Below are positions 1 through 64,000 of a stretch of 64,000 nt of DNA, piece after piece. The first letter of the stretch is position 1; each line of letters opens with the position of its first letter. Made by a program: the position numbers and the translations under genes. Below the pieces are notes generated by a model. The model saw only the letters and a list, made by a program, of their open reading frames with translations. It made no database searches and was not told the DNA's origin. This DNA is from Gilvimarinus xylanilyticus (lineage in GTDB: Bacteria; Pseudomonadota; Gammaproteobacteria; Pseudomonadales; Cellvibrionaceae), in the NCBI RefSeq assembly GCF_024195295.1, contig NZ_JAMFTH010000001.1, positions 1,488,001 through 1,552,000 on the forward strand. The letters are read 5' to 3'.

Positions 1-96
1 TTTACGCGGTCGCCTGACAACCTTATTCGGGCGCAAACCGCAATAAGAACACTTCTCTTAATCATTCAAAAATCCTTTTAGTATCAACCACTTAGC

Positions 97-110
97 TTGA
101 CACAGATCAA
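97..110 (+). promoter_or_regulatory. Candidate FNR/Anr-type box upstream of bfr
   Basis: The sequence TTGACACAGATCAA matches the FNR/CRP-like consensus TTGAT-N4-ATCAA with one mismatch. It is centred about 41 bp before a plausible start near position 145, where a weak -10-like TTATTT follows, which would suit a class II activator site for the bacterioferritin gene. It also contains a TTGACA that could be a plain -35 box, but no good -10 lies 17 bp downstream. The assignment is inferred from one site only. Confidence 0.35.
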
Positions 111-170
111 GTTCGGGCCCACACTTACGGGTGTTATTTACATATGCCCGGCAATGGCGAGGAGTTGATC

Positions 171-647
171 ATGAAAGGTGATCCCAAAGTTATCTCATAT
201 CTGAACACCGTACTGGGCAACGAGTTAGTTGCCATTAATCAGTACTTTCTACACGCTCGCATGTACAAAGACTGGGGCCTGAAAGAACTGGCCGACCACG
301 AGTACCACGAATCCATCGACGAGATGAAGCATGCCGACATGCTGGTCGAGCGTATTTTGTTTTTGGAAGGTCTGCCCAACCTGCAGGATTTGGGTAAACT
401 ATTAATTGGCGAAAACACCCAGGAGATGCTGGAATCCGACCTTAAGGTCGAACTTAAAGCCATCCCCGACCTGCGCGAAGGCATGGCTTACTGTGAGCAG
501 GTTCAGGACTACGTCAGCCGCGACCTGCTAAAAGAGATTCTGGAGTCAGAAGAAGAACACGTTGACTGGCTGGAAACCCAATTATCACTGATCGAGAAAG
601 TGGGTATTCAGAATTATCTGCAGTCGAAAATGGGTGGAGATGAATAA
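171..647 (+). CDS. bfr: Bacterioferritin (heme-containing ferritin)
   Basis: Stores iron as a ferric mineral in a cytoplasmic 24-mer, oxidising Fe(II) at a dinuclear ferroxidase centre. The 158-residue product has the usual family length and every expected ligand: E18, E51, H54, E94, E127 and H130 for iron, and M52 for the heme shared between subunits. The ATG at 171 is chosen because GGAG precedes it by 6 bases and the protein then begins MKGDPKVI, as in other bacterioferritins; an in-frame ATG at 144 would add nine non-conserved residues. It is a single-gene unit convergent with the lipoprotein gene at 766. No bacterioferritin-associated ferredoxin gene is adjacent. Confidence 0.95.
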
Positions 648-648
648 C

Positions 649-759
649 GTCTGACGCCAGATGTCGGAAGTCAGATGCAAGAGCGTTCAAAGACAGGATA
701 CCAAATCCAGCTTTTTGCGCTCTTGTCCGGCATCTGACATCAGACCTCCGACGTCAGAC
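649..759. repeat. Imperfect inverted repeat between convergent genes
   Basis: The left arm (649-685) and right arm (718-759) are imperfect reverse complements of each other, built from GTCTGACG, GTCAGATGC and AAGAGCG blocks. The GTCAGA/TCTGAC motif also recurs inside each arm. It fills the gap between bfr and the convergent lipoprotein gene, so it could act as a bidirectional terminator or be a dispersed extragenic palindrome. No U-rich tail is present. Confidence 0.6.
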
Positions 760-765
760 ATTGGA

Positions 766-1533
766 TCAATTCAACAACCCATATACCCCCACCGGATAAG
801 CGCGTTTTTCGTCATCGCCATCTAGGGCGCGGATTTTTACGGACTGGCCTAAATTGGGGGCAGATTCGGTGTACAGGGTGTTGCCCGTGCCTTGGTCGAA
901 GCTTAAGGTTCCGGGCTGGTGGAAGATATAACCAATCACATCACCCTGCTCTACGCCCACACTCACGGGAAAGTTAATTCGCTGTTCGCCCGCCTGCTCG
1001 GCACTTAGCACCGCGCTTTTCCAGATGACCAGCAACTCGTCCTGCACCGGGCGCAACACCTGAACGGTAAAGGTGCCGGGCTTAAGGAAATAAGCGCTGA
1101 CGCCTGTGAGGGTGCCGGTGCCCGGCATGGGGTTCGCCAAATCAATCAGCAGCTTGGGGTCGTTGTCGATGCCACTGCGCTCTACCAGTTCGCCGCCCAC
1201 GTAATCGAGCAGGTTGCTCTGCATCATAAAATCTTTCAGCTCGTCGATTTCATTTTGCACATAGCGACGCACCTGACCACGCAACTGCGATGACTCCTGC
1301 ACCCGCACCGTTTTTTCGGTATCCAACACCGCCATCACCCGACTTAGCTCATCCACTTGGGCGCGAAGCTGTTGCTCTTGCGTCTCAAGGGTGGCAATTT
1401 GCGCCCGGGCACGGGCCAAATCGGCTTCGAGTTGAGCGTTTTGGTTTTCCAGTTGCTGTCGATCCGGAGGCGTCTGGCAGCCAGTTAACCATCCAAATGT
1501 CAGCACCAATGGCACCAGAGTGCGTAGTTTCAT
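766..1533 (-). CDS. Coiled-coil lipoprotein of unknown function
   Basis: The 255-residue product starts with a lipoprotein signal peptide ending in a lipobox (LTGC, Cys19), so it is probably anchored in a membrane facing the periplasm. Residues about 25-85 are rich in Q, L, E and A with heptad character, predicting a coiled coil. The rest looks like a beta-rich domain with no motif I recognise. It begins 35 bp downstream of the kinase gene on the same strand, so the two are probably co-transcribed, and it could be an envelope partner or sensor for the kinase. That link is inferred from proximity only. Confidence 0.75.
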   Translation of the reverse strand: MKLRTLVPLVLTFGWLTGCQTPPDRQQLENQNAQLEADLARARAQIATLETQEQQLRAQVDELSRVMAVLDTEKTVRVQESSQLRGQVRRYVQNEIDELKDFMMQSNLLDYVGGELVERSGIDNDPKLLIDLANPMPGTGTLTGVSAYFLKPGTFTVQVLRPVQDELLVIWKSAVLSAEQAGEQRINFPVSVGVEQGDVIGYIFHQPGTLSFDQGTGNTLYTESAPNLGQSVKIRALDGDDEKRAYPVGVYGLLN

Positions 1534-1568
1534 GAAATTATCTCGCGATCTTTTGCGCCAGTATAACG

Positions 1569-3767
1569 CTATCGCGCGGGCTTAGGGCCCACAACTTTAA
1601 AGTCGACCGAGGCCAGCGGCGTATCATTCAACAAAAGGTCGACGTGATAGCCGCCTTCGCTAAAACCTGCCACCGGACGCTCAATGCGAAAGAACTGGCG
1701 ACCACTGCCCGCGCTAAGAATAACCGGCACTTGGGCAATCTGCACGCTCCGAGCCCCGTCCATCAGCACAGCCTGCAGCACGCGGGCATCGGTATCAATA
1801 TTGTCATAGAATAAACCCACGTAAATCGTTCGCTCCGGGGTTAATGCCTCGGCTTGGGGTGCACTCAAATCGTCTATCGGCGTCGCCGCCACTCGCAGAC
1901 GCGAAATACTCGGCAGGCTTGCCTCGCTGAGCTGGTCCAGCTCCAACCGACGCGTTAACAGCGCCTGACTTTGGGGGAAGCGATCGCGGGCGCTGGCCAA
2001 CTGCAGCGAGGCTTCCTCAAGGGCGCCACCACGAATCATGCTATCAATACGCCTGATCAGGGCCTGCTGCAGCGTCGCCAGCCCCTCTTGCGCGTCGGTA
2101 TTATCCGGGTTGATGGCCAACACGCTCTGATAACTGGCGAAGGCATTATCCCCCTTTGGGGCAATTAATTTGTCCGCTGCCATTTGCACGCTGGCGGCGC
2201 TAAGCAGCTGGGTTTCGGCGCTTGAAGCCTCACCCAATGCCTGATTGCCGGGCTCGTCTTGTTGTTGCACCGCCATATTCAACTGGTCTTGCGACAGGGT
2301 TAAGGCCCTATCGTCCGGCCACAGGCTCAAACCGCTTTGCACCAGCGCCGAGGCCTGAGGGTAATCCTCAATCGCCAGGGCAATACTGGCCTGGCTCCAG
2401 TAAACTGCCCGCAGCTCGGCCTCGAGCCCTTGCACCCGCTCACTGCCCGGAAAGCGCGTGACCGTCTCGCGGTATATCGCCGAGGCTGCGGCCAGATCGT
2501 CTAGCCTTAGCGGGGTGTGCGCCAGCAACTGATGTGCCCGCGCTAGACGCTCACCCAACCCATTACCCTCATCGGCATCGGGCACAGAGGAGGTTGACCC
2601 CTGGCGCTGGCTGGACGCCGATGACAAGTCCGCTACCGCGCGGGATGCCGATGTCGCTCCAAGCGTTGCACTGGCCCCGTTAGTAGTCGCCTGCGAGGGC
2701 CACCAGGGCGGCGCTTGCAAGCCATAATGCCAGTAATAGCCCGCGGCTGCGGCACTCAGCAGGAGCAAAAGCCAGAGCCAGGGTTTTGTGCCGGCCCCCT
2801 TAGGTTCCGGTGCAGCCCTGGCAATACTGTCCTCCCGACTTACGCTAAACCCATTGCCTTGGGTGGTAGTGGAAGCGCCCAGAGCGGCGGTATTTTGTGG
2901 CCCAGAGACCTGGGTAATGGCGTAGGGGCTCACCCGCGGCGGCTGCGCATCCATGGCTGCCTGTACCTGAGCGATCAGGCTTGGGCTTATGGTTTCTAGG
3001 GCAGCACTCAGCTCGCGCCCGTTTTGGTAGCGCTCGGCGGGCTTTTTGGCTAGCACCTTATCAATAATGGGCTGGAATACCTGTAAATACTCCGGCATTC
3101 GCGGAACCGGATCAGAGATTTGCTTGATACCAACGGCGACAGCAGAATCGGCGTCGAAAGGCACATAGCCGGTCAGCAGCTGGAACAGTACAACCCCCAG
3201 GCTGTACAAGTCGCTGCGTGGATCTAAAGCCGCCCCCTTGGCCTGCTCGGGGCTCATATAATGAGGCGTCCCCATGGTGGTGCCGGTTTGGGTCATGCCC
3301 GAGGCAACATCCATCGCCCGGGCAATGCCAAAGTCCATCAGTACCGCGCGGCCATCGTCGTCACGCAGCATAATATTCTCGGGCTTAACATCCCGGTGGA
3401 TATATCCCTTGTCACCCGCGTAATCCAGCGCTCGGGCGATATCGTTTACCACACTGAGGGCACGGGACAGGGGCAGATGGCAGTTGTAGGCTTTCAGGTC
3501 TTGGCCGGGAATAAACTCCATCGACAAATAGTGATGACCGCGATGCAAACCCACGTCGTGAACGGTGACAATATTGGGGTGCATCAAACGCGAGACAATG
3601 CGTGCCTCGCGGGTAAAGCGCTCGCCAAAGCTTGGGGCTCTACTCAGCTGAGGCGTCATCACCTTCAGTGCGACCTCGCGCTCAAAGCTCTCCTGAATGG
3701 CCAGATATACCGTAGCCATTCCGCCCTCGCCCAAGGTTCGTATTATTTTATAACCGGGTATTTCCAT
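1569..3767 (-). CDS. Eukaryotic-type Ser/Thr protein kinase with a transmembrane segment
   Basis: A Hanks-type kinase of 732 residues. The catalytic domain (about 5-270) has the glycine loop GEGGMATVY, ATP-anchoring Lys35 (VALKV), the catalytic loop HRDVKPEN and the metal-binding DFGIA, so it should be active. A low-complexity stretch leads to a membrane segment near residues 330-350 (WLWLLLLLSAAAAGYYW). The C-terminal half contains a TPR-like helical region rich in AxxL/YxxA patterns and ends in a small beta-rich domain. This suggests a cytoplasmic kinase coupled to a periplasmic sensing region. A coiled-coil lipoprotein gene follows on the same strand. Confidence 0.88.
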   Translation of the reverse strand: MEIPGYKIIRTLGEGGMATVYLAIQESFEREVALKVMTPQLSRAPSFGERFTREARIVSRLMHPNIVTVHDVGLHRGHHYLSMEFIPGQDLKAYNCHLPLSRALSVVNDIARALDYAGDKGYIHRDVKPENIMLRDDDGRAVLMDFGIARAMDVASGMTQTGTTMGTPHYMSPEQAKGAALDPRSDLYSLGVVLFQLLTGYVPFDADSAVAVGIKQISDPVPRMPEYLQVFQPIIDKVLAKKPAERYQNGRELSAALETISPSLIAQVQAAMDAQPPRVSPYAITQVSGPQNTAALGASTTTQGNGFSVSREDSIARAAPEPKGAGTKPWLWLLLLLSAAAAGYYWHYGLQAPPWWPSQATTNGASATLGATSASRAVADLSSASSQRQGSTSSVPDADEGNGLGERLARAHQLLAHTPLRLDDLAAASAIYRETVTRFPGSERVQGLEAELRAVYWSQASIALAIEDYPQASALVQSGLSLWPDDRALTLSQDQLNMAVQQQDEPGNQALGEASSAETQLLSAASVQMAADKLIAPKGDNAFASYQSVLAINPDNTDAQEGLATLQQALIRRIDSMIRGGALEEASLQLASARDRFPQSQALLTRRLELDQLSEASLPSISRLRVAATPIDDLSAPQAEALTPERTIYVGLFYDNIDTDARVLQAVLMDGARSVQIAQVPVILSAGSGRQFFRIERPVAGFSEGGYHVDLLLNDTPLASVDFKVVGPKPAR

Positions 3768-4121
3768 CCATTAGCCCAAAACGGGAGTCTTTAAGTCTTA
3801 TAAATAAACGGCCAAGCAAACAGTCTGCACTGCATCGCGCTGCGCTGTAATAGTGATATTTCAAGCGCTTAGTCACCCTGTGGTGAACCCGGCAATATTC
3901 ATTTCCGGATTTAAACAGTTTCGAAATCTCGTGATTATACGCCCTATACCGGCGTAGCAGCACAATATAGGCCGGGCACAACCTTAGCAACAATACCGGC
4001 CAATCTAAATTGCTCAAAAGCCCACCAATTGCTACCATTGCGCCCCGTTATCGGGCCTGTTTGTCGCCCACTGCCCCAACTCAATTCCAGATACTTTGAT
4101 TCCAGACACAAGAGACTCTCT
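3768..4121. other. Divergent intergenic region between kinase and gcvP
   Basis: About 350 bp separating the divergently transcribed kinase and gcvP genes; it presumably holds both promoters. I looked for a glycine riboswitch, often found before gcv genes, and saw no matching conserved core. A 96-codon open frame on the minus strand here has no coding character. Confidence 0.5.
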
Positions 4122-7025
4122 ATGACCCAGGATTTTCGCCGTGCCCCCCTGGCAGACCTTGCTCATCACGATGCCTTTATCGGCCGCCATATTGGCCCGG
4201 ATGCCTCCCAAGTCCAGACCATGCTGGCGTCACTGGGGCTGGAATCTATCGATGGCCTGATTGAGCACACGGTTCCGGCGAAAATTCGCCAGGACGAAAC
4301 CCTGGCGCTCGAGGCGGCCAAATCGGAAGTCGAGGCACTGGATGAACTGAAAACCCTGGCGAGCAAAAACAAACTGTTTAAAAACTTTATTGGCATGGGC
4401 TATTACGACACCCATGTGCCCCACGTTATTTTGCGTAATGTGCTGGAAAACCCCGGCTGGTACACCGCCTATACGCCCTACCAGCCTGAAATCGCCCAGG
4501 GCCGTCTGGAAGGCCTGCTGAACTTCCAGCAAATGATCATCGACCTGACTGGCATGGATCTGGCCAACGCTTCTATGCTGGATGAGGGCACTGCGGCGGC
4601 CGAGGCCATGGCCATGCTTAAACGCCAAAATAAAAAGAACCGCTCCGAGGTTTTCTTTGTCGCCGCCGACACCCACCCGCAAACCATCGCTGTGGTAAAA
4701 ACCCGCGCCGAGCACTTTGGTTTTGAGGTGGTGGTGGACGAGCCCGAAAAGCTCGCAGAGACTGACTGCTTTGGCGCGCTGCTGCAATACCCGGGCACCA
4801 CCGGCCAGGTGCGCGATTTAACCGAGATTATCAGCGCCGCCCACGAGCAGAAAAAGCTGGTCACCGTTGCCTCCGACCTGCTCGCCTTGGTGCTGTTAAA
4901 GTCGCCTGGTGAAATGGGCGCCGATGTTGTCATTGGCACCAATCAACGCTTCGGCGTCCCCATGGGTTTTGGCGGCCCGCACGCGGCTTTCTTTGCCTTT
5001 CGCGACGCCTACAAACGCAGCGCCCCCGGTCGTATTATCGGTGTATCGGTAGACAGCCGCGGCAAAACCGCGCTGCGCATGGCCATGCAAACCCGCGAGC
5101 AACATATCCGCCGCGAAAAGGCCAACTCCAACATCTGCACCTCTCAGGTGCTGCTGGCGGTGATGAGTGTATTTTACGCTATCTATCACGGCCCCCAAGG
5201 CCTGGCTCGTACTGCCGAGCGAGTGGCCCGTTTAACCAATCTGTTAGCCCGTGGCCTGAACACTCACGGCTTTAACCTGCTGCACGACGACTACTTCGAC
5301 ACCCTGTGCATCAAAGTAGGCGATGCCCAGCGCGCGATTTATCAAACGGCATTAGCCAACCAAATCAATCTGCGCCTTATCGGCGACGAGTGCATTGGCA
5401 TTAGCCTGGACGAAACCACCACGTTAAACGATGTCAGCCAGTTGCTAAACGTATTTTGCGCGGGCGATCACGGGTTGGACCTGCAAGCGTTGGACGCCGA
5501 ATTAAGCGGCGCCACTGAAGCTGGCCTACCAGAGACTCAACGTCGAAGCGATGCCGTTCTGACTCACCCGGTGTTTAATACCCACCAGTCGGAAACCGAA
5601 ATGCTGCGCTATTTAAAGCAGCTGGAAAGCAAAGACATCGCTCTGAATCACTCCATGATTCCGCTCGGCTCTTGCACCATGAAGCTCAACGCCACCGCCG
5701 AAATGATCCCCGTCACCTGGCCGGAATTTGGCAAGCTGCACCCCTTTGCCCCCATAGAGCAGGCGCAGGGCTACGCGCAAATGTTTGCGCAGCTACAGCA
5801 AATGCTGGAGGCTTGCACCGGCTATGACGCCGTTAGCTTGCAACCCAACGCCGGCAGTCAGGGCGAGTACGCAGGCTTGGTGGCGATTAAAAAATACTTT
5901 GAAAGCAAGGGCGAATTCGAGCGAGATATCTGTTTAATTCCCGCCTCGGCCCACGGCACCAACCCCGCCTCGGCGCAAATGGTCGGCATGAAGGTTGTGG
6001 TGGTGAACTGCGACAGCAAAGGCAATGTTGACCTCGACGATCTGAATGCAAAAATCACCGAATACACCAGCCGCGTTGCCTGCATTATGGTCACCTACCC
6101 CTCCACCCACGGCGTGTTTGAAGAAGGCATTACCGAACTGTGCGCCGCGGTGCACAACGTGGGCGGCCAGGTGTATATTGACGGCGCCAACATGAACGCA
6201 CTGGTGGGTGTAGCCGCGCCGGGTAAATTTGGTGGCGATGTTTCGCACCTGAACTTGCACAAAACCTTTTGTATTCCCCACGGTGGCGGCGGCCCCGGCA
6301 TGGGCCCCATCGGCGTGGCAGAACACCTAAAACCTTTTTTACCCGCCCACCCGGTTCAGCCTGTACCCAATACCGATGAAGCTAACGGCACTATTTCAGC
6401 CGCCCCCTGGGGTTCGGCCAGCATTCTGCCGATTAGCTGGATGTACATTAAAATGATGGGCCGCGAAGGCATGACCCAGGCCACCAAAGTCGCCATCTTG
6501 AACGCCAACTATGTAGCGAAAAAACTGGGCGACCACTATCCCATTTTGTACAAAGGCACTGAAGGTTTTGTCGCCCACGAATGTCTGTTGGATTTGCGTC
6601 CATTGAAAGAATCCAGCGGCGTTACCGAAGAAGACATTGCCAAACGTCTAATGGACTTTGGCTTTCACGCCCCGACGATGTCTTTCCCGGTGCCCGGAAC
6701 TTTGATGATCGAACCCACCGAGTCCGAAAGCCAGGAAGAGCTAGATCGTTTCGTTGAGGCGATGATCACCATACGCAAAGAGATCGCACAAATCGAAAGC
6801 GGCGAGATGGACTACAACCACAGCGCCCTGCACAATGCCCCTCACACCCAGGACGATGTGCTGGACGGCGATTGGCAGCGCCCCTACACTCGCGAGCAGG
6901 CCTCCCGCCCTGCTCCTTGGTTAAAAGCTCACAAAGTGTGGCCCAGCGTAAACCGAATCGACAATGTGTACGGAGATCGCAACCTTGTGTGCTCCTGCCC
7001 CTCGATTGACGAATATCGTGATTAA
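4122..7025 (+). CDS. gcvP: Glycine dehydrogenase (decarboxylating), glycine cleavage P protein
   Basis: PLP enzyme that decarboxylates glycine and passes the aminomethyl group to the lipoyl arm of GcvH. The 967-residue length is that of the fused (alpha2) P protein. The PLP lysine is K714 in the motif HLNLHKTF, followed by a glycine-rich loop ([13 protein letters not shown]). The start at 4122 gives the family-typical beginning with [10 protein letters not shown] at about residue 15; the frame is open further upstream but without conserved sequence. The rest of the cleavage system (gcvT, gcvH, lpd) is not in this window, so this copy stands alone. Confidence 0.95.
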
Positions 7026-7097
7026 GGAATCAAGCTACACCCCAGACGTTTGCTCGTAGCTTTTAGTTACCATCGGAAAGACAAAACGGAATCACTT

Positions 7098-7125
7098 GTG
7101 GCTGAGCCAATACCCGGTCAGCCAC
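7098..7125 (+). terminator. Stem-loop downstream of gcvP
   Basis: An 8-bp perfect inverted repeat (GTGGCTGA / TCAGCCAC) lies about 70 bp after the gcvP stop, followed by an A-rich rather than T-rich stretch. It could be a weak terminator of gcvP or a structure in the leader of the next gene. Confidence 0.3.
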
Positions 7126-7163
7126 AGGCCACTATAAAAACGATCACGTTAAAAAGGACTTAC

Positions 7164-7628
7164 ATGAAATCTGTAATCTCTACTCTGATACTTTTCTTAG
7201 CCTCACTCTCTTATGCTGACGATGATGCCAACCTATCGGTTGGCTGGGGGACCGATCACGGTGGTGCTGCCGGACTTAGATACGCTTTAAATCGCGGAGC
7301 CTCAAAGTACTATGGTACTGTGTCGCTTTTAGGATACAGCAGCTCCGCCGGAGCCGAGGCGGGCTACGGCGTCGGCTGGGAGCATTTGGTATCAGGCGAC
7401 AAGCATGCACTGGGCGTTTTTGCGGGCACGGTTGCGGTGGATTTTAACGGCGATGAAACGGCGGTTTATCATGGGCTGGCGGGAACTTATAATTATTATT
7501 TTCGCGGCTTTAGCGAGCGCACGTTAGTCGTGGGCGGATCGATTTATGGCGGCACCACCTCGAGCAACGAACGGTTATTCGAAGATGATAAATACGGTAT
7601 TAACGCTAAGTTGGCTTTTCAGTGGTAA
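7164..7628 (+). CDS. Small secreted outer-membrane beta-barrel-like protein
   Basis: The 154-residue product has a clean signal peptide (about residues 1-18, cleaved after SYA) and then alternating glycine/aromatic beta strands ending in a terminal aromatic (AFQW). That pattern is typical of small outer-membrane beta-barrels. The ATG at 7164 is preferred over upstream in-frame starts because AAGGA precedes it at the right distance and the signal peptide begins there. I cannot name a specific family. It stands alone between gcvP and the rhombosortase gene. Confidence 0.65.
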   Translation: MKSVISTLILFLASLSYADDDANLSVGWGTDHGGAAGLRYALNRGASKYYGTVSLLGYSSSAGAEAGYGVGWEHLVSGDKHALGVFAGTVAVDFNGDETAVYHGLAGTYNYYFRGFSERTLVVGGSIYGGTTSSNERLFEDDKYGINAKLAFQW

Positions 7629-7768
7629 CCCCATAGGGCGACGGCGCGCTTTATAGAATACTGACTATTGGCTTTTCGCAGCGCTCGCCAACTCTGCTTC
7701 AAACATGGACTTTCCTGAATAGCACGTCCTTTGAATCAGATTAATAACCTTAGTGTTGAGGTTAAAGA

Positions 7769-8380
7769 ATGAAATTTTCTCAGTTAAGCAGTTTCATAGG
7801 CTTGGCTATTTTGACACTGCCCCTAGGCGTGCTACACGAGGCGGTAAATCCCTCGTTACAGTATGATCCGCAGGCGATCCGCAGCGGTGAAATCTGGCGC
7901 TTATTAACCGCGCATATCGTTCACCTTAGCGCTATTCATGCGGCGCTTAATCTGGCGGCTTTAGGGTTAATGATGTACGGATTTGGGCAGAGCCGATCAA
8001 CACCAAGTTTAGCGTTTTGCGCGCTGGTATCGGCGCTAACCATTAGCCTTAGTCTTTTCTTTTGGCAGCCCCAGGTAAGTTATTACGTGGGCTTGTCGGG
8101 GGTACTACACGGTTTATTTTTATTTATGTTGCTACCGCTTTGCAGTCAGAAAAGCGTGCTGGCATGGGCGGCGCTGGCGCTATTGGTGGTCAAGTTAGTT
8201 TACGAATATTGGAATCAGGTGGCGAACGCTGCCACCGAGCAATTAATTGGCGGGCCGGTGCTTACCGTTGCCCATTGGTATGGAGCGGTGAGTGGCATGC
8301 TGGCGTCGGGTTTGTGGTGCAGTTACCGAACTCTTACGCGCCAATGTTCGGCGACACGTAAAAGTGATCAGTCAAACTGA
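7769..8380 (+). CDS. rrtA: Rhombosortase (rhomboid-family intramembrane protease)
   Basis: A 203-residue inner-membrane protein with about six hydrophobic segments. It has the rhomboid catalytic serine motif GLSGVLHG, a second-shell HxxxN element (HAALN) and a late helix with VAHWYGAVSG supplying the catalytic histidine. The short length and the EIWRLLTAHIVH segment match rhombosortases, which process proteins carrying a C-terminal GlyGly-CTERM anchor. No GlyGly-CTERM substrate is encoded in this window. A GAGG ribosome-binding site precedes the ATG. The last 13 bp overlap the 3' end of the convergent recX. Confidence 0.85.
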   Translation: MKFSQLSSFIGLAILTLPLGVLHEAVNPSLQYDPQAIRSGEIWRLLTAHIVHLSAIHAALNLAALGLMMYGFGQSRSTPSLAFCALVSALTISLSLFFWQPQVSYYVGLSGVLHGLFLFMLLPLCSQKSVLAWAALALLVVKLVYEYWNQVANAATEQLIGGPVLTVAHWYGAVSGMLASGLWCSYRTLTRQCSATRKSDQSN

Positions 8381-8832
8381 GAGAAAACTTGGTCGGGCTG
8401 AAAGCCCCGGTACTGTAAATAGCGAACCTGCTTGGCTTTTTCTTTAAGATCTTGAGGCGGTGAGGGAAATTTGCGTTTTAATACCTCGCTGGCCAACTCG
8501 GTCCAATCGGTTTCCGAGTCTTCCAATGCTTGCTCAATGCTTGCGCCGTCTATGCCCTTTTGCCGCAACTCGTGAGCGATACGCACGGGACCACGGCCGT
8601 TGCCGATTGAATTGCGAATAAACATTTCGGTAAAACGCTGATCATCCAGATAGCCAAGGTCAGTCAGCCAATCCAAAGTTTCTTCGACTATCTCAGGTTC
8701 TTCGCAGCGTTTATTGAGCTTGCGCTTAAGCTCGGTGCGGGAGTGCTCGCGGCGGGTTAGCGAGCCGAGTGCGCTATTGCGCACCCGCTCGCGTATTTTT
8801 TCGGGGCTATCGTGCTCTGCGCCCAGGCTCAC
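8368..8832 (-). CDS. recX: Regulatory protein RecX
   Basis: Binds RecA filaments and modulates recombinase activity. The 154-residue product is the usual length and has the characteristic three-helix repeats with LTRREHSRTELKRKL near the N-terminus and DLGYLDDQRFTEMFIRN in the middle. It begins 2 bp after the recA stop, so recA-recX form an operon under SOS control. Its 3' end overlaps that of rrtA by 13 bp. Confidence 0.93.
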   Translation of the reverse strand: MSLGAEHDSPEKIRERVRNSALGSLTRREHSRTELKRKLNKRCEEPEIVEETLDWLTDLGYLDDQRFTEMFIRNSIGNGRGPVRIAHELRQKGIDGASIEQALEDSETDWTELASEVLKRKFPSPPQDLKEKAKQVRYLQYRGFQPDQVFSQFD

Positions 8833-8834
8833 GA

Positions 8835-9869
8835 CTAAACCTCTTGCTCCTCGGAGGTTTCGGCCTCTTCAACGGGCTTAACAGCGCCCAACAGTTCGCC
8901 GCGCACGCGGCCTTCGAGTTCGGCGGCGATGTCGGGGTTTTCCTGCAAGAATTTCATCACATTGTTTTTGCCCTGACCGATTTTATCGCCATTGTAGCTG
9001 TACCAGGAGCCGGCTTTATCCACCATGCCCAGCTTAACGCCATAGTCGATAACCTCGCCCAAGCGGTTAATACCCTGGCCGTACAAAATCTGGAACTCGG
9101 TTTGTTTAAATGGCGGCGCCACCTTGTTTTTAACCACTTTAACGCGGGTTTCCGAGCCGGTAACCTCGTCGCCCTCTTTTACCGAGCCTATGCGGCGAAT
9201 ATCCAGGCGTACCGACGAGTAAAACTTAAGCGCGTTACCCCCGGTGGTGGTTTCGGGGCTGCCGAACATAACGCCAATTTTCATGCGAATTTGGTTAATA
9301 AAGATAACCAGGCAGTTGGCGTTTTTGATATTACCGGTAATTTTACGCAGCGCCTGAGACATCAAACGCGCCTGCAGGCCCACGTGGTGATCTCCCATTT
9401 CGCCTTCAATTTCGGCTTTGGGGGTCAGGGCCGCCACCGAGTCCACCACCAATACATCCACCGCACCCGAGCGCACCAGCATGTCGGATACTTCAAGTGC
9501 CTGCTCACCGGTATCCGGTTGCGAGATGATCAAATCATCGACATCTACCCCCAGCTTTTCGGCGTAAATGGGGTCCAGTGCGTGCTCGGCATCGATAAAG
9601 GCGCAGGTACCGCCAGCGCGCTGGGCTTCGGCAATTACCTGCAGGGTTAAGGTGGTTTTACCCGAGGACTCGGGCCCGTAGATCTCGACAATACGGCCTT
9701 TGGGCAAGCCACCAATACCCAGGGCGACGTCCAGCCCCAGAGAACCAGTAGAAATAGCGGGAATGGCCACATGCTCGCGGTCGCCCATGCGCATGACTGT
9801 GCCTTTACCAAACTGGCGTTCAATCTGGCCCAATGCCGCCTGCAGGGCCTTTTCTTTATTCGCGTCCAT
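8835..9869 (-). CDS. recA: Recombinase RecA
   Basis: ATP-dependent strand-exchange protein and LexA co-protease. The 344-residue product is nearly identical in plan to other gammaproteobacterial RecA: Walker A GPESSGKT, the [14 protein letters not shown] region, Walker [12 protein letters not shown], and a C-terminal acidic tail. GAGGTGA lies just before the ATG. A LexA box lies about 95 bp upstream. The pncC gene is upstream on the same strand, a common arrangement in gammaproteobacteria. Confidence 0.98.
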
Positions 9870-9961
9870 ATGTCACCTCAACTGAAAAATCGAAAATAGG
9901 CTAATTTTTGTGCCGGTACGCACTGGTTACCAGCTTTATGGATTCAGCATACAGTAAAAAC

Positions 9962-9977
9962 CTGTATATGAAAACAG
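9962..9977 (-). promoter_or_regulatory. LexA (SOS) box upstream of recA
   Basis: CTGTATATGAAAACAG fits the consensus CTGT-N8-ACAG exactly at both half-sites. It lies in the 138-bp gap upstream of recA, with further CTGT/ACAG half-sites on either side (for example TACAGTA near 9951 and ATACAGTG near 9990). LexA repression with induction on DNA damage is therefore expected for recA-recX. Confidence 0.85.
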
Positions 9978-10007
9978 TACTAGTAATTTATACAGTGTTT
10001 TTTATGC

Positions 10008-10514
10008 TTAAGGTGTGCGCACTAACCGCAGCAGCCCGCGCAGTGCCGTCACCGTGGCCTGGCGGCGAACCTGCGCCCGGTCTCCCTGGTAAACATAGCA
10101 TTCACACAAGGTGGTTTCTTCTGGCCCCGCCCAGGCCAGCCAGACGGTACCTACGGGCTTTTCCGCGCTACCGCCGCCGGGGCCGGCAATGCCGCTTACC
10201 GCCACCGTCAGATCAGCGCCGCTGACGCGTTTTGCGCCCAACGCCATTTGCGCGACTACCGCTTCGCTGACGGCGCCTTCGCGCTCTATAATTTGGGGGT
10301 CTACCCCCAAAAGCGCGATTTTGGAGGAATTGGCGTAGGTGACCAGGCCGGTCTCGAACCACTCGGAGCTGCCCGCTACCTCGGTAATAGCGGCGGCAAT
10401 ACCGCCGCCGGTGCAGGATTCGGCGGTACTCACCCGCCAGCCGCGGGCCGCCAGGGCGGCGCCCAGCTCGCGGGCTAAATGCAATAAAGTTAAGTCGGAT
10501 GCTTGGGGGTTCAC
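10008..10514 (-). CDS. pncC: Nicotinamide-nucleotide amidase (CinA C-terminal domain family)
   Basis: Deamidates nicotinamide mononucleotide to nicotinic acid mononucleotide for NAD recycling. The 168-residue product is the stand-alone CinA C-terminal domain and carries the conserved STAESCTGGGIAAAIT and VSGIAGPGGGSAEKPVGTVW motifs. The start is GTG, since no suitable ATG is available upstream. It precedes recA on the same strand, as in many Pseudomonas and Cellvibrio relatives. Confidence 0.92.
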   Translation of the reverse strand: MNPQASDLTLLHLARELGAALAARGWRVSTAESCTGGGIAAAITEVAGSSEWFETGLVTYANSSKIALLGVDPQIIEREGAVSEAVVAQMALGAKRVSGADLTVAVSGIAGPGGGSAEKPVGTVWLAWAGPEETTLCECYVYQGDRAQVRRQATVTALRGLLRLVRTP

Positions 10515-10640
10515 CAGAGTCTCGCTATTGCTGTATCTGGCGCTACGTTAGGCATTCGCAGAAAGTTGTGCAAGTGTTTTATCGCGGCCTATTTAAAGAA
10601 TAATATAGCCCGTATTAAGCGTCTTCTACTGATCTGACCA

Positions 10641-12842
10641 TCATAATGGTCGGTTTAATAGCTCCAGTTTGACCGGTACCGACTTAAACGCGGGGGTTTT
10701 ACTGCGCGGATCGTGCTCGGTGCCGATCAGCACGTTGGCCTCGGGGTAATAAGCCATTAGGCTACCGGCGGGCAGATGAAAGGGTACCACTTCAACGTCA
10801 GTCATCTTGCCGTAGGGCGAGCTTAAGGTAACCCGACTCCCCTTTTCCAGGTTCAGAGACTCGCAATCAGCGAAAGAGACCAGCACACACCAACGGTGGA
10901 CGGTGCCGCGGTAGCTGTCGGACTCTTCGTAAATAATCGAGTTAAACTGCCCTTCACTGCGGATGCTGGCCAGTAAATAGGGATAATCCGGGTTTACGGC
11001 TGGGCTTAACTGATGAGTTTTAAACTCGCCTCGCAGGCTCGGGGTATTGAATACGGGCGTATGGCGTATGCGGTTACCCACCACAAACTCCTGCTTACTG
11101 GCGCCAATATCCGCTAAAGGCTCCATACCCGGGATGCTGGCAGCAATGGCCTCACGCACCTTGTCGTGCTGCTCAAACGCGGCAAAGTCCAAAGGCGAGC
11201 CGGGCAGTAATCGCGCCCCGAGCTGCGCCAGCACACTCACCTCCGAGCGCACATTGTCCAACCGGGTGATGCCGCCGTCGCTCAGGCGCACATAGTTGAA
11301 CATAGACTCTTGCGTGGTACTTTGCGGCTCTTCATCCCGAGCGCATACGGGCAGAATCAACGCCTCGCTGCTTTCCATACCGTTAAAGTGGCCGCGATTT
11401 AAAGTAGTGGTTAAATAGAGTTTAAAGCCCACATTATCCAGCGCACGGCGGGCAAATTCCGTATCGGGGGTAGCGGCAAACAGATTGCCGCCCATCATCA
11501 TCGCGGTTTGCATGTCGCCGGCCTCAGCGGCACGCAAGCAGGCCAAAGTGTCCATTCCCGGGTGGCGAGGCAAGCTCACCCCCATATGCTGCTCCATGGC
11601 CTTTAATACATCGTCGGCCAATACCGGTTTAACACCAATAGTACCTATGCCCTGGACATTGCTGTGACCGCGCAGGGGCAACAAGCCCGCGCCGGGTTTT
11701 CCAAGCATGCCGCGCAACATCGCCAGATTGGCAATGGCCTCAACATTGTCCACACCGTTTAAATGGTGAGTAATGCCCATACCCCAGGCAAAAATAACGT
11801 TTTCGGCGCGGGCGTAATCATCGGCTAAGGCGCGCACCTCGCGCTCGCCTAAGCCCGTCTGGGCCAACAGTTCAGCCAACTGGAGTCCGGCCAGATAATC
11901 GCGGTATTCGGCAAAACCCTGAGTATGATTTTGCACAAAGTTTTCATCGCAAGCGCCCTGCTCTACCAGTATTTTTGCCAGTGCTGTCAGTAGCGCCAAG
12001 TCCGAGCCAATACGCGGCTGCACAAACCTTGAGGCGATTTCAGTACCGCCCACCAGCATTGATTTAGGGCTTTTAGGCACTGCAAACTTCACCAAGCCCG
12101 GCTCTTTGGCGGGGTTAATCACCATGACCTTGCCGCCGCGATCGCGACAGTTTTTAAGTTGGTGGACAAACCGCGGGTGGTTGGACGCCGGGTTGGCGCC
12201 GATTACAAACACCATATCGGCCAGGGCCAAGTCTTCCAGTTGCACCGTAGCGGTACCCGTACCAATAGTGCCCTGCAAACCCACGCCCGTGGCCTGGTGA
12301 CAGTAGTAAGAACAGTTGGTGACGTTGTTGCTGCCGTATAGGCGCGCCATTAACTGCAAGAGAAACCCCGCCTCATTGGACGAGCGCCCCGAGGCATAGA
12401 AAAAGCTCTGATTGGCAGGGGCGGCGTTGAAACGCTGCGCGGCTAAATCCAGCGCCTCGCTCCAGCTTAAAGGCTGATAGCGGTCGCTGCCCGCAGGCTT
12501 ATAAACCGGGGTATTCAAACGCCCCATGGTTTCCAGCTCGCGATCGGTTAGTTGATTAAAGTCGTGCAGAGTGTGATCAAACAACTCGGTGGGAATAGGT
12601 GGTTGAATATCCGTGGACTGGGCCTGAATACTTTTATTGCACACGGATGGGAATTCGTCTTTTTCATTCACCATGCCACCGCGCTGCCCACCCATCCCCA
12701 GCCCACAGGCTTTGCAGGCGTTGTGGCTTTTAAGCGCTTTGGCCGAATCCAGAAGCCCGATGCGTTTAATGGTCTGGAGCGTATATAAGACCTTTTTAGG
12801 GCCGCCCCCGACGATATTTACCGGATGTTCTGTAGCCTTCAC
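10641..12842 (-). CDS. FdhF/YdeP-family molybdopterin oxidoreductase
   Basis: A 733-residue member of the formate-dehydrogenase-like molybdopterin family. The N-terminus has only a short cysteine cluster (NACKACGLGMGGQRGG) rather than the four-cysteine [4Fe-4S] motif of classical FdhF, as in YdeP-type proteins. The molybdopterin domain follows (for example FFYASGRSSNEAGF, NCSYYCHQATGVGL, MVFVIGANPASNHPRF), and the C-terminal molydopterin-dinucleotide-binding domain is present (YPYLLASIRSEGQFNSIIYEE). The physiological substrate is not known to me. No fdhD or cofactor gene is adjacent, and the gene appears monocistronic. Confidence 0.85.
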   Translation of the reverse strand: MKATEHPVNIVGGGPKKVLYTLQTIKRIGLLDSAKALKSHNACKACGLGMGGQRGGMVNEKDEFPSVCNKSIQAQSTDIQPPIPTELFDHTLHDFNQLTDRELETMGRLNTPVYKPAGSDRYQPLSWSEALDLAAQRFNAAPANQSFFYASGRSSNEAGFLLQLMARLYGSNNVTNCSYYCHQATGVGLQGTIGTGTATVQLEDLALADMVFVIGANPASNHPRFVHQLKNCRDRGGKVMVINPAKEPGLVKFAVPKSPKSMLVGGTEIASRFVQPRIGSDLALLTALAKILVEQGACDENFVQNHTQGFAEYRDYLAGLQLAELLAQTGLGEREVRALADDYARAENVIFAWGMGITHHLNGVDNVEAIANLAMLRGMLGKPGAGLLPLRGHSNVQGIGTIGVKPVLADDVLKAMEQHMGVSLPRHPGMDTLACLRAAEAGDMQTAMMMGGNLFAATPDTEFARRALDNVGFKLYLTTTLNRGHFNGMESSEALILPVCARDEEPQSTTQESMFNYVRLSDGGITRLDNVRSEVSVLAQLGARLLPGSPLDFAAFEQHDKVREAIAASIPGMEPLADIGASKQEFVVGNRIRHTPVFNTPSLRGEFKTHQLSPAVNPDYPYLLASIRSEGQFNSIIYEESDSYRGTVHRWCVLVSFADCESLNLEKGSRVTLSSPYGKMTDVEVVPFHLPAGSLMAYYPEANVLIGTEHDPRSKTPAFKSVPVKLELLNRPL

Positions 12843-12932
12843 TGTAACCTCTCTAAACGGCCTGAATAATTAAAACGTTCAGTCTACGCCCAATTTATTG
12901 CAGGCAACATCCGTTAAATACCCTAACAGCGC

Positions 12933-15278
12933 TTAGAAGTCTTTCGCCGTATAAGGCTGATTGCGGTCGGCGGTTTCCCGGCGCACCTGGGCGATTTCCT
13001 CGGGGGTAAAGCTGTCGTCGGCTTTTACGCTATTGCCCCAGCTGTTGCGGATAAACACGGCGATAGCGGCCAGGTCTTTGTCCGAGATGTCTTCGCGCGC
13101 GGCAAAGCCCGGCATAACCGCCGCAGGGTTGTAGTAATCTGGCCCGACCCAAATAGGGCCGGTTAAACCGTGCAGTAATACCTTAGCCAAGGTTTGCTTA
13201 TTGTGCAGCCACTGACTGTCCCAGAATGTGGGCCCAAGGCCCGGCATACCTTTACCGTATTCACCATGGCAGCCGGCACAGGCGCCTTTGCCGTGATACA
13301 GCTGCTTACCCTGGTCGAACAACATTTGCGCGGCCGCACTCAGCGAATCGCGATTGTTGGCATCTTGGCGTTTTTTGCCCAAGTTGGCCAAAAGTGCCTG
13401 ACTTTGTTTGTCGGGATAATCTCCATCCAATTGTTTTATAAACTCGGCAGACTCACTGCCCAATCCGCTGATCACGGCCTCGCGCACATAGGGTTTGTTT
13501 AAATAGTTTTTCAGTATCCACTGGGAGAGCTCGTGCCCACCATCGATAGCCGCGACCGATATCGCCGCCTGCAGCACACGCGGATAACCTTGTTGCGCCA
13601 TAGACGTCAGCAGTTTTAAGTAAGCCTTGTGGTCTGACTCAGGCAAACGTTCCCCCACGGCGGCGGCCAACATAGCAATCCGATCATCCGTTGAACGAAT
13701 AAAATGCTTCACTGCTTGCAGATCAACGGCGTGCAATCCGTACAAGGTCCACAAGCCATTGGCCTGGGCGTAGGTCGTTTCACTTTGCTGTAGTTGTTTG
13801 CGTATGGCAGGTGCTACCTCTTGGGCCCCGCGTTGAACCAGTAACCGGCGGGCAGTATCCCGGTGCCAGGCGTTGGGGTGTTTTATAAAAGGCACCAATA
13901 GTTCAGCGTTTAGCGAGCTTAAATCGGGCGCTTTATTAAGCGGTGCTTTGGGCCAGTGCAGGCGATAAATGCGGCCCATGGTATTGTTGTGTTTATCCAA
14001 CTCACGACTTTTGATTTGCTCGGCCAAATAACTGGTTAAAAAGTCTTTGTGCTGCAAAATACCCTGGTACATATCCACGATATAAACACTGCCGTCGGGC
14101 GCGTTATATAAACCAACCGGGCGAAAACGCTCGTCAGTACTGGTTAGCAGCTCGCCGGGGGCGAACAGTGCTTCGCCGCTCAGCTTGCCCTCACCTTCAA
14201 TAATTGTGCGGGCACTGATTAAGTTGGCCGCAGGCTCGGGGGTTAAACCCAGCCCATAAAATTGCGCCGGAAAATTATCGCCGCGATACACCAAACTGGC
14301 ACTGGCGGCGGTAAAGTTAACCAGCTTGCCTCTGTCTTTACCCTCGCGAACCAATACGCCTTCCATATAGCCGCGATTGACCCCAGGGGTCATACGCGCC
14401 GGGTACACGCGATTATCGCCGATACTGTGGGCGGGCATATCGGGCCAGAAACCGGGATTTTTCAAAAGAGCGCCCGGCCGGAAGTATTCGCCGTGAATAG
14501 GCGAGCTGTTGCCATTGTGATACAGCCGACCAAAATCATCCTGGGTAATCCCCCACTGGCCGCGGTAATCGGTATTGCTCCGTACCAGTTTCCAGTATTG
14601 GTTGCGGTAAATCTCGTCGGCGCCATCGGGGATAGTCGCATCATGGGCAAGCGTCAGGTAGCGCTGATCACTTTTGGCGTTGTAGTACCAGCCATCCATT
14701 CCATAGAGCATGCCATTGGGCTTGTGCTCCACACTGCCTTTTGCCGCGTAGGTGGCGTCCACCATGTCGTGAGCGCCCAGCGCAATCTTGCCATCTTTGT
14801 GCTTTATCTCGGCAAAATACAGCGATTGATGATCGGCGTAGAAGAGTCCGCCCTCCACCACACTAATGGTGCGCGGCAGCATCACATTATCAATGAGCAC
14901 CTGACGGCTATCCACCCGGCCATCGCCATCGGTGTCTTGCAAAACGGCGATATTCCCCTCGGGTTTCATCTCGCCCTTGCCTTGAATATCCGGCATATAG
15001 GTGGTCATTTCGGCCACCCAGATTCGGCCCGCCGCATCAAAAGCCAACGCCACCGGACTGAACACCTGGGGTTCGCTGGCAACCAACTGCACCGCAAAAC
15101 CTGGTTGAACCTGTAAGCTTTGCAGGCCCTGCTCGGGGTTTAATACAGGCGCCGGCGGGATCTCACTTTTGGGAATCACGTCATTCATTTGATGACCAGC
15201 GCGATCCCCTTGAAAGGTCTGCGCGTGGGCCACAGTGGCGAGGCTTAACAGCAAAGCAGGAAACAGCAGTCTTTTCAT
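12933..15278 (-). CDS. Periplasmic PVC-type dehydrogenase with HEAT-like region and cytochrome c domain
   Basis: The 781-residue product has a Sec signal peptide (cleaved after AHA near residue 19). A beta-propeller-like domain follows with the PGFAVQLVASEP and FDAAGRIWVAEM motifs typical of PVC-type membrane-bound dehydrogenase domains. Next comes a helical HEAT-like region (about 460-630), then a C-terminal cytochrome c domain with the heme motif CAGCH and a distal methionine (AVMPGFA). It should be a periplasmic heme protein that passes electrons from oxidation of an unknown, probably sugar-related, substrate. It starts 2 bp after the DUF1080 gene, so the two form an operon. Confidence 0.82.
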   Translation of the reverse strand: MKRLLFPALLLSLATVAHAQTFQGDRAGHQMNDVIPKSEIPPAPVLNPEQGLQSLQVQPGFAVQLVASEPQVFSPVALAFDAAGRIWVAEMTTYMPDIQGKGEMKPEGNIAVLQDTDGDGRVDSRQVLIDNVMLPRTISVVEGGLFYADHQSLYFAEIKHKDGKIALGAHDMVDATYAAKGSVEHKPNGMLYGMDGWYYNAKSDQRYLTLAHDATIPDGADEIYRNQYWKLVRSNTDYRGQWGITQDDFGRLYHNGNSSPIHGEYFRPGALLKNPGFWPDMPAHSIGDNRVYPARMTPGVNRGYMEGVLVREGKDRGKLVNFTAASASLVYRGDNFPAQFYGLGLTPEPAANLISARTIIEGEGKLSGEALFAPGELLTSTDERFRPVGLYNAPDGSVYIVDMYQGILQHKDFLTSYLAEQIKSRELDKHNNTMGRIYRLHWPKAPLNKAPDLSSLNAELLVPFIKHPNAWHRDTARRLLVQRGAQEVAPAIRKQLQQSETTYAQANGLWTLYGLHAVDLQAVKHFIRSTDDRIAMLAAAVGERLPESDHKAYLKLLTSMAQQGYPRVLQAAISVAAIDGGHELSQWILKNYLNKPYVREAVISGLGSESAEFIKQLDGDYPDKQSQALLANLGKKRQDANNRDSLSAAAQMLFDQGKQLYHGKGACAGCHGEYGKGMPGLGPTFWDSQWLHNKQTLAKVLLHGLTGPIWVGPDYYNPAAVMPGFAAREDISDKDLAAIAVFIRNSWGNSVKADDSFTPEEIAQVRRETADRNQPYTAKDF

Positions 15279-15280
15279 GG

Positions 15281-15982
15281 TTAAAGCTCACGCACATAAA
15301 TATTGCGGAATTTAACCGTATTGCGGGTATCGCCCCGCTCGGCAAAGCTGGTACTGCCATGGTGTTGAATACCAATATGCCCCTCAGACAAGTGCGTGTC
15401 TTTTACGTGAGTGGTTAGTACATCATTTACCCAAATTTTTATCTCGGGCCCTTGGGCGCGAACTTTATAGTGGTTCCACTGGCCGTTTTTAAACGCCGCG
15501 GATTTCTCATCGCTCCACTGGGGCGAGTAATTTTCTTTAAAATGCTCGCCCGGATTTGAGCGCTCATCGTGCAGCGGAAACAACCATTGCCGCTCGGTGG
15601 CCTGTTCGTACAAACCGCCGCTCCAGCGTCGATCACTGGGGTCTACTTCGGCCTGGTAGCCAAAGGCATATTGACTGTTAATATCGTCTGAGTACTTGGT
15701 TTGGGCGCGGAAAATAATGCCGGAGTTGACATACTCATCATCCAGCTGAGGCACTAAGACTTCCAGCTCTAGCTCAAAGTCGCGGTAGCGTTTCTTGGTT
15801 AGAAAAAACCAATTGGCGGTGGATAATAAGTGAATTTCATTGCCCAGCCAGTGGGCCTCGCCAAAGCTGGACACGTTCATCCACAAGGTGGAATCGGCAC
15901 CAATATCGATCGGTTTGTCGGCCGCTTTAACCGCAGCACTGAGAAAGGCACAAACCAAAGCCGTCAAAACTATTCTTATCAT
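15281..15982 (-). CDS. Secreted DUF1080 protein (3-keto-disaccharide hydrolase-like)
   Basis: The 233-residue product has a signal peptide (cleaved after VKA near residue 20) and a single concanavalin-like beta-sandwich. Characteristic DUF1080 segments include DFELELEVLVP, NSGIIFRAQ and the C-terminal GHIGIQHHGS with VKFRNIYVREL. DUF1080 proteins are associated with hydrolysis of 3-keto-glycosides, a role that would match the oxidase-like gene 2 bp downstream: one enzyme oxidises a sugar, the other cleaves the product. That pathway link is inference. Confidence 0.85.
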   Translation of the reverse strand: MIRIVLTALVCAFLSAAVKAADKPIDIGADSTLWMNVSSFGEAHWLGNEIHLLSTANWFFLTKKRYRDFELELEVLVPQLDDEYVNSGIIFRAQTKYSDDINSQYAFGYQAEVDPSDRRWSGGLYEQATERQWLFPLHDERSNPGEHFKENYSPQWSDEKSAAFKNGQWNHYKVRAQGPEIKIWVNDVLTTHVKDTHLSEGHIGIQHHGSTSFAERGDTRNTVKFRNIYVREL

Positions 15983-16004
15983 TTTACTTTCCTTGCTAAT
16001 TTAT

Positions 16005-16036
16005 AAAGCCGGTTCAGGCTACCCCAAACCGGCTTT
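16005..16036 (-). terminator. Stem-loop downstream of galK
   Basis: A perfect 10-bp inverted repeat (AAAGCCGGTT / AACCGGCTTT) with a 12-nt loop lies about 30 bp past the galK stop and just upstream of the DUF1080 gene. It is followed on the minus strand by an AT-rich but not strictly U-rich tail. It is the likely terminator of galETK. Confidence 0.6.
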
Positions 16037-16067
16037 ACAGACCACCAACATGAACAAAAATTAACCT

Positions 16068-17216
16068 TTACAAACACCGGGCTCCGGCGCGAGCCTGACA
16101 GTGGTAGATAGCGGGATCTTTGTCATAGTGCTCGCGATATTGGGAGTTAACCTCGGCCTCGATTGCGGCCGCTTTGCTTTGCGGTACCAAGGCCACCACA
16201 CAGCCACCAAAGCCGCCGCCGGTCATTCGCACACCGCCGTCAAGTTCGAGCATTGCATCTACAGTCTCGACAATAAAATCAATGGCGGGCACGGTATTCT
16301 CAAAATCATCGCGCATAGAGATATGCGACTCGTGCATGGTTTGGTAGACCACCGCCATATCATTATTTTTAAGGGCCTGGGCGCAGCGCTGGGTGCGTTC
16401 ATTTTCGCTCAGCACATGGCGGGCTCGGCGATACGCCAACTCGTCCAATTGATTGCGCTGCGACTCCAGAGTTTGCAGGTTCGTTTCTCGCAATGTGGCA
16501 ACGCCTAACGTTTTTGCCGCACGCTCACAGTCGGCGCGGCGGTCGTTGTACTCACTGCCCACCAGGTTGCGCTCGACTCGCGAATCGATAATCATAATAT
16601 CCAGGTGCTCAGGGATGGGAACTAAATCAAACAATAGATCGCGACAATCCAGCAACAGTGCGTGCCCTTCTTGTCCGCCTGCCGAAGCCAGCTGGTCCAT
16701 AATGCCGCAACTGCAACCGGCGTAATCGTTTTCGGCGCTCTGCGCCACCCGTGCGACATCACTGACCGACAATCCCAAACCGTTAAGCTCACTCAGCGCC
16801 TTGGCAAAAGCCACCGACAAGGACGCCGACGAGCTGAGCCCCGCACCGCGCGGCACATTGCCTTCGACATAAATATCCAGCCCGCCAAGGGTGTGCCCCT
16901 GTTGCAGCAAAATCGCGCTGACCCCACGCAGATAATTCGACCACAGACAGCCCGGGTCAGTCACAATATTATCGCCCAGCTGCCACTCGTTTATGTCGTT
17001 ATCAAAGTTGCCGGCACACACTCTGATAACCGCATCATCGCGACGCGCAACGGCCATATACGTGCCAAACTCGAGCGCACAGGGAAACACAAAACCGTCG
17101 TTGTAATCGGTATGTTCGCCGATCAGATTAACCCGCCCAGGGGCGAAAAAAATATTGCTCGCCGAACGCTGAAAATGCGTGCTAAAACGTGCGGCTATAG
17201 AATCTTTGATTGTCAT
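16068..17216 (-). CDS. galK: Galactokinase
   Basis: Phosphorylates galactose at C1, the first step of the Leloir pathway. The 382-residue GHMP kinase has the galactokinase signature GEHTDYNDGFVFP near residue 35, the ATP-binding motif PRGAGLSSSASLSVAF, and motif 3 RMTGGGFGGCVVAL near the C-terminus. Its start codon overlaps the galT stop as TAATG, so the two are translationally coupled in a galE-galT-galK operon. Confidence 0.95.
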   Translation of the reverse strand: MTIKDSIAARFSTHFQRSASNIFFAPGRVNLIGEHTDYNDGFVFPCALEFGTYMAVARRDDAVIRVCAGNFDNDINEWQLGDNIVTDPGCLWSNYLRGVSAILLQQGHTLGGLDIYVEGNVPRGAGLSSSASLSVAFAKALSELNGLGLSVSDVARVAQSAENDYAGCSCGIMDQLASAGGQEGHALLLDCRDLLFDLVPIPEHLDIMIIDSRVERNLVGSEYNDRRADCERAAKTLGVATLRETNLQTLESQRNQLDELAYRRARHVLSENERTQRCAQALKNNDMAVVYQTMHESHISMRDDFENTVPAIDFIVETVDAMLELDGGVRMTGGGFGGCVVALVPQSKAAAIEAEVNSQYREHYDKDPAIYHCQARAGARCL

Positions 17217-18250
17217 TATTGGTTTTCCAGGTAGTGCTGAATGCTACAGGCTCGCAGTCGTTCGGCGGCCTGCTCGGGGGTAATGTCGCGCTGCGCCTCG
17301 GCCAACATCTCATACCCCACCATAAATTTTTTAACACTGGCACTGCGTAAAAGCGGCGGAAAAAAGCTCGCGTGCAGCTGCCAGTGATCATTGGCATCGC
17401 CACTAAAAGGCGCGGCGCGCCATCCCATAGAGTAGGGAAAACTGCACTGAAATAAATTATCGTATCGCGTTAGGGCGCGTTTAAGAATGCGGGCCAAGTT
17501 TTTTTGCTGCACCGGGCTAACATCGGCAAAGCTTTTCGCCGCAAAACGCGGCAGCAGTAGCACCTCGAACGGCCAGCAAGCCCAAAATGGCACGAGTACC
17601 GCCCAATCGTCGTTTAGCTCGACAATGCGCTCGGCGTTTTCCACTTCACGCTCAACATAGTCCAACAATAAATTACTATCGTTGCGCTGAAAGTAATCGC
17701 GCAAGTTGCGGTCTATTTTTTCTGCCTCGGTGGGCAGTGAATTTTGCGCCCAAACCTGGCCGTGGGGATGCGGGTTAGAACATCCCATGACAGAGCCTTT
17801 ATTCTCAAATACCTGTACCCATTGGTAGCGCTGGCCCAGCTCGTTCATTTGCTCGCGCCAGGTATCGATGACTCCGCCGATATCCGCCTCCGACAGCTGC
17901 GGCAGGCTTTTACTGTGATCCGGTGAAAAACAAATTACCCGAGCCTCACCTTTGGCTGACTGGTAGCGAAACAGTTCGTCATCTGAGCTATCGTTGTCGT
18001 TATCAGCCTGCAGGGCCGGAAAATCGTTTGGAAACACAAAGGTGCCGGTGTAGTTGGGATTTACATCGCCGGTAATACGGGTATTGCCGGGGCACAAATA
18101 ACATTTCTCATCGTAGCTGACGCTGTGATTGGTTTGCGGCGCCTCTTGCTGGCCCTGCCAGGGCCGTTTACCGCGATGGGGAGAAACCAAAATCCACTCA
18201 CCCAACAATGGATTATAGCGGCGGTGGCTTTTATCATTTAATACCGTCAT
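17216..18250 (-). CDS. galT: Galactose-1-phosphate uridylyltransferase
   Basis: Exchanges UMP between UDP-glucose and galactose-1-phosphate through a uridylyl-histidine intermediate. The 344-residue product has the active-site motif [10 protein letters not shown] and the early [21 protein letters not shown] segment. Zinc-binding residues are consistent with CYLCPGN near residue 53. It overlaps galK by one base and lies 20 bp downstream of galE. Confidence 0.95.
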
Positions 18251-18270
18251 AACTGTCTCAATATTTTTGT

Positions 18271-19305
18271 TTAACCCGGGCGGTAGCCATTGGGGTTTTG
18301 ACTTTGCCAGCGCCAGGTGTCTTGCATCATGCGCTCAATACCAAACTCGGCTTTCCAGCCCAGCTCCTGCTGGGCCAAATCAGTCTTGGCATAGCAGCGG
18401 GCAATATCGCCGGCGCGCCGCGGCGCGACTTTATAGGGAATTTCTTTACCGCAAGCTTTGGCAAAGGCATCTACCACCTCAAGCACCGAGTAGCCATTGC
18501 CAGTGCCCAGGTTATAAACCCGGCAGCCAGAACTTTGCGTAAGCTGCTTTTGCAAAGCGGCCACATGGCCGCGGGCTAAATCCACCACGTGGATATAATC
18601 ACGCACTCCGGTGCCATCGGCGGTATTGTAATCGTCGCCAAACACTTGTAGCGCGGGCAGTTTACCCACCGCCACCTGAGCAATATAGGGGACCAGGTTG
18701 TTGGGAATTCCCAGGGGATCTTCTCCAATTAAACCGGATTCATGGGCCCCAACAGGATTGAAATAGCGCAGTAGCGTAGTATTCCATTGGGCATCCGGCG
18801 CGCGGGACATATCCCGCAGAATTTCTTCCACCATTAATTTAGTGCGGCCGTAGGGGTTGGTGGCACTGATCGGAAAGCTTTCATCGATAGGCACACTGGC
18901 CGGGTCGCCGTAGACTGTAGCCGAGGAGCTAAAAATCACCTTCCACACATCGTGCGCCGCCATTGCCTCAAATAAAGTCAGCGAACCGGCGACGTTATTT
19001 TGATAGTAAGACAAGGGGATAGTGCTCGATTCACCCACTGCTTTGAGGCCCGCAAAGTGCATGACTGCATCCACGCTGCAATTGTGGAAGACTTCATCCA
19101 GCGCCGCGCGATCGCGAATATCCACTAGGTGCAACTCGGGCCGCGTGCCTGTAATTGTCTCTACCCGGTCCATCACCTCGCGGTTGCTGTTGCACAGATT
19201 ATCCACCACCACTGGCGTAAAACCCGCGTTAATCAACTCCACACAGACGTGACTGCCGATATAACCGGCGCCGCCGGTTACCAGAACATTTCCATTTGTA
19301 GCCAT
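18271..19305 (-). CDS. galE: UDP-glucose 4-epimerase
   Basis: Interconverts UDP-galactose and UDP-glucose with bound NAD, completing the Leloir pathway and supplying sugar nucleotides for envelope glycans. The 344-residue product begins with [19 protein letters not shown], which contains the Rossmann GxxGxxG, and has the catalytic YGRTK (YxxxK). The ATG at 19305 is preferred over one 36 bp upstream because GGAG precedes it by 5 bases and the Rossmann strand begins directly after. It is the first gene of galETK. Confidence 0.95.
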
Positions 19306-19508
19306 AAAAGCTCCACATTGTACACAGAACAACCAAACCAAAAATTTAGCTCGCCGGAATTATACCCGTTTAAATCCGTACTGCGGACAAAGGGTTACAA
19401 ACCTTGATTGAACAATCAAACCGCTCAAAAACTCCGAATATGATCGCTTGCGGTAAGATTCACCGCCGGCATCAACCACAGTGAGACCATTTCATTTTGC
19501 GCAAACTT

Positions 19509-19536
19509 TTGAGTAACGGAATGATTGACGTAAAAT
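19509..19536 (+). promoter_or_regulatory. Candidate native mutS promoter, now driving a truncated relic
   Basis: TTGAGT (19509-19514) and TAAAAT (19531-19536) are separated by 16 bp, a reasonable sigma-70 promoter about 40 bp upstream of the ATG at 19577. Since that ATG begins the displaced 5' end of mutS, this would be the chromosomal mutS promoter, separated from its gene by the inserted element. Confidence 0.45.
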
Positions 19537-19576
19537 AGGCCGCCTTATTCACCGGACCTCGACAAAGACGTTTTAT

Positions 19577-19639
19577 ATGCCAGCCAAAACCGACTCATCC
19601 AGCCACACCCCGATGATGCATCGGCGGCCGCCCCAATAA
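19577..19639 (+). pseudogene. mutS: 5' relic of mutS left of the integrated element
   Basis: A 20-codon frame reads MPAKTDSSSHTPMMH and then runs into unrelated codons and a TAA. The HTPMM segment matches the start of the intact MutS encoded at 44750 ([15 protein letters not shown]). The simplest reading is that it is the original N-terminus of mutS, cut off when the element inserted at the codons for MMQ. If translated it yields only a short peptide. Confidence 0.75.
19604..19620 (+). repeat. attL core repeat in the mutS relic
   Basis: Left copy of the 17-bp near-direct repeat that encodes HTPMM of MutS. The final ATGATGCA is the longest identical run with the right copy and is the likely crossover segment. 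Confidence 0.75.
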
Positions 19640-19669
19640 AATCAATAACTTACTGATTTTTCAGAGAAA

Positions 19670-19693
19670 ACCTACACTTTCACCTACACTTTT
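19670..19693 (+). repeat. Tandem integrase arm-type repeats, left end
   Basis: Two adjacent 12-bp copies of ACCTACACTTTY (19670-19681 and 19682-19693) lie about 50 bp inside the left end of the element. The same motif occurs four times inside the right end, which is what arm-type binding sites of a tyrosine integrase would look like. Confidence 0.65.
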
Positions 19694-19924
19694 TTATTTG
19701 CATGGCGCTGAAATTTCAGTGTATTTCATGCTATTTCACATTCTTCATTTTGCCGATTTGCCAAGTAAGGATCGGATGATTCTGAGGTCGGCAAGTTGCC
19801 AGATTGCACGAAAAGTAAGCGGGTTTGGCCCGATAGAGTGAAGTCTCAGCTACAATTTTCAGATAGTGAATTGGACGGTTTAGAATCTTGCCCACCAATC
19901 ACTCAAAAAGCAGCAGGCCAAATA

Positions 19925-20839
19925 TTACGATTTCAGAAAGTTTTCCAACTCATTCAGCTGCTGCGCATAAGCTTCTGGATTACTTTTCTTGAATTTTTCC
20001 AGGTTAAGGAGCTTCCATTTCACCGAGGGAAATTTTTGATAGTCGTAGATTGACCAATCCGGCCTTAAGCGATTAAGGCTCAACAAAAAGGTTTTATCCT
20101 CTTCGTTCAAACTACCCCTGACCACGTCGATGAGCTGGAGTCTCGTGGCCTCGTAGTCGTCGTAGCTAAACTCAATCTCGCTCATGCCTTGGAATTGACT
20201 TTCAAAAGCCGCACGCTGATCCTGCAGGTTTGGAACAAGCATTTCGTGGGTCGGGCGATTACTGCTCACTAATCCCAGAATAAACCCTTGCTTGATCTCT
20301 TCAGTAAGGGCTTTATTGTCTAGCCCCTCATTTTCGAACAAGAGCTTCACATCAAATAAATCTCTCGGATGCTGTCTATCAAGTGCAGCGCATAATTTTC
20401 CGCCATATAGCTGTGCCAACGGCACCAACGGCATGCTACAAAACGCATCGAACTGCTCTTGGGCAGACTCGCAAAGGGGCGCTCTATTTGGCTCGCCTAG
20501 CAAGCCCCGCCCTACCATATTCACCTCAATTTTAATAAGTACACCGCGCTCATCAAGCTGTAGCTTACAGACATTTTCTTTATGCTGAGCTCGTATTGAT
20601 GGACGCAGTGCCTCGATACGCGATTTAATCCTTAGCAAGGCCGAATTAATGCCTTCCAGCGTTTCATTACGCTCGGCAATTTCAACATAGGTTAAGTCGA
20701 TATCGACTGACAGCCTCGGCATATTTCGCACAAAAAGGTTGATTGCCGTACCACCATGCATGGCAAAACACGCCTCTTTGGCAACCTCGGGCAAGACATC
20801 CAGCAAGAGCCCCACTTGCCTTTTATAGGCTTCATTCAT
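19925..20839 (-). CDS. AbiEii/AbiGii-type nucleotidyltransferase toxin
   Basis: The toxin of a type IV-like AbiE toxin-antitoxin/abortive-infection system. The 304-residue product has the nucleotidyltransferase motif GGTAINLF (29-36) followed by SVDIDLTY (44-51, metal-binding D46 and D48). The later KLCAALDRQHPRDLFDVKLL motif is typical of AbiEii. AbiEii-family enzymes transfer nucleotides to RNA acceptors and halt growth. Its start overlaps the antitoxin gene by 8 bp, so expression is coupled. The final 285 bp before the left end of the element hold only arm-type repeats and AT-rich DNA. Confidence 0.9.
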   Translation of the reverse strand: MNEAYKRQVGLLLDVLPEVAKEACFAMHGGTAINLFVRNMPRLSVDIDLTYVEIAERNETLEGINSALLRIKSRIEALRPSIRAQHKENVCKLQLDERGVLIKIEVNMVGRGLLGEPNRAPLCESAQEQFDAFCSMPLVPLAQLYGGKLCAALDRQHPRDLFDVKLLFENEGLDNKALTEEIKQGFILGLVSSNRPTHEMLVPNLQDQRAAFESQFQGMSEIEFSYDDYEATRLQLIDVVRGSLNEEDKTFLLSLNRLRPDWSIYDYQKFPSVKWKLLNLEKFKKSNPEAYAQQLNELENFLKS

Positions 20840-21605
20840 TTATGTTCACCAGCTCTTTGGGTACGGTTATCTGATACTTCGAAACATAAACACCGTCATT
20901 CACGATAGCGCGCTTGCCGGAGCCCAAGTCGATCTTATCCAAGTTGATATGGCTTAGCCATTCATGGCCCGCCTTATCCGCCAAATACAAAAACAAGCGC
21001 TTTACCTTTACGGAAGTACAGCCTTCCAGCAGGGTCTGAACGCTGGCTGGCCGTAGATTGTTTAGCCCTTCCATCAACTCAAACACTTCCAAAAGCGGTT
21101 GAGACTTAGGAGCCAGGTATAAGCACTCCATGATGGCTCGAGCGGGGCTTGATACCTTTACCTTGAAACTCTTGTGCCCTATTTCGACCAAGCCAATATC
21201 AGGCGATAGAAACGACGTCAGTTTACAAGCCACGCTCACGCCCCAATCCCGCTTTTTAAACCACAGCGGCAAACTGTCTTCGGTACCACCAAATAGCTGT
21301 ACAGACTTGGTAGCCAGCTCTAAATAATGTGCCTTGCCCTGTATGGAGAGCGCCGTTTTGGCGGCTGGATGTATGGAGAGACCTAGCTGGGCCTGTAAGG
21401 CATAGATGCCGCCCAAATAGTCCACCTGGTCACCATGGCGTATAAGTGCCCCGGTACCGATAGAGTCAAACCACAGGCTGCGCTTATAGCGCTTCTGCAA
21501 ATCGAGGCTATAACCCTGATCAGCAAGCCACGCCGAAGAGAGCACGACGCCCAAAGGCTGAGTGCTAAGCAAATGGTTTAATTTTGACTCGTTTTCGGTA
21601 CTCAT
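20832..21605 (-). CDS. AbiEi-family antitoxin/transcriptional repressor
   Basis: A 257-residue protein directly upstream of and overlapping the AbiEii toxin gene. It has a winged-helix-like N-terminal half (LSSAWLADQGYSLDLQKRYKRSLWFDSIGTGAL) and an AbiEi-like C-terminal half (KVSSPARAIMECLYL, LLEGCTSVKVKRLFLYLADKAGHEW). Family members bind inverted repeats in their own promoter and neutralise the toxin. A 15-bp palindrome about 65 bp upstream is a candidate operator. Confidence 0.85.
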   Translation of the reverse strand: MSTENESKLNHLLSTQPLGVVLSSAWLADQGYSLDLQKRYKRSLWFDSIGTGALIRHGDQVDYLGGIYALQAQLGLSIHPAAKTALSIQGKAHYLELATKSVQLFGGTEDSLPLWFKKRDWGVSVACKLTSFLSPDIGLVEIGHKSFKVKVSSPARAIMECLYLAPKSQPLLEVFELMEGLNNLRPASVQTLLEGCTSVKVKRLFLYLADKAGHEWLSHINLDKIDLGSGKRAIVNDGVYVSKYQITVPKELVNINE

Positions 21606-21668
21606 AGTACCAAATTAGCCCACTTTTTAAACCAGATCAACCAAAAGGTTTATATTTATCATTTTTTG

Positions 21669-21683
21669 GGTACTTTAAGTACC
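21669..21683. promoter_or_regulatory. Candidate AbiEi operator palindrome
   Basis: GGTACTTTAAGTACC is a perfect 7-1-7 palindrome located upstream of the antitoxin start; a further GTAC half-site lies immediately before the start codon (near 21606). AbiEi-type antitoxins autorepress through inverted repeats, so this is the obvious operator candidate. Confidence 0.45.
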
Positions 21684-21706
21684 TAAATGGAGGATTTTTT
21701 AAACCA

Positions 21707-21845
21707 AGAGCGGCTTTGCCGCCTCATATACCACCATTGTGACCAACGGGATCAATGGTACTTTTGGGGCTCAGCCTTGGCGACAACAGGAAGCAAGACG
21801 AGCGAAGCATGAGCGTAATGGCCGAAGGCCGCTGAGCCCCAAAAG
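21707..21845. other. Hairpin-rich non-coding segment downstream of ardA
   Basis: The gap between the AbiE operon and ardA contains a series of inverted repeats: GCGGC/GCCGC near 21710, ACCATTG/CAATGGT (21733-21759) and a perfect 15-bp pair CTTTTGGGGCTCAGC / GCTGAGCCCCAAAAG (21761-21775 and 21831-21845). The last encloses a smaller GGCC-GAA-GGCC hairpin. It may be an elaborate terminator for ardA, a structured RNA, or a protein-binding site. I see no open frame in it. Confidence 0.5.
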
Positions 21846-21886
21846 CCCGAAAAAATAGGCCCCTGCCAGCGCAGAGGCCACTACTG

Positions 21887-22399
21887 TTAACGGTTCCAGA
21901 AAATATGAACTTCTTCAAAGCCGGTTTCGATGGTGAAAATGTCACCGCCCACTTCTAAATCGTAAGCCATGCGGGCGTAATCTATGTAGGGCGCCAGGCG
22001 TTCTGGAATATCGCCACTTTCTTCTGTCAGCTCGGCAGCAAAGTCGGCAACACTGGAATAGCGGCCGGCATAATTCTCCTCAATTACCGTATGCGCCTCC
22101 TCAATATCCGTGTATATGTTCAGCACTTCCGCCCCAACCTCGCCATGTTCTTCAATAAACACGGCAACGTCGTGCGCTTCTTTTAAGCTGGTGTACTGAG
22201 AAATTGTGTAACTGCCATAGCCTTCATAATCGTGAATGGCATACTCTTCCGCATCAGCCACCGGGCTGCAGGCAAGTAATTCGCTTACTTGATTTTGTAT
22301 ATTATCTAGATCCTGCGTGGCATCAATCCAGGCGCCGTAGTGAATACCGTTGTTGTATGCGGCCAGGTCGGATACGTAAATCTTGATGTCTTCGCTCAT
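21887..22399 (-). CDS. ardA: Antirestriction protein ArdA
   Basis: A DNA mimic that blocks type I restriction-modification enzymes when the element enters a new host. The 170-residue product is very acidic (dense D/E throughout) and has the ArdA pattern IYVSDLAAYNNGIHYGAWIDA at the start, with DYEGY, DVAVFIEEHGE, DFAAEL and PYIDYARMAYDLEVGGDI further on. The ATG at 22399 follows AAGGGG and gives the conserved N-terminus; an in-frame ATG 60 bp upstream lacks it. Strong hairpins upstream may be a single-strand promoter. Confidence 0.92.
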   Translation of the reverse strand: MSEDIKIYVSDLAAYNNGIHYGAWIDATQDLDNIQNQVSELLACSPVADAEEYAIHDYEGYGSYTISQYTSLKEAHDVAVFIEEHGEVGAEVLNIYTDIEEAHTVIEENYAGRYSSVADFAAELTEESGDIPERLAPYIDYARMAYDLEVGGDIFTIETGFEEVHIFWNR

Positions 22400-22462
22400 G
22401 GTCTTGCCCCTTAAAATTCGCTGTTGAGGTTTCTGAGAAGCGCTAAACGCGCCGCTCATGAA

Positions 22463-22568
22463 CCTCTGGCGACAGAGGCCGACTCGGCGGGGGTGAAAAA
22501 ATCAAGAAAAATTACGGAGGGTCCAACCAGCAAGGCGCCAGATGGAAACCGTCATTTTTCTTGATTTT
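22463..22568. promoter_or_regulatory. Hairpins upstream of ardA (possible single-strand promoter)
   Basis: A 6-bp hairpin CCTCTG-GCGA-CAGAGG (22463-22478) is followed by a long inverted repeat whose arms, 22498-22517 and 22549-22568, match at 19 of 20 positions around a 31-nt loop. Plasmid ardA genes are known to be expressed early from Frpo/ssi-type promoters that fold in single-stranded transferred DNA. The position just upstream of ardA makes this a candidate; a small mobile palindrome or terminator is the alternative. Confidence 0.4.
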
Positions 22569-22895
22569 GAGGGGATGCAATGCCCCGTAAATTCTCCTCT
22601 AATACGAACAGGCTCGATTGACCAATCGAGATCAAGCTGCACAGGCAATAAGCCACCAGCCCATTATCGATGGGCCAGCGAAACCGCTTACCAGAAACTA
22701 ACCTCCTTAAAAGCAACAATGCGCGCCACCTTCAACGAACTGGCCAAAAGCGAGCTTGGCAGCCATCAGCGCAGAAACGCCCTGGCGAGCATTAAGAATA
22801 TTCAGGGTGAACTCGTATCAAGGGCCCAAACCCTTGATTTCTGTCCTCTGGGCTTGACCGCCAATATTTTGCTGGATTTTTCTATACCTGCTTGA
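22542..22895 (+). CDS. Doubtful 117-residue open frame
   Basis: This is the only open frame of any length in the gap between ardA and the XRE/ImmA cassette. It has no ribosome-binding site, its first codons lie inside the right arm of the long inverted repeat, and the protein shows no motif I recognise. It is listed so that the gap is described; it is more likely not a gene. Confidence 0.15.
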   Translation: METVIFLDFEGMQCPVNSPLIRTGSIDQSRSSCTGNKPPAHYRWASETAYQKLTSLKATMRATFNELAKSELGSHQRRNALASIKNIQGELVSRAQTLDFCPLGLTANILLDFSIPA

Positions 22896-22953
22896 CAAAT
22901 ATTATATTTTGCGCAATCATACCAGCAGTTAAGATCAGCAAAGGCATATATCG

Positions 22954-23562
22954 ATGCATGACGAACCGTGGCAGCTAGCTCCCCAACTAAAAAAAGAGTA
23001 TATCCAGCAATTAGCACAATTATTAGTCCAAGTTAGGGGAGAAGTGATCGACAGGCACGAACCAGAGCTTGGCGATACACGGTTGTCACTCGGTATGCGA
23101 GCCTATGAATGTTGCCGATCCCGTATTACGTTCAAGGATGATGACGGGGATTGGCCGTGGCTATCAATTATTACAAACGATGGGCGCTTTACGTTTGCTA
23201 TAGATGGCGTGCCTGTGCGCTTCTCCCGAAACGATCCCAAGAATTTGCCAGATAGAAAGATCATCCCTTCCCAGGAAGGCTATGAACAAATGTGTATGTT
23301 CGAGCATGTCAATGATTATGCCCATATCCGCTGGTTTCTTATTATCGATACCCCCTACGACACGCCAGTAGAACATGCTTATTTTGTTGGTTATAACGAA
23401 CTCAAAGAAATAATCTGCAAATGGGAAATTCCTCTAAGTGATCAAGTTCCGGTTATGAGCGACGTTAACAAAGGCAAGCCACAAGCCGTTAAAGTGCCGC
23501 CAGCAAAAGCAAAATTGAAACTTGTTAGCAAAAAAGAAGATAAAAACGAGAATGATAAATAA
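22954..23562 (+). CDS. Unknown protein, first gene of the XRE/ImmA cassette
   Basis: A 202-residue soluble protein with no recognised domain. The middle (residues about 45-145) looks folded, with repeated aromatic positions such as DWPWLSII, GRFTFAIDGVPVRFSR and HIRWFLIIDTP. The last 30 residues are a lysine-rich tail. Its stop overlaps the start of the XRE-ImmA gene by 11 bp, so the two are translationally coupled and probably work together, for example as the target or partner of the peptidase. Confidence 0.7.
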   Translation: MHDEPWQLAPQLKKEYIQQLAQLLVQVRGEVIDRHEPELGDTRLSLGMRAYECCRSRITFKDDDGDWPWLSIITNDGRFTFAIDGVPVRFSRNDPKNLPDRKIIPSQEGYEQMCMFEHVNDYAHIRWFLIIDTPYDTPVEHAYFVGYNELKEIICKWEIPLSDQVPVMSDVNKGKPQAVKVPPAKAKLKLVSKKEDKNENDK

Positions 23563-24670
23563 GTTTTACGGTGAAAAATTGCGTTTAGCCAGATTGCTAA
23601 ACGGTATGACCCTAAAAGAGCTTGGAGATGCCGTTACTGCATCACGTCAGTTTATTCATCAACTTGAAGGCGATACCAGACAACCACCAGACGATATGCT
23701 TTACGCGCTATGTGAAACACTGCTGGTGCAAAAAGGCTTTTTCTATGAACCGCTCGATAACGATGTGAAGTTTGAGCAATGTCACTTCAGGAAGAGAAAA
23801 ACCACCCCTGTAGGACTGGCAAACCGTGTTTGCTCGTATAGCAGCATTTTTGAAGTGCTTGTGGAGTTTCTTTCTGGATATATCGAATTTCCTGAACCAG
23901 ACGTACCTGATCTTTCAAATGACGCAGATAGCTATAGTAACATTGAAATTGAAGTAGCTGCCGAAAATTGCCGTACGCATTGGGGGTTAGGCTTAGATAA
24001 TCCAATAGACAATATCACCAACGTTTTAGAGCAAGCTGGCGTAGTGATTACCACTTTCTCCGGTGTTTCTGACAAAGTGGATGCACTCTCACTGAGCCGT
24101 AAACGACCAATCATCATCCGAAATGACGCAAAAGAGAGTCCATGCAGACTTCGCTTTGATCTTGCGCATGAGTGCGGGCATTTCGTTTTACACAATGGTA
24201 TAGAGACAGGCGATAATGTTACAGAATCTGAAGCAGACAGATTTGCAAGCGCCTTTATTTTTCCCCGCTCAGCATTTCTAGACGAGTTTCCACGAAACTT
24301 TTCACCCAATCGGGAAGCATCGTGGAAACCTCTGTACAAACTAAAAATGAGATGGGGTATGAGTTTAAGGGCCATTATTTATCGCGCCCATTTTTTGAAA
24401 TTAATCTCTTCTCAAGACTATAGAGCAGCTAATGTCAGACTTAGTAAAACAGGGCAAACGAAAGTCGAGCGCTATGATGATCAAATCGATATGGAGCAAC
24501 CAGAATTACTTAAAAGCTCTATCGAGCTTTTGAATGAGGAGCTTGGGATTAATTTTTTTAAAATTTCCGATAGTCTTCATATCGAACCAGCGATGCTGTC
24601 AACAATCACAGGAATTCCAATTCCTGCCAGTGAATCTGAAAGTAATATTGAACCTTTATTCAGGAGATAA
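23552..24670 (+). CDS. XRE-family regulator fused to ImmA/IrrE metallopeptidase
   Basis: The 372-residue product has an N-terminal helix-turn-helix (about residues 5-60: RLARLLNGMTLKELGDAVTASRQFIHQLEG) and a zinc metallopeptidase domain with HECGH at residues 206-210 (H206, E207, H210). A distal glutamate lies in ESEADRFASAFIFP. ImmA-type proteins cut repressors or other regulators in response to stress or phage, often relieving repression of mobile elements. The ATG at 23552 is preferred because it lies in the overlap with the upstream gene and directly precedes the HTH; a further in-frame ATG at 23522 would add ten lysine-rich residues. Confidence 0.85.
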   Translation: MINKFYGEKLRLARLLNGMTLKELGDAVTASRQFIHQLEGDTRQPPDDMLYALCETLLVQKGFFYEPLDNDVKFEQCHFRKRKTTPVGLANRVCSYSSIFEVLVEFLSGYIEFPEPDVPDLSNDADSYSNIEIEVAAENCRTHWGLGLDNPIDNITNVLEQAGVVITTFSGVSDKVDALSLSRKRPIIIRNDAKESPCRLRFDLAHECGHFVLHNGIETGDNVTESEADRFASAFIFPRSAFLDEFPRNFSPNREASWKPLYKLKMRWGMSLRAIIYRAHFLKLISSQDYRAANVRLSKTGQTKVERYDDQIDMEQPELLKSSIELLNEELGINFFKISDSLHIEPAMLSTITGIPIPASESESNIEPLFRR

Positions 24671-24672
24671 AA

Positions 24673-24885
24673 ATGTCCAGAAAACGCGTAACCGTAACCA
24701 GTGAATCCAATACTGGCAGAAACCAAAAATTTCATGACAATTACAACGGAAACGATATGACGCGTGCTAAGTTCGTTAAAGAAATCGAACGTGGTAACTA
24801 TCAGAATTACCATGTTCGAAATATAAATGGCGTGAAAACACCAGTGTCTAACCCCGACGGACGTGATAACAATAATCTGGGCTAA
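24673..24885 (+). CDS. Small polar protein, third gene of the XRE/ImmA cassette
   Basis: A 70-residue, Asn/Arg/Lys-rich protein starting 2 bp after the XRE-ImmA stop, with a good AGGAG ribosome-binding site. It has no hydrophobic segment. The core MTRAKFVKEIERGNYQNYHVRNINGVKTPVSNPDGRDNNNLG resembles the short DUF3892-like proteins sometimes found in mobile DNA, but I am not sure of that. Spacing and strand make it part of the same operon. Confidence 0.65.
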   Translation: MSRKRVTVTSESNTGRNQKFHDNYNGNDMTRAKFVKEIERGNYQNYHVRNINGVKTPVSNPDGRDNNNLG

Positions 24886-24905
24886 TACAGCTAATGAATG
24901 TGCGT

Positions 24906-27900
24906 TTAACCTGCATCTTCTTCCTGCTCTTGTCTGTTTCTACTAAAATACGTCGGAAAATCGGCTAAACACGAACTGACTAACTGTTTATGCGTGTCTA
25001 AGATAGCAAAGTCGAAAGCATCAAAATCAACGCCCTCACCGTGAAGGGCAGAAGCGAGCTTTTTACAGACCTCTCTATCCACGTAACCACGAGAATAGAG
25101 CCACATTTCAAGGCTATTTGACAGCCCAAGTTTTAGGCGTGTTTGCAAGATCCTAAGAAGCTCCAATACATCATCGTCTAATCCTTTACCCTCGCCAACA
25201 TCAGCTATTGCTCCGACATATAACATGGAATCAAAAGAAAGCGCACCGTCAGCCAAGTCTACTACATGGTCCATTTTAATAGTTCTTTGCTGCGACCCTG
25301 CTTGATAATAAGCGCCTGATTGATCCAAGTGACCAAGCAGATCAGCGTAGCTACTTCCTGAAATCCATAATTTTGCGAACTCTAATATAACGTTTTCAGG
25401 CTTTATTTTGAGAAACATCTTGTTGTTATTGATCTGAGATAGCAACGGCCAGCAAATCACAAGAAGTTCATCCGAGCTTTGAGCTTGTGCTATTTCGTCC
25501 CAATTTTTATCAAGCCAATTTTCGATTAAAAATAGGTTTTTCAACCCCAGCAACGATTTTCCGAAGAATCGCCTTTTTTCTTCGGGCACAGAAAGAACTC
25601 TACTCGCGACAAGTGAAAATGCCGCCCGTAGTTGTTGTTTCTGATCGTCGTCTGACAAAAAGTAAGCCAATGTTCCTTGGGCTAACTCATCAAAGAACGT
25701 TTGAGGCGCACCTGGATTGTCTTTCAAATAGGACAAAAAATAGCTTTCTATTGCTTCGATTAAAGCTTCTTTATAATCCATCTGATCCAGTAGCGAACTG
25801 ATATCAATAGCGTTTTGATTTCCTGCGTCTATACAGCTTTGCCTATAGCCGCTTGGGTTTGCGATGAACTGGATAACATCAACATTAAGTTCTGCAAAAT
25901 CAAAAGGCGAGATCAAATCCAGTAGGCTACTAGCGCAGTCCTCCGCATTAGTAAAATCGAGCAAATGCATAGCTCTTTGCCATCGCCACCTTTCACGAAA
26001 ATTATTGCGTTTATCAAAAACATCTGTATCCGCAAAAATGACACTCCCTTCGGTATGGTATCCAGCTCTGCCTGCACGACCGATGAGATTGTGGAAGTCT
26101 CGTGTGGTGATTTCTTGCCCTGCTTGAAATGTACTTGAAACAACTAAGTACCTAATTGGAAGATTTACACCCTGGGCTAGAGTTGAGGTACACACTACCA
26201 ACACTGACTTATTGGCTTCCATTGCCCACTCTACAGAAACACGGATACCATTCGGAATGTTGGAACTGTGCGGCAATATCCCAAGGGAAATCGAACGAGT
26301 AAATATGAACTCATCTCCAAAATGCAAACTGGAAATGTACGCAATTTTGTCCAATTCGCTTTGATCACTAGAAGTATTCGGCGATGGTAAAATAAGCCCT
26401 CTGTCGTAGCAATCAACTAAAAGCTCGCATATTGACGTGACAGTACTCTTTATACCGCAGAAGATTGCAACAGGCCCTTGATGACATAACTTAACCCCTA
26501 AATAAGCTGCGACACTGGGATTATCGTTTTTGACTGGGAAAAGCCGATCTTTCCTCTCTCGACCCCTCGTTCCGAGGTTTATTTGCTCAATTACCCTAGG
26601 AACGAAAAAATCTCTATCGGCCTCACGATCTTGATCGATATATTGGAGTTGCCCCATTGCAGTTTGCCAGCTTGCGAAGGCTGTACTTCTTACTGCTGGT
26701 AAACATCCTGCTCCTTGAATCTCAATACCGGCCTCTCCATTAAGCCATTCACCAATAGAATTTGCGTTAGCCATAACTGCGGAGATCAAGACCTTCTGGA
26801 CTTCGTCACCTACGCGGGATTTTAGGTAGGCCATCAATAGCTCATAGGTGACACCTCTCCTTCCAGTGTCAAACTGATGGCCTTCATCAAAAATAAGCAA
26901 GCCAATTGAGTCTGCTAAAGCAGGTTCATGCCTGAGAAGATAAACAAGTTTCTCCGGTGTGGTAACAACTATAGACTTGGTAACTGTTCCATCCTGATCA
27001 GTTTGTCCGGTTAAAAATCTTATAAGCTCGTCATCACTATCGGAAATATCCAGAACATCTTGCAATTCATTGATATTTACATCTTCACCTTCGAATGCCT
27101 GTTCAAATGTAGCGGTAATCTCCCTGCATAAGGCTCTGAATGGCGCTACAATTACAGCAACGTCAGAGCGCCCTGACAAAAAAGAACTTCGAATTATTAA
27201 TTCTGTCGATTTTGTCTTTCCCGCACTTGTGGGCATTTGCACAACAGCAGATATACCAGACAAAACTCCTTGCTCGCCCAGCAACCTTTGAGCAGGCCAA
27301 AACTCTTGAACAAATTTCGTCTTAGTAATTATATTTGTCCATTGTTCTATGTGGATTTGTGTATATTTCGGCAAACAGTTTATAGACGAGTTTTCGATTT
27401 TTCTTAGCAGGATAGAAGAAATAATATCGGCAAACAAAAGCTCTCTATCAGAACCTTTTTCGTATACTTCATGCCTTAATACCTGTATTGCCTGCCTAAA
27501 GCTCTGCGCATCAGCGCTTAAACTAAAGAAATTTCGAGTGGCATAGCCGACATCATCTATTGCCTGAGTTAAATAGGTTTTTTCGACGCGATACCAATCT
27601 TCTTCGAAGTTGAATTTTAATATCCATATCAAAATCCCCTCAAGATTAGTGTCAGTGAGCAGTTCTGTGTTATAGGCTAAACTTTTGGCTAGAACGATGG
27701 AGCTGCCAGGCATGTTCGCTAAATAGTAGGCCGCCGAACCTATAACCTTTAGATAAATAGTCATCTCATCAGCCAGATGAGACTGAATCAAAGCATCAAA
27801 ATACTGCCCAATAGATATAAGCTCAGACTTTAACTCTTCATGCTCACCAGTTTCTTCAAGCTGTTGTTCTTCACGAGCTTCGATAGCAGAAAGGTCGCCC

Positions 27901-28043
27901 AGTATCCCAATAGTCGTAATCAATAATTTTCGGGGATCGACAAGTAGCTCTATGTGAGATGCTTCATCAACAGCAAACTCATACATCTTTGCTTTCGATT
28001 TCGTAATTGCCAGCATTTTCTTTGAGGGTGCTTCAAGCTTCAT
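24906..28043 (-). CDS. hamB: Hachiman defence helicase HamB
   Basis: A 1045-residue superfamily 2 helicase. Motif I is MPTSAGKT (about residue 270), motif II DEGH, motif III SAVMANA, and motif VI LIGRAGRAGY, with TSTLAQGVNLP before it. This Ski2-like pattern is that of HamB. HamB overlaps by 11 bp with the preceding DUF1837 gene, which identifies the pair as the two-gene Hachiman antiphage system. In characterised Hachiman, HamB senses or unwinds DNA and releases the HamA nuclease. The long N- and C-terminal regions are predominantly helical. Confidence 0.85.
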   Translation of the reverse strand: MKLEAPSKKMLAITKSKAKMYEFAVDEASHIELLVDPRKLLITTIGILGDLSAIEAREEQQLEETGEHEELKSELISIGQYFDALIQSHLADEMTIYLKVIGSAAYYLANMPGSSIVLAKSLAYNTELLTDTNLEGILIWILKFNFEEDWYRVEKTYLTQAIDDVGYATRNFFSLSADAQSFRQAIQVLRHEVYEKGSDRELLFADIISSILLRKIENSSINCLPKYTQIHIEQWTNIITKTKFVQEFWPAQRLLGEQGVLSGISAVVQMPTSAGKTKSTELIIRSSFLSGRSDVAVIVAPFRALCREITATFEQAFEGEDVNINELQDVLDISDSDDELIRFLTGQTDQDGTVTKSIVVTTPEKLVYLLRHEPALADSIGLLIFDEGHQFDTGRRGVTYELLMAYLKSRVGDEVQKVLISAVMANANSIGEWLNGEAGIEIQGAGCLPAVRSTAFASWQTAMGQLQYIDQDREADRDFFVPRVIEQINLGTRGRERKDRLFPVKNDNPSVAAYLGVKLCHQGPVAIFCGIKSTVTSICELLVDCYDRGLILPSPNTSSDQSELDKIAYISSLHFGDEFIFTRSISLGILPHSSNIPNGIRVSVEWAMEANKSVLVVCTSTLAQGVNLPIRYLVVSSTFQAGQEITTRDFHNLIGRAGRAGYHTEGSVIFADTDVFDKRNNFRERWRWQRAMHLLDFTNAEDCASSLLDLISPFDFAELNVDVIQFIANPSGYRQSCIDAGNQNAIDISSLLDQMDYKEALIEAIESYFLSYLKDNPGAPQTFFDELAQGTLAYFLSDDDQKQQLRAAFSLVASRVLSVPEEKRRFFGKSLLGLKNLFLIENWLDKNWDEIAQAQSSDELLVICWPLLSQINNNKMFLKIKPENVILEFAKLWISGSSYADLLGHLDQSGAYYQAGSQQRTIKMDHVVDLADGALSFDSMLYVGAIADVGEGKGLDDDVLELLRILQTRLKLGLSNSLEMWLYSRGYVDREVCKKLASALHGEGVDFDAFDFAILDTHKQLVSSCLADFPTYFSRNRQEQEEDAG

Positions 28044-28848
28044 TAGCAGCCCTCTCGTATAGGCTGTGTACTAAAGACATCAATACAGGGCCTCTTATCA
28101 CAATCATTTCCAACTGCGTTCGAGATGAATGTTCCTGAGTAGAAGCTTCAGCCAAAGTTTCTATGCAGCATGAGCTATCAGTGAGAACCGCTGCCGCTCC
28201 AAATTTTGTTTTATATGGGTGGTCAACATTTTGTTGAAATCTTGAGACAATACCCATCCCCGCAAAATCTTTCTGATCGTATAACCTTTGCTTCGCGCCG
28301 TTTAGCGATTCCGCAAGTCTAGCTTCATCCTTTGAGCTGTCATTAATTGCTGTTTGCAAAGTGTTTCTGGCATTATTCTCAGAAAGGCGCGCTTTTACCT
28401 CATAAATTATTAACTCGTCTTTGTTAGATGGCATTTTGTTCTTTTGCTTAAAGCCTAGAACATCTGAGCCCTTGGAAGACTCATTGCCAATTATCTTCCG
28501 GTCGTAACGGGTTCTTGGAACATAGTAATCGTGAAGAAACGTCAAATAATCAGCGACTAATATTTCTGAAAAGTCACCAGATCGCGTGCTCGGCCCTAAG
28601 CCAGGAGAATCGTCGGGGAACTTCAGGTTTAATAAATATTCGGAGTTTGTCATTCCTTCAGGCTTAAGTATTTCTATTTCAGCATCAGCGCAATAATGAT
28701 TTCTGAAATGCCTTGCCCAATGAGACATAACCTCCTCATTGGCGACATCATAAGCAAACTCATAAACAGGAACATTCTCACCCGTTGATATGGCGATTAC
28801 TTCACCTGTGTCGTGGAGCCAAGCAAGATGTTCTTTTGTCCAAGACAT
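28033..28848 (-). CDS. hamA: Hachiman nuclease HamA (DUF1837)
   Basis: A 271-residue DUF1837 protein with a PD-(D/E)xK nuclease core: GDFSE at 91-95, D129 in GSDVLGF, and E150-V-K152 in IYEVKA. In known Hachiman systems this nuclease is held by HamB and degrades DNA once triggered, causing abortive infection. The gene ends inside the start of hamB and follows hsdR by 46 bp on the same strand, so it may be the next unit in a defence operon running from hsdM to hamB. Confidence 0.88.
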   Translation of the reverse strand: MSWTKEHLAWLHDTGEVIAISTGENVPVYEFAYDVANEEVMSHWARHFRNHYCADAEIEILKPEGMTNSEYLLNLKFPDDSPGLGPSTRSGDFSEILVADYLTFLHDYYVPRTRYDRKIIGNESSKGSDVLGFKQKNKMPSNKDELIIYEVKARLSENNARNTLQTAINDSSKDEARLAESLNGAKQRLYDQKDFAGMGIVSRFQQNVDHPYKTKFGAAAVLTDSSCCIETLAEASTQEHSSRTQLEMIVIRGPVLMSLVHSLYERAANEA

Positions 28849-28894
28849 GTGTAATCGTAAGCCTTTCCGTGTTATTTGTTTTTACCCGTAGGAA

Positions 28895-31864
28895 TCAATA
28901 ATATTCCCGAATATATGCGTATGCCTGATCAAATAAATCCTGATCAGTGTGCAGCTTGTATTTCAGTAATGTCTTACGCAGTGATTTTTGCACTTCGCGT
29001 TCACCACCAGTGGTATTCTGCCAGCCAGGGAAACGTACTATGCGAACAATGGCATCAATATCATTGACTATGCGCTCGACGACTGCGGGCGTTTGATCGC
29101 TTTTCAGCTCCAAAAACAGTTCAGTGAGTGCGGCTTTTGGTGATTTCTCTTGCCTTGCTTCTTCAAGCTCTTTTTCAGCCTGAAGCGTTTCCTTAGCAAT
29201 TTTGCAAAGCTCTTTCACAAAGTCGATTGAGGCGATTAGCCCTTTTTCAGCCTTATCTCTGAGCGTTTCAAGCCGTTCGCTCAACGACTTGAATACAGGC
29301 AAGTCGGTTCGATCTTTGAAACGTTTCGCTAACGCCTTCTCTAGTTGCGTTGTCTTTCTTGGATCGGGGTTATTGAATATATCTTCGATAACATCGGCAT
29401 CCATGACAAACTCATCCAGGGTATGAACCCCACCGACATGAATGTTTTCATGGATTAGCTGCGTTGTTTGGGCACCCAAGGTTAGCCACAGCAACTTGCC
29501 AATGTTGTCCGAAGCTGGCTTAACGGATTCATAGACCTGGGCGAGCCATTTGTAATCTGCGTTATAGGCATCGAGGATATTATCCGGTGATAGCGACTCC
29601 CAGAGTTTGGCCAGATATTTGAAATCTGCTGCAAAAGCATCTTTCTTCTCGTCTGTCTTAATGGCATCCTGCGCAGCCTCTAATCCTTCAAACCCTTCCA
29701 GGGTACGATCAACGCCTTCAAAATGAGATAAAGCGTCAGCCATTGCTTGTGGGAGTTTTGACCCTAGCTCTGCAAGATTGGTAATAACTTGTTGTAGGCT
29801 TTTTTCATCAAACTCAAGAGCTTTTGCTGCATCGTCAAACACACCAAAGTAATCGACAATCCTGCCAAAGGTTTTGTGCGGATACAGGCGGTTGGTTCGG
29901 CAAATTGCCTGGAGCAAGGTATGATCCTTTATGGATTTGTCCAAATACATCGTTTGCAGTATTGGTGCGTCAAAGCCCGTCAAAAGCTTAGCGGTAACGA
30001 TAATGAATTTAAGCTCTGAAGTGGCATCATTAAATTCGTCGACGATCTTTTCCTGCTGGCTTTTATCAACGGCCCATTTTTGTTTGAATTCGAGATCGTC
30101 GTTAGCCGTTGTTGAAATGACGACCTTGCTAGCTTCGACAGGAAAGTGCTTATCCAGCTCTTCCTTGTATTGAACACAAGCGTGGCGATCAGACGTGACT
30201 ATCATTGCCTTGAAGCCGTGGGGCAAAACCTTCTCTTTAAAATGCACGGCAATGTCATTCACGATTTTCTCAACGCGCTCTGGCGCTTTGAGGAAGGCCG
30301 CCATCTTTGCGGATTTCTGGTTTAAAGCATCGGCTTCTTCATCCGTTAAGCCCGCGCTTTCTTTTAGGTTCTCAAAAGCCTGATCCAGAGAGTCTTTGTC
30401 AACGTGTACATCGACCAAGCGCGGCTCAAAATGCAGCGGCAGCGTTGCTTCATCTCGAATAGAGTCATGGAAGGTATAGCGGCTCATATATCCGCCGTGA
30501 TCTTCCTCTGCGCCGAAAGCCCAGAATGTATTTTTATCCGCCTTGTTGACTGGAGTTCCGGTTAAACCGAACAGGAAAGCATTGGGTAATGCAGCCCGCA
30601 TTTGGCGACCAAGATCGCCTTCCTGGGTTCGGTGCGCCTCATCCACTAGAACAATGATATTGTCGCGGGTATTCATGTCTGGTTTTGCATCGCGGAACTT
30701 ATGGATCATCGAGATGATGATCTTGCGGGTATCGCGCTCCAGCATTTGCTGTAGCTCTTTAATGCTTTCGGTGGTTTCGACATTGGCGATATCGGCAGCA
30801 TTAAAAGTGCCGCTAATTTGCGTATCCAGGTCGGTTCTATCTACCAGCACAATAACCGTTGGGCTTTTAAGAGAGGCTTCGCGGCGGAGTTTTTGTGCAG
30901 CAAAGACCATGAGCAATGATTTACCTGAACCTTGGAAGTGCCAGATCAAACCTTTTTTAATTTTGCCCTCAACAACGCGTTGAACGATCTTGTTCGCTCC
31001 CTCGTACTGTTGAAAGCGAGGTATAACCTTCATACGCTGCTTCTTGCTATTGCTGGTAAACAAGGAGAAGTTGCGCATAATGTCGAGCAAGCGAGCCGGA
31101 CTGAGCAGGTCTTTAAGTTCTTTGCCTACGCCGCCAAGACCAAGGCTTTTGGCAATTTTCTCGTCGTCATTCTCTAGCCGCCACGGAGCCCAAAACTCTA
31201 ATGGGCAACGTATAGCTCCGTAATATAGCTCTTTACCTTCGGTAGCAAAAGACAAGATATTCGGAACAAATAGCTGAGGAACTGCATTTTCATAGATATT
31301 GTGAATTTCATTAGCGCCATCTAGCCAACTCACAGAAGGCCGGATGGGGGTTTTCGCTTCGCCAATCACAACAGGAATCCCGTTAATCATCATTACCACA
31401 TCGGGTATCTTGGTCTCACGGTGGTGGATACGGAACTGATTAGTGACGATGTATTGATTGTTTGTGAGATTACCGAAATCGATTAAGCGAACAGGCACAT
31501 GGCGATTATTCTCGCCGAAAGGCATGGTTTTCTCGCCTGTCAGCCACAAAAAGAATTCTTCATTGGCCTTTACCAGGCCAATCTGATTAACCGAAATTAA
31601 AATAGCGCGGAGTTTGTAGATGACCTCATCAGCCAATTCAGGCTTAGCCTGAATTTCAGGATTGAGTCGCAATAACGCATCTTTCACCTGCGACTCAACC
31701 ATCACTTCATTAACGCCGCGGCCAAGCTGATCAGAATTTTGATATTGCCACTCGGTCCCGTAGGGCTGCAAAGGTGTCTCAGCGACCTTTCCCTGATTGA
31801 GATTTACACCCGTCAATTGATTGATGATGTAATACTCGACGCTATTTAATTCCGTAAACCCCAT
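28895..31864 (-). CDS. hsdR: Type I restriction enzyme, R subunit (HsdR)
   Basis: The ATP-dependent translocase and nuclease subunit. The 989-residue product has the N-terminal nuclease motif PDVVMMINGIPVVIGEAKT, helicase motif I FQGSGKS, motif II VDEAHRT, motif III GLTGTP and motif VI QAICRTNR. A helical C-terminal region would contact the methylase. It starts 2 bp after the hsdS stop, so it is the last gene of hsdM-hsdM-hsdS-hsdR, immediately upstream of the Hachiman pair. Confidence 0.94.
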   Translation of the reverse strand: MGFTELNSVEYYIINQLTGVNLNQGKVAETPLQPYGTEWQYQNSDQLGRGVNEVMVESQVKDALLRLNPEIQAKPELADEVIYKLRAILISVNQIGLVKANEEFFLWLTGEKTMPFGENNRHVPVRLIDFGNLTNNQYIVTNQFRIHHRETKIPDVVMMINGIPVVIGEAKTPIRPSVSWLDGANEIHNIYENAVPQLFVPNILSFATEGKELYYGAIRCPLEFWAPWRLENDDEKIAKSLGLGGVGKELKDLLSPARLLDIMRNFSLFTSNSKKQRMKVIPRFQQYEGANKIVQRVVEGKIKKGLIWHFQGSGKSLLMVFAAQKLRREASLKSPTVIVLVDRTDLDTQISGTFNAADIANVETTESIKELQQMLERDTRKIIISMIHKFRDAKPDMNTRDNIIVLVDEAHRTQEGDLGRQMRAALPNAFLFGLTGTPVNKADKNTFWAFGAEEDHGGYMSRYTFHDSIRDEATLPLHFEPRLVDVHVDKDSLDQAFENLKESAGLTDEEADALNQKSAKMAAFLKAPERVEKIVNDIAVHFKEKVLPHGFKAMIVTSDRHACVQYKEELDKHFPVEASKVVISTTANDDLEFKQKWAVDKSQQEKIVDEFNDATSELKFIIVTAKLLTGFDAPILQTMYLDKSIKDHTLLQAICRTNRLYPHKTFGRIVDYFGVFDDAAKALEFDEKSLQQVITNLAELGSKLPQAMADALSHFEGVDRTLEGFEGLEAAQDAIKTDEKKDAFAADFKYLAKLWESLSPDNILDAYNADYKWLAQVYESVKPASDNIGKLLWLTLGAQTTQLIHENIHVGGVHTLDEFVMDADVIEDIFNNPDPRKTTQLEKALAKRFKDRTDLPVFKSLSERLETLRDKAEKGLIASIDFVKELCKIAKETLQAEKELEEARQEKSPKAALTELFLELKSDQTPAVVERIVNDIDAIVRIVRFPGWQNTTGGEREVQKSLRKTLLKYKLHTDQDLFDQAYAYIREYY

Positions 31865-31866
31865 CC

Positions 31867-33087
31867 CTAAAACACCTGATTAACTAAACTTTTGAACATA
31901 TGACCTTGGTTATTTTCAAGACTCAACGCACCTCGAACTACTTTTTCGACCTGTTTATATTCGTTAACAACGCTCTGCTGATATGCAAGCGGAGGCAAGA
32001 AAAATTCGTACTCTGAAATCTTAGAGGGTGAAGTATGAAGCACTTTAGTCCCGGATGCTGAAGAGAAAAGAAAGCGTCGAAAATCGTCTGTCAAAAACAG
32101 CAAATAAAGATATTCCAACGTAACTATATTTTTATTTATAACTTCAACTTTACCCATTCGTTGGTTATGAAGATAAAGTCTGTCCTTATCTTCAATAATT
32201 CCCGGAATTCCTAAAATTTCACCTCCGGGTGTTTGGCAAGTCATAGCTAGAAGTAGATCGCCGGGGTTTAGCTTGTAATCTTCAGGGTAGTCACCAGAGT
32301 AACATTTTATCTTTGTATCAAAAAACCTAAAGCCACCCTCATAATCATAGTTGCCGATGGTTACGACAATTGGTAATTGACCATCGTCGTCAGACCAGTA
32401 TTCACTTTTAAATGGAAATCCATGTTTTATTTGGATCAGATCTCTCAAGCAAGCTCTGGAAAACCCTTTTTCATTTAGATTAGTTACCTTCTCTTCGAGA
32501 ATTGTCCTCAAAACACTTTTAGCCTTCCCGCAAACCACTTTGGTCAGTTCTCTATATCGATCTGCTTCCGCAAAAATCTCTATGATTTCTTTGTGCCAGT
32601 CTTTTGGCGGCAAAAGGAACTCATAGCTCGCCAAATCTTTCCAGTTCACATAAGGATTAACTGATCCTTTAGAATTACGAATGGAATGTTGAGAGAAGCC
32701 CTCAGAAAGCATAATAAATGGCAATAAATCTCTATCAATCAATTCTTCATTTGCTTTAACAACAAAGGTTGTGTTGGACGTTATTCCATCAAATGGAGCA
32801 ATTGCAACTTTTCTTAAATATGTTCGCCTTGATCCGTATAAAATATCACCTTCCTCAAACTTTCGAATAAATGCAGGCCCAAGATATTCATCTTGTAGCT
32901 CTCCCCATTCCCGTAAGTGAAGATCTTCTGAATACATATGCTCGCCCTTCACGTAACGTGTCAAATCCGTGTTTTCGCGGTCCACTGTTTTCTTTTGTTG
33001 AATAGCAACATCGCCAAACTTCACCAACCGCCAATCAGAACGATTCAAGTTTAGCCCGCCAATTTGATTTTTTAGAGCAGCCTCCAT
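31867..33087 (-). CDS. hsdS: Type I restriction enzyme, specificity subunit (HsdS)
   Basis: Carries the DNA target recognition. The 406-residue product has two target-recognition half-domains: one ending at NPYVNWKDLASYEFLLPP, the other at SPSKISEYEFFLPPLAYQQ, each followed by a helical spacer. The repeated EFLLPP/EFFLPP is typical of HsdS. Its ATG overlaps the stop of the preceding hsdM as TAATG, so translation is coupled. Confidence 0.92.
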   Translation of the reverse strand: MEAALKNQIGGLNLNRSDWRLVKFGDVAIQQKKTVDRENTDLTRYVKGEHMYSEDLHLREWGELQDEYLGPAFIRKFEEGDILYGSRRTYLRKVAIAPFDGITSNTTFVVKANEELIDRDLLPFIMLSEGFSQHSIRNSKGSVNPYVNWKDLASYEFLLPPKDWHKEIIEIFAEADRYRELTKVVCGKAKSVLRTILEEKVTNLNEKGFSRACLRDLIQIKHGFPFKSEYWSDDDGQLPIVVTIGNYDYEGGFRFFDTKIKCYSGDYPEDYKLNPGDLLLAMTCQTPGGEILGIPGIIEDKDRLYLHNQRMGKVEVINKNIVTLEYLYLLFLTDDFRRFLFSSASGTKVLHTSPSKISEYEFFLPPLAYQQSVVNEYKQVEKVVRGALSLENNQGHMFKSLVNQVF

Positions 33088-34559
33088 TAAACACCTACCT
33101 CGAACAATGCATTCATGGAGTTTTTTAGATTATCACTAGCATCAAGCCAATTTTGGAAAACGCTTTCAAAATCAGAGCTGTTTTGGGAATTGTCTTGGCT
33201 TACGTAAAAATTGATATTCATATTCCCTTCCAACTCCATGATCTCGTCAATAGTAACTACTTGTGCAAAATGTGGTATGTCCGTAAAATCCACATAAGCA
33301 TGGTACAACTTCTTGATATGATCAGCCGTTAGATAAGCCTGCCCTTTATTGTTAACGACATCATCTTTGCCATTAACAAAAAGGACTTTACCTTTTCTTT
33401 CCTTAGGTTTGTTGGTATTTCCAACTAAAATCATTGCCTCCATGGGAGAGTTATAAAATAAATTTCCACCCAGCCCTATCACGGCCTCTATTTCATCGGT
33501 CTCAACCATTTTCCTCCGCATTTGCGCTTCCATGTCCCGAAATAGAATTCCATGAGGCCACAGAATGGCATAGCGTCCATTTTTTTTATCCAAGCTTTTA
33601 TGAATATGCTGTTGAAACGCATAGTCTGCACAGCCTTGCGGAGGAGTTCCCCAGATATTTCGACCATAGGGATCGTTTTCAAATCCTTTTCTATCCCAAG
33701 ATTTTATTGAGTACGGCGGATTAGCCAAAATAACATTGAATTTCTTCAATTCATCATTTTCTAAAAACCCTGGATTTGCTAATGTATCCCCCCGCACGAT
33801 ATCGAATTCTTCAATACCATGCATAAACATGTTCATGCGGGCAATAGCCGAGGTAATCAGGTTTATCTCCTGGCCATAGAGCTTGAGTGTTCGGTATTCT
33901 TTGCATTCTTCTTTCAAATGCAGGGCACAATTCAAAAGTAGGCCGCCAGAACCACAAGTCGGGTCGTAAACAGACTCCCCCGGCTGCGGGTCCATAATCA
34001 AGGTCATCAGCTTTACAACGGTTCGGTTGGTGTAAAACTCGGCGGCTGTATGACCGCTATCATCCGCAAATTCCTTGATAAGATATTCGTAGGCATTGCC
34101 CAGCTTGTCATCAGGCACGTTGCTCAAATTGAGTTTGTGCTGGGAAAAATGCTCGATCAGGTTTGTGAGCATTGCATCAGATAAGCGATCTTTGTTTGTC
34201 CAGCTTGCATCACCGAAAATACCTTCTAGCGTGTCTGGGTTTGCTTTCTCAATGGCACGCATTGCGTTTTGCAGGGCCAGCCCCACATTTACCGTTGTTT
34301 CACGCACGTCTTTCCAGTGAGCGCCTTCCGGGATTTGGAAGTGGTGGTTTTCGGCAAATGCTGCATATTCCAAATCCCCATCGGATTCTGCCAGAGCATT
34401 TTCAAACTCTTCATCGTAAACATCGGAGATACGCTTAAAGAAAAGCAGCGGAAAGATATATTGCTTGTAATCACCCGCGTCGATAGTACCGCGCAAAGCC
34501 GTGGCCGCGCCCCAGAGGTACTTTTCTAGTGATTTTTGATCCATTTCTTTTGCCGACAT
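33087..34559 (-). CDS. hsdM: Type I DNA methyltransferase subunit (HsdM), second copy
   Basis: An N6-adenine methyltransferase subunit of 490 residues with SAM-binding motif I DPTCGSGG and catalytic motif IV NPPY (LANPPYSIKSW). The AEFYTNRTVVKLM segment before motif I differs from the GEFYTPRSVVHLL of its neighbour and marks a separate HsdM subfamily. Start and stop are each overlapped by TAATG junctions with the flanking hsdM and hsdS genes. It is clearly homologous to the gene upstream along its length, but substantially diverged, so it is not a recent duplication. Confidence 0.92.
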   Translation of the reverse strand: MSAKEMDQKSLEKYLWGAATALRGTIDAGDYKQYIFPLLFFKRISDVYDEEFENALAESDGDLEYAAFAENHHFQIPEGAHWKDVRETTVNVGLALQNAMRAIEKANPDTLEGIFGDASWTNKDRLSDAMLTNLIEHFSQHKLNLSNVPDDKLGNAYEYLIKEFADDSGHTAAEFYTNRTVVKLMTLIMDPQPGESVYDPTCGSGGLLLNCALHLKEECKEYRTLKLYGQEINLITSAIARMNMFMHGIEEFDIVRGDTLANPGFLENDELKKFNVILANPPYSIKSWDRKGFENDPYGRNIWGTPPQGCADYAFQQHIHKSLDKKNGRYAILWPHGILFRDMEAQMRRKMVETDEIEAVIGLGGNLFYNSPMEAMILVGNTNKPKERKGKVLFVNGKDDVVNNKGQAYLTADHIKKLYHAYVDFTDIPHFAQVVTIDEIMELEGNMNINFYVSQDNSQNSSDFESVFQNWLDASDNLKNSMNALFEVGV

Positions 34560-36052
34560 TAAATAAACTTCTCCAATACTGCTTTAAACTTTTCTTCCGC
34601 TTTCAAACTTGCTTCCCATGCCTCTTTCAGTTCGGCCATGGCTTCTTCTACGCTCGGCAAGTTGTCTTCAATAATTTTCTCGACATAGAGCGGAATGTTA
34701 AGGTTGCAGTCGTTTTCTAATAGGTTTTCAAGCGTTGCCACTTTTACGTAGCTCTCCACATCCTCGAACGCCTGATACCATCCATGGATTTGTTGAACAT
34801 GCGTTGGCTCTAAAAAGTTTTGGGCTCGGCCTACACGTATTTGGTCTGAGGCATCTATAAATAGAACTTTACCTTTTTTTTCTGCATCTTTGTTTTGCTT
34901 GAATACCATCACACATGCTGCCAGTTGTGTTCCGTAGAACACATTGGGGCCTAAGCCGATTACGGCTTCTAGCAGATCATGCTCAATTAGGGCTTTACGA
35001 ATTTTGCCTTCAGCGCCTTTGCGAAATAGCGCTCCATGAGGCAGCACGACCGTCATTCTTCCTGTGCTGTTCATGGATTTCACCATGTGCTGAACCCAGG
35101 CCATATCGCCGTTACCTTGTGGCGGAACTCCAGCGATATTGCGCCCATATGGATCATTGGCCCAATTCTCGGCTCCCCAATCTTTGAGGGAGAACGGGGG
35201 ATTTGCTATGACACAATCGAAAGTTTGAAGACCATCAGCCTCGAAGAAGGCAGGCTGCCTGAGAGTATCGCCCCGCAATATTTTGAAATCTTCAATACCG
35301 TGCAGGAACATGTTCATGCGAGCAATTGAGCTGGACGTTAGGTTTCTTTCCTGACCGTAGAGCTTTAGCGTTCGGTAGTCTTCATTATTATGTTTGAGGT
35401 GATCAACGCACTCCAACAGCATTCCGCCTGTTCCGCAGGCGGGGTCGTAGATTGTTTCACCTTCATGGGGATCAAGGATCAAGCCCAGTAGATGCACTAC
35501 GGATCGCGGGGTGTAGAACTCTCCGGCCTTTTTGTTGGTTAGGTCGGCAAAGTGCTTGATCAAATACTCATAGGCGTTACCCAGCATATCTGGGTTCGCG
35601 TTTTCTCTGCCTAATGTGTATTGCGAAAAATGCTCAATCAGGTTGATTAGAAGGCTGTCGGCCAGCTTATTTTTGTTACTCCATTGGGCATCACCGAATA
35701 TGCCGTAGAGATATTCTTGGTTCGCTTTTTCGATTCCGCGCAAGGCATGTTCAATAGCCTGCCCCACGTTCGAGGTGGTTTCGCGAACATCACGCCAATG
35801 GCAGCCCTCTGGAATCTCAAAGCGATGCATTTCAGGCAAGGATGCATATTCAGCATCTCCATCGGATTCTTCTAGCGCTGATTGGTATTCTTCATCATAT
35901 ACATCGGACACCCGCTTGAAGAATAACAAAGGGAAAATGTAGACCTTGAAATCTGAGGCATCAACTGGCCCTTTGAGTATCCAGGCTGCCTTTGAAAGGT
36001 ATTGTTCTAGCTGTGATAAGGTTAATTTTTCACCTAGCATTATTAGTCCCAT
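34559..36052 (-). CDS. hsdM: Type I DNA methyltransferase subunit (HsdM), first copy
   Basis: A 497-residue N6-adenine methyltransferase subunit with SAM motif I DPACGTGG and catalytic motif IV NPPF (IANPPFSLKDW). It is first in the hsdM-hsdM-hsdS-hsdR operon, and its stop overlaps the next start as TAATG. An in-frame ATG 12 bp downstream (36040) has GGGA at a better distance and may be the true start. With both copies intact, the methylase may contain two different HsdM subunits. Confidence 0.92.
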   Translation of the reverse strand: MGLIMLGEKLTLSQLEQYLSKAAWILKGPVDASDFKVYIFPLLFFKRVSDVYDEEYQSALEESDGDAEYASLPEMHRFEIPEGCHWRDVRETTSNVGQAIEHALRGIEKANQEYLYGIFGDAQWSNKNKLADSLLINLIEHFSQYTLGRENANPDMLGNAYEYLIKHFADLTNKKAGEFYTPRSVVHLLGLILDPHEGETIYDPACGTGGMLLECVDHLKHNNEDYRTLKLYGQERNLTSSSIARMNMFLHGIEDFKILRGDTLRQPAFFEADGLQTFDCVIANPPFSLKDWGAENWANDPYGRNIAGVPPQGNGDMAWVQHMVKSMNSTGRMTVVLPHGALFRKGAEGKIRKALIEHDLLEAVIGLGPNVFYGTQLAACVMVFKQNKDAEKKGKVLFIDASDQIRVGRAQNFLEPTHVQQIHGWYQAFEDVESYVKVATLENLLENDCNLNIPLYVEKIIEDNLPSVEEAMAELKEAWEASLKAEEKFKAVLEKFI

Positions 36053-36557
36053 TCATTCTATTGAGAATGTCTTACTTCCTAAAAACCATTTCGCTTTGGC
36101 AAGGGGCTTGTATAAACCTCTCCTTACCAATAGGTCGACTTCAAAATGCCCCAAAACATTCAGTTATTGCTAAATCTTTAACCAAGGAAGCGCTGGCAGG
36201 CGGCATCACTCCAAAACCGGGTGCGGGACTACGGCTTCCTTAGCTCGTATTTTAGCCACGCCAAAGGCTGGAATATAGGCCTCCGGCGGGAAGGCCAGAG
36301 TAGCAAAAAACGGCGGATTGGTCACATAAATCAACAATGGGCGCAGCCCTGCTGGCTCAACCCCTACTGCGCATACAAAAGCTTACGAGCAGGGCTTGCC
36401 TGGCGCGGCTGGCCTTTGGTGCTGGTGTTGCCCTAGCCATCGGGCCACACCTGTATGGGTTTAACAACGTTCATCACATTGCCTTGCAGCCTTGATGCGG
36501 CAAAGGTGGTGACCAAGCTTCGGCTAAGCGGCTCAGATTTGGCGGGACAGACTGAAG
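36053..36557. other. Gap between hsdM and relaxase gene
   Basis: About 505 bp with no confident gene. The part near the relaxase is GC-rich like the transfer genes, whereas the part near hsdM is AT-rich like the restriction genes, so a module junction probably lies here. A 36-codon minus-strand frame without a usual start (ending 36053) runs up to the first hsdM ATG. The promoter of the restriction operon should be in this gap. Confidence 0.4.
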
Positions 36558-39335
36558 TCATAGAAGCTCAAACTCTGGCCCACTACGCTGCACCTCAAGG
36601 GCATTGGCCTTCTCGCCGGTATGCTCCTGGATGTGCTCAATTAGCCGCTGGCGGTTGTCGGTGTAGACAGTGGCCTGCTCCTTGGCCCGGCTTAGGGCGA
36701 CGTAGAGCGCCTTTTGGGAGGCTAGGTTAATCCGGGCGCTCTCGGCGTGGTAGATGACGCGCTCGGTAGTTTTACCCTGGCTGGCGTGGACGGTAGAGAC
36801 GTAATCGTAGTTCCAGTGTTGCGCACCGTGGGCGTCCAGGGTGATGGTAGCCAAGTGGCCATTGGCGTATTCGACTTCGGCGAACCCGCGATCTACATCA
36901 ATGCTTTTCACCACACCCCGTGTCCCGTTACTGAGGCCTATATCGCGATTATTGCTTGTGCAAATAACTTTATCGCCTATGGCTAAGGCACACTCTTTGG
37001 GGCGGTAGGCCTGAGATTTGGCGCCCCAGGCTAGCGGGTTCCAGATTCGCTGCTCTCCCGTGCTGGATTGCAGCTCCACCACACCAAGGCTTGGCTCTAC
37101 GGCCGAAACTTGCCAGTAGCTGCCCTTGGCCACCTCTTTTGATTTGTATTCACGCAAGAACTGAACGACATCGCCGACTTTGTAGTTGAGCGCGTCTTTA
37201 CGACAGGCCTGGGTCAAGTCGACCCGCTCCAGGCGCCGAGTGTTTATCTCCTGCTCCGAAAGCTGGCCAATGGACTTTAGGCCTCCGCGTAGAGCCTGGC
37301 TGAGCTGGTCGCGCCCTTCCCGGCTTGGGTCAATGATTAAACAGTTTTGCCTTTGTACCTCAGGCATTTCAATGTACTGCTTAACAATGGCAGCGTGGCG
37401 GGCGTCGGCTTTGCCTGCGAATTCGACGATTTCACCGCCCCCCTTCTCCAGGCTCTCCATAGCCTCGCGGGCTTCGCCCTGCAGGCTATGTTCTACCGTT
37501 TGCAGAAGCTCTCGATTCGTTTGGCGAACAATTTCATCGAGCTTAAAAGTTTGCATTCCGTTTTCTTGAAGCTGGCGGAATGCCGCGCCCGCCTCTACGG
37601 AGCCAAGTTGCTTTACGTCACCGACCAGCACTACACGAGCTTGCGTGGCCTGAGCTTGACTGAGCAATTGTGTCATATCTTTGGTAGACAGAAGGGAGGC
37701 TTCGTCTACCAACCATAGCTGGCGCTGAGGCTCTTGCTTACCGTGCCGTTCGCGGAGTAAATGACTGGCGACGGTTTTTACGTTGTAGAGCCTTGCGCCC
37801 TCGGCCAGTGATTCGCAGGCGGAGGCGGATGGGGCCATGCCCACAACATCGTATCCTTTGAGTGCATATTGCTCAGCGATGGTTTTGAGAGCCGTGGTGG
37901 TTTTTGCAGTACCCGCGTAGCCTTGAATGGCAACGATGTTGTCGTCTGACAGCATGACGCCGCGCACCGATCCTACTTGGCCAGAGGTCCAACCATCGTA
38001 ACCTTGCGCGCGGCTTTCATTCTCGGCCGCTGCAAGTACTTGCTCGACTTGATACAGACTGAACTCCGGCAAAGCTTTGCCTTGTGCCTCACGCATTGTG
38101 TTTATCATTTTTTCTTCCAGCGCTACGTGCTCTGGCGTTGTGTAAGCTGGGAGCTGCTGCCAGCCCTTTGTGTGGCGACAGTATGATTTTACGGTTCGGT
38201 CACCCATTAACAGATCTTTATCAACCGCCGTCTCTATTGTCTTGTTTACGACCGCTGCAGAGATACCGTAGCCAACGGCCAACTCATTCATTTTCGCCTG
38301 AAGTGCTTGCGCGCTAAATACTGCATCGCGCTCAGATAAGGAACGGATGGCCTGGTCGAAAATCTTTTGGCTTACATCAAACGAGTCACTTCGACATCGT
38401 GCAATCCAATCAGGATCTGCGCATCGCTCATTGGCAATCTCAACCAAGCGGGCAACATTCATTCCCGCGCCTTCTGAGCGAGTTACCCAATCCTTATAAA
38501 GGGCTTCGCGTTCTACTCGCTTTTTGGTCGCGCGAGACTCGTGGGCGACTTTTTCTTTGATATAGGCAGGGGCGGTTTCTCGGGTGTAGCCCAGGTCGGA
38601 AAGCTTTTGATCGACCACGTCTCGGCGCTTGCTAAACTCACCCAATGCCGCATCGGTTACACCTACGACCTCAAAATTGGCATCCGGCATTCGCTGAATG
38701 TCATAGCCCAGCTCCCTTAGCTGCGCCGCCAGTGACTGCCGATATGCCAGGCCCGCTTCCTTCTGGGCCAAGTAAAGATGGTGACTTTCCAGGCTACGCC
38801 ATTGGCCATTCTCTTTGCGGGTGGCATTCAACACTACAGCGTGGCTGTGCAACTGAGGGTCCAGGCTGCGGCTGGTATCGTGGCGAAACACCGCCGCCAG
38901 TAGATTACCCGTGGCCAACTGATTCGGCCCGGATTGGTTGCGGTTATTGAGCCGCGTCCAGGCCGCAGAGTTCTCCAACATCGCCATTGCTTCGCGTACT
39001 GCTTGGTCGTGCGCTTTTATTACTCGCTCGTCGTTACCAATCAGGGCGACTACCGACACTGATTTAGGAGGTGAAAACTGTAAATCCCAACCGGGTTTGT
39101 GCTGCCACTCTCCTTCCCGATAGGTGCCGATCATCTGGCCAGCTATTTCACCGCCCAAGTAGCGTTTAAATCGCTCGGGCTCAACCTCGTTGCCTTGTAT
39201 GGCCAAAAGCTTTGCCCCCTCACCTTCCCAGCTTGAGGGGCAAACATCATCAGTCAAATAATAATCGGCGTGATCGCCACGCTCGAAGTAACTGGCGGCA
39301 TGAGCCGCCGAGCGGATTGGAGCTAGCGTCATCAT
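36558..39335 (-). CDS. MobF-family conjugative relaxase (TraI/TrwC type) with RecD-like helicase
   Basis: Nicks oriT, stays bound to the 5' end and unwinds the strand for transfer. The 925-residue product has an N-terminal HUH relaxase: tyrosines in DHADYYLTDD, FSPPKSVSV, and the three-histidine metal motif around FRHDTSRSLDPQLHSHAVVLN. The C-terminal RecD-like helicase has Walker A GYAGTAKT, Walker B LVDEASLLS and the motif VSTVHASQGKT. It is of TrwC-like length, shorter than F TraI. It lies 8 bp downstream of a ribbon-helix-helix protein gene. Its presence with a coupling protein but without T4SS genes defines the element as mobilizable. Confidence 0.93.
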   Translation of the reverse strand: MMTLAPIRSAAHAASYFERGDHADYYLTDDVCPSSWEGEGAKLLAIQGNEVEPERFKRYLGGEIAGQMIGTYREGEWQHKPGWDLQFSPPKSVSVVALIGNDERVIKAHDQAVREAMAMLENSAAWTRLNNRNQSGPNQLATGNLLAAVFRHDTSRSLDPQLHSHAVVLNATRKENGQWRSLESHHLYLAQKEAGLAYRQSLAAQLRELGYDIQRMPDANFEVVGVTDAALGEFSKRRDVVDQKLSDLGYTRETAPAYIKEKVAHESRATKKRVEREALYKDWVTRSEGAGMNVARLVEIANERCADPDWIARCRSDSFDVSQKIFDQAIRSLSERDAVFSAQALQAKMNELAVGYGISAAVVNKTIETAVDKDLLMGDRTVKSYCRHTKGWQQLPAYTTPEHVALEEKMINTMREAQGKALPEFSLYQVEQVLAAAENESRAQGYDGWTSGQVGSVRGVMLSDDNIVAIQGYAGTAKTTTALKTIAEQYALKGYDVVGMAPSASACESLAEGARLYNVKTVASHLLRERHGKQEPQRQLWLVDEASLLSTKDMTQLLSQAQATQARVVLVGDVKQLGSVEAGAAFRQLQENGMQTFKLDEIVRQTNRELLQTVEHSLQGEAREAMESLEKGGGEIVEFAGKADARHAAIVKQYIEMPEVQRQNCLIIDPSREGRDQLSQALRGGLKSIGQLSEQEINTRRLERVDLTQACRKDALNYKVGDVVQFLREYKSKEVAKGSYWQVSAVEPSLGVVELQSSTGEQRIWNPLAWGAKSQAYRPKECALAIGDKVICTSNNRDIGLSNGTRGVVKSIDVDRGFAEVEYANGHLATITLDAHGAQHWNYDYVSTVHASQGKTTERVIYHAESARINLASQKALYVALSRAKEQATVYTDNRQRLIEHIQEHTGEKANALEVQRSGPEFELL

Positions 39336-39343
39336 GGCGCCAC

Positions 39344-39664
39344 CTAGAGCTTGTTGTAGCGTTCGAGCAGTGCATCGATACGCTCGCGCAGCTGCTCGCT
39401 GTTTAGCTCAGCGCCAGCGGCTTGTGCTGATTCCGTTGCAATTACGCGAGCCGCTGTGACGGCGTGTAAAACTGATTCAAGCTTGCGCTCGATTGCTTCA
39501 AACCGATAATCGATTTTTCCTCCCTGATCCGTTAGCGCTTTTTCTACAAGCAAGCGCACAGCCTGACTTCGGCTTAGGCCACGTGCTTCTGCCAGTTTTT
39601 TTAGCTCTTGATGCATTTGTTTATCGCAGTGAACCTGCACGCGATACGGGTGTGTCATACTCAT
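39344..39664 (-). CDS. Ribbon-helix-helix relaxosome accessory protein
   Basis: A 106-residue protein with an N-terminal ribbon-helix-helix (YRVQVHCDKQMHQELKKLAEARGLSRSQAVRLLVEKAL, about residues 6-45) and a helical C-terminal tail that may oligomerise. Placed directly upstream of the relaxase and downstream of the inverted-repeat cluster, it fits the role of TrwA or MobC-type proteins, which bind oriT and help the relaxase. I assign the role from the fold and position. Confidence 0.75.
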   Translation of the reverse strand: MSMTHPYRVQVHCDKQMHQELKKLAEARGLSRSQAVRLLVEKALTDQGGKIDYRFEAIERKLESVLHAVTAARVIATESAQAAGAELNSEQLRERIDALLERYNKL

Positions 39665-39854
39665 AATCCATACTCATATATAAGTCACCTCAAGGCCCTT
39701 CAACGCTCGCTCTGAGTCGTCTATGACTCAAAGGTGAAAGCCAGCCTTGAGTCACCGCCAAACCGTATCCTCCTTAGGGATACACAGCTGCACGCCAGGT
39801 GCGTGAGGTGTCCGCCCTAGCCATAGCTAGGGCGTGGTTGATTGGGGCCCACAG
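39665..39854. other. Candidate origin of transfer (oriT)
   Basis: 190 bp between two DNA-binding-type genes with inverted repeats closely packed: TGAGTC-GTCTAT-GACTCA (39713-39730), GACTCAAAGG with CCTTGAGTC (39725-39753), GTATCC/GGATAC (39765-39783), CACGC/GCGTG (39791-39805), CGCCCTAGC/GCTAGGGCG (39813-39834) and CCCACAGC/GCTGTGGG (39848-39866, running into the next gene). Next to a MobF relaxase and its accessory protein this is the expected place for oriT. I cannot fix the nic position; GTCTATGACTCA loosely resembles the R388-type nic region. Confidence 0.65.
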
Positions 39855-40124
39855 CTATGCTGTGGGTTTGTTGTAGTTGGTTGAGCCAACACCAAAATCT
39901 GATGTTGGTATCTTTGATCGTCGCAGTTCCTCAAGCTGATTTTCCGCTTGAGTTACGAGCCGTTGAATAGCATCCTCAACGTGATCGTTGAGTGGAAAAG
40001 AGACACCTTCCCTCTCTGCCTCTTTTTCGATCTTATCGAGGCGCTGTAGAGTTTCTGATGAAATATGCAGGCTGAGCTTCTTTTTCACAGCTGCAGCTTT
40101 ACTTGTGAATAGTGATTTGGCCAT
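39855..40124 (-). CDS. Small ribbon-helix-helix-like protein of the transfer region
   Basis: An 89-residue basic, helical protein (KKLSLHISSETLQRLDKIEKEAEREGV, then DHVEDAIQRLVTQAENQLEELRRSK) that resembles short DNA-binding regulators of plasmid transfer or partition. It starts 11 bp downstream of the coupling protein gene, so it is likely in the alpA-coupling protein operon. Its stop codon lies inside the last palindrome of the candidate oriT. Confidence 0.6.
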   Translation of the reverse strand: MAKSLFTSKAAAVKKKLSLHISSETLQRLDKIEKEAEREGVSFPLNDHVEDAIQRLVTQAENQLEELRRSKIPTSDFGVGSTNYNKPTA

Positions 40125-40135
40125 TGGGCGGCTCC

Positions 40136-41836
40136 TTAAAGGTCGTCGATATCGTTAACGGAAGTATGATCACTGGATACGATGCCGACTGTGCCTAGGT
40201 GATATTTACGCTTTATGGGTGTCAAAGACATGCGACCCTTAAATTCAGTGACCGAAACCTTAAGTTGCGTCCAACCGACTCCAGCGATTTTCAGATACCC
40301 CTGGCGATCCGGTAGCTGAGCGATTTCGCTAGCCAAAACTACACGTTTTGTTTCCTGAACCTCTGTGCTAGATACGCTGTTCCCACTACGGGTGTACTGG
40401 TCCCGTGTGACTTCAGTCTCACCTATTGTTCTACTCAGGTAGTCGGCAGTTTCAGGGTCTGGCGTGCGTAGAATTGCCGTATGCCCCACACTACCCAAAA
40501 TACTGAGTGCCTCATCTCTTCCGTAAATACTGAAAAGTTGTGAAATATTTTGGATACCCAAAACCAGGCCTAAACCATATTTCCTGCCCCTGGCAAGAGC
40601 CTGGCTAAGAATCTCTACTTTACCAAGGGACGCCAGCTCATCCAGAAAAAACCAGATTCGACGGTCACCATCAGGCTCAAGACTCAATGCAGTTCGGGTA
40701 AGAATATCAATCCATGCAGTGCGCAATGACGCGGTGGCTGAGCCAGTTTCATCGTCATAGACGACCCATAACCAACCTTGGCAGTGGTCGTCGGTAAGCC
40801 ACGCTTTTAGACTAAAATCAGCCTCCCCCGCGTTTTCATCCAAGTAGCGCAGCGGCTCCATATAGCTGCTAAGAATACTCAATACATTGCTAAGCATGCG
40901 CTCTGAGCCTGGCTCAAAAAGTCGCTGCGAGGATGTCCCTTGCAGCAATTGCTTTAGCTCATCGACTGTTGCTGATTGAGCATAAAAAATAATATCGGAG
41001 TTTTTTCTCTCGCCAGTTTCCCACACTTTCTGCAGAATATTAGATAGTAGAGTTCGAGTGTAGCTATTCCATGTGGCGGCCTCCCCTTCTCCCGATGGGA
41101 TGAGCACATTTGCCATTGACGTGCAGTCTTCTGGACCTGCAATATCGGCGAATGGACTCCACCGCTCTGTTTCCTCGGTGCTGACAGACAGTACGCAGTC
41201 TCCCTGACGACCAAACTGGCTGTACAATTCACCACCAACATCGATAGCCACGACTCGATCATTTCTCTTGAAAATACAACCGAGCATTCGTTTTATGATT
41301 TGAGTTTTACCCGTTCCAGGCTCACCAAGTAGCGCTAATGAGCGCGTCTCCAAAGATTCAGGCAATGGAAGGCCACCAATAAATACCGGAATACGTGCGG
41401 CCATTTTTCGCAACTTTTTATGGATAGTATCGATGGGAATAATAACCGAACCTCTAACAAAACTATTCCCCCGTGTTAGATACAGGTAGATCAGCAATAG
41501 CGCCCATATAGGAACCACTGCCGCCACGGCTGATGTCCACGCCACCCAATCAGACCACCCCTCTGCAGGGTAAAGACTACCTCCCCACCATGTCGATACA
41601 TTGTGCGCACCCTCTAACCACAATGTACGGACAATGTACGTACCTAATCGGTACTCGGTGACCTCCTCCCAGAAAAACAGCGAATGAAAGCGCGCCATCC
41701 ACCAAACTGCCCCACCAAGGATTGTTCCCATGACACAAATGAATTTGTCAGTCCGCCAGCTGAGCCATACCCCTAATATGAAAACAACCAAAGAAATGGA
41801 CTGAATTACAACAACTTGGGACACATCTATATTCAT
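40136..41836 (-). CDS. Type IV coupling protein (VirD4/TraD/TrwB family)
   Basis: Inner-membrane ATPase that hands the relaxosome to a secretion channel. The 566-residue product has hydrophobic N-terminal segments (about residues 8-45 and near 105-125), Walker A LLGEPGTGKTQ (about 195) and Walker B IWFFLDELASLGK (about 395). Motifs ARGRKYGLGLVLGIQNISQL and GSVGHTAILRTPDPETADYLSRTIG are typical of TrwB/TraD. It begins 2 bp after the AlpA-type gene. No T4SS channel genes accompany it, so it must act with a helper channel. Confidence 0.9.
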   Translation of the reverse strand: MNIDVSQVVVIQSISLVVFILGVWLSWRTDKFICVMGTILGGAVWWMARFHSLFFWEEVTEYRLGTYIVRTLWLEGAHNVSTWWGGSLYPAEGWSDWVAWTSAVAAVVPIWALLLIYLYLTRGNSFVRGSVIIPIDTIHKKLRKMAARIPVFIGGLPLPESLETRSLALLGEPGTGKTQIIKRMLGCIFKRNDRVVAIDVGGELYSQFGRQGDCVLSVSTEETERWSPFADIAGPEDCTSMANVLIPSGEGEAATWNSYTRTLLSNILQKVWETGERKNSDIIFYAQSATVDELKQLLQGTSSQRLFEPGSERMLSNVLSILSSYMEPLRYLDENAGEADFSLKAWLTDDHCQGWLWVVYDDETGSATASLRTAWIDILTRTALSLEPDGDRRIWFFLDELASLGKVEILSQALARGRKYGLGLVLGIQNISQLFSIYGRDEALSILGSVGHTAILRTPDPETADYLSRTIGETEVTRDQYTRSGNSVSSTEVQETKRVVLASEIAQLPDRQGYLKIAGVGWTQLKVSVTEFKGRMSLTPIKRKYHLGTVGIVSSDHTSVNDIDDL

Positions 41837-41838
41837 GA

Positions 41839-42039
41839 TTAAAGCTCCTGTGAATTTAAAAAGTGCTTTTTAATCCACTGATCAACAGACCTCTCTGTCC
41901 ACCCCTGGATTTTTGACCCTGGAAGCTGTATCGGCTCCGGGAAACGACCATCCCTAACAAAGCGCCAGAGAGTAGTACTGGATACCCCTAAGCGCTCACA
42001 AACATCAGACCGGCGTAACAATATTTCAGGCATTTTCAT
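41839..42039 (-). CDS. AlpA-type transcriptional regulator/excisionase-like protein
   Basis: The 66-residue protein is almost entirely a MerR-like winged helix (LLRRSDVCERLGVSSTTLWRFVRDGRFPEPIQLPGSKIQGWTERSVDQWI), the hallmark of AlpA. AlpA-like proteins activate integrase/excision genes or act as excisionases. It is divergent from the 382-codon frame at 42063 and 2 bp upstream of the coupling protein gene, so it may tie excision to transfer. Confidence 0.85.
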   Translation of the reverse strand: MKMPEILLRRSDVCERLGVSSTTLWRFVRDGRFPEPIQLPGSKIQGWTERSVDQWIKKHFLNSQEL

Positions 42040-42062
42040 ATCTCCTATTTAGCTTTCTAGAA

Positions 42063-43211
42063 ATGCTTCAACAGCACAAACAGGCTACTATTCAGTATCT
42101 ATATGCTTGCTATAAAATGTTTGAATTACAGAAAAATCGAAGAAGAGGACGATCCGCCATGGGCTCAAAACTTATGACACTTAGCGATGAAACCCGAGAC
42201 CTTTTTCTAAAGGAGGATATTCCTTATTCAGGGTTTCCATATCCTGAGGAATATTTTGCTGTTTTGGTTTATTTAAACGAAGAGCATAAGCGGTTGAAAA
42301 TGTCAGGAAGAGAAGCTGGAGGATTTACAGAAGAAACCCAAAAATCCAGAGGAAGAAGTATTGCCATATGGACTCAACTTAAGGGCGTTCCGATATCCTT
42401 CAGCCACAAGCATTTACTAGAAACTCTTGGAGTAGAAAACGATTTAGGAATGCTCATAAAAGTCGCAGGCAAAGGGGTGGTTCGAGAAGCCGAAGAGAAG
42501 CTTAGAACCCTCTGTAAACACGCAGAATATTTTGACGAGAAGCACGATCTTAACAATGCCTGCTACTTACTCGCCGATATTGATGTATTTCTGAAAATCA
42601 GAAAAAATACTAAAAACTTGAAGTATGATGATTTTGACACCGAAACTGAAGACTATTTCTGCAACTACTGCCATAGACTCAGAACTATAAAACCCGATTT
42701 CTGCAAGCACCACAATTCCCAAAGCTCCGGATACAACACTTTGTATAAGCAGATTAATAGTGCCTTTAAGAATCTTGGCAATATAAAAGCTACTAACGAA
42801 AACAAGCCTAAGAGATTAGTAGCCTGGGCCAGAAACCACCCAGCAAGCAAAAAAATAAACGCTGAAATCGAGATCTTGAAGAATCAGTATGACCTGGAAG
42901 AATGGAGCGACGACAATATCGATATTATATTCGACTGCTTTAATCTTCTCTACAAAAACGACCATTCGAGACACTTAGCTAAGTCCCCCTCACTCAGAAC
43001 AACCCCCAATAAATGGTCAAGTGATAGAGTTATCGAAATAATTAATGAATTTCTTGACACTGAATATGAAGTAGCAATTGATCCATTTTATTTCCTTGCG
43101 TCAGTTAAACGAATGACTTATTTCGCACTAATTTCAGATGCAGCGAAGGCCAGTCCAGGATTAGCAAAACCTAGATTCAACTACTCTTTGGAAGACTCAG
43201 GACGAGCATGA
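42063..43211 (+). CDS. Unknown element protein with a Cys/His cluster
   Basis: Up to 382 residues, AT-rich and lysine-rich. A zinc-finger-like cluster CNYCHRLRTIKPDFCKHH sits near residue 205; the rest is mainly helical. I do not recognise a family. A start at 42159 (350 residues) has a better AGAGGA ribosome-binding site than the ATG at 42063, so the N-terminus is uncertain. It lies between alpA (divergent) and the integrase (convergent, 35 bp apart), where regulators or replication proteins of such elements often sit. Confidence 0.7.
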   Translation: MLQQHKQATIQYLYACYKMFELQKNRRRGRSAMGSKLMTLSDETRDLFLKEDIPYSGFPYPEEYFAVLVYLNEEHKRLKMSGREAGGFTEETQKSRGRSIAIWTQLKGVPISFSHKHLLETLGVENDLGMLIKVAGKGVVREAEEKLRTLCKHAEYFDEKHDLNNACYLLADIDVFLKIRKNTKNLKYDDFDTETEDYFCNYCHRLRTIKPDFCKHHNSQSSGYNTLYKQINSAFKNLGNIKATNENKPKRLVAWARNHPASKKINAEIEILKNQYDLEEWSDDNIDIIFDCFNLLYKNDHSRHLAKSPSLRTTPNKWSSDRVIEIINEFLDTEYEVAIDPFYFLASVKRMTYFALISDAAKASPGLAKPRFNYSLEDSGRA

Positions 43212-43246
43212 GAAGATGGTTGGCGACTCACCCAAACACCTTCTAT

Positions 43247-44512
43247 TCAGATCCGTTCGAGCCTGTCGGCCCATTTTTGCAACCAAACTCGGCTTTCCCG
43301 CTCATACCCGTGCAGGTCATAGGTGCCTTCAATGCCACTCCGAGAATGGCCGAGTATTGCCTCAGCGACCTCGCTGGGGCAGCCCAGCCTAGATAAACCT
43401 GTACGTACAGTACGGCGCAAGTCGTGTGGTGACCAGTGGTCAATATCGAGCATTCGGCCGGTTTCACGCAGACGCCAGGCTTGCTCAGTAAGCGTTTTTT
43501 GTTGAATGGGGCGTCCTGTTTTTTGGCTTGGAAACAAATACTCACCAGTTGTGAGCTTTAACTGCTTAAGAAACTCTATCGCTTGGCGAGGCAGCTGTAC
43601 GTACCGCTCGACTCCGGTTTTGGTCTCCCTAAGATGCCAGGCACCCTGTTCTAAATCGATATCCGCCCAGCGAGCGTTGCAGACTTCACCAGTCCGACAG
43701 GCCGTCCATAGTGTAAACCGAAGCACATTTTTCTGTGTAGGCGTAAACACGGAACCTGGTAACCATTGTAGAAACCTGGCTAATTCCTGATCGGACAACA
43801 CACGGCGCCCGCGATTAGACGTGAGCTTTATCTTGGCTTGGCGCAAGCTGTTTTTGGCTAAAAAGGCGGGATTAGCAAAGCTTTCGTCGAATTTTTCTAG
43901 GCCAATTCCATACTCATAGGCTGCACAGAGTTCCCGCAACACGTTACCTGCCTGGACATTTGAACCCCGTTTCACGATGTCCATAACGAGGTTGACCACC
44001 TGGCGGCGGGTGATGCTTTCCGCAGGAAAGTTACCCAGAACACGCACCGCATCGCCATAGAGCGTTCGGCGGGTCTCTGCCTGGCCCTTACGTTTACGGG
44101 CACCGGGCACCACTTTTTTCCCCACCCTGCGGTCCTCGATATGCTGAGTGAGATATAAATCCACTAACTGTTTGACTGTCATACTTGTGGAAAGAGCTCT
44201 CTCTTCCCTAGCCTTTAAGGCGAGCTTGCGCTTTTGCTCGAATGCCGGGCAAACACCTTTCTTTCTCTGGGACTTGAGATCTTGCAGTGCCAACCTGGCC
44301 TCAGCTAAGGATAGTTCAGGGAAATGCCCTATTTGGAGCTGTACGAGTTTTTTGGATAGCGGACTGGTGTACCGGTAGTAGAACGATTTGGTCCCACCGG
44401 CACCACAATGGACCCGGAGCCCTCGGTTTTCACCTGTATCGGCCAGGTCTTTGTCACCTGAGCGCAAGGCTTTAATTTGAGCCGAGCTAATTGGTTGTTG
44501 GGATTTGGTCAT
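43247..44512 (-). CDS. int: Tyrosine integrase of the element
   Basis: A 421-residue site-specific recombinase with a DUF4102-type N-terminal arm-binding region (residues about 1-90: RVHCGAGGTKSFYYRYTSP), a core-binding domain, and a catalytic domain with ACRTGEVCNARW (Arg), HDLRRTVRTGL (HxxR), LGHSRSG (His) and TYDLHGYERES (Tyr). The ATG at 44512 follows GAGG; a GTG at 44530 is the alternative. Its start is about 260 bp from the right end core, the usual place for an integrase gene, and the arm-type repeats lie between. Confidence 0.95.
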   Translation of the reverse strand: MTKSQQPISSAQIKALRSGDKDLADTGENRGLRVHCGAGGTKSFYYRYTSPLSKKLVQLQIGHFPELSLAEARLALQDLKSQRKKGVCPAFEQKRKLALKAREERALSTSMTVKQLVDLYLTQHIEDRRVGKKVVPGARKRKGQAETRRTLYGDAVRVLGNFPAESITRRQVVNLVMDIVKRGSNVQAGNVLRELCAAYEYGIGLEKFDESFANPAFLAKNSLRQAKIKLTSNRGRRVLSDQELARFLQWLPGSVFTPTQKNVLRFTLWTACRTGEVCNARWADIDLEQGAWHLRETKTGVERYVQLPRQAIEFLKQLKLTTGEYLFPSQKTGRPIQQKTLTEQAWRLRETGRMLDIDHWSPHDLRRTVRTGLSRLGCPSEVAEAILGHSRSGIEGTYDLHGYERESRVWLQKWADRLERI

Positions 44513-44597
44513 ATCTCTGGCCTCAGGCACTGCATGTCAGTATCCTTACACGCTTAATTTGAACTGCCGTGGCTTCATTTCTGTAGGTTGTTTCGAG

Positions 44598-44674
44598 AAA
44601 AAGTGTAGGCCTCCTAACAACCTACACTTTTACCTACACTTTTTGGTGCAATTTCGTGAAAAACCTACACTTTT
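44598..44674. repeat. Integrase arm-type repeats, right end
   Basis: Four copies of the 12-bp motif ACCTACACTTTT: an inverted copy at 44598-44609 (one base off), a tandem pair at 44620-44631 and 44632-44643, and one at 44663-44674. The same motif lies in tandem at the left end (19670-19693). They flank the integrase promoter and the attR core, so they could serve both recombination and autoregulation. Confidence 0.7.
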
Positions 44675-44721
44675 CATGAAATTGCATGAAAGCCACAATT
44701 AAAATATTTTTCTTTTAAAAT

Positions 44722-44727
44722 TATACA
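44722..44727 (+). promoter_or_regulatory. Weak candidate -10 for mutS on element DNA
   Basis: TATACA lies about 23 bp upstream of the mutS ATG, with only a poor TTAAAA-type -35 before it. No Shine-Dalgarno sequence is visible before the ATG at 44750. The DNA here belongs to the element, so mutS expression in the integrated state depends on this region. Confidence 0.25.
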
Positions 44728-44749
44728 CTTATATAGAATTTTTCCCAGT

Positions 44750-47350
44750 ATGAGCAACGCAAAATCAGCCCAGCACACACCCATGATGCAGCAGTACTTA
44801 AAGATCAAGGCAGAGCACCCCAATGAACTGGTGTTTTACCGGATGGGCGACTTTTACGAGTTGTTTTTTGACGATGCCAAGAAAGCGGCCGAGCTGCTAG
44901 ATGTGACCTTAACCGCGCGGGGCAAGTCCGCTGGCGAGCCGATTCCCATGGCAGGCGTCCCCTACCACGCCGCCGAAAGCTATCTGGCGCGGCTGGTGCG
45001 TGCGGGCGTGTCGGTGGCTATTTGCGAGCAAATTGGCGACCCGGCCACCAGCAAGGGACCGGTCGAGCGCAAAGTCGTGCGGGTGGTAACCCCCGGCACC
45101 GTTAGTGACGAGGCCCTGCTGGATGAACGCCGCGATAACTTATTGGTGGCGGTGCACCGAGATGATGAAACCTACGGCATCGCCTCGCTGGATATTGCCA
45201 GCGGCCGGTTTTTGGTGTTGCAGGTAGATGGGCTAGACGCTGCCAGTGGCGAGTTGCAGCGTTTAAACCCGGCGGAGCTGTTAATCAGCGACGAACTGGA
45301 TTTGCCCGAGATTACCGAAAACCGCAAAGGCGTGCGCCGCCGGGGCCCCTGGGAGTTTGAGCTGGAAACCGCCGAGCGCTTGCTGACCCAGCAATTCGGC
45401 ACTCAGGATTTATCCGGCTTTGGCTGCGACCACTTACAAACTGCCATTGCGGCGGCGGGTTGCCTGCTCAGTTACGCCCGCGAAACCCAGCGCACCGCCC
45501 TGCCCCATGTGCGCACTCTGGCCCACGAAAACCGCGATGAGGCGGTCGCCATGGACGCCGCTACCCGGCGTAATCTGGAGATTGATTTAAACCTGACCGG
45601 AGGCGACGACAACACGCTTTTCTCTGTGCTAAACAAAACATCTACTGCCATGGGTTCGCGCTTGCTGCGCCGCTGGCTAAACCGCCCATTGCGGGATATG
45701 CCCACCCTGATTGCGCGGCAAGACGCAGTGGAAACCCTCGCTACCAATTACCGTTTCGAGCCCGTGCGCGACAAGCTAAAACGCATTGGTGATATGGAAC
45801 GCATTTTGGGCCGCCTGGCGCTGCGCTCGACCCGGCCCCGGGATTTGTCCCGCTTATTTGTGTCGCTGGCCACCTACCCCGAGCTGCAGTCAGCACTAAA
45901 TGAATGCCAGTCGCCCCGGCTGCAACAATTGGCCGACAGCATCAGCACTTTTCCGAATTTGGTCGATCTGCTGGATCGCGCCATCGTGGAAAACCCGCCG
46001 GTAGTCATTCGCGACGGCGGCGTGATTGCCGAGGGCTATGACAGCGAGCTGGACGAGCTTCGCGGCATCAGCGAGAACGCCGGGCAATACTTGGTGGATT
46101 TGGAAACCCGCGAGCGCGAGCGCACCGGCATTAATACCCTGAAAGTTGGTTACAATCGCGTTCACGGCTACTTTATTGAGCTGACCCGCGCACAGTCGGA
46201 CCAGGCCCCAGCAGATTACATTCGCCGCCAGACACTTAAAAACGCCGAGCGGTTTATTACCCCGGAGCTAAAAGAATTTGAAGATAAAGCGCTATCGGCC
46301 AAAAGCCGCGCCCTGGCCCGGGAAAAAGCGCTGTACGACGAGTTACTGGAACTGTTAAACCAACAACTTATCGCCCTGCAGGATTCGGCCGCGGCGGTGT
46401 CCGAGCTGGATGTATTAAGCAACTTTGCCGAGCGCGCCGGACTATTGGATTTAGCCAAACCCGGGCTGAGCGAAGTACCGGGTATTGAAATACACGGCGG
46501 TCGCCATCTGGTGGTGGAGGATGTGCTGGACGGCCCCTTTGTGCCCAACGACCTCAACTTTACCCGCGATCGCCATATGCTCATTGTCACCGGTCCTAAT
46601 ATGGGCGGTAAATCGACTTATATGCGGCAGACGGCACTGATCGTGCTGCTGGCCCATGTGGGCAGCTTTGTACCCGCCGCCAGTGCCAAAGTAGGCATGG
46701 TTGATCGCATCTTCACCCGTATCGGCTCGTCCGACGACTTGGCCGGGGGCCGCTCAACCTTTATGGTAGAGATGACCGAAACGGCTAACATTCTGCACAA
46801 CGCCACCGAGCGCAGCCTGGTGTTGATGGATGAAATCGGCCGCGGCACCAGTACCTTTGACGGTCTGGCGCTGGCCTGGGCCTGCGCCCGCCATCTCGCC
46901 GAGAATCTGCGCGCGTTTACCCTGTTTGCCACCCACTACTTTGAACTGACCGAGCTGCCCGACACGCTGCCCGGCATTGCCAATGTGCACCTGAACGCGA
47001 CCGAGCATAAAGACAGCATTGTGTTTATGCACAAAGTACAAGATGGACCGGCCAGTAAAAGCTATGGGATTCAGGTAGCGCGCCTGGCGGGTATTCCCGA
47101 CAATGTTTTGGTTCAAGCCGAGCAGCAATTAACCAGCCTGGAGCAAAACCATATTGTCACCGACCAGGCGGCGGTCCAATCGCCCACACCTACTCAGCCC
47201 ACAGCCCCCCAGGCCGCTGCGTCGCCCATGCAAACCAGCTTGTTCGACAGTGCGCCCCACCCGGCGGTTGAGGCCCTGGATGGTCTGGATCCGGACGATA
47301 TGACCCCCAAGCAGGCACTGGAGGCTCTGTACCGGTTAAAATCGCTGTAA
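44750..47350 (+). CDS. mutS: DNA mismatch repair protein MutS
   Basis: Recognises mismatches and starts methyl-directed repair. The 866-residue product has the mismatch-wedge motif F35-Y36-E37 (GDFYELF), the core and clamp domains, and an ABC-type ATPase with Walker [11 protein letters not shown] and Walker [16 protein letters not shown]. The C-terminal end retains a MutL/dimerisation tail. The first eight codons (MSNAKSAQ) come from the integrated element rather than the original gene, whose first codons lie at 19577. No clear ribosome-binding site precedes the ATG. Confidence 0.96.
44774..44790 (+). repeat. attR core repeat at codons 9-14 of mutS
   Basis: Right copy of the 17-bp near-direct repeat (15 of 17 identical to 19604-19620), encoding HTPMM of MutS. 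Chromosomal mutS sequence resumes directly after it. Confidence 0.75.
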
Positions 47351-47483
47351 ATAAAAACGATTTTCAATCGCGCAAAATAGCTTGACGAACAAGGGGTTAG
47401 AGACACTCTTGCCCCTACCAAAACTTGCAAATACTGGTAAAATGCCCCACTTTTAAAATGATTGGTAACCGTGGAGTCACGCA

Positions 47484-47807
47484 ATGACATTCGTAGTTGG
47501 GGATAACTGCATTAAGTGTAAACACACCGACTGTGTGGAAGTTTGTCCGGTCGACTGCTTTTACGAGGGCCCCAATTTTTTGGTGATTCACCCGGATGAG
47601 TGTATCGACTGCGCCCTGTGTGAACCCGAGTGCCCGGTCGATGCTATTTATTCGGAAGACGAGCTGCCCGAAGGCCAAGAGGTTTACTTGGAGTTGAACG
47701 CCGAGCTCTCTGAAGTCTGGCCCAACATCACCGAGAAAAAAGACGCCCCGGCCGACGCCGAGGAATGGGATGGCGTAGAGAACAAGCTGCAGTACCTGGA
47801 ACGCTAA
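47484..47807 (+). CDS. fdxA: Ferredoxin FdxA (7Fe type)
   Basis: Low-potential electron carrier. The 107-residue product has the CxxCxxxxCxxxCP cluster motifs at the N-terminus ([17 protein letters not shown]) and a second [15 protein letters not shown] set, as in Azotobacter FdI-like proteins with one [3Fe-4S] and one [4Fe-4S]. GGAG precedes the ATG. fdxA after mutS and opposite rpoS is the usual order in Pseudomonas and relatives. Confidence 0.95.
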
Positions 47808-47825
47808 GCGTCCCACCGGCAGCCA

Positions 47826-47857
47826 TAAAAAAACCGCGCTTGGCGCGGTTTTTTTAT
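47826..47857. terminator. Bidirectional rho-independent terminator between fdxA and rpoS
   Basis: A perfect stem (AAAACCGCGC / GCGCGGTTTT) with a short loop is flanked by an A-run on the left and a T-run on the right, so it can end transcription of both fdxA (plus) and rpoS (minus). Confidence 0.92.
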
Positions 47858-47876
47858 GGGCAATACTTCCGGTTTT

Positions 47877-48890
47877 TTACATTTGTGCACCGAACAAGCT
47901 TTCGCTGTTTAAGCCCTGGCTTTCCAGTATTTCGCGTAAACGCCGCAGAGCTTCTACCTGAATTTGGCGCACGCGCTCACGGGTTAGGCCAATCGCCCGG
48001 CCAACTTCCTCTAAGGTGCACACCTCGTGGCCGCGCAAACCAAAGCGGCGCGCTAACACCTCACGCTGTTTCTCGCTCAGGTCGTCCAGCCAATGATCCA
48101 GACTGGCGTTTAAGTCCGAGTCCTGCATTAAGGCGGCGGGATTAGAGTCCTGTAAGTCGGCGATAGTATCAACCACAGCGCGATCCGATGAGCTGCCAAT
48201 GGGTACATCCACCGATGTGACGCGCTCATTCAAACCCAGCATTTTTTCCACATCTTTAACGGGCTTATCCAGCATGGTGGCGATTTCATCGGCGCTGGGC
48301 TCATGGTCAAGCTTTTGTGTCAGCTCGCGCGCGGCGCGCAGGTACACGTTAAGCTCTTTCACCACGTGAATGGGCAGGCGAATCGTGCGGGTTTGATTCA
48401 TAATTGCCCGCTCAATGGTCTGACGAATCCACCAAGTGGCGTAAGTTGAGAAGCGAAAGCCGCGTTCCGGGTCAAACTTTTCCACGGCGCGGATCAGACC
48501 GAGGTTACCCTCTTCAATTAAGTCCAGCAGCGCCAGACCACGGTTTACGTAGCGTCGCGATATTTTCACCACCAGGCGCAGGTTGCTTTCAATCATGCGC
48601 TTGCGCGATGCTTCGCAACCTTTGCGCGCCTTGCGCGAGAAGTACACTTCTTCTTCAGCGCTTAACAGCGGCGAAAAACCGATTTCGTTTAGATAAATTT
48701 GGGTGGCATCAAGCGTTGAGCTTTCGGCGGCGAGCCGCTCGTCAGCGCTCTTGCGGGTGGGGCGACGCTTATTGGCCGCCTGGGTGGGCTCTTCTAAAAC
48801 GATTTCCTCGACGTCGCTGTCGAGCGTCTGTGCGATAAGGTTGTCATCGCGATTATCGATTGTTGCTGTTTCCCTGTTTTGTACTGGCAT
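47877..48890 (-). CDS. rpoS: RNA polymerase sigma factor RpoS
   Basis: Stationary-phase and general-stress sigma factor. The 337-residue product has region 1.2 ([28 protein letters not shown]), region 2 ([48 protein letters not shown]), region 3, and the region 4 HTH ([29 protein letters not shown]). It follows nlpD, within which the main rpoS promoter usually lies, and ends at a strong terminator. Confidence 0.97.
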
Positions 48891-49024
48891 GGCAAGGTCC
48901 CCTTATTGGTCCTTTCCGGCAATTACCTCTTGCCGACCTTTGTCAACTCAAGCGGTACTTGTATAGCTACTTCCTGTAGGTTTCATTTTAAAGACAGTGT
49001 CGCACTAAGTCTGTAAATTTGTTG

Positions 49025-49867
49025 CTAGCGTTTGGGCAAATACGTTAGCGGATTTACGGGCTTACCATCGCGCCTTATCTCAAAATGCAATTTCTCTTTA
49101 TCGGTACCGCTAGAACCCAGTTCGGCAATTTGCTGACCGGCTTTAACGCTTTGCCCCTCTTGCACCTGCAAAACCCGGTTGTGGGCGTAGGCGCTAAGAT
49201 AGGTTTCGTTATGTTTTACGATCACCAATTTGCCGTAACCTCGCAGTCCCGTTCCGGCGTAAACCACACGGCCAGCGGCAGCTGCAACTACAGGCTCTCC
49301 CAATTTTCCACCGATATCAATACCTTTATTTAAACCATTCGACGCACTAAAGCCCGCCAAAACCCGACCCCGTGCAGGCCACTGCCAGGAAACCGGACCG
49401 CTAGGTAGTGGTGCCGATGTCGGCGAGGTGGCCGGAGGTGTTTTATTTTCAGAACGGGGCGTCCTGGCCACTTTGGGGGGAGGCTTGGGCCGAGACGTCT
49501 GAGAAGCAGACGGTTGAGGCGCGGGGGTTGATGTAACCGGCTGGCGCGAGGCAATCGCCGGTGGCGGCTTGCGCTTAGAGCTATCGTTTACATCCAGGCG
49601 CAGCTGCTGTGACGCGTAGATGGTATAGGGCGAACCAATGCCGTTGTGGCGCGCCAGCTGGCGAAAATCCAGGCCGTAGCGCCAGGCAATACTGTAAAGG
49701 GTTTCACCGGGTGAAACCCTGTGCACAAGAATTTTACGGGTGGGCGGTTGGTTGCGCTCTGCCACTTGCGCGGGCGGAGGCGAGGCGCAAGACACGGCCA
49801 AAAGCGTGTTCAGAATAACGAACAGCTTGATTAGCCGCCATCTTGTCGTTCGCCACACTGCCAACAT
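49025..49867 (-). CDS. nlpD: Murein hydrolase activator NlpD (LysM, M23) lipoprotein
   Basis: Activates amidases for daughter-cell separation. The 280-residue product has a lipoprotein signal with Cys27 (AVSCAS), a LysM domain at about 48-92 (VHRVSPGETLYSIAWRYGLD), a Pro/Ser-rich linker, and a C-terminal M23 domain (about 165-278). The M23 active-site pattern is degenerate, as in other activators that are not themselves peptidases. It is immediately upstream of rpoS. Confidence 0.92.
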   Translation of the reverse strand: MLAVWRTTRWRLIKLFVILNTLLAVSCASPPPAQVAERNQPPTRKILVHRVSPGETLYSIAWRYGLDFRQLARHNGIGSPYTIYASQQLRLDVNDSSKRKPPPAIASRQPVTSTPAPQPSASQTSRPKPPPKVARTPRSENKTPPATSPTSAPLPSGPVSWQWPARGRVLAGFSASNGLNKGIDIGGKLGEPVVAAAAGRVVYAGTGLRGYGKLVIVKHNETYLSAYAHNRVLQVQEGQSVKAGQQIAELGSSGTDKEKLHFEIRRDGKPVNPLTYLPKR

Positions 49868-50007
49868 TCAGGGCTCCCGGCTCCGCAATTGATAGCCCCC
49901 AAGCTTATGTAGATTTGCAATTAAAGCGTGGGGGTTATTATAAATTTATCTTAACTGGGTCGAAAATAACGGTATTTTACCGACTCAGGTAATAGTCACA
50001 AAAACCA

Positions 50008-50952
50008 TTATGAGTCGCTGTTTTCGCGCCGTCCAAACCACTCTAAAACCAGTAACAGCGCGGCCCCGAGCGCGGTGCACAATAGCACCGAAACCCAGCC
50101 CGAGGCCTGTCCTGTCAGGGCTTGATAAGCCCAGGGCCAGACGTTTTCTTGTACCAGCGGCACCTCCTCGCCATGGCGATTGATGCGACTTTCCAGAACA
50201 TGCTTCCAGGGCCAGACAATCACCAGCGAGCCGCCTAAAAAACCGGTTAATACCGCGAGCGTAGGGCGACGAAAGCGCTGAATAAGCCAATACAACAAAT
50301 GCGAAAACACCAACAAGCCGGCGATGCAGCCGCACAAAAACAACATCAGGATTTTAATGTTCAGCTCGGTTACAGCCCCGACAATAACCGGGTACATCCC
50401 CATAATCAGCAGTAAAAAGCTGCCCGAGACGCCGGGTAATATCATGGCGCAGATAGCGATGGCACCCGCCCCCAGCACGGTGAAGGCATTCACCGGCACA
50501 TCCACAGGCTTTAACACGGCCACTAACAGCGCGGCCAAAATGCCCAGCGCTAGCGCCACCAGGGTTTGCCCGTGAAACAAATCCAGGCGCCTGGCCAAAT
50601 ACAAGGTCGAGGCCGCGATAAGCCCGCAGAAAAATCCCCACACCTGCAAAGGGTAGTGCAGCAAGGCGAGTGAGATAACGTGGGATAAGGCGGCAATACT
50701 GAATAAGATGCCGCCAAACAGGGCGAGCAAAAAATTGCCATCTACCCGACGCCAAACTGCGGTTAAACCCTCGCGCTTTAGCAGCGGAAACAATGCGGGG
50801 GTAAAAGATTTGAGGGCCCGCAAAAAGCGCTCGTAAATACCGGTAATAAACGCAATGGTGCCGCCGGAAACGCCGGGCACTACATCGGCCGCCCCCATGG
50901 CCATGCCTTTAAGAAAGACAAGCAGGTAGGTTTTTACCGCGCCCCACCCCAT
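50008..50952 (-). CDS. DUF368 membrane protein (undecaprenyl-phosphate translocase, PopT family)
   Basis: A 314-residue polytopic inner-membrane protein of the DUF368 family, which recycles undecaprenyl phosphate across the membrane for wall and envelope synthesis. The twin signature motifs ADVVPGVSGGTIAFITGIYERF (N-terminal) and MILPGVSGSFLLLIMGMYP (central) identify it. Its start overlaps the pcm stop by one base, so it is translationally coupled into the ftsB-to-rpoS operon. Confidence 0.9.
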   Translation of the reverse strand: MGWGAVKTYLLVFLKGMAMGAADVVPGVSGGTIAFITGIYERFLRALKSFTPALFPLLKREGLTAVWRRVDGNFLLALFGGILFSIAALSHVISLALLHYPLQVWGFFCGLIAASTLYLARRLDLFHGQTLVALALGILAALLVAVLKPVDVPVNAFTVLGAGAIAICAMILPGVSGSFLLLIMGMYPVIVGAVTELNIKILMLFLCGCIAGLLVFSHLLYWLIQRFRRPTLAVLTGFLGGSLVIVWPWKHVLESRINRHGEEVPLVQENVWPWAYQALTGQASGWVSVLLCTALGAALLLVLEWFGRRENSDS

Positions 50953-51596
50953 CAGCGAGTGGTCCCGGATAACAGGGGCACAAATTTAACCGGCTCGAGC
51001 TCTTGGGTGATAAATCGGTCGCTGTCGCCATCGCGAATCACAAGGTGCAGGTATTGCTGCTGCCCGCCCACGGGAATCACCAGCACCCCGCCCGGGGCCA
51101 GCTGTTGCTTTAACTCGTCGGGGACAAATTGCGGCGCGGCAGCGCTCAATATGCCGTCAAAGGGCCCCATGCTGGGCCAGCCAAAGCCGCCATCGGCGTG
51201 GGTCAGCTGCACATTGCGCAGCCCCAGTTCGCGCAGGCGTTGGCGGGCTTTGTCTTGCAAAGGTTTAATACGCTCGACGCTAAACACCTGATCCACCAAC
51301 TGCGCCAGCACGGCGGTTTGATAACCCGAACCCGTGCCAACCTCAAGCACGCGCGAAAGTTTGCCGCCAGCTGCGGCCAAAAGCACCTCGGTCATACGCG
51401 CGACTACATAGGGCTGAGACAGGGTCTGGCCGTAACCGATGGGTAAGGAGGAATCTTCATAGGCACGGTGGGATAGCGCTTCATCCAGAAACAGGTGGCG
51501 TGGTGTGCTGCGAATGACATCCAGCACCTTATAGTCACTGACCCCCTGATCCATTAACCGCTGTATTAGCCTTTCGCGGGTGCGCAATGACGTCAT
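50952..51596 (-). CDS. pcm: Protein-L-isoaspartate O-methyltransferase
   Basis: Repairs damaged aspartyl residues by methylating L-isoaspartate. From the ATG at 51596 the product has 214 residues, beginning [14 protein letters not shown] as in Pseudomonas Pcm, with a GAAGG ribosome-binding site; a GTG at 51626 is an alternative. It shows [19 protein letters not shown] and the SAM-binding [14 protein letters not shown]. surE, which normally lies between pcm and truD, is missing. Confidence 0.94.
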
Positions 51597-51725
51597 GCCC
51601 ACGCCTTCAACGATAAGATTACTCACACTACTGTTACCCCATGTGCCGACTTAACCGCCTGATGAGCCCATTGGCAGGCTCTGGCAGCTTTTAGTTGATT
51701 AGTGCCGGATTTTTTGTGGGGCTCA

Positions 51726-52700
51726 CTATAGCATAATCGGCTCAGTTTGGAGCTCCAGCAGCTCGCGCAGAACCGCTGTGGCATAGGCCCCCACGCCCAG
51801 GGCAAAAGCGAGCTGTAAATCATCCCCCAACCACTGCCAGCTCAGCTGCTGGGGCAAGCTGACCAGCGCCCGCCGATCCTGCTTAAGGCCGGTAAACTCC
51901 AGCGGTTCCAACCACGGCTTCCAGGGGGCTAAAGCCTGCTCTTCTAAAGCCAGAGCTTTGTCATCGCTAAGCGCTCTGCCTCGGCCCCACAGGGGTCCGG
52001 TGGGGGCACCATCCACTAAGACATCGCCGGGCAAGGGGGTACGCCAGCAGCCTTGGTCTATACGCGCGGCCAACACCTGGTTAAACAAATAGCTGCGGGC
52101 GGAGGATAAATACAGCGAGCGCTTGTGCCGATTTTTGACTTTAATACCCTCGATCAGCATACGATTGGCGGCCGCAAGGTTGCCACCGTCAATGCCAAAG
52201 CGCTGTTCACCAAAGTAATTGGGCACGCCCTGGCGGGCGACAGTTTGCAAACGCTGCTCCAGCGCGTCGCGTTGAGCCTGCACCTCGCGCAGCACAATCA
52301 CAAAGCGGTTGCTTTTATGCTGGCCGCGACGCAGCTTTTGGCGGTGGCGCTCAACCGCCAGCAAAGTAACACTCTCGCTGTTCAGCGCCTGCCAGTCAGG
52401 CTCGTCGCCCTTGGGGAAATAGACGCTAAACCACTGCCGGGTCACCGCGTGGCGGTCCTTCAGACCGCAGTAGCCCACATCGCGGGTTTCTACGCCGGCC
52501 AGTCGCGCAATGTTGCGTGCCAGCCACTCGGTATTATCGCCGCGTTTTTCAATATGCAGATAGACATGCTCACCCGCCCCATCACACGTAAAGCCCAGGT
52601 CTTCATCCACATAGAAGTCTTCGGGCTGGGCGCGAAACTTTGCATGGCCCAGCGGTTCGCCGTGGGCGCGGGGAAATACTAGGCTGTAATCACTGCTCAT
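51726..52700 (-). CDS. truD: tRNA pseudouridine(13) synthase TruD
   Basis: Converts uridine 13 of tRNA-Glu to pseudouridine. The 324-residue product has the TruD catalytic motif [18 protein letters not shown] (catalytic Asp) and [10 protein letters not shown]. Its ATG overlaps the ispF stop by 4 bp. Downstream, 99 bp lead to the alternative pcm start, without surE. Confidence 0.93.
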
Positions 52701-53170
52701 AAAGGGGCCAACAAGACAACGGCTTCGGCGGCAATGCCTTCGCCGCGACCGGTAAAGCCGAGCTTTTCAGTGGTGGTGGCCTTAACATTCACCTGCGATA
52801 CCGCGCTGTTTAAATCGTTGGCAATGGCCTCGCGCATAGCGCCGATATGCGGCGCCATTTTGGGGGCCTGGGCGATTATGGTCATATCCGCATTGCCCAG
52901 CTGCCAGCCAACGGCGCGAATCTTTTGATACACCAGGCGCAGCAGCTCGCGGCTATTGGCACCTTTAAATTGCGGATCAGTGTCGGGAAAGTGCTTGCCA
53001 ATGTCCCCCAAACCGCACGCGCCCAATAACGCATCGCACAGTGCGTGCAAAAGCACATCGCCATCGGAGTGGGCCACCAGCCCCTGAGTAAACGGTATCA
53101 CCACGCCGCCAATTACAATCTTATCGCCGGGGCCGAATTTGTGGACATCAAAGCCCTGTCCTATTCTCAT
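52697..53170 (-). CDS. ispF: 2-C-methyl-D-erythritol 2,4-cyclodiphosphate synthase
   Basis: Forms the cyclic diphosphate of the MEP isoprenoid pathway. The 157-residue product has the zinc ligands of the family in GFDVHKF (D8, H10) and H42 ([20 protein letters not shown]). It overlaps ispD by 4 bp upstream and truD by 4 bp downstream. Confidence 0.97.
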
Positions 53171-53871
53171 ACGGATAGTTCACTTAACTGTCGAGTTAAA
53201 ATCATATCGGCCAGAGGTAAATCCTCGGGCCGGGTAATCTTAATGTTGTCGCGCTGCCCCTCCACCAGTCGGGGGGCAAACCCCGCCCATTCCATGGCGC
53301 TGGCCTCATCGGTAATCGCCGCGCCCTGGGCCAGGGCACCTGTGATGGCCCGGTGCAGCTGGGCCAAATCAAATAACTGAGGGGTTAAGGCCGCCCACAA
53401 CAGTTGCCGGTCTAGCGTACTAGCAATGCAAGCGCTAGGAGTCGCCTGCTTGACGGTATCGCTGACCGGGGCCGCCAATATTCCCCCGTCTTCGTGCGCT
53501 TGACTTAGCAGTTGCGCAATATCGCCGGGGCGTACACAAGGGCGTGCGGCATCGTGCACCAGCACCCGTCCCGATGCGCCCTGCCCCTTTAAATAATCCA
53601 ACCCCGCCAATACCGAATCGGCCCGCTCCCGTCCGCCGGCGACGGTCACAATTTGAGGGTGATTTGCTAGCGCGAGCGAGCGCCAATAATCATCGTCGGC
53701 GGCCAGCGCGACCACAATTTTTTGCAGGCCAGGCACCGCTAACAATTTGTGCAGCGTCTGCTCAATCACGGTTTTCCCGGCCAGAGGCAGGTATTGCTTG
53801 GGAATTTCGCCGCCCATACGCCGACCGATACCGGCAGCAGGCACAATGGCGTAAAGTGCTGTGGATGTCAT
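53167..53871 (-). CDS. ispD: 2-C-methyl-D-erythritol 4-phosphate cytidylyltransferase
   Basis: Attaches CMP to methylerythritol phosphate in the MEP pathway. The 234-residue product has the nucleotide-binding start [22 protein letters not shown] and [12 protein letters not shown]. It lies 7 bp downstream of ftsB. Confidence 0.96.
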
Positions 53872-53878
53872 GGGTGGT

Positions 53879-54154
53879 TCACTGAGGCTTGCGGGTCATA
53901 AAAAAGGTTTCGCCTTCTTTTATCATGCCCATATCGCTGCGCGCTCGCTCTTCGATGACGTCCAAGTCATTTTTAAGGTTTTCAACTTGTACCGCGAGCA
54001 CCCGGTTGCGATCTTTTTGACGAGCATTTTCATCTTGCTGGCGGGCAATTTCCTGTTGCAGACGGGCGCGATGAGCGTAGCTGCCCTCTCCCACCCATAA
54101 GCGATACTGCAGGGTCAGAAAAATCGCGATTAAAATTGCCAGCAACCATTTCAT
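53879..54154 (-). CDS. ftsB: Cell division protein FtsB
   Basis: A 91-residue bitopic protein of the FtsQLB complex: an N-terminal membrane helix (about residues 3-20, WLLAILIAIFLTLQYRLWVG) followed by a leucine-zipper-like coiled coil and GMIKEGETFFM at the C-terminus. It starts the operon to rpoS. Enolase (eno), often just upstream, is not here. Confidence 0.93.
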   Translation of the reverse strand: MKWLLAILIAIFLTLQYRLWVGEGSYAHRARLQQEIARQQDENARQKDRNRVLAVQVENLKNDLDVIEERARSDMGMIKEGETFFMTRKPQ

Positions 54155-54273
54155 AGCGGGCAGTTTAGCGCAGAGGCCCGCGACTGACTACAGGAGCCCG
54201 CATTATTAGAGACGCCCTACAAGCAAATCGGGCCAAGTGGTATAATAGCTCGCTTTTTACTCACACTTACCTT

Positions 54274-54666
54274 ATGGCCAAAAAGAAACCCGAAGTACGC
54301 ATCAACAACTGGGGTATTTACACTCCCTGGGACCACTCCAGCAAAGAACTGCCGGAAATTGTTAAGGTCACTCACGATATTCCCTGTGAAGTGGGCATTG
54401 AGTTTGGCTATATCGTCAACATTAAAAAGGCCAAAAACCGCAAGCTGCAGTACTGCATTTACCACCCCGATATTCCCGATGAAGACGGCAAACCGCTGGC
54501 GCCCTTTGCCGGTGAGGAATACATTCGTCAGAACGACTGGAACTTTTTTATTGGCGACACCATTTGGGAGCCCATTGAAAACAAAGCCGGCCCCTGGCGT
54601 ATTACCCTCGCCATTGACGGCGAGCTGATCACCGACAAAACCTTTCAGATGTTTGTACCGGAATAA
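54274..54666 (+). CDS. DUF3859 protein
   Basis: A 130-residue soluble protein with the DUF3859 pattern: an immunoglobulin-like sandwich beginning VRINNWGIYTPWD and having GEEYIRQNDWNFFIGDTIWEP and GPWRITLAIDGELITDKTFQM. The function is unknown. It is transcribed divergently from ftsB and convergently with the GH9 gene. Confidence 0.85.
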   Translation: MAKKKPEVRINNWGIYTPWDHSSKELPEIVKVTHDIPCEVGIEFGYIVNIKKAKNRKLQYCIYHPDIPDEDGKPLAPFAGEEYIRQNDWNFFIGDTIWEPIENKAGPWRITLAIDGELITDKTFQMFVPE

Positions 54667-54670
54667 AAAA

Positions 54671-54690
54671 GGGGCCGCATTCACGGCCCC
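54671..54690 (-). terminator. Terminator of the GH9 gene
   Basis: A GC-rich stem (GGGGCCG / CGGCCCC) lies 36 bp past the GH9 stop, with a run of T on the minus strand directly after it. It may also weakly terminate the DUF3859 gene on the plus strand. Confidence 0.8.
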
Positions 54691-54725
54691 TTCAGGTTTA
54701 ATGCTACCTCCCTGTAGCTTTTACA

Positions 54726-57700
54726 TTACTGACAAATCGAGCCGGTCACATTGGGTACTACAGCATTGCTGCCGCCTTTTTGTACCTGCATACCAAACTC
54801 TACGCTTTGCCCCGGCTGAATCTGGCTGTTCCAGCCCATGTCGCTGGCGCTGTAGGGCGAGCTGCCAGAAATAACCGCATTCCAGCTGTTGGTCATGGTA
54901 GAGCCATCGGTAAACTGCCAGTTCACATTCCAACCATTAATGACGCTGTCACCCTGGTTAGTGATGCGAATCAGGCCGATGTAACCACTGTTCCACTCGT
55001 TGCTGACCACAAACTCACACAGAGCGCCTTCGCCACCGCCGGTATTGCCCACAGTTACGGTGGTGGACGCGGTGTCGCTGTCGGTGCCATCGTCGGCGGT
55101 TAAGCTTACGGTGTAAGTACCCGCCTGAGCGTAGCTAACCGAGGCGGTGCTACCCTGAGCACTCTGACCATTGCCAAAGTCCCAGCTGAAGCTCAGCGCA
55201 TCGCCATCCGGGTCGGAAGAGCAGCTGGCGTCAAAGTCGACCGCCTCACCGGTATTTACCTCGGCATTGAGCGGGCTCAAACAGGCCACCGGGGCGGTAT
55301 TGGTCGGCTCGCTCACCGCATTCAGGGTGATAGACGAGCTGGCCCCGGTTTCCGCACCGCCATCATCCAAGGCGGTCAGGCTGATGGTAAAGCTGCCCTC
55401 AGCCGATGGCGCAGTCACCGTCACCATATTGCTGTCGGTAACGTCGGTCACTACCAGGTCATTAACACGTACCCTGACCCCGCTGGCGTTATCCAAGGCA
55501 AACTGCACCTGTACATCGCTGCCGGGGGTTACCTCGGCGCCGCTGGCCGGCGAAGTGATTGCCACTGACGGCACGGCTTCGGCCTCTACCGCAATAGACA
55601 CGGTAGCCGGGTCGGATTCGGCACCGGCGTTATCCGTAACACTGTAGGTAAACGAATCGCTGCCGCTAAAGCCCACATCGGGGGTGTAAACCAAATTCGC
55701 ACCCGAGCCGCTTAAGCTGCCATTAAGTGGCGCTTCAAGAATGTTATAGCTCTGCACGCTGCCGTCATCGTCACTGCCCTGCAGGGTAACGTCTACGGCC
55801 GTTTCAAACTCGGTGCTAACAGACACATCCGAGGCGCTGGGCACGCAGTTAACGCCGGTATCGCCGCCGCAGCCACCGCCGGGCTCTTCACCGCTGATCA
55901 ATCCTTCCGAGGTGTAAATCGGAATCACCGTAGAGGGGTGGCCGTATTGCTCTGAAGTATTTTGATAGGCCGGATCAAAGGACGGGTCGTTGCTGCTGTC
56001 CCACACGTTTTCATTGGTATTGGTGGGCAGAGACGCGCGGAACTGTACCTCACGGCGATGCGCCGACTGGCCGCCGGGGAAAATCATATCACCGGCAAAG
56101 CTGACTTCGGTGTAGTAAATATGATCCGCCGGATCACCCCAGCTTTGCAGCGGGCTGATGGAGGTCGCCTGCGAATAACCCGAGGTCATGGTGATATCGT
56201 CCACGGTATATCCGGCGACGTAGGCTTCGCTTAAATCGTAGAAATAGCGGAACGAGAAATCATCGCGCCCTTCGGCCGGGGTGGTGCTGCGGTTTTGCAG
56301 TACCGCGCGAATTTCCACATGACGCGGCCCCGAGCTGTTTACCTTCGCACCGATAATGTATTCATCGTCGCCGCGTTCCTCGCTGGGCGGGAACTGCGAA
56401 TCGGGCAAGGCGCTGCCGCCGTAATCGGCAAACATGGCCGCCGCCGCGCTGGTAAAGCCCGAGTTATAATCCACGGCCACCTCGTTCATGATGTAATCGC
56501 CGCGATCCTCCACATAATTAGTATCGGCATCGGGCCCGCCCACCACTGCGCCGTAAAGTACATGGCGCTGCTGCTCGGGCGTTTGCAAGCTGTCAGCCCA
56601 GCTGCCATGAGAGCCACGGTGATGAACGTTAGTGGGATAGTTATTGCCGTAACCCACCTGATAGCTACGGTTAGCGGGGTTCTCACCCAAAATATAATCG
56701 ATTTGTGTCACCGCAAAATCCTGGTAGCGGGACTTAAGCGGGTCGCTGCTGTCGAGTGAGTCCGCATAATACAAGGCCAGGTAGGCGATGTTGGCCGCGT
56801 AGCGATTAACCCCCCAACCCGAGCCATCAACCACCACAATTCCGCCCGGCGTGCGGTTGCCGTTACCGACACTCCAGTGGTCTAAGTAGCGCTGGGCATC
56901 AGTGTGAAAACGCTCTTCATCCAGCAGTGAAGCCAGCATCACGTAAACGCCATAGGCTTTGTCGTTCCAACCCAGTGACCAGGTGTAAACCGGCGTGGAG
57001 GATTGGTTCTCGGTGCCCATTTGATCGTAATAGGCCAGCGCTTTATCCAGGTAGGCATCGTCACCCGTAGCGCGCCACAGCCAGGCCGCCCCCCAAGCCA
57101 TTTCATCCCAGTACACTCCATAGGTAGAGTTATAAAACTGCTGCGCATCGGTAATGCAATTGGAGTAGGCGTTATCGACCCCGTCGCTACCGGTGGTTGC
57201 CTCGGCAAAGGCAAACAATTGTTCGGCGTGGGTTAACAGCTCGCTGGCGTAAGCCGAATCGGTGGGGCTAAATACCATGGACGACGACGCCATGGCGGCG
57301 GCTGTCTCGGCTGCCAAATCCGGGCCGGGGCAGTTCATATCAATTTTCATTGATACCCGGGAGTCGGGAATTTTATGGTGTACGACTTCCGCCGGACCCC
57401 AGAAGGTATGGTCTTGCCCGCCTACGCCTACCTGGCCATAAAGCACATTGGGCTCGGGGTGGGCGTTAATAAAATAATCGTTCACAAAGCGCAGGTTATT
57501 TAACAGGTGTTCCATCTGGCCAGAATTTTCATAGGCCTGGCGGTAATCCACCCCGCCCCACGCCAGTAACGTGGTAGTCGCAGCCATGGGGAAACCGAAT
57601 TTAACGTGGTCGCCCGCATCGAACCAACCACCGCGTAAATCCAGGCCTACGTCGTCGCCGTCGTTGGGGGTCGAATCGCCGCGCCAGGGCACACGATTCC

Positions 57701-57851
57701 ATTCGGGCAGTGGGCCCGCCTGTTGGGCTTCGTAAAAGTACAGAGATTTTTGCAGCGCTTCGCCGTAATTTTGTTGTTGGGCACTAGCTGATGCTGACAT
57801 CAGCACACCGGCGGCGCACGCACCTAAGGTTATAAGTTTTATCCGTTGCAA
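54726..57851 (-). CDS. Secreted GH9 endoglucanase with CBM3-like, cadherin/PKD and CBM2 modules
   Basis: Hydrolyses beta-1,4-glucan (cellulose) outside the cell. After a signal peptide come the GH9 catalytic domain (DLRGGWFDAGDHVKFGFP with the base Asp; NEVAVDYNSGF with the acid Glu), a CBM3c-like module, a cadherin-like/Ig-like segment, a PKD domain (SDPDGDALSFSWDFGNGQ) and a C-terminal CBM2 (residues about 930-1041) with surface Trp. I choose a TTG start at 57851 because GGAGG lies 8 bases before it and the signal peptide MQRIKLITLGACAAGVLMSA begins there. ATG codons at 57866 and 57938 have no ribosome-binding site. It is 125 bp downstream of the LPMO gene. Confidence 0.92.
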   Translation of the reverse strand: MQRIKLITLGACAAGVLMSASASAQQQNYGEALQKSLYFYEAQQAGPLPEWNRVPWRGDSTPNDGDDVGLDLRGGWFDAGDHVKFGFPMAATTTLLAWGGVDYRQAYENSGQMEHLLNNLRFVNDYFINAHPEPNVLYGQVGVGGQDHTFWGPAEVVHHKIPDSRVSMKIDMNCPGPDLAAETAAAMASSSMVFSPTDSAYASELLTHAEQLFAFAEATTGSDGVDNAYSNCITDAQQFYNSTYGVYWDEMAWGAAWLWRATGDDAYLDKALAYYDQMGTENQSSTPVYTWSLGWNDKAYGVYVMLASLLDEERFHTDAQRYLDHWSVGNGNRTPGGIVVVDGSGWGVNRYAANIAYLALYYADSLDSSDPLKSRYQDFAVTQIDYILGENPANRSYQVGYGNNYPTNVHHRGSHGSWADSLQTPEQQRHVLYGAVVGGPDADTNYVEDRGDYIMNEVAVDYNSGFTSAAAAMFADYGGSALPDSQFPPSEERGDDEYIIGAKVNSSGPRHVEIRAVLQNRSTTPAEGRDDFSFRYFYDLSEAYVAGYTVDDITMTSGYSQATSISPLQSWGDPADHIYYTEVSFAGDMIFPGGQSAHRREVQFRASLPTNTNENVWDSSNDPSFDPAYQNTSEQYGHPSTVIPIYTSEGLISGEEPGGGCGGDTGVNCVPSASDVSVSTEFETAVDVTLQGSDDDGSVQSYNILEAPLNGSLSGSGANLVYTPDVGFSGSDSFTYSVTDNAGAESDPATVSIAVEAEAVPSVAITSPASGAEVTPGSDVQVQFALDNASGVRVRVNDLVVTDVTDSNMVTVTAPSAEGSFTISLTALDDGGAETGASSSITLNAVSEPTNTAPVACLSPLNAEVNTGEAVDFDASCSSDPDGDALSFSWDFGNGQSAQGSTASVSYAQAGTYTVSLTADDGTDSDTASTTVTVGNTGGGEGALCEFVVSNEWNSGYIGLIRITNQGDSVINGWNVNWQFTDGSTMTNSWNAVISGSSPYSASDMGWNSQIQPGQSVEFGMQVQKGGSNAVVPNVTGSICQ

Positions 57852-57942
57852 GGTGGAATCCTCCATTATGGATTTTGGTCTCTCGAAGATTGTTATTGTG
57901 ATTACAGCCATTTCCCACTGTTTTAAAGAAGCGGGCAAACCA

Positions 57943-57965
57943 AACGGGCGCCTTAAGCGCCCGTT
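57943..57965 (-). terminator. Stem-loop after the LPMO gene
   Basis: A perfect 9-bp stem (AACGGGCGC / GCGCCCGTT) with a 5-nt loop begins 11 bp past the LPMO stop, with a short TTTGGTTT tail on the minus strand. A likely terminator or attenuator before the GH9 gene. Confidence 0.6.
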
Positions 57966-57976
57966 GGAATACTTAC

Positions 57977-59815
57977 TTAGTCACAGATATCGCCGGTCAC
58001 CTGAACCTCGCCGGGCGATCCATTGGCCTGGAAGCCAAAGGTAATCGACTGCCCAGCGGCGATGGTTTGGTTATATCCCGCGGCCGATGCCTGGTAAGGG
58101 TTGTTACCGGTAATATCCGCCGACCAGCTGTTGGTAATGGCAACGTTTTGGTCGTACTCCCACTGCACATTCCAACCATTAATATCAGTGTCGCTATCGT
58201 TAGTAATTGTCACTTCACCAATAAATCCGTTGCCCCACGAGTTGCTAACGGTATGCGCACAATTAGCGCTGGCGGGAACCGAAGAGCTGGAGCTGCTGGA
58301 AACCGAAGAACTACTGGAAGAAGAACTGGAGCTGGAAGCATTGCCTTCGACCACACCGAAAGGCTCGGGCTGAGAGTTACAAGTGGTTACCGATACACAG
58401 CTGGCGCCATTCTCATAACCCCAACCGCTTTGCGTATCTTCACACAAAGGCGTTTCGGTCCCATACCAGTTACAGTAGCTGCCCGTGGGGGTAGACGATG
58501 AAGATGAGGATGACGACGAACCACTGTCTACCACTACAAAGGCACTGACATACTGCGTTGGCGCCTGGGCGTAGACACGGTTTTCAGTAGCACTTGCTAC
58601 GGGCGCTACATCACCGTCGCTGTCCACCACGCCAATGCGAACGTCGGTATTGAGCTCGTTAACCGCTTCGGCTAATGCCAGTGTCCACGCGCTTGCTGCA
58701 GCGCTTTCTTGGCTTAACACCACGGCATTGTCCGGCAGGTAAACATCGGTACCGCCCTCGGTTACCAGGCGAAGCTGTACGGTATCACCGGCATTTAAGG
58801 TTTGCGCCGTATCGGTTAATGCACCAAGACTGTCCCAGTTAGAGGCTGCCTCGGGCAAGTGATCAATTGTCACCGAAGTAATACTGCTGCTGTCGGCGTT
58901 GCTTGCCTCTAGCGAGACAGTGACGGTTTGCTCGCTGTCGGTGTCACTCAGGGTTAGTACGGTGTCCACACCTGTACTGTCACTCAGGCTATAGGCCGCG
59001 CTTTGCGGCGACACACTCCACTGATAGCTAAGATCATCACCTTGCGAGTTAGCCGCACTCAGCGACACTTGCCCGGCACCGGTGACGGTGGAAACCTCAG
59101 GAGACATCTGAATATCCGCTACCACCGGAACCGGTCCGCCACCGCCGTTAAACTCCACATCAATACAGCCGTGGAAACGCTCGTAGGTAAAATAATTGCG
59201 CCCCCACTCGCCGTAGATTACATGGCGGCCATCGCGCTCGGGCACGGTACAGGTGGTGTGAAACAGTGAGTTGCCTTTATCGGGAACCACCAGTGGATTA
59301 GCGTTGGGATTGGAATCGTCGTACTCCAGTACGCAGAAGGCCTCGCTTTCGAAGTCATCCCAGCTCAGCGCCTCGCCCACGGTATACTGAAAACCCGGCT
59401 TGGTAATCCAGTAGCGGAACTCTTCGGTGTCATCATAGTGCGGCCCCCAGGAGATGTTCCAGGTAATAGTCTGCTCCCCGGCACTCATGGGGTTGGTAGG
59501 CCAATCAATGGGTTTATCCCAAGGGGTGGCACCACCGCTCCAGGTTTCACTGTCAAAACCACACACGTTATCCGGCAAGGGCTCGACCCCGGCGCGACCT
59601 ACGTCGTGGGTCAGCACGCTCATAAACTGGTAGCCGCCGTTAAAATCGTCGGCAAAGGCTTCGGCGCACGCCGTACCCGGCTGCGCCTGATCGGGCTTGG
59701 TCACCGCGCCGCAGGTCCAGTTGCGGGCAGCGGGTTCAGACATCAAACCGTGAGAATAAACATTGGCCGAGGCCAACAAAGCGAGAGAACTGCAAAGCAT
59801 TAATGACTTACGCAT
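57977..59815 (-). CDS. Secreted AA10 lytic polysaccharide monooxygenase with CBM10 and CBM2
   Basis: A copper enzyme that oxidatively breaks crystalline cellulose or chitin, helping hydrolases such as the adjacent GH9. After the signal peptide (1-21) the mature chain begins with copper-ligand H22 (HGLMSEPAARNW); the second ligand is H126 (WGPHYDD). The AA10 domain ends near residue 226, then come Ig-like regions, a polyserine linker, a CBM10 (CNWYGTETPLCEDTQSGWGYENG), another polyserine linker and a C-terminal CBM2 (CAHTVSNSWGNGFIGEV). Polyserine linkers are typical of Cellvibrionaceae enzymes. Its own promoter should lie in the 480-bp gap upstream. Confidence 0.93.
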   Translation of the reverse strand: MRKSLMLCSSLALLASANVYSHGLMSEPAARNWTCGAVTKPDQAQPGTACAEAFADDFNGGYQFMSVLTHDVGRAGVEPLPDNVCGFDSETWSGGATPWDKPIDWPTNPMSAGEQTITWNISWGPHYDDTEEFRYWITKPGFQYTVGEALSWDDFESEAFCVLEYDDSNPNANPLVVPDKGNSLFHTTCTVPERDGRHVIYGEWGRNYFTYERFHGCIDVEFNGGGGPVPVVADIQMSPEVSTVTGAGQVSLSAANSQGDDLSYQWSVSPQSAAYSLSDSTGVDTVLTLSDTDSEQTVTVSLEASNADSSSITSVTIDHLPEAASNWDSLGALTDTAQTLNAGDTVQLRLVTEGGTDVYLPDNAVVLSQESAAASAWTLALAEAVNELNTDVRIGVVDSDGDVAPVASATENRVYAQAPTQYVSAFVVVDSGSSSSSSSSSTPTGSYCNWYGTETPLCEDTQSGWGYENGASCVSVTTCNSQPEPFGVVEGNASSSSSSSSSSSVSSSSSSSVPASANCAHTVSNSWGNGFIGEVTITNDSDTDINGWNVQWEYDQNVAITNSWSADITGNNPYQASAAGYNQTIAAGQSITFGFQANGSPGEVQVTGDICD

Positions 59816-60298
59816 ACATGGGCTCCAAAACGATTATTGTTTAACAGCGCGATTTACTTTTTATGGGCTGTAAATTCACGCCGACTTTATGACTTACTCG
59901 TTAATGGTTTTCTGCCGCCGCCGCGAACCATTCACAGCAGGGCATCAATCGCCGTTTATTGAGAGCTTTTGCAGAGGGAAAATCAATTTTTACCTAAGAA
60001 TTTTGAGAACCTTACCTCAGGCAAAGCGGATTTTGGCTTGAGATTCATTAATGTTTTTTACGCGACAAGGTGTGTTATTTAATTGTTATCGCTATCGGAA
60101 TATTTGACAGAACTTTTCTTAATGACAGGAGAAATAGTGGCCGTTAACCCTGCAAGAAAAATCGCTAATGTTATCGATAAAATTCACACTGAGAAACGCG
60201 ATTGGTTCACGCAGATCATCGATTCAGATTAAGCCGAACACTTAAGACTTATCGGGAATATGCTAAAAACAAAAACACCAATTTAAATACGCACCGCA
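59816..60298. other. AT-rich gap upstream of the LPMO gene
   Basis: About 480 bp between the LPMO and the RsuA-type gene. It must contain the LPMO promoter. The only open frame of note is the 36-codon one at 60122; no RNA gene or repeat was recognised. Confidence 0.4.
60122..60232 (+). CDS. Possible small protein of 36 residues
   Basis: The frame MTGEIVAVNPARKIANVIDKIHTEKRDWFTQIIDSD ends at TAA. A GTG at codon 6 follows GGAG and could be the start instead. The composition is protein-like and amphipathic, but there is no family I recognise, and it may be a fragment. TTGACA at 60104 lies too close to serve the ATG. Confidence 0.25.
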   Translation: MTGEIVAVNPARKIANVIDKIHTEKRDWFTQIIDSD

Positions 60299-61000
60299 TC
60301 AGACAAGCGTCGCTTCTTCTTTTTTAAGTGCACGCCACTCACCCGGAACCAGCTTGTCTAACTTGAATGGGCCTACGCTATCGCGATGCAATGCCAACAC
60401 CTGATTGTCGAAAAATCCAAACATGCGCTTTACCTGATGGTACTTTCCCTCGACCAAGGTAAGCCTTGCAGTGTAATCGGTTAATATCTCTAAGTGAGCG
60501 GGCTGGGTGGTAATATCTTCATAAGCAAAATAAATACCCGCCTTAAATGCAGCAACATACTGCTCGGTTAACGGCTCCGCGAGCGTGACTTTGTAGGTTT
60601 TAGAGAGCTTCGTTTGCGGCAGGCTAATACGACGAGACCAAGCGCCGTCATTGGTCAGTAACATCAGCCCCGTGGTGTTAAAATCCAGCCGCCCGACGAT
60701 ATGAAAATCGGTTTTTTGCGGGTGGTCAATAAAATCCATCACGGTCCGGTGTTGATCATCCCAAGTGGCACTGGCAACACCCTTGGGTTTGTTCAACATC
60801 AAGTAAACAGGCTGCTTATCGTTTAGACAAACACCATCTAACACCACATGGGAAAACTGCGTGACCCGCTGACTGATAGAATCCGCTACCGCATCATCCA
60901 CCCATATCCTTTTTTGCGCCAGCAACAACCGAACATCCGAGCGCGAATGCACGCTACGCTGACTGATAAAGCGATCCAGACGATGAGAGGTAGATTTCAT
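60299..61000 (-). CDS. rsuA: 16S rRNA pseudouridine synthase, RsuA family
   Basis: Makes pseudouridine in rRNA. The 233-residue product has an S4 RNA-binding domain at the N-terminus (LDRFISQRSVHSRSDVRLLLAQKRIWVDD) and the catalytic motif GRLDFNTTGLMLLTNDG (Asp), with KYHQVKRMF downstream. RsuA for position 516 of 16S rRNA is the best match, although RluE/RluF-type relatives are close. Confidence 0.85.
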   Translation of the reverse strand: MKSTSHRLDRFISQRSVHSRSDVRLLLAQKRIWVDDAVADSISQRVTQFSHVVLDGVCLNDKQPVYLMLNKPKGVASATWDDQHRTVMDFIDHPQKTDFHIVGRLDFNTTGLMLLTNDGAWSRRISLPQTKLSKTYKVTLAEPLTEQYVAAFKAGIYFAYEDITTQPAHLEILTDYTARLTLVEGKYHQVKRMFGFFDNQVLALHRDSVGPFKLDKLVPGEWRALKKEEATLV

Positions 61001-61062
61001 AAGCGATTTATGGGCGGCCGAACATCAGTTTCAACGCCCGCCGCATTCGGACAGGGGCCAGA

Positions 61063-61281
61063 TCAGGCAAAAGTGGAAAGGTATAACTGCTCAACCTTCT
61101 CCCGGGCCCAGGGCGTTTTGCGCAAAAACTTAAGCGAAGACTTTATCGATGGGTCGTTTTTAAAGCAGTTAACGTTAATTCGCTCAGACAAACCACCCCA
61201 GCCGTAGTGATCAACCAGCTGGGTGAGAATAGTCTGCAAGGTAATGCCGTGCAGGGGATTATTGGGCTGCGCCTGACTCAT
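61063..61281 (-). CDS. DUF2132 (VF530-type) DNA-binding-like protein
   Basis: A 72-residue protein with the VF530 pattern: [60 protein letters not shown]. The structure of this family is helical with possible DNA binding; the function is not established. It lies 12 bp downstream of the DUF3010 gene and is probably co-transcribed. Confidence 0.88.
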
Positions 61282-61293
61282 AGCGAATACTCG

Positions 61294-61719
61294 TTAGGCT
61301 GACATATGCGAGGCATAAGCCACCATAAACGCCGACTCTTGAAATACTTTAAGTCCGGTCTCGGAGAACGGAATGGCTAAGGGGTTTTCCGCCACCACCT
61401 GCTTAATCTCGCCCGGCGACATCAGGTTTACTTCAAGTGCATCCAGCAGCTGAATCGCCGCCTCCAGCTTAAAGCTGACCGCCCCACCGGCAAACTTACC
61501 CTTGGTCATCCGCTCGCGAATAACCACCTTGCCGACCTGGTAATCCTCCATCAGCTTGGCAAAGGTGGTCTGAAACTTCTGTAAATCGTCTCGGCTGTGG
61601 CCCTTAGGCACGCTTAACTTGCGAACCCGGCACTCGGGTATCGTAAACTGCCCTGCCTCTAACTCCAGCAGACACACAACGGCATCATTGCCGGTTAATT
61701 CAACGCCACAAATTCTCAT
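61294..61719 (-). CDS. DUF3010 protein
   Basis: A 141-residue protein with a RNase H-like beginning (MRICGVELTGNDAVVCLLE) and KVVIRERMTKGKFAGGAVSFKLEAAIQLL, matching DUF3010. The function is unknown; a RNase H-like nuclease fold is possible. The VF530-type gene follows. Confidence 0.85.
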   Translation of the reverse strand: MRICGVELTGNDAVVCLLELEAGQFTIPECRVRKLSVPKGHSRDDLQKFQTTFAKLMEDYQVGKVVIRERMTKGKFAGGAVSFKLEAAIQLLDALEVNLMSPGEIKQVVAENPLAIPFSETGLKVFQESAFMVAYASHMSA

Positions 61720-61794
61720 TAGGGTACCCTATCTCCCGTAAATTCGGCGCCATTATATACCCCTTGGGCTCGATGTGTGATCAAGCGAACTCGG

Positions 61795-62913
61795 TTAATT
61801 CTCCGACAAAGGGCAAGCGCCCTCGTCGCCCTGCTCTGTTTCTAAAAAGCTCAACATGCGCTGATTAACGCTACGGGCGGCATCCACGTTCACAAAGTGG
61901 CCAGCATTGGCGACAACAGCCGCTCTCACACAGGGTAACACCTCTCGCGCCCGCTCAAGACTCTCGGGGGAATTAATAATATCCTGCTCACCAATCAGTA
62001 CCAGCATGGGCATGGTCAGTTCGGCTAGGCGCTTATCCTCAAAGGGCTGCATCTCGGTTAGCAATTCCGGAACTGATTGATTCTCCACGGAATAGCGGTA
62101 AAACTGATCAATATACAAGGGGTCGATTTTATCGACATTGGTGGACATGGTTTGCAGCGTTTCTTTTACCTCACTTTCCTCGGGGTCTAAAGCAAAGGCC
62201 AGGTTCTTAAGAACATCAGCGCCGGGCATAACCCAGCCAAAAGTCTGCGCCGGGCTCAGCAACACCAAATGACTTACCCGGTTGGGCTCTCGCAGCGCAA
62301 TTTGCGTCGCAAACCAACCTCCTTGCGATGCCCCCACCAGCGCAAACCGCTCAAGCTTAAGCGCCGTAAATACCTCGCCGTACCATTTTAATACCGGCTC
62401 TAACTCATCCAGCCCCTCTTTGGGCTTGGATTTACCATGCCCCAAAATGTAATCCACCGCGTAAACGCGATAATCTCGCGCAAGCTCGGAAGCATTGGGG
62501 TACCACATGGTCGAGTTGGTATTCATCCCATGCAACAACACCACCGGATACCCATCCTCGGGCCCGGAAACCACCACCTGCGCCGCCCCGTAAGACGTGG
62601 GCACCTGAAGCTCTTGATAATCTTCGCCCCATAAGGTGAGTGCACGGTTATACAGCTGCTCGGTCGTTAATGACTCGGTCGCTTGCGCCACAAGCTCTCT
62701 GGATTGTTCGTAATTTACCTCTGTAGCGAAAGATTCACTCGCCTTTTGGTGTGGCGAATTGGAATCGCAAGCCGATAGCAGACCAAACAGCCCCACATAA
62801 ATGGCAAATCGACGTAACCGCCACCCCAAAGAATCAAGCCCCACGGCAGGAACATTTATATAAGTCATGCTTAGTAAACGATTCAATTTACAATTCGCCC
62901 TCAAACAACTCAT
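61795..62913 (-). CDS. Lipoprotein alpha/beta hydrolase
   Basis: A serine hydrolase of up to 372 residues. It has an oxyanion-hole motif LLHGMN, nucleophile elbow GASQGG, and a C-terminal histidine in NAGHFVN with an acid near EQDIIN. A lipobox (LLSACDS) about residue 49 implies membrane anchoring, though from the first ATG the signal is unusually long. An ATG at 62868 gives a shorter leader; neither start has a good ribosome-binding site. The substrate is unknown. Confidence 0.8.
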   Translation of the reverse strand: MSCLRANCKLNRLLSMTYINVPAVGLDSLGWRLRRFAIYVGLFGLLSACDSNSPHQKASESFATEVNYEQSRELVAQATESLTTEQLYNRALTLWGEDYQELQVPTSYGAAQVVVSGPEDGYPVVLLHGMNTNSTMWYPNASELARDYRVYAVDYILGHGKSKPKEGLDELEPVLKWYGEVFTALKLERFALVGASQGGWFATQIALREPNRVSHLVLLSPAQTFGWVMPGADVLKNLAFALDPEESEVKETLQTMSTNVDKIDPLYIDQFYRYSVENQSVPELLTEMQPFEDKRLAELTMPMLVLIGEQDIINSPESLERAREVLPCVRAAVVANAGHFVNVDAARSVNQRMLSFLETEQGDEGACPLSEN

Positions 62914-62951
62914 TCAGAAAATATTCGTACGATGGTGCGGCAATATCGGTT

Positions 62952-63050
62952 GCTGAACGCCTGAGCTCAGCTGCGTTTGAGGCGGCAGGTGCTTTTGCGA
63001 TAGCAAAAGCGGCTGGCGGGTCAAACGTCAGCTGCAGCGATTTGTTAGGC
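62952..63050 (-). other. attC-like recombination site (integron cassette type)
   Basis: A 99-bp imperfect palindrome. On the plus strand it ends with GTTAGGC, a perfect GTTRRRY site, and begins with GCTGAAC, one mismatch from RYYYAAC. Inner arms pair as CAGCTGCGTTTGA with TCAAACGTCAGCTG, leaving one extrahelical base, and the centre holds a GCTTTTGC-GATA-GCAAAAGC hairpin. This is the layout of integron attC sites. The stop codon of the HEPN gene lies inside the GCCTAAC box, exactly as in gene cassettes. Confidence 0.7.
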
Positions 63051-64000
63051 GCGTGTTTCAAAACATGGCTCTTGCTTGAATTGGACACCCGATGCCTCCC
63101 TTTTGCATAGCTCCTGAAATGTTGCCACCAACACCGACACGGCTAATAGCTGACAACTGTATCCATCTTCGTCGAACTTTCCTTCATTACCCAGCCAATT
63201 TGACGAGTATGACGGACTGATATCGACATCACCGTGAAGCAGACGTGATCGGAAATCATACATCCAGGAGAATTTCTTCTTATGCTCAACTCTAGGCCCA
63301 AGCAGTGATTCGCTCTTTTTCAGAATCTGAGCTTTTGCAGAAATATTCCCTTCGCCGTATATCGCCTCAAGCGCCGTAAGAGCCCACACCAAACCTAAAG
63401 TATTTTCACCGCGAGCAACGTCATTTAAGAGATGAGTGAAGCAACAAAGCGCTCTGCGTAGCCGTCTTGCACCGTCGCTCTTTGACGCTGAAACGCACGA
63501 TATCCAGTTCCAAACAGTCGTTAATTCAAGCTCATTGACTAGCGGCCACCCAAGTTCCTGGGCTAATGCCAACGCATCACCAACAGACGTGACCATGCCC
63601 CGTCCTTCGCTCGGTGGTAGTTCATTAACCAGCGCGACGGTTTTGGAGATATGCAGCGAACCGGGCTTGGATATATTCAATGCAACCACCAAATCGCGAA
63701 CGAATGATTCGATATGATTTCGCGCTTCGTATTGGGCGCATGACTCTTTCATCTCAAGCGTTACTGGAGGGGCATCAGGATCTGATGAAGTTAGCTGGAC
63801 CTCGCTAAGATCAATTTCAAATTCTGCGGCGAATTCGACCACTCTGTAAGGAATTGGCAGCTTTTCTCGCCAAACAGACTCTAACCGCGGGAAAGAACCA
63901 ATTTCCGGTCCAGTTTTGGCATGGAAGCTCCTTACAGCGCCGTAATAATCCTGAGGGATAAGAGAAGCTGAGTGCGTGGCTATTTCCTTACAAGCAGCAA
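63045..64000 (-). CDS. HEPN-domain protein, cut by the window edge
   Basis: The frame is open to the end of the window, so the 5' end is missing; at least 318 residues are visible. The C-terminal half has an Apea-like HEPN pattern: TLGLVWALTALEAIYGEGNISAKAQILKK, then RSRLLHG giving the RxxxxH motif of HEPN ribonucleases. A GTG at 63842 would be an internal start, but the conserved frame continues upstream. HEPN proteins are often toxins or defence effectors. The stop codon in an attC-like site suggests it is an integron cassette or a former one. Confidence 0.7.
   Translation of the reverse strand, partial: AACKEIATHSASLIPQDYYGAVRSFHAKTGPEIGSFPRLESVWREKLPIPYRVVEFAAEFEIDLSEVQLTSSDPDAPPVTLEMKESCAQYEARNHIESFVRDLVVALNISKPGSLHISKTVALVNELPPSEGRGMVTSVGDALALAQELGWPLVNELELTTVWNWISCVSASKSDGARRLRRALCCFTHLLNDVARGENTLGLVWALTALEAIYGEGNISAKAQILKKSESLLGPRVEHKKKFSWMYDFRSRLLHGDVDISPSYSSNWLGNEGKFDEDGYSCQLLAVSVLVATFQELCKREASGVQFKQEPCFETRA

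Follow-up and report, generated by a model that had tools for sequence, protein, structure and literature searches.

In Gilvimarinus xylanilyticus, a mobilizable element has very probably been inserted by its own tyrosine recombinase into the HTPMMQQ motif of the mismatch-repair gene mutS, with replacement of the mutS start in frame. The window, i.e. the whole stretch of DNA that was analysed, comprises 64,000 nt (assembly GCF_024195295.1, contig NZ_JAMFTH010000001.1, positions 1,488,001-1,552,000, forward strand); its features are listed in Table 1. The element belongs to the mutS-motif elements of Chu et al. 2017 (PMC5296598), and arrangements of this kind are known in other bacteria from reports of 2008 and 2017.

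The insertion lies within the HTPMMQQ codons, and the core ATGATGCA is present at both ends. On the left, adjoining galE, an ATG at 19577 opens an orphaned mutS start (MPAKTDSSSHTPMMHRRPPQ, encoding MPAKTDSSS-HTPMM), which is followed by a stop. On the right, intact mutS opens at 44750 with MSNAKSAQ and then HTP, the element providing the start codon and the in-frame first codons of an 866-aa ORF. The HTPMM-coding 17-bp repeats (19604-19620 and 44774-44790), which the earlier note took for attL and attR, were confirmed in position but not as a perfect repeat: they match at 15 of 17 bases, and the exact core common to both has only 8 bp. With up to two mismatches allowed, the HTPMM-coding pattern occurs in the window at these two sites only, while shuffled sequences gave a mean of 0.22 and reached two copies in 1 of 100 shuffles. 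The note was also right that eight replacement codons keep MutS in frame, but the replaced stretch is larger and consists of leader, eight codons and HTP, up to the core. Joining the flanks at the core results in an in-frame mutS reading. The E. coli empty-site comparison and the attachment of the integrase family to mutS, both given below, strongly support a site-specific insertion at HTPMM that replaced the mutS start.

Table 1. Features of the mutS locus and the integrated element in the window.
Feature	Position	Strand	Evidence or remark
Next two genes after galE	17216-18250, 16068-17216		galT, galK by eye
galE-like epimerase, left chromosomal flank	18271..19341	-	Pfam Epimerase
Orphaned mutS promoter-like site TTGAGT-16-TAAAAT	19509..19536	+	1 found vs 0.9 expected
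Orphaned host mutS start, MPAKTDSSSHTPMMHRRPPQ then stop	19577..19639	+	homologous to G004
attL core ATGATGCA	19613..19620	+	same core in E. coli
Integrated mobilizable element	19621..44782	.	~25.2 kb with one core
Two CCTACACTT repeats, left end	19671..19691	+	probable integrase arm sites (role inferred)
AbiEii (19925-20839) and AbiEi (20832-21605), type IV toxin-antitoxin / abortive infection pair	19925..21605	-	Pfam, PADLOC
ArdA antirestriction protein	21887..22459	-	Pfam
HTH and IrrE-type peptidase domain, RmrA-like in PADLOC	23522..24670	+	Pfam, PADLOC
HamB (24906-28043) and HamA (28033-28848), Hachiman-type defence	24906..28848	-	HamB1 1324.3 bits, HamA1 361.5 bits (PADLOC)
Type I restriction-modification: HsdR 28895-31864, HsdS 31867-33087, HsdM 33087-34559, HsdM 34559-36052	28895..36052	-	Pfam, PADLOC
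TrwC-type relaxase/helicase	36558..39335	-	PF08751, 255.4 bits
Ribbon-helix-helix protein, probable relaxosome accessory (role inferred from position)	39344..39664	-	Pfam
TrwB/TraD-type coupling protein	40136..41836	-	PF10412, 319.3 bits
382-aa protein	42063..43211	+	no Pfam or PADLOC match at E 0.001
Tyrosine recombinase, mutS-targeting family (Arm-DNA-bind_3 and Phage_integrase, PF00589)	43247..44530	-	Pfam
Four CCTACACTT repeats, right end (range 44601..44672)	44601, 44621, 44633, 44664	-, +, +, +	probable arm sites (role inferred)
Element-borne mutS start cassette: 8 codons MSNAKSAQ and HTP	44750..44782	+	
attR core ATGATGCA	44783..44790	+	sequence
mutS, intact 866-aa ORF, all five MutS domains, no stops	44750..47350	+	Pfam, genome search

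The recombinase very probably integrated the element at the codons Met-Met-Gln of the motif, with crossover within the 8-bp core. The host promoter and first codons were thereby stranded beside galE to the left of the core, while on its right the element leader, ATG and first codons were fused in frame to host mutS. As this fusion is in frame, mismatch repair is probably kept, and excision at the core would regenerate an intact in-frame mutS. No circular form was found in the sequences searched. The genome has a single mutS match. The window has six copies of CCTACACTT, two near the left and four near the right end of the element, whereas 50 mononucleotide shuffles of its sequence gave a mean of 0.64 and at most 2; inverted repeats are also found within the right-hand stretch. 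The GC content is about 0.53-0.59 in the flanks versus about 0.40-0.50 across most of the interval between the repeats, with 0.50-0.55 around the relaxase region. ARAGORN found no tRNA genes on the window, and integration into a tRNA gene was thus ruled out.

With integrase, relaxase and coupling protein (PF00589, PF08751, PF10412), the element is classified as an integrative mobilizable element. In the Pfam scan of 18 element ORFs (at least 80 aa, non-overlapping) we found no mating-pair formation genes, no other T4SS families at E 0.001, and no capsid, tail or terminase families, so that it is assigned neither to the integrative conjugative elements nor to the prophages. Having a relaxase and a coupling protein without a recognised mating-pair apparatus, it would need a helper conjugative system for mobilization. 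Inverted repeats marking oriT were not found in 39300-40200, nor were plasmid-borne integrase relatives at E 1e-40.

Genome contigs contained 26 relatives of the integrase, and in 18 of them mutS lies, divergently oriented, within the examined DNA. It is directly beside the integrase in 17 cases. The distance from the integrase to the matched part of mutS is 159-279 bp in 14 relatives and 312, 482, 1033 and 2952 bp in the other four; the one about 3 kb away (2952 bp) is a decayed integrase fragment beside a native mutS start. The examined DNA lacks mutS for L039, L041 and L049 (52-59% identity) and for five distant relatives. Kinship was judged among the relatives found here. When 144 genomes of the family were searched at E 1e-60, the integrase had a match in five (including the window's own), all five at mutS. 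The start cassettes were compared for 143 mutS loci, reduced to 103 after removal of duplicate and short ones. The elements of two distant hosts, Dasania and a Pseudomonadales MAG, have a start cassette in common (a 63-base region with a local score of 61), their mutS bodies showing an ungapped identity of 0.595, a measure which is lowered where indels occur.

Escherichia coli allows the comparison with an empty site within one species. Ten of 20 integrase matches were retrieved, and eight of these are at mutS; the other two (H16, H19) are integrase pseudogene fragments without mutS in the 10-12 kb examined. The left junction, read in five of the eight, is identical to the K-12 mutS 5′ end (119/119 bp in all five strains), while on the attR side the mutS start is foreign in all eight. 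Past the core, mutS is native (590-600 of 600 bp), and the elements share ATGATGCA. This comparison and the association of the integrase family with mutS bear out the central proposal of the earlier note, a mobilizable element in the mutS 5′ end which has replaced the start. Two same-direction motif copies were found in 27 of 295 Enterobacteriaceae genomes. Sixteen of these are listed with both copies on one contig and three with copies on different contigs, where direction is meaningless; eight are not listed. The right copy opens mutS in all 15 retrieved of the 16 one-contig genomes, the sixteenth (G062) having been read separately. In a set of 5426 genomes, 5368 had a match and 58 had none, and 182 matched less than 80% in any one place. 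Several motif matches (L079, L086-L089, L121, L125, L131, L145) were dismissed as chance, having by eye neither a mutS-like start nor an element end.

The history of the mutS start is less simple than first stated. The native start was held to be MPAKTD. Against this, the nearest element-free relative, G003 (nearest to the window's genome, G000, by GcvP, nt 0.897), has a MutS opening with MSNAKSAQ directly beside galE, and that of element-free G007 opens with MSNAKTVQ; galE is divergent from mutS in both. As both begin with MSNAK, the orphaned start is not of the nearest species' type. Taken literally, the G003 start beside galE is what the earlier note had named as refuting its proposal. In favour of MPAKTD, G000 falls outside G003+G007 in the FastTree phylogeny of mutS with a local support of 0.998, in conflict with the GcvP tree, and G004 has an MPAKTD start with a homologous leader. 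For these two reasons the G003 start does not overturn the insertion, and since the tree excludes the window from G003+G007, MPAKTD fits an older state of the locus which G004 shares. The orphaned leader and start match G004 (z 8.3) and weakly G006 (z 2.0) but not G003 and G007; the G004 leader in turn matches G006. Vertical inheritance of MSNAK as the whole answer conflicts with the mutS tree. The element cassette with its preceding T is identical to G003 in 34 of 34 nt, from T-ATG to HTP, so its capture from the mutS of a related host is probable, though unproven. A recent mutS recombination tract from G003 was considered, but sliding identity gave no clear tract. The first 216 MutS residues are 98.6% identical to G003, which may reflect that this end is conserved in general. 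The sequences searched contained no empty site from the same species.

The MSNAK starts beside galE in two genomes without the element could also be read the other way round, MSNAKSAQ being native and MPAKTDSSS foreign, because DNA from an MPAKTD-type relative took the place of the gal side, or because that side retains the scar of an earlier element; the present element would then have swapped no start. The protein identities of galE and the next two genes to G003 (87, 80 and 74%, versus 96% for GcvP) may signify local replacement, gene rates not being normalised, and G087 carries an element-type start in host position at its left junction, so that the left start is not always native. We consider this reading unlikely, as the mutS tree joins G003 with G007 to the exclusion of the window, the element side upstream of the ATG has no detectable similarity to G003, and the host start is present at those left junctions that were compared with an empty site (five of five in E. 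coli).

Start replacement by the element might also serve as a mutation-rate switch, with excision or an element promoter changing MutS levels as in V. splendidus 12B01, which has the same motif and architecture (PMC5296598). A native promoter-like site has indeed been severed from mutS. This site is not significant alone, because 0.9 such sites are expected, but its context CGTAAAAT aligns with the regions that precede mutS in G004 and G006. Before the new start, no promoter was found above chance (one promoter-like site versus 0.9 expected), although a working one may be presumed on the element. In 12B01, excision causes a 2-bp frameshift and a hypermutator phenotype, whereas crossover at the core in the window would restore mutS in frame, as reported for E. 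coli 536, P. putida F1 and B. multivorans CF2 (PMC5296598); a switch thus seems rather improbable to us. That unrelated DNA reached this site by transposition or illegitimate recombination, the short and imperfect 17-bp repeats being a chance remnant, is hardly credible: the same core and integrase family recur at the same codons in many genera, and the reversed-pattern control had 1 match in the 295 genomes, compared to the 27 with same-direction copies.

In summary, E. coli demonstrates within one species that these elements swap both the leader and the first codons of a gene for mismatch repair, and a defence-carrying mobilizable element (Hachiman, type I restriction-modification, AbiE, ArdA) is added to a class for which we found a single experimental study in the literature. 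We tentatively raise the possibility that hosts and mutS-targeting elements trade start cassettes both ways and that the attachment site explains the islands between fhlA and mutS. The 34 nt identical to G003, with nothing common upstream, would exemplify capture from host to element, and the start in G087 retention by a host. Should this hold generally, the residues that vary at the beginning of proteobacterial MutS would be a fossil record of earlier integrations. The core in mutS, together with its integrases, would be a direct, testable reason for the fhlA-mutS hotspot, and the missing one for the repeated islands in Enterobacteriaceae; the interval also holds SPI-1, though nothing here shows that SPI-1 entered via the core. 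Cassette exchange and the link to this hotspot may be new, but are unproven.

Protein-coding target genes that are restored upon integration are known from SXT/R391 in prfC and from dusA-associated islands, which have other targets and integrases. The Streptococcus pyogenes prophage SpyCI, between mutS and mutL, is also at a mismatch-repair locus. The S. pyogenes prophage halts mutL transcription (cited in PMC5296598), whereas the window element preserves the mutS frame. A site in mutS was already reported by Tuanyok et al. 2008 (PMC2612704) for GI8c of Burkholderia pseudomallei MSHR305 and Bt-GI4 of B. thailandensis; their 15-bp site ACGCCGATGATGCAG contains ATGATGCA. GI8c is a putative prophage, unlike the window element, and of the two mutS genes the sections of that paper used here note only that they differ in size and are partly identical.

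Chu et al. 2017 (PMC5296598) described how mutS receives both a new promoter and a new start from elements in the HTPMMQQ motif. Their elements in 12B01, E. coli 536, P. putida F1 and B. multivorans CF2 resemble the window element in the motif, the integrase beside mutS, the element-supplied start and upstream region, the orphaned host start left upstream, the beta- and gammaproteobacterial range and the varied cargo. The earlier note regarded such a site as much rarer than a tRNA gene, but hundreds of beta- and gammaproteobacteria are reported there with putative elements in the motif. The window element also differs from them in its cassette, which is the same as the start native to a sister species without the element, a feature not discussed in the sections of PMC5296598 used here.

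The earlier note had described an element integrated inside the 5′ end of mutS, with the start of this gene replaced, and this insertion is real, as seen from the junctions, the core, the reading frame and a comparison with the empty site of E. coli K-12. The orphaned ATG on the left and the resumption of mutS on the right, both on contig 1 (window at 1488001-1552000) of a 3.93 Mb genome in 13 contigs, also read as had been reported. The proposed 17 bp repeats are the only pair with the HTPMM pattern in the 64 kb, but they are imperfect: 15 of the 17 positions match (CACACxCCxATGATGCA), and the exact common core is the 8-mer ATGATGCA. Even with up to two mismatches, the pattern occurs at two places only (shuffle mean 0.22; two reached in 1 of 100 shuffles). 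The cores are separated by 25.17 kb, the GC content of the interval is mostly below that of its surroundings, and joining the flanks at the core yields an in-frame mutS start.

Positions of features in the window and in loci of related genomes (L numbers, fetched loci)
Feature	Position	Remark
Orphaned mutS start	window, ATG at 19577	reads MPAKTDSSSHTPMMHRRPPQ, then stop
Left repeat	window 19604-19620	
Right repeat	window 44774-44790	
mutS	window, start 44750	intact 866-residue protein, all five MutS domains
HsdM-type methyltransferases	window 33087-36052	two adjacent, differing genes in type I restriction-modification operon
Large secreted proteins	window 54726-59815	two; carbohydrate-active-looking, serine-rich or repeat linkers (by eye, ORF translation)
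Second tyrosine recombinase group	L184 17020-18564; L188 8-1525; L194 383-2152	Enterobacteriaceae, at mutS motif; no match from the integrases of the window or Lelliottia
Further related recombinase pieces	L179 5067-5501; L183 80-507	outside left motif copy
Two differing tyrosine recombinases	L099 131-2925 (G080)	side by side, adjoining mutS
Distant motif copies	G089:C2 809920-919173	109 kb apart; similar starts MNAIEPTDQ / MNTIEPTDQ
ArdA	L060 148-720 (G004)	91.6% identical to that of the window; about 4 kb upstream of mutS

Used as query against 5426 complete E. coli genomes, the Lelliottia relative of the integrase has matches in 20, of which 13 reach at least 80% coverage. Ten of these were inspected: eight are located at mutS, and two are pseudogene fragments without mutS in the DNA examined. 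K-12, which carries the empty site, served as reference. The left junction equals K-12 over 119 bp before the core in all five strains read, the leader and start at the right junction differ from K-12 in all eight, and mutS past the core is identical in 590-600 of 600 bp. Because the left junction is that of K-12, the right leader foreign and mutS past the core native, we infer from these alignments that exchange takes place within ATGATGCA, that the mutS-side sequence 5′ of the core is that of the element, and that the host start is stranded on the far side. Of the 5426 genomes, 5186 have an intact K-12 site, with at least 80% coverage in one place; the search gave 5547 places, never more than two per record, in 5369 records, so that about 178 records hold the site as two places. 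A host 5′ end joined to a KL53-type element end is found in 13 of the 5426 genomes.

Adjoining mutS, in divergent orientation, is a tyrosine recombinase that carries an Arm-DNA-bind_3 domain. Deeper in the element follow a TrwB-type coupling protein, a ribbon-helix-helix protein and a TrwC-type relaxase. The cargo comprises a type I restriction-modification set that includes two HsdM genes, the Hachiman pair HamA/HamB, an RmrA-like HTH-peptidase and ArdA, with AbiEi/AbiEii at the end far from mutS. As a Pfam scan of 18 element ORFs revealed neither a type IV secretion channel nor any phage structural family, the element is best classed as an integrative mobilizable element. The window has six copies of CCTACACTT, two near the left end of the element and four near the right (mean 0.64 in 50 mononucleotide shuffles), and these copies are putative integrase arm sites. 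Outside the element, the large secreted proteins suggest a polysaccharide-degrading host.

The integrase is linked to mutS. Searching a single genome for each species gave 26 integrase relatives, of which 18 have a divergent mutS in the flanking DNA examined, directly adjoining in 17; adjoining cases reach down to about 30-36% identity, mostly in betaproteobacterial MAGs. The eighteenth, in Proteus vulgaris (L048), is an integrase fragment 2.95 kb from a mutS with a native-looking start. The eight relatives without mutS in the DNA examined are five distant ones and three at 52-59% identity (L039, L041 and L049; Budvicia aquatica twice and Yersinia aldovae). Within the family of the window, 5 of 144 genomes, that of the window included, have an integrase match (E 1e-60), all five at mutS.

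Motif pairs bracketing an element on one contig, with both ends read, were found in Colwellia, Lelliottia, Morganella and Proteus penneri, and such pairs, again with both ends read, are also present in three genomes of the window's family (G080, G087 and G089). An Alcanivoracaceae MAG has a pair on one contig with the right copy alone read, in Nitrosomonas the left copy is on a separate contig, and in a betaproteobacterial MAG (G069) no mutS-like start was recognised before the left copy. The G089 interval may be a tandem element or a very large one. The motif occurs in 206 of 295 Enterobacteriaceae genomes, with two same-direction copies in 27; a reversed control pattern occurs once. In all 15 fetched pairs the right copy opens mutS. 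Seven contain a recombinase related to that of the window, whole or in pieces, and further pieces outside the left copy in L179 and L183 look like the outcome of serial insertion. Three carry a different, longer tyrosine recombinase; since the left junctions read HTPMMQQY before diverging, the core of these elements (L184, L188, L194) probably lies further right. In five pairs no recombinase related to that of the window was detected, and they appear decayed. The motif-bracketed intervals L175-L178 and L180 (1.4-2.3 kb, adjoining mutS, lacking such a recombinase) look like decayed elements; L175 retains a Fic gene by Pfam, and the same ORF is seen by eye in L177 and L178.

Whether start cassettes, the first codons that elements give to mutS, travel with elements was explored by comparing 5′ ends with gene bodies across 103 distinct mutS loci. 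Hosts of related elements figure among the pairs that combine the highest 5′ end similarity with distant bodies (Dasania with a Pseudomonadales MAG, and Morganella with P. penneri). Unrelated 5′ ends despite bodies about 97-100% identical occur in E. coli, all seven such pairs involving one strain, VREC0864. Related 5′ ends were found in 26 of 33 pairs with a body identity of at least 0.90, in 28 of 62 at 0.85-0.90 and in 28 of 3199 below 0.65; thus, in close relatives the 5′ end mostly goes with the rest of the gene, which counts against a strong reading of cassette travel. In seven of eight E. coli elements the leader is similar to the leader and start of K-12, with 28-30 of the final 36 nt shared (21 in VREC0864), and the left junction start of G087 differs little from the element start of G089, which would fit start exchange in both directions.

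An element-free relative opening MutS with MSNAKSAQ beside galE, with no MPAKTD there, had been named as evidence against the insertion. G003 is such a genome, and the central mechanism stands nonetheless; it is the simple history that gives way to a more tangled one, given the MSNAK starts of G003 and G007 (MSNAKTVQ) and the disagreement of trees (FastTree). In the GcvP tree, the window and G003 group together (local support 1.0; nt 0.897), whereas mutS places G003 and G007 together and the window outside (0.998; nt 0.817 for window-G003, 0.813 for G003-G007). The element-side start of the window shares all 34 nt from T-ATG through HTP with G003, and no similarity to G003 was found upstream of these. 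The proteins of galE and the next two genes are 87, 80 and 74% identical to G003, compared with 96% for GcvP, a hint at local replacement, although these are raw identities and gene-specific rates may differ. On the galE side, the window matches G004 over the 230 bases that precede HTP (z 8.3), the corresponding stretch matches equally between G004 and G006 (z 8.3), and that of the window matches G006 weakly (z 2.0). G004 has no integrase match at E 1e-60; a reverse-transcriptase-like ORF (by eye) lies between its ArdA gene and mutS. On the simplest reading, the chromosome of the window carries an older MPAKTD-type allele at this locus, and MSNAK arose on the G003/G007 branch. A G003-like host would then have been the source from which the element took its cassette before it reached this chromosome; a candidate route is aberrant excision with a crossover at the two start codons, which would produce a block of just that extent.

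The interest of the finding lies in this putative start exchange and in a putative link to the fhlA-mutS region, which a paper on SPI-1 evolution describes as an island hotspot with no apparent integration sites or repeats (PMC7232297). No paper linking mutS-motif elements to this hotspot was found in the accessible portions of the open-licence literature. The claim of rarity is wrong: according to Chu et al. 2017, hundreds of beta- and gammaproteobacteria have putative elements in the HTPMMQQ motif (PMC5296598). In the same study, a 27-kb element of V. splendidus 12B01 supplies a new promoter and start for mutS, with the host start orphaned upstream; it is excised in about 1 in 10,000 genomes, leaving a 2-bp scar and hypermutation, and mutS is intact after excision in E. 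coli 536, P. putida F1 and B. multivorans CF2. Together with the mutS-specific recombination at ACGCCGATGATGCAG in Burkholderia, reported by Tuanyok et al. 2008 (PMC2612704), these mutS-motif elements place that of the window in an already described kind.
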